A DNA stretch of 40,804 nt from positions 9,329 to 50,132 of the forward strand of contig PLSB01000110.1 in NCBI GenBank assembly GCA_003165005.1, given 5' to 3'. The notes beneath the pieces were generated by a model that saw only the letters and a program-made list of their open reading frames with translations, had not been told where the DNA came from and did no database searches. This DNA comes from Acidobacteriaceae bacterium. Lineage in GTDB: Bacteria; Acidobacteriota; Terriglobia; Terriglobales; Acidobacteriaceae. Positions within the stretch are counted from its first letter, which is position 1. Every line of letters starts with the position of its first letter. The position numbers and the translations under genes were made by a program. This document shows, one piece after another, positions 1 through 40,804 of the stretch.

Positions 1-424
1 TCTGAAGAAGGATGCGCACCGTCTCCGGACCCACATGTTCGACCAGCTTGCGCTTCACCGCCCCCTGCGCGATCAACCGCACCGACCAACGCGCCCGGCC
101 TGCCGGCGGCGGGCCGCAGACCATGGCGATAAGGCGCTGGCCCTGCGCAGCGTCCAACAGCGGCTTCTGGCCCGGGCGAGGCGCATCGTAGATGGCCGCT
201 GCCCATCCGCCCTCCTGGTAGCGCTTGCCGATCTCCCATGCCGCCTTGGCGGAAATGCCCACTCCGGCTCCGGCCTCCACGGTGCTCCGGCCTTCGTCCA
301 TCTGCCGCAACACCAAAGCCCGAATCACCGCCCGAACCGGCTGCACTCCGCCGCTCAACAACTCCTCGACCTGTTTCCGTTCCTGCCGCGAAAGCTCGAT
401 ATGCAACCTCTTACGCTTGTCCAT
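1..424 (-). mobile_element. IS630-family transposase, N-terminal part, cut by window edge
   Basis: Reading the minus strand from an ATG at 422-424 gives an open frame of about 141 codons that runs off the left edge. The protein begins MDKRKRLHIELSRQER and contains a helix-turn-helix region (RALVLRQMDEGRSTVEAG, then GISAKAAWEIGKRYQEGG), followed by YDAPRPGQKPLLD and a stretch rich in Arg, Ala and Gly. This is the usual N-terminal layout of IS630-type transposases: a HTH domain, then a linker with a PRPG(Q/R) motif before the DDE catalytic core. The DDE core lies outside the window, so it cannot be said whether the element is intact. The terminal inverted repeat was not identified; it should lie between 425 and 500. 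Confidence 0.72.
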
Positions 425-500
425 GCCTCAGCTATACCGCTCGCTGCTGTCCCGCAAAAGTGTCAAGCTTGATTGCGAATCTACGAAGTCACGGTACTAG

Positions 501-1520
501 TTATGCGGCCGGGCTCACAATCGCATCGATACGGGCAAGCTCGTTGGGCGCGAATGCAAGATTGTTGAGCGCGGCAACATTCTGCTCGATCTGCTCGACG
601 CGGCTGGCGCCTATAAGTGCCGAAGTTACCCGGCCATCGCGCAACACCCATGCCAATGCCATTTGCGCAAGATTCTGTCCGCGCTCTGCGGCTAATTGAT
701 TCAGAGCTCTTATCTGGGCCAGGCGGCGATCGTCGATGTCCTGCTTCTTGAGGAAACCGTGCGGCTTGGAGGCGCGCGAATCGGCAGGAATACCGTCGAG
801 ATAGCGGCCCGTCAGCAAGCCCTGCGCCAGCGGACAGAAAGCAATGGCCCCTATGCCGTGCTCGCTCAATGCGTCAAGCAATCCTTCTTCCGCAGTGCGA
901 TTGAACATCGAGTACTTGGGCTGATGAATGAGACAGGGAGTTCCCAATTCGCGGAGAACTTTGGCTGCCGCTCTGGTTTGCGAGGGATTGTAGTTGGAAA
1001 TGCCTGCATAAAGCGCCTTACCGGAGCGTACGGCACGATCGAGCGCGGACATGGTCTCTTCGAGCGGCGTGGAGGGATCGGGGCGGTGCGAATAGAAGAT
1101 ATCGACGTATTCCAGGCCCATGCGCTTGAGGCTTTGATCCAAACTGGCGAGCAGATACTTACGCGATCCCCAGTCGCCATATGGACCCGGCCACATATCA
1201 TATCCGGCCTTGGTGCTGATCACTAACTCGTCGCGATAAGGCTTCAAGTCGAGACGCAGAATCTCGCCGAAGTTACTTTCCGCGCTGCCGGGCGGCGGGC
1301 CGTAGTTATTGGCCAGATCGAAGTGAGTAATGCCCAGATCGAAAGCGCGGCGCACCATGGCGCGGCCGTTCTCAAAAACATCCACACCGCCGAAGTTGTG
1401 CCACAAGCCGAGTGAGATGGCCGGCAACTGGATGCCGCTCTGTCCACAGCGGCGGTATTGCATAGCCTGGTAGCGCTGCTCGTTTGCGAGATACAAAGCT
1501 CCTCCTAAAGGATTCGCCAT
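501..1520 (-). CDS. gpr: Aldo-keto reductase, YghZ/L-glyceraldehyde 3-phosphate reductase type
   Basis: A 339-residue NADPH-dependent aldo-keto reductase, about the length of E. coli YghZ (Gpr), which reduces L-glyceraldehyde 3-phosphate and related aldehydes. The resemblance to YghZ as I remember it is close along the whole length: MQYRRCGQSG, SLGLWHNFGG, THFDLANNYGPPPGSAE, STKAGYDMWPGPYG, SRKYLLASLDQSLKRMGLEY, YVDIFYSHR and VTSALIGASR. The catalytic Asp, Tyr, Lys and His are in HFDLANNYGPP, STKAG and FYSHR. The frame stays open to 1655, but its first part lies in the intergenic repeat at 1617-1754. The ATG at 1520 (MANPLGGALYLANEQRY) is therefore preferred. It is cytoplasmic and has no operon partner here. 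The neighbouring transposase and repeats do not suggest a link to the lipid locus. Confidence 0.9.
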   Translation of the reverse strand: MANPLGGALYLANEQRYQAMQYRRCGQSGIQLPAISLGLWHNFGGVDVFENGRAMVRRAFDLGITHFDLANNYGPPPGSAESNFGEILRLDLKPYRDELVISTKAGYDMWPGPYGDWGSRKYLLASLDQSLKRMGLEYVDIFYSHRPDPSTPLEETMSALDRAVRSGKALYAGISNYNPSQTRAAAKVLRELGTPCLIHQPKYSMFNRTAEEGLLDALSEHGIGAIAFCPLAQGLLTGRYLDGIPADSRASKPHGFLKKQDIDDRRLAQIRALNQLAAERGQNLAQMALAWVLRDGRVTSALIGASRVEQIEQNVAALNNLAFAPNELARIDAIVSPAA

Positions 1521-1616
1521 CTGGAATTGGAACTTCGGAATGCACAGCGCAACCATTGTACTCGCTAGGATAGAACATCGAGCAAGCCGAAGCCGTTTCT
1601 GCACTAGCAAGCTGCG

Positions 1617-1754
1617 GAAAGGCAGCGAACGAATCATTGCACGAAGCACCCGCAAGGGCTAAAGCCCGCCGTTCGTTCTGCGGATTACGGCACGACTAAA
1701 GTCGTGCCCTGGCACTTCGTGCCCCAGATGGAGGGCTTTTCTGCAGCCTAGCAG
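1617..1754. repeat. Multi-hairpin intergenic repeat, copy 1
   Basis: About 138 bp of non-coding sequence with three successive short palindromes: GGGCTAAAGCCC, GGCACGACTAAAGTCGTGCC and GGCACTTCGTGCC. The order, spacing and flanking words (GGAAAGGC.GCGAACG, GCACCCGC, GGGCTTTT/GAGTTTTTC.GCAGCCT) are shared with the copy at 3619-3764 on the other side of the GH9 gene. It looks like a dispersed REP/MITE-like element. It accounts for most of the 332-base gap between the aldo-keto reductase and the GH9 gene. Confidence 0.7.
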
Positions 1755-1852
1755 AGCGCAGGAAAGAGGCGTTGCCGAGCCTCGACTTCCTGTGAGAGAC
1801 TTGCTCATCTTTTCAACCGGTCCCAGCGTTTACCTGAGGCAAGATCTGAGTC

Positions 1853-3610
1853 ATGGCGCATTTATTGTTCTCGAACCCACCGATTTCCTGTGCCCGCCGA
1901 GCATTGCTGTTTCCGATCCTTACAGCCGGGATTCTGGTTTGCCCCGCTGCCCGATCCCAGGGAGTGGAAGTGCCTGTACTGTCCATCAAGGTTGACCAGG
2001 TGGGGTACCCGCTCGATGGCCCGAAGGTGGCTCTAGTCAGCGTTCCGGCGAAGGCCTTTGAGATAAAGCGCTTCGGCGATGGCCGGGTGGTTTTTCAAGG
2101 GAAGTTGGGGCCCGCGCAACTTGACCCGGATTCCGGGGATACGGTTGAAGCGGCGGATTTCTCAGAGCTGCACCAGGCTGGGGAGTATTACATCGAGGTT
2201 CCCGGCGTGGGGCGGAGCTGGGACTTTCACTTGGGCGGCAGCGTATTTGAGCACGCCTATTACCTGGCGATGCGCGCCTTCTATGGACAGCGCTGCGGGA
2301 CAGCGGTCGACCTCGGCAAGGAATTTCCCGGTTACTCCCACGCGGCCTGTCATCTGCATGGCGAGTTTCATCCCAGCTCTGGGGCAACGGGCGAGCGCGA
2401 CAACATTGGAGGCTGGCACGACGCGGGCGACTATGGCCGCTACATGGTGAACTCCGGCGTGACGACGGGAACACTGCTATGGACGTGGGAGTTGTTCGGG
2501 GCGAAGATCCAACATATCAAGCTCGACATTCCGGAAACCGGAAACGGCACGCCCGACATTCTGAATGAAGCGCGGTGGAATCTGGAATGGATGCTGAAGA
2601 TGCAGGACAGCGACGGAGGCGCATGGCACAAGCAAGCCAGCGAACAATTCCCCGGTTTCGTCGCTCCCGATGCGGATACGCTGCCCAGCGAGGTGATCGG
2701 GACCGGGTCCGCGCCCTACAAGAGCACTTGCGCGACTGCCGATCTGGCTGCCGTGGGCGCCATTGCGGCACGGGTTTACCGGCCATTCGACGCGCAGTTT
2801 GCCGCACGCGCACTCGACGCGGCGCGCCGCGCATGGCAGTGGACGGAAAAATATCCGAACGTGACCTTCAAGAATCCGCCCGGCGTCGCAACCGGTGAAT
2901 ACGGCGATGCGAATTGCGCAGACGAGCGGCTATGGTCCGCGGTCGAGCTTTGGCGCACGACGGGAGAATCGGCATACCACGAGTTCTTCCTGAGCCAATA
3001 CGCTCGGTATCTTTCCCACCTCGATACGCCGCCGGAGAGCAACTGGAGCGATATGTCTCCGATGGCTTTAGAGAGTTACGCTCTGTCGCGGCGCAAAGAT
3101 GCCGACCCAAAGGCGCAGGCGGCAATCCGGGAACGGCTTTTGGCCGCAGCGCGCGCAAACGTGGCGACCACCCGCGCCCATCCCTACCGTATGAGCCTTA
3201 ATAGACCAGATTTCAGATGGGGTTCGAATGGATTTGCAGCGGGCTATGGGATGGAACTGCTGATTGCCAACCAGATCGCGCCCAACCCAGATTTTGTGGA
3301 TGCCGCGCGCGACAACCTGCACTATCTCTTGGGCCGCAACACTTTTTCTCTTTCGTGGGTCACGCAGGTTGGAGAACATGCTGCTCAGCATCCGCACCAT
3401 CGGCCAAGCGCGTCGACCAAGCTGCCCTGGCCGGGGCTCGTCGTTGGAGGGCCCAATGTAGGGCGGCAGGATGAGGTGCTGGCTGCGCTGCCCAAGGACC
3501 TGCCGCCGGCGAAGGTGTATGCCGACGAGCAGGCCTCCTACGCAAGCAATGAGATTGCCATCAACTGGCAGGCGCCGTTGGTGTTTCTATTGGCCGGAGA
3601 GCTTCCTTGA
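1853..3610 (+). CDS. Secreted glycoside hydrolase family 9 (endoglucanase-like)
   Basis: A 585-residue enzyme predicted to hydrolyse beta-1,4-glucan or a related polysaccharide outside the cytoplasm. Residues 1-36 form a Sec signal peptide (hydrophobic LLFPILTAGILVCPAA, then RSQG). Residues about 41-128 form an immunoglobulin-like CelD_N domain (VDQVGYPLDGPKVALVS, then an EYYIEV strand). The rest is the GH9 (alpha/alpha)6 barrel. The catalytic-base region is GGWHDAGDYGRY (186-197, Asp190/Asp193). The C-terminal signature YASNEIAINWQAPL carries the likely acid Glu567, and a His-rich segment, QHPHHRPS, precedes it. It stands alone between two copies of a hairpin repeat. The fit to GH9 with an N-terminal Ig domain is good; the exact substrate cannot be told. 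Confidence 0.92.
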   Translation: MAHLLFSNPPISCARRALLFPILTAGILVCPAARSQGVEVPVLSIKVDQVGYPLDGPKVALVSVPAKAFEIKRFGDGRVVFQGKLGPAQLDPDSGDTVEAADFSELHQAGEYYIEVPGVGRSWDFHLGGSVFEHAYYLAMRAFYGQRCGTAVDLGKEFPGYSHAACHLHGEFHPSSGATGERDNIGGWHDAGDYGRYMVNSGVTTGTLLWTWELFGAKIQHIKLDIPETGNGTPDILNEARWNLEWMLKMQDSDGGAWHKQASEQFPGFVAPDADTLPSEVIGTGSAPYKSTCATADLAAVGAIAARVYRPFDAQFAARALDAARRAWQWTEKYPNVTFKNPPGVATGEYGDANCADERLWSAVELWRTTGESAYHEFFLSQYARYLSHLDTPPESNWSDMSPMALESYALSRRKDADPKAQAAIRERLLAAARANVATTRAHPYRMSLNRPDFRWGSNGFAAGYGMELLIANQIAPNPDFVDAARDNLHYLLGRNTFSLSWVTQVGEHAAQHPHHRPSASTKLPWPGLVVGGPNVGRQDEVLAALPKDLPPAKVYADEQASYASNEIAINWQAPLVFLLAGELP

Positions 3611-3618
3611 CAGGCCGC

Positions 3619-3764
3619 GGAAAGGCGGCGAACGGCGAGCGAATTCTTGGGCGGAGCACCCGCGAGGGCTAAAGCCTTTCCTCATTCTTGCGGTTTACGG
3701 CACGACTGAAGTCGTGCCCTGACACTCCGTGCTTCTCACCGAGAGTTTTTCAGCAGCCTGTTAG
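3619..3764. repeat. Multi-hairpin intergenic repeat, copy 2
   Basis: Second copy of the element at 1617-1754, in the same orientation. It has GGGCTAAAGCC, the palindrome GGCACGACTGAAGTCGTGCC and GACACTCCGTGC, followed by GAGTTTTTCAGCAGCCTG. The third hairpin is eroded. It fills much of the gap between the GH9 gene and the end of the lipid operon. Because it follows both stop codons it might act as a bidirectional terminator, though no strong U-tract follows the main hairpin. Confidence 0.7.
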
Positions 3765-3855
3765 TGAGACTCTGCACAGGTTCCCGATTTAGGTTGACCT
3801 GGCATTGGGCGAGCGTCCTGGCATCTTTTTTCATGCAAGATGCTTCAGGTTCGCG

Positions 3856-5436
3856 TCAGCGGATGGGAAGCCGTGACCGGAGCAGACTCCAACGCGTGTC
3901 GCGGTAAGGATCGCGCGTGTCTCCGTAGACCGGGTGGTAGCACTCCGGTCCTTCGCGGCCGGGAATCCGGATTCCGAAGTTGTTCAACTGAAGGTAGTGA
4001 CGCATCTGCAGCTTGTAGCGGCCTTCGATACCGAAGATCAGTTCCAGAATGCGCTCATTCAGCCAGACGATGTAGCGGAGCCCGAACTCCCAAAGGTAGG
4101 TGTACCCCTTGAAGAACTTCCAGTCGCCCGGGGTCGCGCGCCACATGCCGATCACCTCGCGGCGGATCTTCCAGCGCTGAAAGTTCAACTGCTCCGAAGT
4201 GAGCTCGTGGGTGCGCACGTTGCTGAAGTAGCCGTCGTACCAGCGAAAGTCGTTGAGGTTGGCGACGCGATGGTCGTCGATCATCTCCTGGCGCAAGGGC
4301 GTCTTGGGGTAAGGCGTCATGATCTGATCCATCACGCTGGAGATGCCCATGCCGCGGATGAACTGGTAGTTTTCGCGGATGCTTTCGGGATCGTCTTCCG
4401 GAAGACCGTTGATGATGCCGGCAATGACGACGATCTTGTGCTTTTGCAGAGCCTCCACACCGCGGCGAATGGTGTCGAGAGTGTTGGGCTTGTGCATGGC
4501 CTTGAGGTTTTTGGTGGAGCCGTTTTCGATGCCGAGGAAGATGGAGACGAATCCCGCTTCGACCATCTTGCGCGCCACATCCGGGCGATGGGCGAAACCG
4601 ATGGGGCTGGCCTGCGTGGTGAATATCAGATCCTTCAGCTTGAGCGAGATCACTCCGTCGCAGAGGCTCTCGAAGCGGTCCATGTCGAGCGTGATGTTGT
4701 CGTCAGTGCAGAAGATGTGGCGGGCGCCGCGGCTATAGGCATCCTCGATGTCGGCCAGCACGCGGTCGATAGGAAAGACGCGGAAGGAGCGGCCGTACAT
4801 CTCCCGGATACTGCAGAAGTTGCATCCATGCAGGCAGCCTCGCGAGGTTTCGATCGCATCCGCTTTGCGGAAATACATGTGGAAGCCCTTGACCAGGCGC
4901 TTGTCGCGGGCGGGGACGCGGATGCGGCTCAGATCTTCGAGGGGCCGCGGCGGATTGTGCTGGAAGACGCCATCCTGCTTGAAGGAAAGTCCGAGGATAC
5001 GGTCCATGCCTTTGCCGCCGGCTTCGAGGCTATCGAGCAGTTCCCCGAAGGAGAAATCGCCTTCGCCGCGCACGATGAAATCCCAAAAACGCGCGTCCGG
5101 GCCGGCGGCGAGCGACTCGGAGAAGAGCGTGGCGTGGTAGCCGCCGAGGACGGTGAGGATGGAGGGGGCGAACTGTTTGGCGGCGTAGGCGAGGCCGACG
5201 GTGGTCTCGTATTGAAAGGTCATCGACGTAAAGCCGACCACGTGAGGCCGAAATTCGCGCAACACTTCGAGAAAGCGCGGCAGCGCCTTCTTGCGCCAGA
5301 CCACCGTGTCGACGACGCGGACATCGTGGTTGTCGATTTGCGCGGCAATGGTGGCCATGGCCACACTGGGCGGCTCCCACTGGCGACGAGGGACCCATGG
5401 GGAGGTTGCCGGGCTTTGAATGAGCAGCGATCTCAT
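3856..5436 (-). CDS. B12-binding-domain radical SAM protein (lipid locus, no. 1)
   Basis: A 526-residue radical SAM protein with an N-terminal cobalamin-binding-type Rossmann domain (residues about 1-150: VVDTVVW, VVGFTSMTF, VLGGYHATL, VRGEGD). A radical SAM core follows, with the cluster motif CLHGCNFC (Cys201, 205, 208). The core also shows CTDDNIT, a GIENG-type strand and GIINGLPEDD. The canonical DxHxxG B12 motif is absent, as in BchE-like members of this class. The C-terminal region (about 400-526) is rich in Trp, Tyr and Arg. Such enzymes methylate, cyclise or rearrange unreactive carbons. It is the last gene of the ten-gene minus operon, 73 bases after an ACP gene, so an ACP-bound acyl substrate is plausible. 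The actual reaction is unknown. Confidence 0.85.
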   Translation of the reverse strand: MRSLLIQSPATSPWVPRRQWEPPSVAMATIAAQIDNHDVRVVDTVVWRKKALPRFLEVLREFRPHVVGFTSMTFQYETTVGLAYAAKQFAPSILTVLGGYHATLFSESLAAGPDARFWDFIVRGEGDFSFGELLDSLEAGGKGMDRILGLSFKQDGVFQHNPPRPLEDLSRIRVPARDKRLVKGFHMYFRKADAIETSRGCLHGCNFCSIREMYGRSFRVFPIDRVLADIEDAYSRGARHIFCTDDNITLDMDRFESLCDGVISLKLKDLIFTTQASPIGFAHRPDVARKMVEAGFVSIFLGIENGSTKNLKAMHKPNTLDTIRRGVEALQKHKIVVIAGIINGLPEDDPESIRENYQFIRGMGISSVMDQIMTPYPKTPLRQEMIDDHRVANLNDFRWYDGYFSNVRTHELTSEQLNFQRWKIRREVIGMWRATPGDWKFFKGYTYLWEFGLRYIVWLNERILELIFGIEGRYKLQMRHYLQLNNFGIRIPGREGPECYHPVYGDTRDPYRDTRWSLLRSRLPIR

Positions 5437-5509
5437 GCTTGTACTCTTCTATCTCTCATCAAGTGGAATAGATAACCACAACGATCCTACGAATCCCGCT
5501 GCTTGAAAG

Positions 5510-5791
5510 CTACGGCAGGCTGGGCGATGCCGCGTTCTTGGCTGAGATGGCGAGCTTACGGCGGATCAATGCGGCGATCTGCTCCACCGTGTCCAACGAG
5601 TATACGTCGATTTCGCGCGGCATGAATTCGATTTCGTAGCGGCGCTCGATAAAATCCACGAGTTTCAACATGCCCAGAGAGTCGACGATGCCGCCGGTAA
5701 TGAGCGGCATATCGCTCGCGATCGACTCGGCCGGCGCGTCGGGCAGAAAGGTGGCGGCCAGGAACTGCTTTAATTCGGTCTCAATCTCCAC
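5510..5791 (-). CDS. Acyl carrier protein (first of two)
   Basis: A 93-residue acyl carrier protein. The phosphopantetheine attachment Ser is in GGIVDSLGML (about residue 38), followed by the usual acidic helix KLVDFIERRYEIEF. Overlap with the ligase gene makes the start ambiguous. I chose GTG at 5791 because GGAAGGGA lies six bases upstream, at good ribosome-binding distance. ATG at 5797 or a farther upstream start would add 2-12 residues. The gene sits directly after the AMP-dependent ligase, whose end it overlaps, so the ligase may load this carrier. It is distinct in sequence from the other ACP at 12933-13208. Two different carriers also occur in aryl-polyene clusters. Confidence 0.85.
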   Translation of the reverse strand: MEIETELKQFLAATFLPDAPAESIASDMPLITGGIVDSLGMLKLVDFIERRYEIEFMPREIDVYSLDTVEQIAALIRRKLAISAKNAASPSLP

Positions 5792-7280
5792 GCACATTCC
5801 CTTCCGCGGCCCGCGCGAGAGCAGCATAATCGATTTTGCCCCGGTTTCCTTTCATCAGTATATCGGTAACGACGAAACGATCGGGCAACATGTAGGGAGC
5901 GAGCAGCCTAGCGCAGTGGGCGCGGATCTCGGCGAGAGCAAGATCTTGGCCGGCGCGCAGGCGAACGAAGGCAACGATTCTAGTTCCAGCAGCGGGATCG
6001 TTGGCCGCAACCGCGGCGGCTTCGATCACCTGGGGATGGCGCAGGAGGGCGGCCTCGATCTCGCCTAGTTCGATGCGGAAGCCGCGGCGCTTGATCTGCC
6101 GATCCAGGCGCCCATGGAAGAGATAGTTTCCGTCCGGAGCTACACTGACGCAATCGCCGGTACGGTAGTAGCGCTGGCCGTCAACTACAGTGAAGGCGCG
6201 CGCGGTCTCTTCGGGCCGATTCCAGTAGCCGTCCATGAGCGAAGATCCACCGGCGAGGAGTTCGCCGCGGGCAGGATCGACGACCGTCTCCGCGTAGGGA
6301 CAAGGAAGGCCGATGGGCAGCGGGTCGTCCTGCCTATAACCGCGAGGCACCGGGAACCAGGTGACGACATTCGTCTCCGTGGGGCCGTAGAGATTGACGC
6401 ACCGGGCATCGGGGACGGCTGCCATCAGCCGGACAAGCGCGGGAGGAGCAAAGACCTCGCCGGCGAAGAGGATCAGGCGCAGATCGGGGTAAGCCGACTC
6501 GGCGAAGCGGCCCTCTTCGAGCATGGCGGCCAAGATGGAGGGCACGGAATACCAGCAAGAAATGCGCGCTTCGCGCGCGAAACTGGCGAGAAAGCGCGGC
6601 ATCCACGCAATATTCTCCGGAACAAGAACGGCGGTAGCGCCGGTGAGCGCCATGTTGAAGAGATCAAAGGTGGAGAGGTCGAAGCCCAGCGGAGCGGGAC
6701 AGGCGATGCGATCGCTCGCAGCGATGTGGAATTCGTCCGCGGTCCAGCGCACGAAAGCAGCCACGGCATGGTGCGAAAGCACCACTCCCTTGGGAGCGCC
6801 GGTCGAGCCGGAGGTGAAGAGTAGAACCGCCGTTGCGGCTGAATCGAGAAGTGGCCAATCCGTAGCAACTTCTGGATCGCCGCCGGGCCGCGGGTCACGA
6901 AGTAGCGCGCCGGTTTCGAGATCGGTGATGCGCCGGGCGCCGTTCTCCTCTTCAATCAGCAGCCGTGCCGCACAATCGCGGAGAACCGCCTGAACGCGCT
7001 CCCTCGGCCAGCGGGGATGAATGGGCACATAGGCGGCGCCGGCGAGCAGCGATGCGAATACGGCAACCACGGCGCCGGTGGTTTTGGGCAGAAGGAGGGC
7101 GACGCGATCGCCGGGACGCAAACCGTGAGCGATGAACTCGAGGGCGAGGGCCTCGGCCTGGCGGTAGAGCTGGTCGAAGGTGGTGATGCGCCCGTCTTCT
7201 TCGATGGCCGGCGCGTGGGGCCGCTCCGCGGCGGTCGAACGAAGCCATTCGTGCAGCAGGTTGCATTCAGGCGCGGGCAA
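5781..7280 (-). CDS. AMP-dependent acyl-ACP/CoA ligase (adenylation enzyme)
   Basis: A stand-alone adenylation enzyme of about 499 residues that should activate a carboxylic acid as an acyl-adenylate and load it on an ACP or CoA. All core motifs are readable: LLFTSGSTGAPKGV (A3), NLYGPTETNV (A5), YYRTGD (A7), a GRLDRQIKRRGFRIE-type hinge (A8) and NRGKID with the C-terminal catalytic Lys (A10). The TTG at 7280 is preferred as start because GGGGAG lies six bases upstream; an upstream TTG at 7319 is possible. Either way it overlaps the end of the KASIII-like gene, and its own end overlaps the ACP gene, so translation is probably coupled. It could prime the pathway with a free acid, like the ligase of aryl-polyene clusters. 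The substrate is not predictable by eye. Confidence 0.88.
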   Translation of the reverse strand: MPAPECNLLHEWLRSTAAERPHAPAIEEDGRITTFDQLYRQAEALALEFIAHGLRPGDRVALLLPKTTGAVVAVFASLLAGAAYVPIHPRWPRERVQAVLRDCAARLLIEEENGARRITDLETGALLRDPRPGGDPEVATDWPLLDSAATAVLLFTSGSTGAPKGVVLSHHAVAAFVRWTADEFHIAASDRIACPAPLGFDLSTFDLFNMALTGATAVLVPENIAWMPRFLASFAREARISCWYSVPSILAAMLEEGRFAESAYPDLRLILFAGEVFAPPALVRLMAAVPDARCVNLYGPTETNVVTWFPVPRGYRQDDPLPIGLPCPYAETVVDPARGELLAGGSSLMDGYWNRPEETARAFTVVDGQRYYRTGDCVSVAPDGNYLFHGRLDRQIKRRGFRIELGEIEAALLRHPQVIEAAAVAANDPAAGTRIVAFVRLRAGQDLALAEIRAHCARLLAPYMLPDRFVVTDILMKGNRGKIDYAALARAAEGNVRGD

Positions 7281-8265
7281 GGCTGACTCCCCACGTGAAG
7301 CCGACGCCGGACGAGGCAAAAAGAATAAGCTGGCCGGGAAGAATGCGGTTCTCGCGGAGCAGATCCACGTAGTTCACGATCAGATCGCTCGAGAACGTGT
7401 GCCCGATTTCGGCCATGCGGGTAACGGGAAGGCCGCCCTCGGCGAGGCCGAACATGCGGCGAAAGCCCTCGCGATCGCGTTGACTGATGTTGGAGTAGAC
7501 GAAATGGTCCACGTCGCGGATCGTGAGCGAGTGGGCGGCGAGGACCTTGTTGACGAGCCGGTAAAGATGCAGATAAACAATGGGCATCACCCTCTGCTCG
7601 ATGGCCACGGCGTCGGCCACGATCTCGATCCCGCCGGGAGTTTGGCGCAGCGCGATGGCGTCGTGCAGGTGGCCGAGCGTCATGGCCTCAACCCCGAGCA
7701 GAACGGGGCCCTGGGCGGCGTCGCGCGAGAGAAGAATCGCGCTGGCGCCATCGCCCTGGATCGTGACGGGCAAGAGAGACCGATTGGCCTTGGGCGCGCC
7801 GTCGCCCGTGACCAGCAGCGCTGTGCGAAGTTTCGAGTCCAGTGCCATCCAGCCGAGGGCCGTCTTGATGGCCAGATGAAGAGCGCCGCAACCGCCGCCG
7901 CGGAAGGCGAGATTAAGCGAGGTTTCAGCGCCGAGCTCGGCGCTGAGCCAGTGCGCGAGTGAGATGGACTGCGGGCCGTCGCCGGGGAAGGTGCTGAAGT
8001 CGAGGATGAAGTCGACCAGGCGAGGCTGAATGCCGGCCAGACGGATGGCTTCGCGGGCGGCTTCGAGGGCCAGGTCCGAGGGCCGCCGCGCACCGCAGAC
8101 ACGCACGCTGGAGATGCCGAGGTTCTCCGCCGCCAACTGCCTGGCCCGCGGAGAGAGCGGCGCCAGGGCTTCCCGGACGCGCTCTTCTTCCGCGTCGAGA
8201 ATGGCTGCGACGCTCTCTTCGTTTTCCGGCAGCACGTAAGCGGCGGAGGCGATGCGTACGTTCAC
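7267..8265 (-). CDS. KASIII-like 3-oxoacyl-ACP synthase with altered active site
   Basis: A thiolase-fold condensing enzyme of 332 residues, FabH/KASIII type. The nucleophile is in FRGGGCGALHLA (Cys126). The two other FabH signatures differ. The usual PHQAN segment (catalytic His) reads VYSNISQ (about 256-262), and the usual GNT (catalytic Asn) reads GHTFSSD (His289). So the normal Cys-His-Asn triad is not conserved, and a different mechanism or an acyl-transfer role is possible. The start is the GTG at 8265, which overlaps the stop of the preceding gene as GTGA and has GGAGGT nine bases upstream. A longer open reading frame to 9138 in this frame is the shadow of the upstream ketosynthase. 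It may start the chain, or join two chains as in DarB-like enzymes. Confidence 0.85.
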   Translation of the reverse strand: MNVRIASAAYVLPENEESVAAILDAEEERVREALAPLSPRARQLAAENLGISSVRVCGARRPSDLALEAAREAIRLAGIQPRLVDFILDFSTFPGDGPQSISLAHWLSAELGAETSLNLAFRGGGCGALHLAIKTALGWMALDSKLRTALLVTGDGAPKANRSLLPVTIQGDGASAILLSRDAAQGPVLLGVEAMTLGHLHDAIALRQTPGGIEIVADAVAIEQRVMPIVYLHLYRLVNKVLAAHSLTIRDVDHFVYSNISQRDREGFRRMFGLAEGGLPVTRMAEIGHTFSSDLIVNYVDLLRENRILPGQLILFASSGVGFTWGVSLARA

Positions 8266-9344
8266 GATGACGGCACCTCCAACCGCAGGGCCGCGAAAGC
8301 GCCGCCGGCAGCGGTTCCCAGCATGAGAGCCGAACCACTTCCGGGCCGGCGGCTTAAGGCCAGCAGAAGATGAAACAGGCCGCCGCTCCTGGCCAGACCA
8401 TCGGCAACGGGCAGCGAAGCGACGATGCGCGCATCGTTTCTCGAAAAAGACTGGCTCGAAAACGCCTGGCCGGCACAAGAACGAAAAACGCCGGCGGGCG
8501 GATCGCATGAGCACGGACCGCCGTTGCCGGCCGAGAAAACCAGTGACGGAACGGAAGGGAAAAGATGGCGAATGGCCTGGGCGGAATCGCCGCTGCGCGC
8601 GTAGCGGCCGCCGGCGAATTGCGCGTAGCCTCTGCGTTCGGTGCTGAGACCGGATTCGAGGAGTAGAGCGGCCACGCCCTCGCTGGGAACAAAGTCCGCG
8701 GATCGGGCGGGCGGATCGGAAACAAAGCACGCGGGAGAGAGCAATCCGGCCGTTTCGTACCACTGGTAAACCGCCGGGCTGAGCGCATCGCCTGCAATGA
8801 CGATGGCGCGGTCGGCCTGGCCGTGCCTGAGAAGCGATGCGGCGCGCAGCAATGCGATCTCCGCGGCAAAGTTTTCGCCGCCGAGAGTGAGGTTGGGGCC
8901 GCGCAAGCCGTGGAAGAGCGCAACGTGACAGGCCGGGGCATTGGCCAGAGTCTCCGGGAAGGTGATGGGATCGGTTCCAGTCCAGCCGTTGAGAGCGGCG
9001 CTGCGATAGAAGGACTCCGTGAGCTCGACACAACCGAAACCGCTGGCGAAGAGAACCGCGACACGCGAGCGATCGATGGTGTCGAGGTTTACGCCCGCAT
9101 CCTGGAGGGCCAGCGAGGCCGCGACCAGCGCCCAGCAAGAGAGGCGATCCAGTCGCCGCGTCTTGACGCCGGGCACGAGCTTGGCGGGATTGAAAGGCTG
9201 CACCTGGTAAGCCCGGCGCAATGTGGCGTTCGGCCAGGCGGCGATCGGTTCCGGCTCGACCTCAAGGCCGGAAAGGAGGCCGGCCGTTGCGCCGAACGGA
9301 GAGACCGAGCCGAACCCGGTAATCGAAGGCAAGTTCGCGTTCAT
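8262..9344 (-). CDS. Degenerate beta-ketoacyl synthase (chain-length-factor type)
   Basis: A 360-residue FabF-like protein that has lost its catalytic residues. Where active enzymes have TACASG it has LGGENFAAE (about 154-162), and where they have NAHGTGTP it reads FSAGNGGPC. The fold signatures remain (VSPFGATAG, RRLDRLSCWAL, FASGFGCVE, GLRGPNLTL, VIAGDALSP, PSEGVAALLLE). Such inactive ketosynthases normally dimerise with an active partner and set chain length. The active partner is encoded immediately upstream, and the two genes overlap by four bases (ATGA). The pair parallels the KS/CLF of type II PKS and the KS pairs of aryl-polyene clusters. I see no sign of truncation, but it is shorter than a normal FabF (about 410), with a compact C-terminal half. 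Confidence 0.82.
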   Translation of the reverse strand: MNANLPSITGFGSVSPFGATAGLLSGLEVEPEPIAAWPNATLRRAYQVQPFNPAKLVPGVKTRRLDRLSCWALVAASLALQDAGVNLDTIDRSRVAVLFASGFGCVELTESFYRSAALNGWTGTDPITFPETLANAPACHVALFHGLRGPNLTLGGENFAAEIALLRAASLLRHGQADRAIVIAGDALSPAVYQWYETAGLLSPACFVSDPPARSADFVPSEGVAALLLESGLSTERRGYAQFAGGRYARSGDSAQAIRHLFPSVPSLVFSAGNGGPCSCDPPAGVFRSCAGQAFSSQSFSRNDARIVASLPVADGLARSGGLFHLLLALSRRPGSGSALMLGTAAGGAFAALRLEVPSS

Positions 9345-10543
9345 GCGTCAACGCTCCCAAAGACAAGGGCCGCATTGCTGCCGCCGAAGCCGGCTGAAAC
9401 CGACATGGCCGCGGGAATATCCTGGCTCCGCCATGCGCCGCGCAGATACTCTATGTCCTGGCTTTCGATGGGATCGGCAAGCCGCAGCGTGGGCAGCAAA
9501 GCACTCCTGCGCATGGCAAGAATCGTGATGGCGGCTTCAAGAGCGCCCGCAGCGCCCAGGCAATGGCCGATATAGGACTTTGTGGATGAAACCGGAATGG
9601 GCGTCGAGCGGCCGCGGAAGACCAACTCGTAACACCTGGTCTCCGCAATATCGTTGAGCGGAGTGCCGGTGCCGTGGGCATTGACGTAGCCGATCTCGTC
9701 GATGCCCGTTCCGGCCATCTCCATCGCCAGCCTCATGGCAGAGGCCAGACCCTTGCCTTCGGTGTCGGGCGCGGTGGAGTGGTAAGCATCGTTGGTCATG
9801 GCCCAGCCGCGCAGGATGGCGAGAGCCTCGGCTCCCCTGGACCGGGCATGAGCCAGAGTCTCCAGCACCAGCACTGCGGCGCCTTCGCCTAGGTTGAGCC
9901 CCTGGCGGCTCTTATCGAAAGGACGGCAGGGAGACGGATCGAGAGCCTGCAGGGAATGGAATCCGCTGGCGGTGAAAGCGGACAAGGCATCGCTGCCTCC
10001 TGCGAGCGCCAGCGGAACCTCGCCGTCGAGCAGCATATTCGCGGCCAGAGCCAGGGCGATTGCTCCCGAAGCGCAAGCCACGGAAACGGCGCAGGCCGGG
10101 CCTTCAATGCCCAGGTGTTCGCCGACCGAGGCGGCGACGCGCGAAATCGGATAGGTAGCGGCGCGGGCCAGGCCGGCCTCCCGATACCATGCTGCCGGAT
10201 CGACGGCGATTGCAGGTTCGATCTCTGTGAGTCCGGCGACCGTGGTGGCCATGACAATTCCACTTTGCCGCAGCAACTCGCGCGGCAGGCCCGCGCAGGC
10301 GTCTTCGGCAGCGGCCATGGCCAGACGGTCGCTGCGCGAGTAACGATGCGGGTTTTCGACATCGGGCAGAGAGGCCACGCGGGCCACGTGTCCCGAGAAG
10401 CCGGGAAAGAGGTCCGCGGCCGGAGCCAGACAGCTCTTGCCGGCCAGCAGTCCTGCCTCCAGCGCGGCACTGCCCAGGCCGTAGGGGCTGACAACGCCGA
10501 TGGCGGTGACAGCAATCGTTTTTTCCGGATCAGGCAATATCAT
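9341..10543 (-). CDS. Active beta-ketoacyl-ACP synthase (FabF/KS-alpha type)
   Basis: A 400-residue decarboxylating condensing enzyme with a complete Cys-His-His triad: Cys157 in VSVACASGA, His290 in NAHGTGTPLND and His327 in SYIGHCLGAAGA. The standard elements GGSDALSAF, RPFDKSRQGLNLGEGA and the C-terminal SAGFGGSNA are present. It would extend an acyl-ACP with malonyl-ACP. The ATG at 10543 overlaps the end of the acyltransferase gene by 14 bases, and its own stop overlaps the start of the degenerate ketosynthase, so the two subunits are probably made in equal amounts. Placed in this operon it is more likely a secondary-lipid or polyene enzyme than housekeeping FabF. Confidence 0.92.
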   Translation of the reverse strand: MILPDPEKTIAVTAIGVVSPYGLGSAALEAGLLAGKSCLAPAADLFPGFSGHVARVASLPDVENPHRYSRSDRLAMAAAEDACAGLPRELLRQSGIVMATTVAGLTEIEPAIAVDPAAWYREAGLARAATYPISRVAASVGEHLGIEGPACAVSVACASGAIALALAANMLLDGEVPLALAGGSDALSAFTASGFHSLQALDPSPCRPFDKSRQGLNLGEGAAVLVLETLAHARSRGAEALAILRGWAMTNDAYHSTAPDTEGKGLASAMRLAMEMAGTGIDEIGYVNAHGTGTPLNDIAETRCYELVFRGRSTPIPVSSTKSYIGHCLGAAGALEAAITILAMRRSALLPTLRLADPIESQDIEYLRGAWRSQDIPAAMSVSAGFGGSNAALVFGSVDA

Positions 10544-11435
10544 CCACTCGCCAGAAATCGAAAAAGTTCAGCCATTGATCATAGTAGTTCGCTACTTGCG
10601 TCTCAAGAAACCGCACGGCCTGGCGCAACTCCGGCAAATCCTCCTGCCGCAGATCGCCTGCGGAGGCGGGAAAAATCGGATCGCCGATCAGGACGCGGTA
10701 GCGCAGCCAGCCCTGGCGCACCACCACGCCGGGAAGCACGGGCGCCCCGGAAGCGCGCGCCAGCAGGAAAGGGCCGCGAGGGAACTCAGCATCGGCGCCG
10801 AAAAACGGGACCGTAGAGCGGTGATGCGGCTGATAGACCCGGTCGCCCTGCATGGCGACGATCTCGTTGCGGCGCAAAGCCTGAAGCAGCTCGATGGACG
10901 CGGATGCGCCGGCGCGCAAATCGACGATGCGCAGGCGGCCGTTCACCATCAGGTCGCGCAACATGCGCTCGGCGGGCTTGTCTTCCACCACGCGGGCAAC
11001 ATTGACGGGGCGGCCATGCAGTTCGAGCAGGCGCGAGGCGAACTCGGGGTTGCCCAGATGCGCGGTCCAGACGATCAGCCCTCGGCCTTCGGCGAGGCAC
11101 TTGTCGATCGTGTCAGCTCCGCGCTCGGGGCCGGCGAGCATGGCCAGGAGTTGGGCATCGCTGGCCGCGGGAACGCGAGAATACGAGACGATGAGGTCGC
11201 AGAAGGAATAGAAAACCCGGTAGACCTTCCAGTGCAGCTCCAGGCCGCCGCGACCCGAGATGCGCCGCAGGTTGCGGGTGACCGCGGCTCGCTCGCGCCG
11301 CAGCCCCAGATAAAAGCACAAGGCCGTAACGGCGGCGAACGGCGGCTGCGCGAAGCGCGGCACCACGCGCATCGAGAAAAAAACGAAGCGGAGAATCCCG
11401 ACGGAGTGGAAGCGATGATGATACCAGCGCGTCAA
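10530..11435 (-). CDS. LpxL/HtrB-like lysophospholipid acyltransferase
   Basis: A 301-residue membrane-associated acyltransferase of the lipid A (LpxL/HtrB) type. The catalytic H-x4-E is in TAHLGNPEFA (His126, Glu131). Downstream are QGDRVY, an FFGADAEFPRGPFLLA block and SGAPVLPGVVV, all typical of the family. The N-terminal part is hydrophobic and basic (RFVFFSMRVVPRF), fitting inner-membrane association. It would move the finished acyl chain from ACP to a head group or lipid. The frame opens with TTG at 11435, overlapping the stop of the radical SAM gene (TTGA); no ATG is available before residue 22. Aryl-polyene clusters carry a similar acyltransferase. The acceptor is unknown. Confidence 0.85.
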   Translation of the reverse strand: MTRWYHHRFHSVGILRFVFFSMRVVPRFAQPPFAAVTALCFYLGLRRERAAVTRNLRRISGRGGLELHWKVYRVFYSFCDLIVSYSRVPAASDAQLLAMLAGPERGADTIDKCLAEGRGLIVWTAHLGNPEFASRLLELHGRPVNVARVVEDKPAERMLRDLMVNGRLRIVDLRAGASASIELLQALRRNEIVAMQGDRVYQPHHRSTVPFFGADAEFPRGPFLLARASGAPVLPGVVVRQGWLRYRVLIGDPIFPASAGDLRQEDLPELRQAVRFLETQVANYYDQWLNFFDFWRVDDIA

Positions 11436-12907
11436 GCTGCACCCACGGCGGTCAGGTCGTTGACGTTGCGAATCATCTTGCGCATCAGCACCGAGTACAT
11501 GTGGACGATGTCCGTATCGTTGTAGCCGATGGAGCGCAGGGTGCCGACGGCGGCGGCGACGGCCGGAGGGTTGCTGGTGCCGAAGCGGCGATGGTACTCG
11601 ATCTGAATCTCGTTCATCTCGTGCTTCGAGAGCGTAGGCGTGGACATGGCCATGTCGTTATACGAGAAGCGGCTGGTGAGTCCGATCCGCTCGGAACTCC
11701 AGCCGGCCTCCAGGGCCTGGCGATTGATTTCGCAGCCTTCAAAAAAGCGCAGGCAAAAGTGATAGGGAAGCAGGGACGGTTTAGGCAATTCGCCCAGCCA
11801 GTCCAGCGTGCGCTGCGCCATGGCGCGATCCTCGGTTGGAAAGCCGTACATGGTGGAGATGTTGACCGCGACGCCCTGGCGCTGCGTGTAGCCGATGATC
11901 TCGCGCGCCTTATCGAGATCGAGGCGCTTGTCCACCAGGCGCTGAATCTCTTCGGCGGCCGACTCCACGGCATAGGTGAACCACACGGCGCCGGCCTCGA
12001 TAGCGCGATCGACGAACTCCGGCGTGGCGATATCGGCGCGCAGCCCATTCACAAAATAAAACCTGGGTTTGAGCCCTGCCTCCCGGATCATCTCGAAGAA
12101 GCGCAACGCCCGCTTGACATTGACATTGAAGATGTCGTCGACCACGTAAAAGTCGCGAATCCCGTGGCGCGTATAGAGGATCTCGAGTTCGGCGAAGACA
12201 TTCTCCGCGCTGCGCAGCCGCATCTTCTTCCAATGGCTGAAGCAGTAAGTGCAGTGGTAGACGCAGCCGCGGCCGGTGAGCAAAACGCCCTGGCGGCGAT
12301 GGTTGTAGGCGTAGCTCAGCTGCTTCTCGTAGCGGTCTAGGTCGATCAGGTCGTAGTCGGGAAAGGGCAGGCTGTCGATGTCGGCAATCTCTTCGCGGTC
12401 CGGATTCTCCAGGACCTCGCCGTCCTGGCGGTAAAGAACTCCGGCCAGTGCGGCCAGCGGCTCGCCGGAGAGCAGGCGGACAAGCGTCTCCTCGCCCTCG
12501 CCTTTCGCCGCAACCTCAAGTTCGGGTACGTCCTCGAAGAGGCGGCGCCGGTAGGCCTTCACGATGGGGCCGCCGGCGACAATTAGCGCGCCGCTCGACT
12601 GGCGAACCACCGCGGCCACGCGTTGCAGCTCCTCGAGAAAGAAGGCGATGGAGCGCAGGCCCACGACATCGGGCTTGAAATCATCGAGGATGCGGGCCAG
12701 TTCCGTGTCGCTGGGGCAGTCGAGCGAAGACTCCACAATGCGCACTTCAAGATGGGGCAGGGCTCGGCGGGCGCTGGCCGCCAGATACATCAGGCCAATC
12801 GGGGGCACGTGCATCTCGTAGGGCATCGTGGTCCCCACCCATTTGTTCATGTTGTTGCATTCGACCAGCAAAAGACGGAGGGGCGGTTTTGGGTTGCCGG
12901 TCGGCAT
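11432..12907 (-). CDS. B12-binding-domain radical SAM protein (lipid locus, no. 2)
   Basis: A 491-residue protein with an N-terminal cobalamin-binding-type domain (LRLLLVECNN, VPPIGLMYLAA, PDVVGLRSIAF, VAGGPIVKAY, KGEGEETLV), a short linker (DIDSLPFPDYDLID) and a radical SAM core with CVYHCTYC (Cys215, 219, 222). VVDDIFN and an internal YAVESAAEEIQ strand follow. No DxHxxG motif is seen. The ATG at 12907 begins MPTGNPKPPLRLLLVE just before the first beta strand; the frame is open to 13081, but that part overlaps the ACP gene and has no family-like sequence. The ACP gene ends 25 bases upstream, suggesting action on an ACP-bound chain. It is a diverged paralogue of the proteins at 3856-5436 and 21596-23032. 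The reaction is unknown. Confidence 0.85.
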   Translation of the reverse strand: MPTGNPKPPLRLLLVECNNMNKWVGTTMPYEMHVPPIGLMYLAASARRALPHLEVRIVESSLDCPSDTELARILDDFKPDVVGLRSIAFFLEELQRVAAVVRQSSGALIVAGGPIVKAYRRRLFEDVPELEVAAKGEGEETLVRLLSGEPLAALAGVLYRQDGEVLENPDREEIADIDSLPFPDYDLIDLDRYEKQLSYAYNHRRQGVLLTGRGCVYHCTYCFSHWKKMRLRSAENVFAELEILYTRHGIRDFYVVDDIFNVNVKRALRFFEMIREAGLKPRFYFVNGLRADIATPEFVDRAIEAGAVWFTYAVESAAEEIQRLVDKRLDLDKAREIIGYTQRQGVAVNISTMYGFPTEDRAMAQRTLDWLGELPKPSLLPYHFCLRFFEGCEINRQALEAGWSSERIGLTSRFSYNDMAMSTPTLSKHEMNEIQIEYHRRFGTSNPPAVAAAVGTLRSIGYNDTDIVHMYSVLMRKMIRNVNDLTAVGAA

Positions 12908-12932
12908 GGCGGGATGCGCTCCTGGAGCAGGC

Positions 12933-13208
12933 TCAGCGTTGAGCGGCGATCTTCTCGGCGATCTTCGCATCGACGGCGGCGGCCAAAGTGGCGATGGTGC
13001 GCCACGCGTTGCGGTCGAATTCGCCTTCCACCAGCTTGATTCCGAAGTGCCTTTCGATTTCGAGGATGAGCTGCAGGACATCGATCGAGTCGAGCTCGAT
13101 GTCGCCGTCGAGCAGTGCCTGGTCGTCGGGCAGATCGGCCGCGGTCCGGTCTTTGATGCGCAGACCTGAAATGACGATCTGCTTCAACTGTAGCGCCGTG
13201 TTTTCCAT
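12933..13208 (-). CDS. Acyl carrier protein (second of two)
   Basis: A 91-residue acyl carrier protein with the phosphopantetheine Ser in GDIELDSIDVLQ (Ser41), followed by LILEIERHFGIKL, the standard helix II/III pattern. It differs clearly from the ACP at 5510-5791, so it was not made by a recent duplication. It lies between the PHP gene (25 bases upstream) and a radical SAM gene (25 bases downstream). The start is the ATG at 13208. Two carriers may separate chain initiation from chain elongation or tailoring. Confidence 0.9.
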   Translation of the reverse strand: MENTALQLKQIVISGLRIKDRTAADLPDDQALLDGDIELDSIDVLQLILEIERHFGIKLVEGEFDRNAWRTIATLAAAVDAKIAEKIAAQR

Positions 13209-13233
13209 GAAAAATTAACCCTCAGTATAGCAT

Positions 13234-14289
13234 TCACCGGATCAGATCGAGCGCCGCGGCCACGCCGAGGAAGGCGCGCGCGGCGCAACCGGCGGGATCG
13301 AGAAGCACGATTCTCTCGCGCAGCAGTTCGCCCACGGGCTGGCCGCGGAAGTGCGCGATGCGGCGATAATGCGCGATAAAGTAAAGCACGCGGAGGAACA
13401 GCTTCCATCCCAGAGGCGCAAAGAAAGGCGGCGCGATGAGAGCAACGCCGCGCCCGGCTTTCACTTCCGCCGCGAATTCCTCGAAGCTGCCCGAGTGGGA
13501 GACGCTGAGCACGGAACTCGCCAGCAACAGGTGGCTGTCTCCGCCGCCGATCACGGGCTTGCCAACCGAACGCGCCAGTTCGAGGACGGCGTCGTTCTCG
13601 CGGCGGCCGCGCATGCCGTTGTATTCGAGAGCGTGGATCGCCCATCCATAGCGCTCGAGCAGCTCCCGCGCCGGGATCCCGTGCTGACGATTCTTGCCCC
13701 AGGGCACCAGCGGGTGGTTGAAGACAACCAGGCATTCGCTGGCCCGGAGCATCTCAAAAACGTCGTCGAGGCGATCGGCGCGCGCGGCCTCGTTCAAGGC
13801 GGCATGGAGGCCTTCGGCCGCATCCGCCTTCATGCCGGTGATACCGATGTGAAAAAGGTAGCCGTCGAAATGAATGGAGAGCTCTTCTCCCAGGGGAATG
13901 CGGTGGGCCCATTGGGGATGGGCGCGGCAAAGCTCGATGCTGCCCGCGACCTCGTCGTGATCGGTGAGGCCGAGGACGATTTCGTCGTACCCAAGAGCGG
14001 CAGCGGCGGCGGTTTCCTGGAGGAGAACCTCTTCCGGGGTAAGTGGAGCGCGGTAGCTGATCTGGTTGAAATCGAATGCGCTTGCGCTCGCAAACCCGAA
14101 TGCGGCCTGGAGCGCGTGACTGAACGGATGCATCCATGGCTTTCGGACCACGTCGTTGAGGATGCCCATGGTCTCGACGGAATGGAGAGAATGATTATGC
14201 AGCGAAACCGCGTAAGGAAACTCCCGCCGCGGCTCCGGACAGGCGCGGTAGGCGTAGTTCTCGATCGTCCAACAACCCAAATCCGGCAT
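13234..14289 (-). CDS. PHP-domain metal-dependent phosphoesterase
   Basis: A PHP-superfamily protein of about 351 residues. Metal-binding motifs are in order: SLHNHSLHS (about 29-37), GLTDHDEVAG (about 107-116), a conserved Glu in LGEELS, FNHPLVPWG (about 190) and GGGDSH (about 248-253). These enzymes hydrolyse phosphate esters; the substrate is not predictable. The C-terminal end is hydrophobic and basic (WKLFLRVLYFIAHYRR), suggesting membrane association, which fits a lipid-phosphate substrate. The ATG at 14289 has AAGG nine bases upstream. An ATG at 14313 would add eight residues but has GAGG directly abutting it. It is the first gene of the ten-gene minus operon and diverges from the dehydratase-like gene at 14471. 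Confidence 0.8.
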   Translation of the reverse strand: MPDLGCWTIENYAYRACPEPRREFPYAVSLHNHSLHSVETMGILNDVVRKPWMHPFSHALQAAFGFASASAFDFNQISYRAPLTPEEVLLQETAAAAALGYDEIVLGLTDHDEVAGSIELCRAHPQWAHRIPLGEELSIHFDGYLFHIGITGMKADAAEGLHAALNEAARADRLDDVFEMLRASECLVVFNHPLVPWGKNRQHGIPARELLERYGWAIHALEYNGMRGRRENDAVLELARSVGKPVIGGGDSHLLLASSVLSVSHSGSFEEFAAEVKAGRGVALIAPPFFAPLGWKLFLRVLYFIAHYRRIAHFRGQPVGELLRERIVLLDPAGCAARAFLGVAAALDLIR

Positions 14290-14405
14290 ATGTGCGTGCC
14301 TTGCTGCCGCCATCCTCAGCCGTCAAGTGTAGGAGTGCACAGCGTTACCGCGTGGCATTCGCGGCGACCGGAGCCAGCGCGCGGCCTCCGTGCCACGGCC
14401 TCTGA

Positions 14406-14435
14406 TCGACGGGCAAAACGAATCTACACTATACT
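14406..14435 (+). promoter_or_regulatory. Possible sigma-70 promoter for the dehydratase/activase operon
   Basis: TCGACG (14406-14411), an 18-base spacer and TATACT (14430-14435) lie 36 bases before the first start codon of the plus-strand pair, in the intergenic region between the two divergent operons. The -10 box is good and the -35 box is weak. The promoter of the opposite operon was not recognised. Confidence 0.35.
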
Positions 14436-14470
14436 AGGCAGGCCGAGGGACCGGACAGGGCAGGTGAGTT

Positions 14471-16303
14471 GTGGGGACGGTTGCGGCAGCCTCGGATTCG
14501 CCTCCCCCTTCAGGAAGACCCCCGTTCAGCTTACCGATGGCGACCGACTGCAATCCCGCTGCCGAACCTGCTCACGCGACGGAAGACTGCGACGCGCCGG
14601 GCGGTAGCCCCGCGAGGCCGGGGAACGGGCGCGCGGCGCGCGTGCGGCACTTCCGGTCGCCTCTCGCGCGTCATTTCCTGGCCGAAGACCGCCACAAGGT
14701 CACGGTGCTTTTCGGCGGGTTCACCTGGAAGCACGAGCGCTTGATCGCGGCCATACTCCGGCGCAGCGGCTACCGCTGTCAGCAGCTCCCTACTCCCGAT
14801 CTGGCGGCCTTCGCGCTGGGCAAGGAATACGGCAACAACGGCCAGTGCAATCCCACCTATTTCACCATCGGCAACCTGATCAAGTTTCTTCGCTCTCTCG
14901 AGGAGCGGGGCCTGTCGCGCCGCGAGATTGTGGAGGGCTACATCTTCTTTACCGCCGGGTCCTGCGGCCCGTGCCGCTTCGGCATGTACGAATCCGAGTA
15001 CCGGCTGGCTCTGGAAAACGCGGGGTACTCGGGATTCCGCCTGGTGCTTTATCAGGCCGAGCAGGCGATCAAGGCGGCCGCGGAAAACACGGGGCTCCAG
15101 TTTACTGTCGACTTCAACCTGGGCGCATTGAACATGCTCTACCTGGGCGACATGATGAACGATCTCAGCTACCGCATTCGGCCCTTTGAGATCGTGCCCG
15201 GCAGCACCAATCGCGCCGTCGATGAAGTGGTGGACAGCTTCGCGAGTTTTCTCGAGCACCGCCGTCGCTTTGAGATTCTCGAGCGGCTGCCCCGGCCGGC
15301 CGCAAGCCTGGTAGCGCGAAGCCGCGGGCTGAAAGGGTTTCTCGACGTCACGGGAAAAGTATTGAATCACCTTTACAGCCGCGAATTTGTGGAGGAGATG
15401 CACCGCGCACAGCAGCGGCTGGGCGAGCTCGAAGTCGATCACACCCGGGTCAAGCCGGTGGTGAAGATTGTGGGCGAGTTCTGGGCGCAGCTGACCGAGG
15501 GCGACGGGAACTTCAATATGTTTGCCTTCCTCGAGCGCGAGGGCGCGCAGGTGCACATCGAGTCGATCTCGGGATGGATCGACTATCTCCTCTACCAGTC
15601 GCGGAAGGGCATGGAAGCGAGGAAAGGACTCGATTACCGCTACAACGATGCGCGCTGGTGGGAACTGGGCAGGATCGCCGCCAACCGGTGGGGATACCGG
15701 CGCAAGTGGCTCTTGTTGCGTGGCAGCGAGAGGGCATGGGAGTATCTCTACGCGCGAACCGCCAAACACCTGGGTGGGATTACGCCTCCGCTGGTCCGGC
15801 AGCGCGAACTGGCGCGCCTCGCCCATCCCTTCTATCATTCGCTGGCGCGCGGCGGCGAAGGACACCTTGAAGTGGGCAAGAACGTCTACTACACCACCAA
15901 CAAGCTCTGTCACATGGTGCTGGCGCTGAAGCCTTTTGGCTGCATGCCGTCTTCGCAATCCGACGGCGTGCAATCGGCGGTGGTGAACCGCTTCCCGGAG
16001 ATGACTTTTCTGCCCATCGAAACCGCCGGAGAAGGCGAGATCAACGCCTACAGCCGCGTGCAGATGGCGCTGGGCGAAGCGCGCGCGAGGGCGCGCACGG
16101 AGTTCGAAGTGGCGCTCGGCTCTACGGGCCACTCTCTGGATGCGATCAGGGAGTTTGCCGGCGCGCATCGGCGCTTGCGCAGTCCCTTCTATCCGTTTCC
16201 CCGCCGGCCGGGAGTGGCCGGCGCGGCGGCGAACTTTGTGATGCATGCAGGCAGGCTGATGGATGGAAGAGAACGCATGGCGCGCCTTCCGGGTGAACGG
16301 TGA
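14471..16303 (+). CDS. 2-hydroxyacyl-CoA dehydratase-like iron-sulfur protein (HgdB/COG3580-3581-like; PlsA/PlsR/Ger-related?)
   Basis: A protein of up to 610 residues. The first 75 residues are Pro/Ala/Gly-rich and not family-like; the conserved part starts at KVTVLFGGFTWKHE. Conserved cysteines occur in NNGQCNPTYFTIGN (Cys126), TAGSCGPCRFGMYESEY (Cys165, Cys168), KLCHMVLALKPFGCMPSS and nearby. This is the pattern of [4Fe-4S] subunits in the 2-hydroxyacyl-CoA dehydratase/benzoyl-CoA reductase superfamily, in the branch usually annotated as activase-related. The GTG at 14471 (AGGTGAG just upstream) is used; the ATG at 14537 is an alternative that removes 22 residues. The next gene, encoding the ATP-dependent electron activator, overlaps it by four bases. 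Known relatives of this two-part architecture include the plasmalogen enzymes PlsA/PlsR and the glycerol ester reductase Ger. The lipid context here favours such a role, but this is inference. Confidence 0.75.
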   Translation: MGTVAAASDSPPPSGRPPFSLPMATDCNPAAEPAHATEDCDAPGGSPARPGNGRAARVRHFRSPLARHFLAEDRHKVTVLFGGFTWKHERLIAAILRRSGYRCQQLPTPDLAAFALGKEYGNNGQCNPTYFTIGNLIKFLRSLEERGLSRREIVEGYIFFTAGSCGPCRFGMYESEYRLALENAGYSGFRLVLYQAEQAIKAAAENTGLQFTVDFNLGALNMLYLGDMMNDLSYRIRPFEIVPGSTNRAVDEVVDSFASFLEHRRRFEILERLPRPAASLVARSRGLKGFLDVTGKVLNHLYSREFVEEMHRAQQRLGELEVDHTRVKPVVKIVGEFWAQLTEGDGNFNMFAFLEREGAQVHIESISGWIDYLLYQSRKGMEARKGLDYRYNDARWWELGRIAANRWGYRRKWLLLRGSERAWEYLYARTAKHLGGITPPLVRQRELARLAHPFYHSLARGGEGHLEVGKNVYYTTNKLCHMVLALKPFGCMPSSQSDGVQSAVVNRFPEMTFLPIETAGEGEINAYSRVQMALGEARARARTEFEVALGSTGHSLDAIREFAGAHRRLRSPFYPFPRRPGVAGAAANFVMHAGRLMDGRERMARLPGER

Positions 16304-19300
16304 AAGGGACTGCTCTGAAGAGAGACTCTCAACGCGACGTCGCGGAGAACGGCGGGCCGGGCCGAATGCAGGGCCGCCTCCGCTTTCTGGTCGGATTCGA
16401 CGTGGGCTCGACGACCGTGAAAGCGGTGGCCGTCGAGAGCGCGAGCGGCGAGATCGTGTGGCGCGACTATCGGCGGCACGATACGCGGCAGGCAGAGATG
16501 CTGCTCGAGTTCCTGGGACGCATGGAGCGCGAAGCCGGCGTTGCGGCCGGAAACAGCCGCGTCTTCATCACCGGCACGGGCGGAAGCAAGCTCGCCGGTC
16601 CCATCGGCGCGCGGTTCGTACAGGAAGTGAACGCCGTCGCGCTGGCCGTGGAAAAGCTGCACCCGGAGGTGAATTCGGTCATCGAGCTGGGAGGGCAGGA
16701 CGCGAAGATCCTGCTTTTTAAGCGGGATGGCCTGGGACGGCGCAAAAAATTTGCCTCGATGAACGACAAATGCGCGGGGGGAACCGGCGCGGTCATCGAC
16801 AAGATTGCCGCCAAGCTGGGCATCACTGCCGACTGCCTGCAGAGTCAGGGCTACCGGGGAATCACAACCCATCCCGTGGCCGGCAAGTGCGGAGTCTTTG
16901 CCGAGACCGACATCAATAGCCTGCAAAAGCTGGGCGTTCCCGCCGGCGAACTGATGGCTTCGCTCTTCGACGCAATTGTTCTGCAGAATCTGACGGTGCT
17001 GACGCGCGGTCATACGCTGTCTCCCGAGGTTCTGCTGCTCGGCGGGCCGAACGCCTTCATTCCCGGAATGCGCGAAGCCTGGCAGCACAAGATTCCGCAG
17101 CTCTGGCAAGAGCGTGGAGTGCAACTGCCCGATGGAGCCGCGGCCGAAGATCTGATTCGCGTGCCGGAGGATGCGCTGTATTACGGCGCGCTCGGCGCCA
17201 TCGAGTTCGGCAGGGCCGAGGATGAGACGAGCGGCCTCTATACCGGGCGCAGCGGCCTGGAAAGCCTGATCGGCGCGCATCGCGGCCAAGGGTTTGAAGA
17301 CGCCGGCGGCCGCGGATTGTGCGCCTCCGACGAAGAGCGGCGCGCGTTCGAGCACAAATTCCAGCGGCCCGCGTTTCAGCCGCCCGCGTTTCCGAGAGGC
17401 GAGCGGGTCGAGGCCTTTCTGGGAATCGACGGCGGCTCGACATCGACCAAGGCAGTGCTGCTTTCCACGCATGGAGAGCTTCTGGCCAAGGCCTACCAGT
17501 TGTCGAAAGGCAATCCCATCCAGGACACAATCGAGGTGTTGGCGCGGTTGCGCACCCAGGTGGAGGAGGACGGCGCACATCTCCTTATTTTGGGCGTGGG
17601 CACGACCGGCTACGCCAAGGACGTGCTTCGCCAGGTGCTCCAGGCCGACGTAGCGGTGGTAGAAACCGTGGCGCATGCCGAATCCGCAAAGCACTTCTTC
17701 GCCGATCCGCATGTGATCGTCGACGTGGGCGGACAGGATATCAAAATCATTCTGCTGCGCGACGGCGCAGTGAGGGATTTCAAGCTCAATACGCAGTGCT
17801 CGGCCGGGAACGGCTACTTCCTGCAATCGACTGCGGAGGGGCTGGGGATTCCGGTGGAGAACTATGCAGAAGCGGCGTTCAGCGCCAGAGCCATGCCGAC
17901 TTTTGGTTACGGATGCGCGGTTTTCCTGCAATCCGACATCGTGAACTTTCAGCGCCAGGGATGGCGCGCGCACGAGATTCTGGCGGGACTGGCAACGGTG
18001 CTTCCGCGCAACGTGTTTCTGCACGTGGCCAAGGTGCCGAATCTGCCCGCGCTGGGCACACGGTACGTTCTCCAGGGGGGAACGCAAAACAATCTTGCCG
18101 CGGTGAAAGCGGAGGTGGATTTTCTCGGCGCTACCTTCCGCCATTCCGGCCTCGAGCCCGAGATATGGATTCATCCCCATTGCGGAGAATCCGGAGCCAT
18201 CGGCGCGGCCATCGAGGTGATGCGGACCCGGCGCGCGGGAAGAGCGACCACCTTTATCGGCATGGACGCGGTGGCAACGATCCGCTATTCAACCCGGTGC
18301 GACGAGCAAACGCGATGCAGCTACTGCACGAACGCGTGCCTGCGCACTTTTTTGAGCGTCGCAGGCACCAACGCGGCGGCTCCCGGTGAATCGCGGCGCA
18401 TTGTGCTGGCGAATTGCGAAAAAGGGGCGGCCGAGGACGTTGATGAATTGCGCGGGATTCAGGCAAGGCTGGAAGCCGTCAAGGCTGCGAACCCGAACCT
18501 GGTTGCAGTGGCGGCGCGCGAGGCGTTCCGCTCGCGGCGGCCGGAGCTTGTCGCCGATCCCGTTCCGCGGCGCGCATGGAACCAGAAGGGCAGGCAGAGA
18601 CTTGCGTTGCGCAGGAACCGAGGACAGGTTCGCATCGGCATTCCGCGTGTGCTCAGCATGTATGCATATGCCCCGTTGTTCAGCGCCTATCTCGAAAGCT
18701 TGGGCGTGGCGGCGGAGAGCATCGTGTATTCGAGCGTGACCTCCGGAGAGATGTACCGGTCAGGCTCGAGCCGGGGCTCGATCGATCCTTGCTACCCTTC
18801 GAAGATCGCCATCGCCCATGTGAATGATCTGCTTTTCAAGCAGCATCCGCGCACGCCGCTCGACCTGATCCTCTTCCCGATGTTCGACGTTCTGGCCACG
18901 CGGCTCACGAACACGCGCGCCAACAATGGCTGCCCCACGGCATCGATCACGCCGGAGACGGTGGAGGCCGCCTTCACAAAAGAGACCGATTTGTTTCGCG
19001 AGCGCGGTATCCGCTACATTCACCCGCTGGTGAATCTCTCCAATCGCAGACTCCTGGCCCGCCAGCTCCATGAGGCGCTCGAACCGGTTCTGGGATTGAG
19101 CGAGGACGAGAATGCGCGGGCCGTCGAAGTGGGCTTCAGGGAACTGGAGCGATTCGAAGCGGAACTGCGGCGGCGCGGCCGCGAGGTGCTGGACCAGGTG
19201 GAGCAGGAAGGCCGGCTGGCCATTGTCCTGCTAGGCAGGCCGTATCATCACGATCCCGGCATCAACCATGGGATTTTGGAGGAGATACAGAAGCTGGGCT

Positions 19301-19731
19301 ATCCGATCCTGTCACAGAGCACGTTACCCATGGACGGCGACCTTCTGGAACGGCTCTTCGGCGAGGAGATCCGCGCAGGGACAATCCCGTCCGCCCTCTC
19401 GATCTCCGATGTGTGGAAGACTGCCTTCTCCGCCAACTCCAACCAGAAGCTATGGGCCGCGAAGTTCGTGGCCCGCCATCCCAATCTCGTCGCCGTCGAG
19501 TTCTCCAGCTTCAAATGCGGCCACGATGCCCCCATCTACAGCGTTGTCGAGCAGATCATGCAATGCTCCGGCACGCCCTACTTCGGTTTCAAGGACATGG
19601 ACGAAAATCGGTCCGCGAGTTCGATCAAACTGCGCATCGAGACCATGGATTACTTCCTCAAGCGTTATCGACAGGAGAGATTCGGGGCCGGCGCGATGGC
19701 GACCGAAGAGATCGATTCGGCAGTGTGCTAG
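16300..19731 (+). CDS. Double BadF/BadG/HgdC-type ATPase with DUF2229 domain (PlsA/Ger-like activator/reductase)
   Basis: A 1143-residue cytoplasmic protein with three parts. ATPase module 1 (about 30-300) shows DVGSTTVKA, TGTGGSKLAG, ELGGQDAKI, NDKCAGGTG (Cys158) and KCGVFAETD (Cys197). Module 2 (about 370-645) shows GIDGGSTSTKA, GVGTTGYAKD, DVGGQDIKI, TQCSAGNG (Cys500) and GYGCAVFLQSD (Cys539). A DUF2229-type domain runs from about 780 (RIGIPRVLSMYAYAPLF) with GRPYHHDPGINHGI. Between them is an extra cluster CDEQTRCSYCTNAC (Cys667, 673, 676, 680). The Cys pair in each module is the expected ligand set for the bridging [4Fe-4S] of activators. Such proteins couple ATP hydrolysis to low-potential electron transfer. 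The GTG start overlaps the preceding stop (GTGA). PlsA and Ger, which turn ester lipids into ether lipids, have related domains; that role is inferred here. Confidence 0.82.
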   Translation: MKGTALKRDSQRDVAENGGPGRMQGRLRFLVGFDVGSTTVKAVAVESASGEIVWRDYRRHDTRQAEMLLEFLGRMEREAGVAAGNSRVFITGTGGSKLAGPIGARFVQEVNAVALAVEKLHPEVNSVIELGGQDAKILLFKRDGLGRRKKFASMNDKCAGGTGAVIDKIAAKLGITADCLQSQGYRGITTHPVAGKCGVFAETDINSLQKLGVPAGELMASLFDAIVLQNLTVLTRGHTLSPEVLLLGGPNAFIPGMREAWQHKIPQLWQERGVQLPDGAAAEDLIRVPEDALYYGALGAIEFGRAEDETSGLYTGRSGLESLIGAHRGQGFEDAGGRGLCASDEERRAFEHKFQRPAFQPPAFPRGERVEAFLGIDGGSTSTKAVLLSTHGELLAKAYQLSKGNPIQDTIEVLARLRTQVEEDGAHLLILGVGTTGYAKDVLRQVLQADVAVVETVAHAESAKHFFADPHVIVDVGGQDIKIILLRDGAVRDFKLNTQCSAGNGYFLQSTAEGLGIPVENYAEAAFSARAMPTFGYGCAVFLQSDIVNFQRQGWRAHEILAGLATVLPRNVFLHVAKVPNLPALGTRYVLQGGTQNNLAAVKAEVDFLGATFRHSGLEPEIWIHPHCGESGAIGAAIEVMRTRRAGRATTFIGMDAVATIRYSTRCDEQTRCSYCTNACLRTFLSVAGTNAAAPGESRRIVLANCEKGAAEDVDELRGIQARLEAVKAANPNLVAVAAREAFRSRRPELVADPVPRRAWNQKGRQRLALRRNRGQVRIGIPRVLSMYAYAPLFSAYLESLGVAAESIVYSSVTSGEMYRSGSSRGSIDPCYPSKIAIAHVNDLLFKQHPRTPLDLILFPMFDVLATRLTNTRANNGCPTASITPETVEAAFTKETDLFRERGIRYIHPLVNLSNRRLLARQLHEALEPVLGLSEDENARAVEVGFRELERFEAELRRRGREVLDQVEQEGRLAIVLLGRPYHHDPGINHGILEEIQKLGYPILSQSTLPMDGDLLERLFGEEIRAGTIPSALSISDVWKTAFSANSNQKLWAAKFVARHPNLVAVEFSSFKCGHDAPIYSVVEQIMQCSGTPYFGFKDMDENRSASSIKLRIETMDYFLKRYRQERFGAGAMATEEIDSAVC

Positions 19732-19753
19732 GTTTCTGACAAAGAGTATTCGT

Positions 19754-19855
19754 GCCTGTGGGGTTCGTGCTATCCCACCCTTTCGCCCAAGAAACGGGCG
19801 AAAGGATGGGGCACGGGAGGGTTCTTCTTCATGAGGTCAGAGACCAAGTGTGACG
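19754..19855. repeat. REP-like palindromic repeat, unit 1
   Basis: A near-perfect 15-bp inverted repeat, CCCACCCTTTCGCCC at 19774-19788 and GGGCGAAAGGATGGG at 19796-19810, with a 7-base loop. It is embedded in about 100 bp that recurs at 25828-25930 (shared words TTCGTGCTATCCCACCC, GGGGCACGGGA and GTTCTTCTTC, ending AGTGTGAC). It sits between two convergent genes (ends 19731 and 19867), where it could also terminate transcription in both directions. Confidence 0.75.
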
Positions 19856-19866
19856 CCTGATCGCTT

Positions 19867-21588
19867 TCAGGTCGACTCCGTTTCGCGTTCGCGGTTTGAT
19901 AGGAACCGGGCCATCTTCTCGCGCGCGTATTGAAAGCCGGACAAGCCCGCGTAAGCTTCGGTGCAAAGTGCGCTCAACTCCCGTCGCAAGCTAGCCGAAG
20001 CACCTCGCGAGCCGCCGCAGATGAGGCAGATGCTGGTTTGTAATGCGCTGGAAACGGCGCTAGCCGATGCCAGCCGGACAAGATCCTCGACGATGCCGGC
20101 GTCTGCATCCGGCGCCGCTGTTTCGAGTTGCGCGGCATCGAGCAGGAGGGAGCGGGCGGCGAGCAAGGCCGAGAGAGCATCCGCCATGGCGAAGGCCGCG
20201 GCCTGTCGCGCGGGATGAAAGACGCCTTCCGTACCGGAACCGGCTGCGTCGCGCAAAGCGCAAAGCGTCCTGGACCAGAGCCTGAACCCTGCCGCCAGGC
20301 TTCTCCGAGCGGGCGCGGAGAAGTTTCCTACGGAGCCTTCGAGTTCGTCGATCCATTCCGCGACTCTTAAGTCAAAAGTCTCCGCGCTCATGGCGGCGGA
20401 AATCTGACGCCGTTGCGAGGCTTCCGGCCCCATGTAGACGGCTTCCACCTGCGCATCGGCGATGTACGTGTAGAGGCCGTCCGCGCGCGCACCCGCGGCC
20501 GCGGCAACTCGAGTCAGCGCGGGAATGATGCGCGTGCTTGCGAAGAGCTTGGCGGCAGGAGAGAAGAGATTGGCGTCTGCCGCGGCCGCGGGTGCGCGGG
20601 CGTCTCGAGCGTTCAGTCGGTCGCAATGGCGCGCGGCCAAAAAGCCCAGCGAAGCCGCAGCCTCACCGGCCGCCCAAAGATCCGCCATCGGAAGCCAGAA
20701 CTCGGGGCCGTCGCATTCGCGGCCGGGAAGAAAATCGGCGGCCACGGTCAGAGCCTTGGCTGCGGTCATCAGGCCAAGCAGCGCCCGCGCTCTGCGCAAC
20801 GCGGGCTCGAGCAGTTGCCGATGATCGAAGTGCGGCCGGAGAACGCCGTCTTCCATCGCGTAGCCGCCCACGATCCGCTCCGCGGGCACGCACAGGCGAA
20901 AGGACGGATGGGTGGTCGACGCGACGCGATGCCCGATCTTTCTGGCTGGGGTTCCGCGGTCGAACGTGCCGGCATCCTGCGGTTCGAGAATCACGAGCGC
21001 GCTGCCGCGCGCTCCGCCCGTGCCTTCGACGGCGGCGACGACGAACTCCGCAAACTCCATGTGACTGGTGAATCGCCCGCGCTTGTCGATCTCGATCGAG
21101 AGAGCGTTGGCATCGCCCGCCGGGCGATAGTTTCCCATGAGCAGAAGCGCTTCCGCTCCGGCGCCGGGGATCGGCTCGGTGAGACAGAGAGCGCCGTGCA
21201 GGAGGTTCTTTCCCGACGCGTAGCGCTCTTTCTGTTCCGCGACGCCGAACTCCACGATCGGCATCTGCGCCAGAAAGCGCGACAGGCACAACGCCGCCAG
21301 GCCGCCATCCCATGCGGCCAACTCGAAGAGAACCAGCCCCAGAGGGACGGTGGCGGGCGGTCCGGCCGAAGCCATCGTGGAGATAAATTGCGCTTTGTCC
21401 AATGCGGCGAGTAGTTGCGCTTTTTCCGCGGTCCAGCCACAGGCGTTGCGAGCGCGAAGGGATTCGAGCTGCTCTCGGACGGCGGCGGCCAGTTGCCGCG
21501 CGCTGTCTTGCAATGCGCAGAGATGAGCCGATTCGCCTGCCAGCCTCCAAAGCCGCCGATGCGTTCGGTCCAGCCAAGTGGAATCCAT
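19867..21588 (-). CDS. Acyl-CoA-dehydrogenase-like flavoprotein, diverged
   Basis: A 573-residue protein with the acyl-CoA dehydrogenase fold. TEPIPGAGAEAL resembles the flavin-binding loop, KIGHRVASTTHPSFRLCVPAERIVGG resembles the mid-barrel signature, and a long alpha-helical C-terminal half contains VYMGPEASQRRQI where normal enzymes have a YEGTN..QR-type segment. The usual catalytic Glu of that segment is replaced by Met, with a Glu three residues on, so the chemistry may differ. The start is the ATG at 21588, seven bases after the stop of the radical SAM gene at 21596-23032, so the two genes form an operon. A role in desaturating or saturating the ACP- or CoA-bound chain is plausible. 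The ATG at 21654 in the same frame would overlap the upstream gene and is less likely. Confidence 0.72.
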   Translation of the reverse strand: MDSTWLDRTHRRLWRLAGESAHLCALQDSARQLAAAVREQLESLRARNACGWTAEKAQLLAALDKAQFISTMASAGPPATVPLGLVLFELAAWDGGLAALCLSRFLAQMPIVEFGVAEQKERYASGKNLLHGALCLTEPIPGAGAEALLLMGNYRPAGDANALSIEIDKRGRFTSHMEFAEFVVAAVEGTGGARGSALVILEPQDAGTFDRGTPARKIGHRVASTTHPSFRLCVPAERIVGGYAMEDGVLRPHFDHRQLLEPALRRARALLGLMTAAKALTVAADFLPGRECDGPEFWLPMADLWAAGEAAASLGFLAARHCDRLNARDARAPAAAADANLFSPAAKLFASTRIIPALTRVAAAAGARADGLYTYIADAQVEAVYMGPEASQRRQISAAMSAETFDLRVAEWIDELEGSVGNFSAPARRSLAAGFRLWSRTLCALRDAAGSGTEGVFHPARQAAAFAMADALSALLAARSLLLDAAQLETAAPDADAGIVEDLVRLASASAVSSALQTSICLICGGSRGASASLRRELSALCTEAYAGLSGFQYAREKMARFLSNRERETEST

Positions 21589-21595
21589 CGCCGGC

Positions 21596-23032
21596 CTAGG
21601 GCTGACGGACGGGTTCTGGGCCGTCCGGAACGCTGTATTCCGCCATGTAGGCATGGGGATTCATCAGTTGCTGCGAGCGGGCGAGGATACGCGCCAGGTG
21701 GCCGATGTGCCGCAGATCCACCTGCGGCAGCCATTGCCACCACTTCTTGCGTCCGGCGGAATTCAGCACGGTGCGGCGCCAGGTTTCGCAGTAAAGCTCG
21801 AAAAAGCGTTGGACGGGAAGACGCGGCTTCCAGAGCAGGTGATGCAGATCGTACTGGCTCCAGTCGAAGACCTCGATTTTATCCTGGATCGATGCGAAGA
21901 ACTGCGTGCCCGGTAAGGGAGTCAATATGGTGAACCCGAGCCGGAAGAGTTTGTGCGTCTCGACAAAATCCCAGAGGGTATGGAAATCCTCTTCCGTGAA
22001 ATCCGGATCGATGATGAAGTTGCCGGTAACGCCGAAGCCGCACTCGCGCGCCACGCGCACGGCATCGAGGGTCTTCGAGATATCGCTTCCCTTATGGAGG
22101 GAGTTGAGCCCCTGGCGCGTGGGAGACTCGAAGCCAAAGAAAATATCGAAGTTTTTGGCCAGCGGCCGCCACCGCCGCAGCAGATCCGCATTGCTGCTTA
22201 CCAGATCGGCGCGGGACTGGACCAGAATCCAATTCTTGCGCTCCGCATGGGCAAGCAGTTCGCTGGCCAGCTCTTCGCTGTGCGCCTTATCCGCCCAAAA
22301 GAGGTCGTCGATGATGAACACATTGCGGCCGATGGCCGCGAAATCCTGGCGCACATGCTGCGCCGCATGATAGCGGCAGGTTGCCCCATAGAACTGCCAA
22401 ACCGAACAGAACTTGCAGCGGTGGCGGCAGCCGCGCGTCGTCTCCATGGTCCAGACGGGCATGTAATTCAAACAGACATAGTGTTTGCGATAACGCTGGA
22501 CGGCTGCGCGATCGGGCGGCAGGACATGCTCCATCTCCAGCCAGGGTTGGATGGCGCCGGTGGGAACGAAGCGTCCATCGCCGGCGGGCAGCAGCAGCGA
22601 GGGAACCTCGTTGAGAGGCTGGCGGGTAGCAAGTGCGCGGCACAGGGCAGGCATGATGCTCTCGCCCTCGCCGGCGCAGATGGCGTCGATGTCCCTCGAG
22701 CCATCGACCGCCTGCGGGTAAGATGCGATGGAATGACCGCCGGCCGCCACAAAAACCGATGCGTCGGCGGCCTTAATCTCCGCGGCATGGGCTAGCATTG
22801 CTGCCGCGTCCAGGATGTGCAGGCAGGAGATGCCCACCAACTGCGGCCGGAAAGAGCGGATGAAGTGCGCCATGGAGCGGCGCTCGAAACACATATCGAC
22901 GATGCGCACCTGATGCCCTTCGGCGGCAAGCGCCGAGGCGATGTATTCCAGTCCGAGAGGCTCCGTGCGAAAGAAAGGCGCGAGACCGAAATGGGCAGTC
23001 GTGTTACGCGGCTTGACGAGCAGAACCCTCAA
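21596..23032 (-). CDS. B12-binding-domain radical SAM protein (lipid locus, no. 3)
   Basis: A 478-residue protein. The N-terminal cobalamin-binding-type domain (RVLLVKPRN, EPLGLEYIASAL, RIVDMCFERR, LVGISCLHI, AAGGHSIASYP, CAGEGESIM) is followed by a radical SAM core with CRHRCKFC (Cys202, 206, 209), IIDDLFWAD and FFGFESPTRQGL. No DxHxxG motif is seen. I place the start at TTG 23032, because AAGGTGG lies seven bases upstream and the first residues (MRVLLVKP) are exactly the first beta strand. The frame is open to 23269, but that part has no family-like sequence and runs into the divergent intergenic region. It is cotranscribed with the ACAD-like gene. The HGHRC-type tail pattern of BchE-like cyclases is not obvious, so the function stays open. 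Confidence 0.85.
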   Translation of the reverse strand: MRVLLVKPRNTTAHFGLAPFFRTEPLGLEYIASALAAEGHQVRIVDMCFERRSMAHFIRSFRPQLVGISCLHILDAAAMLAHAAEIKAADASVFVAAGGHSIASYPQAVDGSRDIDAICAGEGESIMPALCRALATRQPLNEVPSLLLPAGDGRFVPTGAIQPWLEMEHVLPPDRAAVQRYRKHYVCLNYMPVWTMETTRGCRHRCKFCSVWQFYGATCRYHAAQHVRQDFAAIGRNVFIIDDLFWADKAHSEELASELLAHAERKNWILVQSRADLVSSNADLLRRWRPLAKNFDIFFGFESPTRQGLNSLHKGSDISKTLDAVRVARECGFGVTGNFIIDPDFTEEDFHTLWDFVETHKLFRLGFTILTPLPGTQFFASIQDKIEVFDWSQYDLHHLLWKPRLPVQRFFELYCETWRRTVLNSAGRKKWWQWLPQVDLRHIGHLARILARSQQLMNPHAYMAEYSVPDGPEPVRQP

Positions 23033-23097
23033 TGAAAAACCACCTTGTCCGCTCAGCCTGGGCTGGCCGAAGATCGATGTGCGCGATTGCTTGCTCA

Positions 23098-23127
23098 ATC
23101 TTAGGCCGAATCGTGCGGCACGGTAAA
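23098..23127 (-). promoter_or_regulatory. Possible promoter for the third radical SAM/ACAD operon
   Basis: On the minus strand TTTACC (23127-23122), an 18-base spacer and TAAGAT (23103-23098) lie about 66 bases before the TTG start at 23032. Each box matches the sigma-70 consensus at four of six bases. It lies in the 266-base divergent region 23033-23298, where I see no other clear element. Confidence 0.28.
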
Positions 23128-23298
23128 GTGAATTGCGTTGGCGGCGATTTTTCACGTGCAATTCAAACGGGTTGTGCCAGGCGTCCTTCGCCAACGCCGC
23201 CGGAATGCTGTACATTCGTCTTGTCGCCCGGCAAATCTTCCTGGGATCCGCGAAGCTGGCGATCGGCATGTATGGGCTTGCGCGGGAAAGAACGAACC

Positions 23299-24084
23299 AT
23301 GGTACGGCCGTATCTCTTTATCGGTCTTTTTGTGGCGACCAACTGCACGCTGGCCTTGCTCTATCCGTTCTCGTGGACCAGATTCCTTATCTTCGTGGCC
23401 CTCTACGGCCTGGGAACGGGAATCATGCTCTATCTGCTCTTCAATCCCACCAACGATTGGCTGGTGACGAATCGTTCGCATGTGGAAAGCGCGACCGAGG
23501 TGGCGCTGACCTTCGACGACGGGCCCGACCCGGTGGACACGCCGCGGCTGCTGGACCTGTTGCGGCAGAAGGGCATCAAGGCGACATTTTTTGTGGTTGG
23601 CCGCCGCGCCGACGAGCATCCTGAGATCGTGCGCCGCGCCTGGGAAGAGGGACACCTGATCGCCAATCACACCTGGTCGCATCAACCGCTCTTCTGCTTT
23701 TTGCCGCCATGGCGGCTGCGCCAGGAGATCGAACGCGGCACGGAGAGCATCCGGCGCGCGTGCGGCCGGAGACCGCGCTACTTCCGTTCCCCAGTCGGAT
23801 TGCGCCATCCGTTTCTCCGCCCCTATCTTGAGCAGGCCGGCCTCACGTTTGTTTCATGGCGATTGCGCAGCCGCGATACGCACATCCGGAATGCACAGAG
23901 GCTGGCGGAGCGCATCGTGAACAATGCGCACGGTGGTGACATTATCCTGCTGCACGACCACCGTCCCGACGGAGCGCGAGCCATGCTGGAGGCGTTGCCC
24001 GGCGTGATCGACAAATTGCGAGCGCGCGGTTTCGAATTCGTTCTTGCCGGATCCCGCGGGGAAGCGGAGTGCGAACAAAGGTAG
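23299..24084 (+). CDS. Membrane-anchored polysaccharide deacetylase (NodB domain)
   Basis: A 261-residue protein with two N-terminal membrane segments (about 4-24, YLFIGLFVATNCTLALLY; about 29-48, FLIFVALYGLGTGIMLYLLF) and then a NodB-type carbohydrate esterase family 4 domain. Motif 1 is TFDDGPDP (Asp73/Asp74), motif 2 is NHTWSH (His124, His128), motif 3 is FRSPVGLRHP and the C-terminal motif is LLHDH. These are the metal and catalytic residues of N- or O-deacetylases of sugars. The ATG at 23299 is preceded by GGGAAAGA; the frame is open from 23032, but that part lacks domain sequence. It heads a plus-strand operon with a GT2 gene starting two bases after its stop, which suggests a sugar head group is attached and then deacetylated. 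Confidence 0.87.
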   Translation: MVRPYLFIGLFVATNCTLALLYPFSWTRFLIFVALYGLGTGIMLYLLFNPTNDWLVTNRSHVESATEVALTFDDGPDPVDTPRLLDLLRQKGIKATFFVVGRRADEHPEIVRRAWEEGHLIANHTWSHQPLFCFLPPWRLRQEIERGTESIRRACGRRPRYFRSPVGLRHPFLRPYLEQAGLTFVSWRLRSRDTHIRNAQRLAERIVNNAHGGDIILLHDHRPDGARAMLEALPGVIDKLRARGFEFVLAGSRGEAECEQR

Positions 24085-24085
24085 C

Positions 24086-24760
24086 ATGAGAACCTGCGCA
24101 TTGATTCCGGCATACAACGAGGCCATCCACATCGCCCAGGTGGTGAACGGCGCAAAAGCGCATGTGGATTCCGTGGTCGTCGTCGACGATGGTTCCACGG
24201 ATGATACGGCTGAACTGGCTAGCCGGACGGGCGCGGTTTGCCTGCGCAACGCGGCCAACCGCGGCAAGGGCTCGGCGCTGCGCATGGGCATGAAACATGC
24301 CCTTGCCGAGGGATTCACCCACGCCGTGACTCTCGATGGCGACGGCCAGCATCTTCCCGAAGACATTTCCACGCTGCTCCGCGTGGCCAGGGAGACCGAA
24401 GCCGACCTGGTCATTGGCGAGCGCACTTTCGACCGCTCGCTGATGCCGCGGGCGCGGTATTACTCGAACACCGTGGGCAGCCGCTGGGCATCGGCCATGG
24501 TGGGGCGGAAGATCCATGACAGCCAGAGCGGTTTCCGCGTCTACAGGCTGGAGAGATTTCGCCACATCGCTTTGCGCAGCACGCGTTACGAGTTCGAGAT
24601 GGAAGCGCTGATCAAGATGGCCCGCAACGGGGCGACGATTGCCCATGCTCCGATTCAAATGATTTACGACGGCAATCAACCGCGTTCGAAGATGAAGCCC
24701 ATTCGCGATACGGTGCGCATCTGTTTCTGTTCGCTGGCATTTCGGTTTTTGGGGGCCTGA
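24086..24760 (+). CDS. GT2 glycosyltransferase (dolichyl-phosphate mannosyltransferase-like)
   Basis: A 224-residue family 2 glycosyltransferase with a GT-A fold: CALIPAYNEA at the N-terminus, VVVDDGSTDDT (nucleotide-sugar contacts), NRGKGSALRMGM, and the DxD-containing TLDGDGQHLPED. SGFRVYRLERF and a C-terminal EMEALIKMARNG follow, as in DPM1/DPG-synthase-like enzymes that use lipid acceptors. There is no C-terminal membrane anchor. The ATG at 24086 has AAAGG five bases upstream and follows the deacetylase stop by one base. It probably adds a sugar to a lipid carrier or to the lipid product of this locus; donor and acceptor are unknown. Confidence 0.88.
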   Translation: MRTCALIPAYNEAIHIAQVVNGAKAHVDSVVVVDDGSTDDTAELASRTGAVCLRNAANRGKGSALRMGMKHALAEGFTHAVTLDGDGQHLPEDISTLLRVARETEADLVIGERTFDRSLMPRARYYSNTVGSRWASAMVGRKIHDSQSGFRVYRLERFRHIALRSTRYEFEMEALIKMARNGATIAHAPIQMIYDGNQPRSKMKPIRDTVRICFCSLAFRFLGA

Positions 24761-24761
24761 G

Positions 24762-25394
24762 ATGATGCCAAGGCTCAAATGGTTCGCCTGGGTGGCATGG
24801 TTCTTGCTGCCGGCGGCGCTTTCGGCCCAGCCGGACCATCTGCTGGCGCGCATCTGGGATGGCGTGCAACAGGCGCAGGCACAGACGGCCACGGCATGCG
24901 GCACCGTGGTTGAGACCCGTTCCTCGCCCTTAATGGCCCGCCCCCTCGTGCTCAAGGGCAAGTTCTGCACCGAGGGCGCGGTGCGCTTCTGGCTGGAGTA
25001 TCTTCCTCCCCACGCGTTGACGGTGCGCTTCAATACGGATCTTCTGAATGCGACGGGAAGCGATGGCCAGACCGAAATCCTGGAAATCGGCAGCGGCGTG
25101 CGCCGCGCCCAGGCCACATTCAGCCGCGAAGGCTCGATAGCGGGACTTCAAAAGGACTTTTCCATCACGGTTACGGAAAACGAACGCGAGTACGAGATGA
25201 AGTTCGTTCCCCGCACCGAGGCCTTCCGCAAGCGACTGAATTTTCTCGTGGTCAAGCTGAACAAGCGCACCTTTCTTCCCCGGTCAATCGAAGTGGACGG
25301 AAGGAGCGGGGTCAACAGCGTCTTTGCCATTGACATTACCTCGACCAACGAAAAGTTGCCTGCCGCAATCTTCGAGGTGAAAAAATCCCAGTGA
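24762..25394 (+). CDS. LolA-like periplasmic lipid/lipoprotein carrier
   Basis: A 210-residue secreted protein. The signal peptide covers residues 1-22 (FAWVAWFLLPAALSA, cleavage before QPDH). The mature part has the alternating beta-strand pattern of outer-membrane lipoprotein carriers (VVETRSSPLMARPLVLKGKF, RFWLEYLPPHALTVRF, LNFLVVKLNKRTFLPRSIEVD, FAIDITS). It lies two bases after the GT2 stop and overlaps the FabZ-like gene. Aryl-polyene clusters contain a similar LolA-like gene next to an MMPL exporter, where it is thought to ferry the lipid across the periplasm. The same role is inferred here. Confidence 0.78.
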   Translation: MMPRLKWFAWVAWFLLPAALSAQPDHLLARIWDGVQQAQAQTATACGTVVETRSSPLMARPLVLKGKFCTEGAVRFWLEYLPPHALTVRFNTDLLNATGSDGQTEILEIGSGVRRAQATFSREGSIAGLQKDFSITVTENEREYEMKFVPRTEAFRKRLNFLVVKLNKRTFLPRSIEVDGRSGVNSVFAIDITSTNEKLPAAIFEVKKSQ

Positions 25395-25807
25395 TGGAAC
25401 GAGAAGAGATCGAAAAGCTGATTCCTCACCGGCCGCCGTTCCTGTGGATCGATCGTGTGGAGGAACTGGAAGCCGGCCTGCGCTGCGTTGCGGTTCTCCA
25501 CGTCGATCGAGAGAACCCGATCTTCGCAGGGCATTTTCCCGGCCGGCCGGTTTTGCCCGGCGTCCTGATGATCGAAGCCGTGGCGCAAACCGCCGGGGTG
25601 ATGCTGGGCGCAACAGGCCCGGCGGAGCGCGTGTTGCTCGCGGCCGTCAACCGTTTCAAGTTTCTGCGGCCGGTGGTTCCCGGCGATTGCCTGCGCATTG
25701 AGACCCGGAAGCTGACGCAAGCGGCAAACATGGCTTACATCGAGGGCACGATTACCATGAATGGAGAAAAGGTGGCAAGCGGTGAGCTTTCGGTAGCCTG
25801 GGGCTAG
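25394..25807 (+). CDS. FabZ-like 3-hydroxyacyl-ACP dehydratase
   Basis: A 137-residue hotdog-fold dehydratase. The active site is in IFAGHFPGRPVLPGV with His47, then MIEAVAQTAG with Glu61, and LIPHRPPFLWIDRV is the usual N-terminal signature. It would convert 3-hydroxyacyl-ACP to enoyl-ACP and, with the reductase at 34683-35423 and the KS pair, supplies the processing steps of chain extension. No enoyl reductase gene is present in the window, so repeated cycles would leave conjugated double bonds. The start is the ATG at 25394, overlapping the LolA-like stop (a GTG at 25391 is also possible). It is the last gene before a repeat-rich gap. Confidence 0.9.
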   Translation: MEREEIEKLIPHRPPFLWIDRVEELEAGLRCVAVLHVDRENPIFAGHFPGRPVLPGVLMIEAVAQTAGVMLGATGPAERVLLAAVNRFKFLRPVVPGDCLRIETRKLTQAANMAYIEGTITMNGEKVASGELSVAWG

Positions 25808-25827
25808 GTCTTTGGCCGCATGAATTT

Positions 25828-25930
25828 GTACCTTTGGGTTTCGTGCTATCCCACCCTTTCGCCCAAAGAACGAGCGAAAGGATGGGGCACGGGAAGGTTC
25901 TTCTTCAAGCTGTCAGCGACCTAGTGTGAC
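25828..25930. repeat. REP-like palindromic repeat, unit 2
   Basis: Same element as at 19754-19855. The palindrome arms are CCCACCCTTTCGCCC and GAGCGAAAGGATGGG (one arm has a G-to-A change), followed by GGGCACGGGAAGGTTCTTCTTC, ending CTAGTGTGAC. It lies in the 298-base gap 25808-26105 after the FabZ-like gene. The rest of that gap has no gene. Confidence 0.75.
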
Positions 25931-26035
25931 TTGAGGATTGTGGCTTCGCCTGATACCAATAAAAGGACCGCCAGAGCGATCGCGCGCAGTTCGAGACGGG
26001 CATACCGATCCGGCCCGCAAACGATGGCGCAATCT

Positions 26036-26079
26036 CCCACCCATTTCCGCAGAAAACGCGGAAATGGATGGGGCACGGA
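26036..26079. repeat. REP-like palindrome with the same outer arms but a different stem
   Basis: CCCACCCATTTCCGC at 26036-26050 and GCGGAAATGGATGGG at 26058-26072, with a 7-base loop (AGAAAAC), followed by GCACGG. The outer arms (CCCACCC / GGATGGGGCACGG) are those of the repeats at 19754 and 25828, but the inner stem has changed on both sides so that pairing is kept. This points to selection for the hairpin, or to a mixed family of elements. Confidence 0.65.
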
Positions 26080-26105
26080 AGCATTATTTTAGGGCCGGAC
26101 CAATC

Positions 26106-27206
26106 ATGACGATGAAAGCCAGCAAAGCATACATAAAGAGGATGGCGGCGAGCCTGTTGACGGAGGGCCTGGAACCGGGTCGGGCCGGGATGGCGGTCGG
26201 CTTGGGAATCTTCATCGGCATTGTGCCGATCTATGGCTTGCAGACTCTGGCCGCCATCGGTCTCGCGATCCTCTTTCGCCTAAATAAGCCGCTCACTGTG
26301 GCCGCCACATTCATCAACAATCCCGTCCTCCAGCCTTTTCTCGTGATCGGATCGGTCGAATGCGGCAGCTTTCTGCGCACCGGCGCGTTCCACACATGGC
26401 ATCTGGCGGGCTATTCGGTTGCGGCACTGCGCAACGATCTGCTTTCGTGGGCGCTGGGCAGCGTGGTTCTGGGGGCGATTGCAGGCGCTCTAGGAGCGCT
26501 CGTAACCACGATTGCCGTCGCATTGCTGCGGCCATCCCGTCCTGGCTTGCGCGCGCGGATCGGTTTTGTGAATGGCGTCTTTGCCGCCGCGCCTAGCTTC
26601 GATCGCGGATTCGTGCGCTGGAAGATGCGGCTGGACAGAATCTTCTCCCTTCTCGATGCCGAAGGCATGGGATCAGGCACGGCCGTCGATCTTGGCTGCG
26701 GCTATGGAATGGCCCTGTGCTTTGCCGCTTACGGCCAGCAGGGACGGCGGCTGGCAGGCTGCGACCTCGACCGGCGGCGCATCGGCGTTTCGCAGAAAGC
26801 TCTGGCGACGTTCGACGCCAAGGTCGAGGTGTGCGACGTGCGGCAATACCAACTGCCTCAGGCCGGACTGATCCTGATTCTCGACGTACTGCAATACCTG
26901 AGCGCCGAGGAGCAACTGGCGTTGCTGGACCGCTGCTGCCGGGCACTCGAGCCGGGAGGAAAGTTCATCTTTCGCGTGCATGACCGGGAGCACGGGCTGC
27001 GTTCGACGCTCACCGTGCTCTTCGACAGGCTGATCTTCAAAATCGGAAACGCGCCCACCCGGCCCTTGATCCTTTCATCGGAGCAATACCGGACGGCGCT
27101 CGAAGCGGCAGGGATGCAGGTGCGCATGCATCGCTTCCGCAATCTTTTGCCCCTGGCGCACATTCTCTTCATTGCCGAGAAGCCGCGGCCGGAGTGTGCG
27201 CCATGA
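26106..27206 (+). CDS. DUF2062 membrane domain fused to a SAM-dependent methyltransferase
   Basis: A 366-residue fusion. Residues about 1-150 match the DUF2062 pattern (GRAGMAVGLGIFIGIVPIYG, FRLNKPLTVAATFINNPV, a hydrophobic LGSVVLGAIAGALGALVTT) with about three membrane segments. Residues about 180-366 form a class I methyltransferase with motif I VDLGCGYGMALC, an acidic CDLDRRRIG turn, LILDVLQYL and GGKFIFRVHD. The enzyme is thus tied to the inner membrane. The ATG at 26106 was chosen (another at 26112); the longer frame from 25938 runs through the repeats and lacks similarity. The next gene overlaps it by four bases (ATGA). Aryl-polyene clusters also carry a methyltransferase, but not in this fusion as far as I recall. 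Confidence 0.82.
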   Translation: MTMKASKAYIKRMAASLLTEGLEPGRAGMAVGLGIFIGIVPIYGLQTLAAIGLAILFRLNKPLTVAATFINNPVLQPFLVIGSVECGSFLRTGAFHTWHLAGYSVAALRNDLLSWALGSVVLGAIAGALGALVTTIAVALLRPSRPGLRARIGFVNGVFAAAPSFDRGFVRWKMRLDRIFSLLDAEGMGSGTAVDLGCGYGMALCFAAYGQQGRRLAGCDLDRRRIGVSQKALATFDAKVEVCDVRQYQLPQAGLILILDVLQYLSAEEQLALLDRCCRALEPGGKFIFRVHDREHGLRSTLTVLFDRLIFKIGNAPTRPLILSSEQYRTALEAAGMQVRMHRFRNLLPLAHILFIAEKPRPECAP

Positions 27207-29752
27207 TCGCCCGATTCACGCGTCCGCTGGCGCATCTGGTGATCCGCTTCCCCGGATGGGTAGCGGCGGCGGCATTGATCGTAACGCTCGTCCTTTTCTC
27301 GCACATACACGCTCTGCGCACCAGCACCGATCTGACCGACATGTTCGGAGCCAAGGATCCGCAGTGGCAGGCAGTAAGCAAGATCGGCAACGAACTCGGC
27401 TATGGAAATCAGCTCTACGTTCTGGTGCTGGCTCCCGAAGGCGGCCAGGACCGCAGCGAACAGATGGAGCAGGTGGCCGATCGACTGACCGAGGAGATGT
27501 CGGCGAGCGGGCTTTTCAAGTCGGCGCGCTCCGGCCTGTCGGAAGAGGAACTGCTGGGCATGGTGCGGCTTTTTTCCTGGAATTTCCCGGTATTCGCGGA
27601 CGCGGAAAACCGCCAGGCCATTCGCGACCGGCTCGATCCCAAGCAGATCCATGCCAACGTGCGCGCCGCCGCCACCGAACTGGTGACTCCCTTCTCGACT
27701 CTGGGCACAAACTACTTTGTCGCCGATCCATTGGGACTGACGGCCGCGGCGGCTCGGAACTCACAGGGCTTGAGCCAGTTTGGCAGCTTCGATCTCACCT
27801 GGGGTGAAGGCAACCGTTTCTTCAGCAAGGATCACAAGGCGCTGCTGATTATTGCCGAACCGCGCCAACCGGCCGTGGATTACCAGTATGCCCACCAGGT
27901 GATGGAGTGGGCCCGGCAGCACGTCGCGGAGGCCACATCCGCCGCGGAGGTTCGGGAATCAGGCGTTCACGCTCTTCCCGCCGGGGCCTATGTCTACTCC
28001 GAAGAAGACCATCTGTTCATCGAAAAGAACATCCGCCGCGTCTCGCTGGTCTCGATCGTCGGCAGCCTGCTGCTTTGCCTGGCGGTTTATCCCAACGTCC
28101 AGATCGTCTTCCTGTCGCTCTTGCCCACGGGCCTGGGAATCCTGTGGACGACGGGAATTGCCAGCTATTATCCCGGCGAAGTGAATCTGATCAGCTTGTC
28201 GTTCATCGCCATTCTCGCCGGCCTTGGCGACGACCAGGTGGTGCACTTCTTCAACCGCTCGCCGCAGGAGTGGGAGAAGGGCGGCAGCTTCAACGACGCC
28301 ATGCTGCGCACCTTTGAAACCACGGGAACCAGCATCGTGCTGTGCATTCTGACCGCGGCCACTTCGACGGCCGCGCTGGCCTGCTCCGGCTTCAAGGCGC
28401 TCTCGGAGTTTGGCTTCATCCTCACCGTGGGCATGTTCATGACGGGCTTGCACACGCTGCTGACGGTGCCCGCCCTGATGCAGTTGTGGGGACGCTATAT
28501 CAAGCCGCTTGCTCCCAAGGCCATCACCTTCCGTTTTCTGCCGGCCGTGGCGCGGGTGACGGTGGATTTTGCCGGCCGTCACGCCCGCGCCGTTGTGATC
28601 GCCGCCGCCGGCCTGTTTCTCGTCTCGCTGTGCCTCCTGCCTTCCCTTCGCTGGGGGGGAAACTTTGTGGTGGAGAGCGGCGCGGACTCGCCCGGACTGA
28701 CGGCGCAAAACCTGCTTTCGTCCAAGTACGGCATCGAAGGCAGCCCGGATGTGCTCCTGATCGCCGGCAGCGAAGAGGAAGTTCTAAGCCGCGCCGAGAA
28801 CCTGACCTCCGGACTCGAGGAATACCAAAGAAAGGGCGTGGTGAAGTCGGTGTTTTCGCCGACCCAGCTTCTGCCGTCCGTCCAGATGCAGGCGCAGCGC
28901 GCCGCCTCGCTCAAGGGGATCGATCTGGACGCCGCGGCGCGCGCCCTCAAGGAGTCTCTAGCGGAGAACGGCTTTCGTCTCGAACCTTACGCCTCCTATT
29001 TCGCGCGCCTTCACCAGTTGAGCCAGGGCGCGCAGCCGCTCACCCTCGAGGGTGCGGAGACCTATCTGCCTGCCGATCTGATGGAAAACAGCATCCGCCG
29101 GACCGCGGACGGCAGCTACGTCGCGGCCATCGCGTTCTATGCCGCCGATCCCAACGCCACGTCGGCCGTCCCCGATCCCGTCCTGAAACAGTGGCGCGAT
29201 CGATACGGTCCGTTTGTCGACTTCTCGTTCAACAAGATCGACCGGGACCTCGAAAGCCGGGTCTCTCACGACAGCCGCCGCGCCCTCCTTTGGACGGCGG
29301 CGGCGATCTTCCTGATCGTGTACTTCACCTTTCGCCGCCTGTCCACAGCATTGCTCGTCCTCATGCCCATCGCTTTTGCCATCGTGGTCACCTTCGGTCT
29401 CTTAGAGCTTGCCGGGCATCGTTTCAGCATGATGGCGATCACCGCGCTGCCTCTCATCGTCGGCATCGGCATCGACAACGGGATTCACCTGGTGCGCCGC
29501 TATCTTGAGAGCGATCGGAACCGCATTCTCACCGTCGCCAAAGCCTCCGGGGCCGCGCTGATCCAGTCGAATCTCACCACCATCGTGGGTTTCGGCGCCT
29601 TGATGACCGCCACCTTCAGGCCCCTGGCCGAGATGGGTCTGGTGACTTCGGTGGGCGTAGCGCTGACTCTGGCTGGGGGTTTCTGGCTGATTCCTGCCAT
29701 CCTGCACCTGAAGGAAAGCGCCAAGGGCAAGGCAGTGGCCGCGGACTTGTAA
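27203..29752 (+). CDS. MMPL/RND-type lipid exporter
   Basis: An 849-residue inner-membrane transporter of the RND superfamily, MMPL/HpnN-like branch. It has two repeats of one membrane helix, a periplasmic loop and five helices. Landmarks are the first helix ALIVTLVLFSHIH, loop start TSTDLTDMFGAKDP, charge-relay region FIAILAGLGDDQVVHF in the first half and LPLIVGIGIDNGIHLVRR in the second, and a C-terminal helix ending GGFWLIPAILHL. It should flip or export a lipid using the proton motive force, handing it to the LolA-like carrier. The ATG at 27203 has GGAG eight bases upstream and overlaps the preceding stop. Related exporters are found in aryl-polyene and hopanoid loci. This supports an envelope-lipid product. 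Confidence 0.88.
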   Translation: MIARFTRPLAHLVIRFPGWVAAAALIVTLVLFSHIHALRTSTDLTDMFGAKDPQWQAVSKIGNELGYGNQLYVLVLAPEGGQDRSEQMEQVADRLTEEMSASGLFKSARSGLSEEELLGMVRLFSWNFPVFADAENRQAIRDRLDPKQIHANVRAAATELVTPFSTLGTNYFVADPLGLTAAAARNSQGLSQFGSFDLTWGEGNRFFSKDHKALLIIAEPRQPAVDYQYAHQVMEWARQHVAEATSAAEVRESGVHALPAGAYVYSEEDHLFIEKNIRRVSLVSIVGSLLLCLAVYPNVQIVFLSLLPTGLGILWTTGIASYYPGEVNLISLSFIAILAGLGDDQVVHFFNRSPQEWEKGGSFNDAMLRTFETTGTSIVLCILTAATSTAALACSGFKALSEFGFILTVGMFMTGLHTLLTVPALMQLWGRYIKPLAPKAITFRFLPAVARVTVDFAGRHARAVVIAAAGLFLVSLCLLPSLRWGGNFVVESGADSPGLTAQNLLSSKYGIEGSPDVLLIAGSEEEVLSRAENLTSGLEEYQRKGVVKSVFSPTQLLPSVQMQAQRAASLKGIDLDAAARALKESLAENGFRLEPYASYFARLHQLSQGAQPLTLEGAETYLPADLMENSIRRTADGSYVAAIAFYAADPNATSAVPDPVLKQWRDRYGPFVDFSFNKIDRDLESRVSHDSRRALLWTAAAIFLIVYFTFRRLSTALLVLMPIAFAIVVTFGLLELAGHRFSMMAITALPLIVGIGIDNGIHLVRRYLESDRNRILTVAKASGAALIQSNLTTIVGFGALMTATFRPLAEMGLVTSVGVALTLAGGFWLIPAILHLKESAKGKAVAADL

Positions 29753-29966
29753 GTCCTTTGTCTTCAGACTTGAGATTTTGCCGCGAATTGGCCAACCTTG
29801 CTTAGAAAGAGGGCGAAATGGACAGTTTATCTGTCGAGAGGCGCGGCGCAGACCGTGCATCCCTACCGGCGGCCATCGCCCCGCATCCGCTCATCGCATT
29901 CACTATTCCCAGACTGGAACAAGGTGTATACTTGCCACACATTATAGAACTGAGTTGAAAAGACGT
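29753..29966. other. Intergenic region with a possible promoter -10 box
   Basis: A 214-base gap between the MMPL gene and the Tes-like gene. It holds TATACT at 29927-29932, about 35 bases before the ATG, but no convincing -35 box at the right distance. No repeat or small gene is seen. Confidence 0.3.
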
Positions 29967-31535
29967 ATGTCCGGATCTGCTGCGGAGGATTTGAACATCG
30001 ATTTGGTTGCCTCCCTTTGCCCCAAGTGTGGAGCACCGAGTACGGCGACCATCTTCGATCGCGGGGGAAAGGTCTACCAACGCTCCCAGTGCGCCTGTCA
30101 TGAGCCGGTCGAAGATCTGATTTTTTCCGACACCGCCCTCTACCGCAAGCTCGACGAATGGAACCGGCTGGTTTTCCCGGATGCTCCTACTGCCGACTTG
30201 CCCCCAGGAAATTGTTATTGCCAGCAGGACATGAAGAGCGGGAACGAGCCCTGTCTGGCGGTGATCGATATTACCAATCGCTGCAACTTCCGCTGCCCGG
30301 TCTGTTTCGCCGAAGCCAAGGGAGAAGGCAGCCACTACCAGCTCGATCTCACGACCGTAAGGAAGATGCTGCAGGCCTTGCTGGACCGCCCCGTGCCCTG
30401 CCGCAGCGTGCAGTTTTCAGGCGGCGAGCCCACTTTGCATCCGGAGTTTCCCGCGATTCTGCGCATGGCGCGGGAGATGGGCTTCACGCACATCCAGGTG
30501 GCGACTAACGGAAGCAAGTTTGCCGATCCCGGCTATGCGAAACTCTGCGAGGATTCGGGACTGCACACGCTCTATCTCCAGTTCGACGGGATGAGCGACG
30601 AAGTTTACGTGAAGATGCGCGGGCAGCGCCTGCTCGACAAAAAGATTGCCGCGGTGCGCAGCGTCGAGCAGACCAACATGCGGCTGGTGCTGGTGCCAAC
30701 CATCATCGCCGGCGTCAATGTCGATCAGCTTGGGCCCATCTTCCGCTTCGCCCTTGAGCACAGCCGCTTTGTCACCGGCATCAGCATTCAGCCGGCGGCG
30801 CACGTTGGCCGCGTCAGCGTCGAGGAGGATGGGGCCGAACCCTTCAATCTTGCCGCCATGGCCCGCGAGTTCGGCGAACAAACCGGGCTGACGCGATTCC
30901 CCGACGACTGGTTTCCCCTCAATTCGCTTTCTTTGCTGAGCCGGGCCATCGACCGCGTCCGTAACCAGCGCTCCCACCCCCCGCTCAGCGATGCGCATTG
31001 CTCGGTCGGAACTTTCTTCTACGTCGATGACAACAACCGGCCTTTCTGTCTGAACAGCTTCTTCGATCTGGGCGGCTTCCTGCGCGGTATGGCGCAGGTG
31101 AAGCCCATGTCCGAACAGGGACTGATCGAGAGGCAGATCTCGAAGATCCGGCAATTCAGCATGTTGTCGAGCCGTCTCGATAAGCACAAGACCCCGCCTG
31201 GACTCACATTCCAGCGCCTGATTCGCTCGCTCGATGCCTGGGAAGACAAGAATGACGGCAGATCCGAGGGTTGGGACCAACGCGGCTTCAATGGCATTTT
31301 CGTCGCCGGCATGCACTTTATGGATGCCCACAGCTACAACCTGCGCAGGCTGCACCGCTGCATCATCCAGTACGTCTCCACGGACGGAGAGCTGATCCCC
31401 TTCTGCAGCTATAACGCCGGCGCACGGCTTCGCGAGTCGGAAGAGTTGGTTCGCATTGAAGACCGGCCGGTCTCGGGCCCCGCGCAAGTTCCCTCCGCGG
31501 CAATGCCCGCTCAGGACACGACCATCGACGGTTGA
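29967..31535 (+). CDS. Tes-like (COG1964) radical SAM protein
   Basis: A 522-residue radical SAM enzyme resembling the MJ0619/tetraether synthase (Tes) family as I remember it. The N-terminal cysteine-rich domain reads SLCPKCGAP (Cys18, 21), GGKVYQRSQCACHEP (Cys42, 44), DLIFSDTALYRKL and NCYCQQ (Cys83, 85). The core follows: AVIDITNRCNFRCPVCFAEA (Cys106, 110, 113), FSGGEPTLHPEF, VATNGSKFA, LYLQFDGMSDEVY and ISIQPAAHVGRVS. Further cysteines near HCSVGTFF and FCSYNAG may bind an auxiliary cluster. Archaeal Tes couples lipid tails tail-to-tail; acidobacterial homologues have been proposed to make iso-diabolic acid or branched GDGTs. The start ATG (MSGSAAEDLN) is chosen because the longer frame from 29778 is not family-like. 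The role here is inferred; COG1964 also has other members. Confidence 0.8.
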   Translation: MSGSAAEDLNIDLVASLCPKCGAPSTATIFDRGGKVYQRSQCACHEPVEDLIFSDTALYRKLDEWNRLVFPDAPTADLPPGNCYCQQDMKSGNEPCLAVIDITNRCNFRCPVCFAEAKGEGSHYQLDLTTVRKMLQALLDRPVPCRSVQFSGGEPTLHPEFPAILRMAREMGFTHIQVATNGSKFADPGYAKLCEDSGLHTLYLQFDGMSDEVYVKMRGQRLLDKKIAAVRSVEQTNMRLVLVPTIIAGVNVDQLGPIFRFALEHSRFVTGISIQPAAHVGRVSVEEDGAEPFNLAAMAREFGEQTGLTRFPDDWFPLNSLSLLSRAIDRVRNQRSHPPLSDAHCSVGTFFYVDDNNRPFCLNSFFDLGGFLRGMAQVKPMSEQGLIERQISKIRQFSMLSSRLDKHKTPPGLTFQRLIRSLDAWEDKNDGRSEGWDQRGFNGIFVAGMHFMDAHSYNLRRLHRCIIQYVSTDGELIPFCSYNAGARLRESEELVRIEDRPVSGPAQVPSAAMPAQDTTIDG

Positions 31536-31704
31536 ACGAGGTTTCTGGCGATTGGTCCGGATGCGATTGCGGGCTCGTCTTGATAGAAGCCGGAAGATTG
31601 CAACTTTGAGTCTTGGGAAGCGCAAACCTAAGAGAACGAATTTACGTTGGCGGAAAACCGGGGCCTCTCAGCAGGCTCCGATAGCAAGGAACTCCAGGAG
31701 CAAG

Positions 31705-34677
31705 ATGAGTACGTTCGTCGTTACAGGAAGCGGAGCGCTCAAAACTGGGCGATATGCCTCGTTGCTGGCTTGTTCGGCCCTTCTGATTTTGCCGGTTTCA
31801 GGGCAGTCCGGCCTGCCGCATCTTGCGGCTCCCGTCGCCCCATCCCACACCGCAGAGGAGTTAGCGGCCAACGTGACCACAGCCAGTTCCTGCGCGGCGC
31901 AGGGTTCTCCCGTGATCATGCCGGCTGCGGTTCTCGACCTGGGCGCAAACGCCCTTTCCGCCTCGCCGCTCGCCGGTCAGGCCTCGGCCCTCGGCAATCT
32001 TCCGTCAAACGCGGAAGTGTGGCTCCATCTCCGCGTCGGCCTTGCGAATTTGACCGGGAATGAATCGGAACAGGATCTCGCCGCGCGCGTGGATGCGGCC
32101 CTGAATCAGGCCCCACTGGCCGCGCACGGCGTTCACGGACTGATCGTGGAAGTGGACGACCCCGGCAAGGCTGGGGACCTGGCTGCCTATGCGCTCTTGC
32201 GCCTCGCCATCGGCGCTCGCTCGCTCAATCCCAATCTCCGCCTCGCATTCGCCTTTCCCGCCGGATTCGTCGCCAGCCATCAGGACCTGGTCAAGCGCCT
32301 CGCGCCCTACTCCGATCTCCTCGGCGTCGCCTTCTCCTCCGCATGGCGCGACGAGGCCAAGTGGATCGCTGAGCAGGCGCTCAATAAGCCGCTGCTGCTG
32401 AAGGTGGACGCCTCGGCCAATCCGGAGGCGGTATTGCTCGAGGCTGCCATCGAGTCTTCGGGAACCCAGGTGGAGACGCTGTGGAGCGAAGCGGACCAGG
32501 CCTCTCTCGCTGGCCGAGTCTGCCGCCTGAGCAGCTTCCTGGCTCAAAACGTGCACGCCAATATGCTGCGGATCGACCGCTCTGCCGTTCCGTTGTCGCT
32601 CACCGTCGACGGCTCGCCCGCCGCCGATGCGCTGTGGCTCTCGAGCGGTCAATCGGCGGACTTCGTGGTTCTGGTTCCCATCGGCGGCAGCCCGGACCGT
32701 CTTCGCACCGCCGAACTCCAATGGTCCGGCAAGGCGCAGTACGACGCGGCGTGGTTCGATCCGGCCACCGGCGCAGCTCTGGCTCCGGGCAAGCCCGTGC
32801 AATCCGGCGACGCAACCACCCAGACGGCCTCCGCGATTACGGCTCCCTATGTGCTCATCGCGCTCCATCGCAAGAACCCTGCGGAGACCGCGGTCTATAA
32901 CCAGGTGGAAGTGAAAGGCGGCATTTCGCTCCAGGTCGAGGAGATCGTCGCCCGCTGGCAGCAGTATCGCGAGGCGCAGGACCGGCGGCTGGAGAATGAC
33001 GAGGCCAGCGTCTTTATGAGCCTCCACTTCGAAACCGTTTCTATCGGAAGCGGATTCGATATCAGCATGAACATGAAGCAGTTTTCCAGCCGCGGTGGAG
33101 CGACGGAATTTGCGCAGACCGAGTTCTATGTCAACGGTGTCAAGTTCGGCAGCAACTACAAGTTTCCGCTCCCGCAATTGGAACCGGAAAAGGTGCTCAC
33201 CCAGCCCCTGGTGCTGAAGCTCAACGAGCCCTACACCTACAAGCTGCTCGGCACTGAGCAGATCGAGGGAGCGCTCTGCTATGTGATCGGCGTCGAACCC
33301 AAGGTTGCCGGCCAGAACCTCTACAGCGGCAAAATCTGGATCGACGGCGTCTCATTCCGCGAAGTTCGCCAAACGCTCAGCGAATTCAGCGATAAGAGCA
33401 ACGTGGTTGTGAACGTTGAGACCGAGAACTTTGCCCTGGTCGACGACGGCCACGGTGGTCAGTTCAATCTCCCGCAATCCTTCAACGCGCAGCAGACGCT
33501 CAACGTCGCCGGCCGCGACTTCCAACTGCAGCGCAAGGCCGTATTTTCCGGCTACTCCATCAATGGCAGCACCTTCGCTGCCGATCTCACCGCCGCGCAC
33601 AAATCGAGCGATCCCATGTTCCAGGACACCGATCAAGGCCTGCGCGAGCTCAAGAAGGTCGGCGACCAGCGCGTCCTCCAAACCGGCACCGAGAAGCGCA
33701 TCCGGTCCCTGGTTGGCGGCGCCATGTACGCGGGAACCTTTAATTTCCCCATTCCCTTCGCTGGCATCAGCATTGCCGACTTCGATTGGCGCCACACCGG
33801 TGCGCAGCTCTCCATCTTCTTCGCCGGGCCCATCGCGGCCGTCAACTATTCCCGGCAGCAGGGAACCCGGTTCCGCTACGGCACAGACATCGCGGTTTCC
33901 GCTCTTCCCGGCGAGAATCGCGTCTACGTGGGCAACGTGGAGCAAACCGGAGAAGAGGTTTGGAATTGGTCTGAGACCGTGGGCCAGCGCGCCACATGGC
34001 TGGCCTCCGACCATCTCAGCCTCACCGGATACGCCTATCTCGAGGGCGACATCTACCGCGGCACCAGCGACACATCCAGCCAGTACGTCCTGCCGCGCGA
34101 CGGCGTCGCCGTGCTGCCCGGCGTGCAGGTCCGCTTCACCGACAAGGGCTACATCTTCACCGCCGACGGCACGCGCGGCCAGCGGATCGCGTGGAAGCCC
34201 TTCGGCTACCCGTCGGCGCTACAACCCGTCGAGAGCGGGTACACGCTCTACGACGGCGACCTCAATAAGGATTACTACATCCGCAAGTTCACGAAGGGCG
34301 GATGGGACCTTGGCTACTACGGCGGAGAACAGCTCGACCGTTTCTCCCGCTACTTCCCTGGGTTCTTCTCCGCGCCGCGCCTCCACGGCATTCCCGGCGG
34401 GACCGACTCCTTCGACGCCATTGCCATGAGCAACGCGCACTACGGCTTCAACGTCATGGATCTGTTCAAGATTGAGGGCCTTTACAGCTACGCCCGCGCG
34501 CGCGACCTCAGCGAGTCAAGCCATTTCAAGAAGTTCGACGGCGCTGAGACTAACTTCAACACCGCGGGTCCACGTGGCACGTTGATTCAGGGGACCGTCG
34601 GCTACGCCATCGACGGCAACATCGCCCGCTACAACTCCCGCTGGAGCTTCAACGTGATGCTCTACAAGCCATTCTGA
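31705..34677 (+). CDS. Large outer-membrane-type protein of unknown function
   Basis: A 990-residue secreted protein I do not recognise as a named family. A signal peptide covers residues 1-36 ([18 protein letters not shown]). Residues about 95-220 look like an alpha/beta-barrel segment ([32 protein letters not shown]). Residues about 450-640 are beta-rich and resemble a LolA/outer-membrane lipoprotein-sorting domain ([30 protein letters not shown]). The last 330 residues are rich in Tyr, Gly and aromatic beta strands and end NVMLYKPF, with a terminal Phe as in outer-membrane beta-barrels. The ATG at 31705 has AGGAG five bases upstream. The FabG-like gene follows after five bases. It is a good candidate for the outer-membrane receiver of the lipid, but this is inference only. 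Confidence 0.6.
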
Positions 34678-34682
34678 TCGCG

Positions 34683-35423
34683 ATGACGGCAGAGAACAAA
34701 ACCGCGCTGGTAACCGGGGCCTCGGGAACCCTGGGAGCCCAGATCGCCCTGGCGCTCGGGCGCAGCGGCTATCGCGTGGCGGTTCACTACCACAAGAACC
34801 AGGCGGCGGCCGCCGAGGTGGTTGAGAGCATTCAGGCAGCAGATGGAGAAGCCATCGCCGTGGCTGCCGACCTCTCGGGCCGCAACAGCGTGGCGCCGCT
34901 CTTCGCGGAAGTCGAAACGCGCCTGGGGCCGGTTGATTGCCTGGTGAATAGCGCGGGGATCAATCGCGACGCTATGCTGGCCCTTATGTCCGACGCGCAG
35001 TGGGACGAGGTCATCGACACCAACCTCCGCGCTGCGTACTTGTGTTCGAAACTGGCTGTCATCGGCATGATGCGCGCGGGCGGCGGCAGCATCTGCAATA
35101 TCGTCTCCCCCAGCGGAGTGCGCGGCCAGGCCGGCCAATGCAACTACTCCGCCGCCAAGGGCGGCCTGATTGCCCTGACCAAAGCCCTGGCCCGCGAAGC
35201 CGGACGCTTTAACGTCCGCGTCAACGCGGTCTGCCCCGGCGTGGTGCCCAGCCCCATGTCGGCCAGATACATCGAAAAGGAAGAGATTCGCCTGCTTGCC
35301 GAAATCCCGCTGGGCCGTTTCGGCAAGCCCGAAGAGATCGCCCCCTTGGTTGCGTTTCTGGCTTCGACCCAGGCAAGTTACATCACCGGACAGGTCATCG
35401 CCGTTGATGGCGGTTTGCTGTAG
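34683..35423 (+). CDS. FabG-like 3-oxoacyl-ACP reductase (SDR)
   Basis: A 246-residue short-chain dehydrogenase with the NADP-binding TGASGTLG (10-17), the NSAG motif (89-92), catalytic Ser142 (NIVSPSG), Tyr155 and Lys159 (NYSAAKGG), and the FabG-type C-terminus [14 protein letters not shown]. It would reduce 3-oxoacyl-ACP to 3-hydroxyacyl-ACP, the step between the KS pair and the FabZ-like dehydratase. It begins five bases after the outer-membrane protein gene, so it is the last gene of the plus-strand lipid series. A decayed copy of its 3' end lies at 36241-36313. Confidence 0.92.
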
Positions 35424-35559
35424 AAGAGTACGGTGTTATGATTCGGCCTGCACAGAAAGCCATCTGCTGGAGCGCCATTCCAGTTATCGAAGAGGTGAAC
35501 CAGAAGAGGTTTGTGTAGGCTTTCTTGCGCTTAGTTCCACCGGGCCAGGTTATGACGTT

Positions 35560-35590
35560 CCAGGAAACCAATGAGAGGTTCCTGGTTTGA
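35560..35590 (+). terminator. Possible hairpin terminator
   Basis: CCAGGAAACC (35560-35569) and GGTTCCTGG (35577-35585) form a nine-pair stem with one bulged A and a seven-base loop, followed by TTTGACT. The U-tract is short. It lies after the FabG-like gene and 36 bases before the next start codon, so it could be a terminator or a leader hairpin. Confidence 0.4.
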
Positions 35591-35621
35591 CTCCACCTCA
35601 GACTGAAAGGAAGGTCTCGTA

Positions 35622-36038
35622 ATGCGTCTTTGCGCAATTCTTGTTATCGCTGCTTTGTTGTTCGCTTCGCTTCCGGTAGTGGCCGAAGGTCCAGGCCCCG
35701 CGAAGCCGAAGATCCCGTTCGATGAATTGGCGGCTACCTCCAGCTCCCAACCCGATCCGGCGGCGGTTCAAGCCGCGACGAATAACCCGGCGAACTCGCC
35801 CTCGCAAAGCGTCAAGAAGCGTCACTGGTCGCACGGCGGCAAGATCATGACCTACATCGGGGTTCCGGTTTTGGCTGCCGGCGGCGCCATGCTGGCTTAC
35901 GGCTTGAAGAACGGCGACAGCAGCAGTTGCAACGGAAACACCTGTGTCTCCGTCAGTTGGAAGTACACAGGCGCCGCATGGATGGCCATCGGCAGTGGGT
36001 TAACAGTATTCGGACTCACCCGGCACACCGACCAATAA
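35622..36038 (+). CDS. Small secreted or membrane protein, unknown
   Basis: A 138-residue protein not recognised. A signal peptide covers residues 1-21 (AILVIAALLFASLPVVAEG), followed by a Pro/Ser/Asn-rich linker. Two hydrophobic segments follow (IMTYIGVPVLAAGGAMLAYGL and YTGAAWMAIGSGLTVFGL), separated by a short loop with two Cys (SSCNGNTCVS) that may form a disulfide. It has a strong ribosome-binding site, GGAAGG, seven bases before the ATG. It is not clearly linked to the lipid genes. Confidence 0.65.
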   Translation: MRLCAILVIAALLFASLPVVAEGPGPAKPKIPFDELAATSSSQPDPAAVQAATNNPANSPSQSVKKRHWSHGGKIMTYIGVPVLAAGGAMLAYGLKNGDSSSCNGNTCVSVSWKYTGAAWMAIGSGLTVFGLTRHTDQ

Positions 36039-36469
36039 CGCCCGGACGTGCCGCATGATCGCGCTTTGCGCCGGCAGACCCGATTCATTTGTCTGTCGCA
36101 CGCGAGATGAGCGTAGGACGGACCGATAAGAGTCAAGTCGCGCCGGCGCAAAGCCACGAAGTAGAATCGTCCGCCCGAATTCGAAGAACAGCTTTCAGCG
36201 AGTCTGCACGCCTGGAATCGTTTCGGCAAAATGCCAGACGGCGTTTCTTGCCTCGACCCAGGCGAGTTACATCGCCGGACAGGTAATCGCCGTCGACGGA
36301 GGATTGCTAGAAAGCCGAATAACAGCGAGGGTTTATACGGCCGGTTAGGAACGAAGGCCAATAAGCAGTAGATTCAATCGAAAAGTCTGGATAACATGTA
36401 TCGATGAGCAATGGTCCACGGGTGATGGAGGCGCCGGGTTAACCAGCGCCTCGGTCCGATGCAGGCCGT
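36039..36469. other. Intergenic region with a gene remnant
   Basis: About 430 bases without an intact gene. The part 36215-36313 resembles the 3' end of the FabG-like gene (see separate entry). Nothing else was recognised. Confidence 0.5.
36241..36313 (+). pseudogene. Remnant of a second fabG-like gene (3' end only)
   Basis: Reading GCG at 36241 onward gives [26 protein letters not shown], nearly identical to the C-terminus of the FabG-like protein at 34683-35423 (one change, T to A, in about 22 residues). The DNA differs at several third positions, so this is not a simple recent copy. The stop codon is missing (CTAGAA instead of CTGTAG). Upstream, CGTTTCGGCAA at 36223-36233 matches the same gene, with a deletion between the two. 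No start or upstream part remains. Confidence 0.7.
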
Positions 36470-37156
36470 CTATTTGTTCCCGGTAGTTGTCGCGCCTTGC
36501 TGATCCGTAAGAGGCAGCGCGTTCGCGCCCATGTCCTTTCTGGCGCGAAGAGCCAGGTAATCGGCGAAGACATTGCCAAGATAGATGGGCAGACCCTTGT
36601 CGCCCGAGCCGAAAGTCCCGGAAAACACATTGTCCTCGGTGGATATCTCGCGCTGGAACCTTAAAACACCGTTTTGATCGTACACCTGAACGTCGTAGAC
36701 AATGTAAGAGGTTCCCGCCGCGATTCCAACGAAGAATCGAGACGTGTTGCTCACGATCCGATAATCCTTGAGCGTCGCCTTGACAAGATAATAGGGTCCG
36801 CTCGGCATCGGAGTCGGTTTCTTTCCAACCAGGTCGAAAGCCCGTGTGCTCTGCAGGCGCATAATGGCCTGATTTTCTGTGGCTTCTACGAGGCCCTTGG
36901 CATCTTTCTGCCACTTCTCGGGGATGATGAAATCATCGAAGAGGATTGTATTGACCACAAGATCGTCCATGTTGATCTTGGGGGCGTTTGCATTTTCCGC
37001 GGTGACGTAAGGATCCAGCGGATTCAAGTCCTTCTTCTTCGTTTTTGCCGACAATGGAGCGCACAACACGACGACTAACATCGGCACTGCAAAAAGGCGC
37101 ATGAAATGCAAACAACTTCCCGACTGAAACGTCCCGACTCTCTGTTTCATCCTCAT
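36470..37156 (-). CDS. Secreted conserved protein, possibly DUF4410-like
   Basis: A 228-residue protein with a signal peptide (MRLFAVPMLVVVLCAPLSA, followed by KTKKKD; no lipobox). The mature part has VVNTILFDDFIIPEKW, IMRLQSTRAFDLV, YYLVKATLKDYRIV, FVGIAAGTSYIVYDVQVYD and LRFQREIST. This order (a short predicted response domain, then a beta sheet with a Gly/Ala-rich turn) resembles DUF4410 lipoprotein-like proteins, but I am not certain. The ATG at 37156 has GGAG six bases upstream; the TTG at 37171 is less likely. It diverges from the gene at 37641 across a 484-base region. Confidence 0.6.
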   Translation of the reverse strand: MRMKQRVGTFQSGSCLHFMRLFAVPMLVVVLCAPLSAKTKKKDLNPLDPYVTAENANAPKINMDDLVVNTILFDDFIIPEKWQKDAKGLVEATENQAIMRLQSTRAFDLVGKKPTPMPSGPYYLVKATLKDYRIVSNTSRFFVGIAAGTSYIVYDVQVYDQNGVLRFQREISTEDNVFSGTFGSGDKGLPIYLGNVFADYLALRARKDMGANALPLTDQQGATTTGNK

Positions 37157-37421
37157 TATCTTCTCCTTCAAAGTGAAAAACCGTGAGAGCTGTAGTTGCG
37201 AGTGTTGAAGAGGTAGGCTTGGAATGCCGCTATTCGCGCGAGAATATCTCCCTGTCTCTTCTCTTTGGAACCAAGGAGCGGAATCCTTCGAACCAATCGC
37301 GACAGTTCCTTATTCGCGGCCTTCTAATAAGGCCTGGAATTCCCAAAAGAACGAGGTCTATTCCGCAGGATCGTCCCAAATAGTACTCACTCAGTTTAGA
37401 GATGTCAAAGAAATATTTGCT

Positions 37422-37437
37422 TGTGATCTAGCTCACT
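37422..37437. promoter_or_regulatory. CRP/FNR-family-like operator
   Basis: TGTGATCTAGCTCACT: half-sites TGTGA and TCACT with a six-base spacer, close to the CRP consensus TGTGA-N6-TCACA (nine of ten positions). It lies in the divergent region between 37156 and 37641. Which CRP/FNR-type regulator would bind is unknown. Confidence 0.35.
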
Positions 37438-37502
37438 TTCAATGCGGCCGAGACACTCAAATGGGCTGATCACATGAAGGTGTGCGTGGTGATGCACCGC
37501 AT

Positions 37503-37531
37503 TTCACGCTCTGCGTGACAGATTGTATACT
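37503..37531 (+). promoter_or_regulatory. Possible promoter for the secreted BamE-like protein gene
   Basis: TTCACG (37503-37508), a 17-base spacer and TATACT (37526-37531), 109 bases before the ATG at 37641. The CRP-like site at 37422-37437 is centred about 108 bases upstream of the expected start of transcription. Confidence 0.35.
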
Positions 37532-37640
37532 GACCTCGAAAAGCAGGCCTTGTTGTTTGCGTCGGATGGATGGAGCGTTGAGGAAAGCCATCGGACGATT
37601 GAAACAGAGAGATGGCTACTCAGCACGGAGGAAAAGGAAC

Positions 37641-38798
37641 ATGATTCAAAAGTCGCCGCGTTTCTGCATGGGATGCTTATTGTTGGTTTTCCTGTGCCTG
37701 CCTTGCGTCCTGCGGGCTCAATTGTCAAACGAAGACAAGGAAAAAGCTCAACAGATGGTATCAGGGACCTTGTACTCGCGTATCGATTATCCTTGCCGGT
37801 ATGTAACAAGATTTGGTACGGGACCTACTCCGTTGCTCGAAGTTTCGCCGAACGGACACGACTATCAGCGACAGCTCAACGATTTGAAGCAGAAGCACGG
37901 CGTGACCAGTACAATTTCTACATCGATCTACTGGGCAGAGTTTCCCAACAAGGGCCTGCACCATGGAGAACTGCGTTTCAACGGCGATACGATCACTTAC
38001 GATGGAGAGGATATAGATTCCGGTCTGGAAGTTGGATTCGATTTCATCCAAATCCATAATATCGATGACTTCACCAAGGCATTCAATCTCGTTTTCTCCA
38101 AAGTACCGCTTCAGGAGGAACATCCGGAGTGGCCCGATGCGGTAAAGCAAGCCATATCCGCGCACATGCTGATTGTGGGTATGACAAAAGAACAGGTCAT
38201 CGACGTAATCGGAGAGCCTGTCGAAGTTGAGACAGGGGACGAGAATGGAGTCAAAATTGAGATCTGGACCTCTCGCCAGGATCGAGGAGCACCGGGGGGC
38301 AAGCAGGATATCTTCAATGGGGCGGGAGAGGCAGCGGATAGATCTTCTGCAAGCACCGGCTTCCCTTTGCTCTTGAGATTTCAAGATGAAATTCTTGCGG
38401 TATATGGTTCGGGGGGAAGGAAGTTCTTTATCGCAGGTCACCAGGAAGCGGCTCAGGATCATCAAGATATCGGAATAGCGTGGATTGATTCCCAAAACAG
38501 CCGGGCTCTCGTAAACGTGAGTGGAGATTGGGATTCGGAGTTCGGCAAACTCCATCTGACTCAGGCGGAAAACAGCCGGGATGTGGTTGGAAACGGCGGC
38601 GGCTATCAAATCAGGGGCGTCGTCAGCGGCAAGGGTTTTTATTTTGCCTTTGAAACGCGTGGCAGAGTGACTTATTGCGCCGAGGTGGAGCAGGTCAACG
38701 ATACCAGTTTTACTGGCGTATACCATGATCGCGTAGGCATTGCTGTTCCAGGCATGTGCACAAGTAGATCCAGAACATTGACCTTGCGCAAGAGATAG
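37641..38798 (+). CDS. Secreted two-domain protein of unknown function (BamE-like motif plus repeated domain)
   Basis: A 385-residue protein with a signal peptide (GCLLLVFLCLPCVLRAQ). The middle part contains IVGMTKEQVIDVIGEPVEVE, which resembles the BamE/SmpA motif (G-M-T..eV...lG.P). The C-terminal 110 residues (LVNVSGDWDSEFGKLHLTQAEN, GYQIRGVVSGKGFYFAF, TYCAEVEQ, ending RTLTLRKR) are repeated as the whole mature part of the next gene (39011-39469). The ATG at 37641 has AAAAGGAA upstream and starts the signal peptide. The function is unknown. The repeated domain could be a lipocalin-like or beta-barrel module binding a small ligand. Confidence 0.65.
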   Translation: MIQKSPRFCMGCLLLVFLCLPCVLRAQLSNEDKEKAQQMVSGTLYSRIDYPCRYVTRFGTGPTPLLEVSPNGHDYQRQLNDLKQKHGVTSTISTSIYWAEFPNKGLHHGELRFNGDTITYDGEDIDSGLEVGFDFIQIHNIDDFTKAFNLVFSKVPLQEEHPEWPDAVKQAISAHMLIVGMTKEQVIDVIGEPVEVETGDENGVKIEIWTSRQDRGAPGGKQDIFNGAGEAADRSSASTGFPLLLRFQDEILAVYGSGGRKFFIAGHQEAAQDHQDIGIAWIDSQNSRALVNVSGDWDSEFGKLHLTQAENSRDVVGNGGGYQIRGVVSGKGFYFAFETRGRVTYCAEVEQVNDTSFTGVYHDRVGIAVPGMCTSRSRTLTLRKR

Positions 38799-39010
38799 CA
38801 GCAGTACCTCGTAGAAGCATTGAAGGAGGCCGGCATCAAGTTGCACGCTGAAATAACAGGGGAGCAGGAGCAATAGCGTCAGCGGCCGAGGGCCGCAAAG
38901 AGGATGGCCTTCTTTCCCTCCCCCTGGACTGTTGGGTATAGGCATGTTACCCGCTGCCGTATGATGGAGGGAGATCGCCACCGCCATTTAAACCACGAAG
39001 GAGATCTTTG
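38799..39010. other. Intergenic region, nothing recognised
   Basis: A 212-base gap between the two related secreted-protein genes. It contains the ribosome-binding site AAGGAG before 39011 but no clear terminator, repeat or promoter. Confidence 0.4.
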
Positions 39011-39469
39011 ATGAAAAAGATGTTGGTTATTCCCGCTGCGCTCTTGCTAGGCTTTACGTTTTCAACGTCGATCGTGGTTTTCGCTTCTTCGCCCCACTCT
39101 CAAACACTGCATGAACTCGGGCAGGCGTGGCTTGACGCCCACCAAGATCCAGCGCTCGTCAACGTCAGCGGAGACTGGGAATCGGAGTTCGGAGAAATCC
39201 ACCTTGAGCAGGCGGAAAAAGCACGAGACGTTAAGGGGATGGGGGCTGGCTACGAGATTCGCGGAGTTGTTAGTGGCACCAGCATCTATCTTCTTTTTCT
39301 AACAGCGGGAGACTACGTTGATTATTGCGCAGTCCTTTCGCAGGAAAACGGCAGGAACTTCTACGGTACTTACTCCAACCGTGCCGCGCGGCACGATCAT
39401 CATGATTTGTGCGAAACTCAGAGCAGACCGATGTCCCTAAGAAAACTCGGGGTGCCTTCCGATAAATGA
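39011..39469 (+). CDS. Small secreted protein, paralogous domain of the preceding gene
   Basis: A 152-residue protein with a signal peptide (LLLGFTFSTSIVVFA). Its mature part is the same domain as the C-terminus of the protein at 37641-38798: LVNVSGDWESEFGEIHLEQAEK, GYEIRGVVSG, YCAVLSQENGRNFYGTYSNR and MSLRKLG. Two Cys residues are conserved in both (YCA and the C-terminal MCTSRS/LCETQS). The start codon ATG follows AAGGAG at good distance. No known function. Confidence 0.7.
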   Translation: MKKMLVIPAALLLGFTFSTSIVVFASSPHSQTLHELGQAWLDAHQDPALVNVSGDWESEFGEIHLEQAEKARDVKGMGAGYEIRGVVSGTSIYLLFLTAGDYVDYCAVLSQENGRNFYGTYSNRAARHDHHDLCETQSRPMSLRKLGVPSDK

Positions 39470-39544
39470 CGTTTCGGCGCGGCTGAGGCAGCGCCCTTTC
39501 ACGTTGGCATTTTCGCAACCAGTTCTACGGACCGGAGGCTTCCG

Positions 39545-40531
39545 GTGAAGATTCGATGGGCGCGAATCCTCGTGTGCACCTTGATCGCCTTCGTACTAGT
39601 GCTTTCCGCTGCCGCCCTTATCCTCTGGCTCAAACTGCGCGGAACTCCTGTCCCTCCGGTCGGCAACGCCGCGATCTCACCCGGCGTGAGCGGACCGCAG
39701 GAGATCCGGCTATGGCCGGGTAAAGCGTCAGGCTCCGAAGACTGGACCCAGCAGGAGACGGAGACGCATCTCTTCGGCGAGAGGTACGTGCGCAACGTTG
39801 TCGACCCGACGCTCACGGCCTGGTTTCCTGCTCCCGGCACGGCCAACGGAACCGCCGTCATCGTCTGCCCCGGCGGCGGCTTTCACGCGCTCTACATCGA
39901 CTCGGAAGGCGCCCAGGTGGCGCGCTATCTGAACTCCATCGGCGTCACGGCTTTTGTTCTTAAATACCGCCTGGTCCAAACCGGGCCCGCCTACTTCCTC
40001 GACGAGTTTCGCCGCTTCAAAACGCCGGGAGGCATGAATCGGGTCCTGGACCAGTTGACCCCGCTGATCGCCGCCGACGGCCTTCAGTCTCTCCGCATCG
40101 TTCGCTCCCACGCATCGCAGTGGGGACTCGATCCCGGCCGAATCGGCATGATCGGCTTCTCTGCCGGAGGTTACCTGGCCCTGAGTCTTGCCTATCGGCA
40201 GGACGAAGATGCGCCGCTGGATTTCATCGCGCTGCTCTATCCTCTTGCTCCGAACGGGCCTCTTGCTCCGGAGGCGCCTCATCCGCAGATCCAGCCCATT
40301 CCCATGTTCGCCCTGTGCGCTGCCGACGACAGGCGCGTTCCTCCCGAGAAGAATTGCGTCAGGGTTTATCGGCAATGGCGCGCCGCTGGCGTGCCCGCCG
40401 AGTTGCACTTGATGAGCAAAGGCGGCCACGGCTTCGGAATGACACGGCAGAATCTGCCCACCGATGCCTGGCCCGATCTCTTTCGCCAATGGCTCGAAAG
40501 CTTGCCTCGTCAAAAGCCCCTCCGGCCTTGA
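39545..40531 (+). CDS. Membrane-anchored alpha/beta hydrolase (acetyl-xylan-esterase/BD-FAE-like)
   Basis: A 328-residue esterase. An N-terminal hydrophobic segment (ILVCTLIAFVLVLSAAALILWL) anchors or exports it. The hydrolase fold shows an oxyanion region VIVCPGGGFHALY, nucleophile elbow IGFSAGGYLALS, an acidic residue in CAADDRRVPP and a catalytic His in SKGGHGFGM. This is the layout of plant-polymer esterases in the BD-FAE group. The GTG start has GGAGG seven bases upstream. It could act on hemicellulose together with the GH9 enzyme, though the two genes are far apart. No link to the lipid locus is seen. Confidence 0.85.
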   Translation: MKIRWARILVCTLIAFVLVLSAAALILWLKLRGTPVPPVGNAAISPGVSGPQEIRLWPGKASGSEDWTQQETETHLFGERYVRNVVDPTLTAWFPAPGTANGTAVIVCPGGGFHALYIDSEGAQVARYLNSIGVTAFVLKYRLVQTGPAYFLDEFRRFKTPGGMNRVLDQLTPLIAADGLQSLRIVRSHASQWGLDPGRIGMIGFSAGGYLALSLAYRQDEDAPLDFIALLYPLAPNGPLAPEAPHPQIQPIPMFALCAADDRRVPPEKNCVRVYRQWRAAGVPAELHLMSKGGHGFGMTRQNLPTDAWPDLFRQWLESLPRQKPLRP

Positions 40532-40650
40532 AGCGGAGCAGTCTGCATCCTCCGCGATTCGTTCGCCGAGAAACTGTTGTTTTGTATTCGTAAACCCAAA
40601 TGCCACTGCGGTAAACGGGGTGAAATGGGTAAGAGCGAACCAGAAGCGTG

Positions 40651-40804
40651 ATCGGGATAGGGGGAGGCCTGACGGCCTCTCCCCTCCCACACCACCGGAC
40701 ATGCGGGTCCGCATCCGGCGGTTCAAGGAGTTGAGGTCAACAGAGACGGGGGATGCCGAGTTGATCGGCCCAGCTTAGATCGAGGACTCCGTTCAGCGGT
40801 GTGC
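40651..40804 (-). mobile_element. 3' end of a group IIC-type intron, cut by window edge
   Basis: On the minus strand, domain V is readable at 40724-40690: GAACCGCCGG, ATGCG, loop GACC, CGCAT, two-base bulge GT, CCGGTGGTG. It forms a 35-base hairpin with an eight-pair lower stem including one G-U pair, and a CGC catalytic triad as in class C introns. Domain VI follows (40689-40651), with stem GGGGAGAGGCC/GGCCTCCCCC and an ending CTATCCCGAT. The intron 3' end is therefore about 40651. The reverse transcriptase gene and 5' end lie to the right of the window. Confidence 0.7.

What the first reader, a model, noticed from the sequence alone, without database searches (positions are those of the whole stretch)
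3856..35423. A 31-kb envelope-lipid locus mixing an aryl-polyene-like backbone with four radical SAM enzymes and a PlsA/Ger-like reductase pair
The sequence shows an active KS, an inactive KS, a KASIII-like enzyme, two ACPs, an AMP ligase, FabZ- and FabG-like enzymes, an LpxL-like acyltransferase, a methyltransferase, a LolA-like carrier and an MMPL pump. This is close to the gene list of aryl-polyene clusters (ApeA-R). But no ammonia-lyase, chorismate-lyase or other aryl-starter gene is present. Instead there are three B12-type radical SAM proteins, a Tes-like radical SAM protein, an ACAD-like protein and a two-gene 2-hydroxyacyl-CoA-dehydratase/activase system. Candidate ladderane loci of anammox bacteria also mix FAS genes and radical SAM genes, but those I know of lack the activase pair and the LolA/MMPL export set. 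I know of no described pathway with this combination. The product may be a radical-tailored, possibly ether-bound, outer-membrane lipid.
Basis: partly seen in the sequence, partly recalled or inferred. Interest (0 to 1): 0.9.

Follow-up and report, generated by a model that had tools for sequence, protein, structure and literature searches.

The report
Hybrid envelope-lipid cluster of peat bacteria
Uncultured peat and soil Acidobacteriota carry a conserved gene cluster that appears to build an unusual lipid from a proline-type starter, join or tailor it with radical enzymes like those that make membrane-spanning lipids, and send it to the outer membrane; its product is unknown.

Summary
The locus is a real unit: 15 clusters were found (window, a second copy on another contig of the same MAG, 13 in other acidobacterial MAGs). 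Two points change the interpretation. (1) The 'AMP ligase' is a proline-reading adenylation domain (code DLFYLALVVK; the solved L-proline ligase 6o6e reads DLLYLALVC), so a proline-derived starter or cap is likely; in four clusters an ACAD-like gene might turn it into pyrrole. (2) The coupling enzyme is of two kinds: a Tes lineage (9 clusters) or a duplicated Mss-like enzyme (4). The PlsA/Ger-like ether pair of the cluster lineage goes with the Tes kind only (8 of 9, one unlinked, against 0 of 4), with matching trees. This fits a dedicated envelope lipid with a radical C-C joining step, ether-bound in one sub-type. It resembles aryl-polyene pathways but fails some membership tests. No product, substrate or activity has been shown.

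The parts
3856..5436 (-). rSAM1: B12-binding radical SAM protein, CxxxCxxC (CLHGCNFC); best model BchE, far below cut-off; among the most conserved cluster proteins (69-82%)
5510..5827 (-). ACP1: carrier protein beside the adenylation domain
   Evidence: PF00550
5781..7319 (-). Stand-alone adenylation domain, proline type, code DLFYLALVVK
   Evidence: (TIGR01733 above cut-off)
7267..8295 (-). KASIII-like protein; Cys kept, His->Ser, Asn->His; start codon not settled
8262..9344 (-). KS without active cysteine (chain-length-factor-like)
9341..10543 (-). Active KS (Cys-His-His)
10530..11435 (-). LpxL/PIM-type acyltransferase
11432..13081 (-). rSAM2: B12-binding radical SAM (CVYHCTYC); overlaps ACP2 as called, so the true start is likely near 12950
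12933..13208 (-). ACP2
   Evidence: PF00550
13234..14313 (-). PHP-like metal-dependent phosphoesterase, weak family match
14471..16303 (+). 2-hydroxyacyl-CoA-dehydratase-like partner (Cys motifs, recalled; no Pfam hit)
   Evidence: assignment by motif and by pairing
16300..19731 (+). PlsA/Ger-like: two BcrAD_BadFG domains + DUF2229
19867..21654 (-). Divergent ACAD-like protein; weak best NCBIfam hit to the L-prolyl-PCP dehydrogenase model (30.7 bits, cut-off 650)
21596..23269 (-). rSAM3: B12-binding radical SAM, HpnR-like (224 bits, cut-off 650); not in every cluster
23032..24084 (+). NodB-type polysaccharide deacetylase
24044..24760 (+). GT2, nearest to AglJ / polyprenyl-phospho-GalNAc synthase PpgS, below cut-offs
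24762..25394 (+). LolA-like carrier (best model LolA2_flexi, 31.7 bits of 125)
25391..25807 (+). FabZ dehydratase (NF000582 129 bits, cut-off 113; TIGR01750 124, cut-off 155)
25938..27206 (+). DUF2062 + methyltransferase
27194..29752 (+). MMPL/HpnN-type RND exporter
29778..31535 (+). Tes-lineage radical SAM protein
31456..34677 (+). Secreted fusion: GH-like (TIM-barrel) part, LolA-like part, about 16-stranded outer-membrane barrel (modest model confidence); start more likely near 31705
34683..35423 (+). FabG-type ketoreductase (NF009466 243 bits, cut-off 222; TIGR01830 262, cut-off 298)

Best explanation
This is a dedicated pathway for an outer-membrane (glyco)lipid. Inferred order: the proline-type adenylation domain loads proline on ACP1; where the ACAD-like protein is present (4 of 15 clusters) it may oxidise the ring towards pyrrole; the KASIII-like enzyme with a Cys-Ser-His site passes the unit on; KS + cysteine-less partner, FabG, FabZ and ACP2 build the chain; the B12 radical SAM proteins add carbon (methyl groups) at unactivated positions. 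GT2 + deacetylase make a polyprenol-linked amino sugar, and the LpxL-type enzyme acylates it. The Tes-lineage (or, in the other sub-type, Mss-like) radical SAM enzyme forms a C-C bond between chains, and the PlsA/Ger-like pair turns an ester into an ether in the Tes sub-type. MMPL, LolA and the LolA-barrel fusion carry the product to the outer membrane. Shown here: gene content, conservation, the proline code, active-site states, the two kinds of coupling enzyme, and the co-inheritance of the Ger-like pair with the Tes lineage. Inferred: every reaction and the product. Which chain is joined is open: a starter ends at the omega end of a polyketide, so the joined chain may be another acyl chain of the same lipid, or the joined carbon may be one added by a radical SAM enzyme, or proline may be a head-side cap.
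For: Unit: 15 clusters, gene order conserved over long blocks. Proline code: best match of the code region among solved structures is 6o6e, L-proline--[L-prolyl-carrier protein] ligase, 104 bits; next is 7thn, also a proline ligase, 68 bits; the code is the same but for one F/L change in 11 rows = 6 distinct clusters. Coupling: the window protein matches the Tes structure 7tol over residues 78-556, 285 bits, including the rSAM and C-terminal cysteines. Cluster Tes rows form one clade (9 rows = 8 distinct clusters, since the window protein stands in it twice; 100/100), while the four Mss-type clusters carry a clade (100/99) inside the ~700-aa family, beside the ordinary genomic copies. An ordinary copy lies elsewhere in 5 of 8 Tes-type genomes and 2 of 4 Mss-type genomes, so there the cluster enzyme is not the housekeeping one. 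Ger-like pair of the cluster clade: 8 of 9 Tes-type clusters (6 on the same contig; bog_321 at a contig end; bog_202 on a separate contig) and 0 of 4 Mss-type; its tree repeats the Tes tree for the rows they share. Export: MMPL, LolA, and a fusion whose C-terminal model has a LolA-like part and about 16 strands with hits to ushers, TamA/BamA barrels and a lipoprotein-sorting domain.
Against: No lipid or activity is known. The Tes model's curated cut-off is not reached (351 of 450 bits), so a changed substrate or reaction is possible. RBG_13_68_16 has the Tes type and no Ger-like match in its genome (completeness unknown). In bog_202 the contig runs on past the deacetylase with other genes and has neither the pair nor rSAM3; its pair lies on a separate 6.8-kb contig, so linkage is not shown. 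rSAM3 is missing from its place in C22, bog_96, bog_202, palsa_286 and bog_321 (there a 34-residue remnant), so it is not essential to the pathway. The Tes/Ger link rests on one split in the tree, not on many independent events. The ACAD-like gene is absent from 11 of 14 genomes searched, so pyrrole cannot be the general starter, and it matches the prolyl dehydrogenase only weakly. The barrel model has mean pLDDT 62, the full-length model 43. Ger and PlsA cannot be told apart by sequence (PMC13274423, passages).
Confidence: 0.5

Rival explanations
1. Two separate pathways lie side by side: an aryl-polyene-like set, and a membrane-spanning (brGDGT-type) lipid set made of Tes, the Ger-like pair and B12 radical SAM methylases that works on ordinary phospholipids.
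For: Tes-type and Ger-type genes stand apart from this cluster in many relatives and the pair stands apart in bog_202; Mss accepts ester and ether lipids, and brGDGTs and methylated iso-diabolic acids come from Acidobacteria (PMC13274423, passages).
Against: Tes lies between MMPL and the LolA-barrel gene in 8 of 9 Tes-type clusters (bog_96 by two contig ends; in RBG_13_68_16 between the barrel gene and the deacetylase), and the Mss-like gene lies between rSAM2 and rSAM3 in 3 of 4 Mss-type clusters (in AA144 between LolA and PHP); the role was filled by two lineages; an ordinary Mss-like copy exists elsewhere in 7 of 12 of these genomes; an inner-membrane lipid would need no MMPL/LolA/barrel set.
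Confidence: 0.25
2. An aryl-polyene-type pigment with a prolyl/pyrrolyl head, where the radical SAM proteins (Tes-like included) modify the head or anchor and form no tail-to-tail bond.
For: KS + cysteine-less partner, two ACPs, ligase, dehydratase, reductase, acyltransferase, methyltransferase, LolA and RND exporter match the APE list (PMC8253772, passages); no gene was annotated as a dedicated enoyl reductase (the SDR scores as FabG); the NCBIfam Tes cut-off is missed.
Against: The dehydratase is a FabZ and falls just short of the ApeI model (28.4 of 28.5 bits) and short of ApeP; the Ger-like pair has no counterpart in the APE gene table; a second membrane-spanning-lipid type enzyme was recruited in the other sub-type.
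Confidence: 0.2
3. A ladderane-like or other cyclised-chain lipid made by B12 radical SAM enzymes.
For: Kuenenia candidate clusters also hold FAS genes, a B12 radical SAM protein, a methyltransferase and a polysaccharide deacetylase (PMC2649909, passages).
Against: TIGR04072 scores 68-80.5 bits against 360; the words activase and transporter do not occur in that paper's text.
Confidence: 0.05

Closest known systems
Aryl polyene (APE) clusters, ApeA-R
   Same: KS + cysteine-less partner, two ACPs, adenylating ligase, dehydratase, ketoreductase, acyltransferase, GT, methyltransferase, LolA-like protein, RND exporter
   Different: Proline-type ligase, FabZ (just under the ApeI model), KASIII-like protein with altered site, B12 radical SAM proteins, Tes/Mss-type enzyme, Ger-like pair, NodB-type deacetylase, LolA-barrel fusion
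Bacterial membrane-spanning ether lipids (Mss + Ger) and archaeal Tes
   Same: A Tes-family radical SAM enzyme and a PlsA-like pair
   Different: Here inside a type II synthase cluster with its own starter and outer-membrane export; the cluster Tes lineage lies on a long branch of its own
PltF/PltL/PltE (PigI/PigG/PigA, RedM/RedO/RedW) pyrrole starter sets (three-gene logic and names recalled)
   Same: Stand-alone proline-type adenylation domain beside a carrier protein; an ACAD-like gene in 4 clusters
   Different: ACAD-like protein is ~600 aa, very divergent, and missing from 11 of 14 genomes searched; context is an envelope-lipid cluster
Ladderane candidate clusters of anammox bacteria
   Same: FAS-type genes with B12 radical SAM protein, methyltransferase, polysaccharide deacetylase
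   Different: Ladderane B12-rSAM model not met; activase and transporter not mentioned in the paper searched
ArnC/ArnD-type polyprenol amino-sugar pair (recalled)
   Same: GT2 of polyprenol-phosphate type beside a NodB-type deacetylase
   Different: GT2 scores 30 bits on the ArnC model (cut-off 529); sugar unknown

Membership tests
Aryl polyene cluster | KS with a cysteine-less partner (ApeO-ApeC type) | tested here: met
   KS Cys-His-His in all 11 rows (7 distinct clusters); partner Asn/Gly/Ala/Thr at the Cys place in all 12 rows (7 distinct)
Aryl polyene cluster | Ligase for a benzoate-type aryl acid | tested here: not met
   proline-type code
Aryl polyene cluster | ApeI and ApeP dehydratases | tested here: not met
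   PF22818 28.4 (cut-off 28.5, a near miss), PF22817 19.7 (cut-off 27); one FabZ model above and one below cut-off
Aryl polyene cluster | RND exporter with LolA-like protein | tested here: met
Aryl polyene cluster | Conjugated aryl polyene carboxylate product | not testable with these tools
   needs chemistry
Tetraether synthase Tes | NCBIfam equivalog NF045702 cut-off | tested here: not met
   350.8 of 450 bits
Tetraether synthase Tes | Radical SAM and auxiliary cysteines, long match to 7tol | tested here: met
   residues 78-556, rSAM CxxxCxxC and the hC, rC, fC cysteines aligned
Tetraether synthase Tes | C-C coupling of two lipid tails | not testable with these tools
   needs assay
PlsA/Ger ether-forming enzymes | BcrAD_BadFG + DUF2229 activase with dehydratase part | tested here: met
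   partner assigned by Cys motifs (recalled) and pairing
PlsA/Ger ether-forming enzymes | Ester-to-ether conversion | not testable with these tools
   PMC13274423 (passages): Ger and PlsA not separable by sequence
Proline adenylation domain (PltF type) | Specificity residues of L-proline enzymes | tested here: met
   code positions recalled, nine of the ten residues of 6o6e read from the alignment (the lysine lies outside it)
Proline to pyrrole oxidation set | Prolyl-PCP dehydrogenase | tested here: inconclusive
   30.7 bits of 650; present in 4 clusters (3 of 14 genomes)
Ladderane cluster | TIGR04072 lipid B12-radical SAM protein | tested here: not met
   76.1, 80.5, 68 of 360 bits
Hopanoid C-3 methylase HpnR (for rSAM3) | TIGR04367 cut-off | tested here: not met
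   224.2 of 650 bits

The most novel reading that the evidence does not exclude
A bacterial outer-membrane lipid class in which proline-capped (pyrrolyl in some) polyketide-type chains, C-methylated by B12 radical SAM enzymes, are joined by a radical C-C step borrowed from membrane-spanning lipid synthesis and, in one sub-type, ether-bound: a bridge between specialised aryl-polyene-like lipids and the tetraether-type lipids that peat Acidobacteriota are known for.
Probability: 0.3. Interest if true: 0.88.

Novelty: new variant of a known kind. Interest (0 to 1): 0.72.

Why it matters
brGDGTs and related iso-diabolic acid lipids from soils and peat are used as climate proxies, and their makers and tailoring enzymes are only partly known (PMC13274423, passages). 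Here, in acidobacterial MAGs (6 of the 15 named loci are titled bog, palsa or fen), coupling and ether-forming type enzymes are wired into a dedicated synthase and outer-membrane export cluster, and 7 of 12 of these genomes keep a separate copy of the ordinary coupling enzyme. Two sub-types, one with Tes and a Ger-like pair and one with an Mss-like copy and no pair, are a natural comparison for testing whether the ether step depends on the coupling enzyme. The locus also offers B12 radical SAM candidates for methylation of lipid chains.

Tried and rejected
Ladderane reading: rejected on TIGR04072 scores. HpnR as the identity of rSAM3: rejected on score. Marker choice: the dehydratase-like protein, the cysteine-less KS and Tes pulled in relatives outside such clusters; the LolA-barrel protein found the family of clusters. 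The scan of named genomes with the PHP protein found nothing. Simpler type II clusters with KS, partner, GT2, deacetylase, ligase and LpxL, and no match to the B12 radical SAM or Ger genes in the stretches fetched, exist (L125, L127). In clusters without the ACAD-like gene I looked at the extra ORFs and saw no other dehydrogenase among the 12 printed; the one between rSAM1 and ACP1 scores as an esterase (one of them scanned). Whether the second copy (contig C22) is a true paralogue or a mis-binned contig was left open: tetranucleotide comparison was not decisive. Ten literature searches showed, in the listings seen, no paper on this combination; the library holds open-licence papers only.

Counts: the dehydratase-like gene has a match in 35 of 347 genomes including the own; 18 neighbourhoods in 17 of the 34 others were fetched and none held the cluster at E 1e-6, the only other matches being a 32% ligase piece and a 24% MMPL. 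Tes-like proteins match in 168 of 297 genomes including the own; 20 neighbourhoods in 19 genomes were fetched and none held the cluster (weak matches to rSAM1, PHP, GT2 and FabG, and to PlsA/HGDB at 21-26%, were seen). Rows dropped: Tes fragments under 400 aa (the cluster copy of bog_96 among them) and dehydratase-like open frames of 900 aa or more were left out of the trees; A-domain rows of 400 aa or less were left out. Duplicate loci of one contig occur, and the window's Tes stands twice; distinct clusters are given. A 56% rSAM3 entry for bog_321 is a 34-residue remnant.
Full report
Place and host. The window is G000:C308:9329-50132 of a 3.9-Mb assembly in 327 contigs, 75% complete. Its relatives in the named collection are all titled as MAGs of Acidobacteriota (Acidobacteriaceae, Granulicella, 'Terriglobia', Ca. 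Sulfotelmatobacter, 'Acidobacteria'); 6 of the 15 are titled bog, palsa or fen.

What is there. Frames were chosen by codon-position GC (the cysteine-less KS and ACP2 by homology) and scanned against Pfam and NCBIfam. Added here are a GT2 nearest to polyprenol-phosphate HexNAc synthases, a NodB-type deacetylase, a PHP-like protein, and a large secreted protein. With 8 sequences the full-length model of that protein is poor (mean pLDDT 43), but its first ~390 residues are better and match glycoside hydrolases (8iu8, E 4e-10). With 15 sequences the C-terminal 600 residues (mean pLDDT 62) show a helix and sheet like LolA followed by about 16 strands, with Foldseek hits to ushers, TamA/BamA barrels and a lipoprotein-sorting domain (3bk5). 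I read it as a LolA-barrel fusion of the outer membrane, with moderate confidence.

It is a unit. The same assembly carries a second syntenic copy of the right-hand part on contig C22, at 50-80% identity, ending at rSAM1. A profile of the LolA-barrel protein found 7 further genomes among 300 searched in the family (8 of 300 with the own genome), and all 7 lie beside cluster genes. In all, 15 clusters are known: window, C22, bog_96, bog_321, bog_202, palsa_254, palsa_286, SRVP_8, RBG_13_68_16, JABCZL, SRVP_4, AA130, AA144, JOPF093, UBA5172. Several are cut by contig ends. The identity matrix for the 14 beyond the window is. rSAM1 and rSAM2 are present wherever that part is seen; rSAM3 is present in window, palsa_254, SRVP_8, JABCZL, SRVP_4 and AA130, and missing from its place in C22, bog_96, bog_202, palsa_286 and bog_321, the last with a 34-residue remnant.

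The starter. The 'AMP ligase' passes the amino-acid adenylation model TIGR01733 (339 bits, cut-off 317). The residues at the ten recalled specificity positions read DLFYLALVVK, with DLLYLALVVK in one cluster (11 rows, 6 distinct clusters, the last residue cut off in one row). In a search with the code region alone, the best solved structure is 6o6e, L-proline--[L-prolyl-carrier protein] ligase (PltF by recall), 104 bits, whose residues in that alignment read D-L-L-Y-L-A-L-V-C; second is 7thn, also a proline ligase, 68 bits. With the whole protein, multidomain gramicidin synthase scores higher by summing two domains; 6o6e is the best single-domain entry. So the enzyme most probably activates proline. 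ACP1 lies next to it. An ACAD-like protein, whose best NCBIfam hit is the L-prolyl-PCP dehydrogenase (30.7 bits, cut-off 650), occurs in four clusters: window, C22, bog_96, bog_321; 11 of 14 genomes searched lack it, 5 of these having only a ~260-bit relative also common in the class. A pyrrole unit is possible in the four and unproven.

Chain building. The KS keeps Cys-His-His; its partner has Asn, Gly, Ala or Thr in place of Cys; the KASIII-like protein keeps Cys but has Ser for His and His for Asn in every row. I infer an acyl-transfer role for the last. One dehydratase, a FabZ, one ketoreductase, a FabG, and no gene annotated as a dedicated enoyl reductase were found.

Two kinds of coupling enzyme. 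The window's Tes-like protein matches the GDGT-MAS/Tes structure 7tol over residues 78-556 (285 bits) but misses the NCBIfam Tes cut-off (351 of 450). Across 297 genomes of the phylum Tes-like proteins include a ~550-aa group near 400 bits and a ~700-aa group near 220 bits, with some between. I call the ~700-aa group Mss-like because it is found in all 30 same-family genomes listed and because PMC8941075 (passages) gives 32% identity for the E. aggregans homologue; I did not compare it with the published Mss sequence. In the tree the cluster enzymes of eight Tes-type clusters form one separate clade (9 rows, the window twice); that of bog_96 was too fragmented to include and is assigned by 75-78% identity. 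Those of JABCZL, SRVP_4, AA130 and AA144 form a clade inside the Mss-like family beside the ordinary copies. An ordinary Mss-like copy is also present in bog_96, bog_202, palsa_254, SRVP_8 and palsa_286 (5 of 8 Tes-type genomes; not found in the own genome, bog_321 or RBG_13_68_16) and in JABCZL and SRVP_4 (2 of 4 Mss-type). JOPF093 and UBA5172 also have one, but no coupling gene was seen on their short cluster contigs.

The ether-type pair follows the Tes lineage. The dehydratase/activase-type pair of the cluster clade is found in 8 of 9 Tes-type clusters: on the same contig in window, C22, bog_96, palsa_254, SRVP_8, palsa_286; at a contig end of the same genome in bog_321; on a separate 6.8-kb contig in bog_202, whose cluster contig runs on without it. 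RBG_13_68_16 has no match. It is absent from all 4 Mss-type clusters; SRVP_4 has a copy of the stand-alone group elsewhere, JABCZL only a distant homologue, AA130 and AA144 no match at E 1e-20. The tree of the dehydratase-like protein puts the 8 cluster copies in one clade (97/92) with the same branching as the Tes tree for the rows they share. This is one evolutionary split, so it is good evidence for co-inheritance and weaker evidence for functional dependence. Outside the clusters the pair is a two-gene unit: 35 of 347 genomes of the phylum, own included, have the dehydratase-like gene, next to the activase gene in all 18 neighbourhoods fetched.

How it most likely works. A prolyl-primed type II synthase makes a chain, B12 radical SAM enzymes methylate it, an amino sugar is supplied by GT2 and deacetylase and acylated, chains are joined by a radical step, ester is turned to ether in the Tes sub-type, and MMPL/LolA/LolA-barrel take the lipid to the outer membrane. 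A tension must be stated: in a polyketide the starter is the far end, where a Tes-type enzyme would act. Either the joined chain is a different acyl chain of the same lipid, or a methyl added by a B12 radical SAM enzyme is the joined carbon, or proline is a head-side cap. The data do not choose.

What is known. PMC8253772 (passages) lists the APE genes and states that in E. coli 4-hydroxybenzoate comes from UbiC of the ubiquinone pathway, so absence of a starter gene would not by itself separate this locus from APE. PMC13274423 (passages) states that Mss acts on ester and ether lipids, that Ger is PlsA-like and works at both glycerol positions, and that Ger and PlsA cannot at present be told apart by sequence. 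PMC2649909 (passages) lists a polysaccharide deacetylase, a methyltransferase and a B12 radical SAM protein among the ladderane candidates; the words activase and transporter do not occur in its text. The ten searches made showed no paper on this combination in the listings seen.

Verdict. The locus is real, conserved and unusual. It works like an aryl-polyene lipid pathway in building and export, but two APE features tested were not met (one by a tenth of a bit), and it adds a membrane-spanning-lipid type module. I rate it a new variant of a known kind, with a product that could be a new lipid class.

Noticed in passing
G000:C22:1-27094 (L031, L032): Second syntenic cluster copy in the same MAG, closest to bog_96 and bog_321; true paralogue or mis-binned contig is open.
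   Followed up: partly
L196:1227-1319: A 34-residue remnant of rSAM3 lies between the ACAD-like and deacetylase genes of bog_321, where the window has the whole gene: rSAM3 seems to have been lost there.
   Followed up: partly
L125, L127: Simpler type II clusters (KS, cysteine-less KS, ACP, GT2, deacetylase, ligase, LpxL; L127 with a ~650-aa Tes-like gene, L125 with MMPL and FabG) in other families of the phylum; possible relatives of the cluster's core.
   Followed up: partly
L166:9045-12970: A Tes gene followed by an rSAM1-like (24%) and a PHP-like (30%) match, recalling part of the cluster.
   Followed up: no
L156:5119-9600: Distant PlsA/HGDB-like genes (26%, 21%) directly beside a Tes gene in another family of the phylum.
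   Followed up: no
L178:4934-5839, L181:6725-7630, L184:4594-5547: A ~300-aa secreted esterase-like protein lies between rSAM1 and ACP1 in other clusters (PF00756 in the one scanned) but not in the window.
   Followed up: partly
L206:4818-7754, L207:2323-5292: Relatives of the LolA-barrel fusion (35-37%) with no cluster gene nearby; in L206 beside M16 and prolyl-oligopeptidase-type peptidases.
   Followed up: partly
36470-37171: DUF4410 gene next to the cluster; secreted genes of similar look lie beside the Ger-like pair in palsa_254 and SRVP_8 (similarity not tested).
   Followed up: no
1853-3610: GH9 cellulase with CelD_N domain next to the cluster.
   Followed up: no
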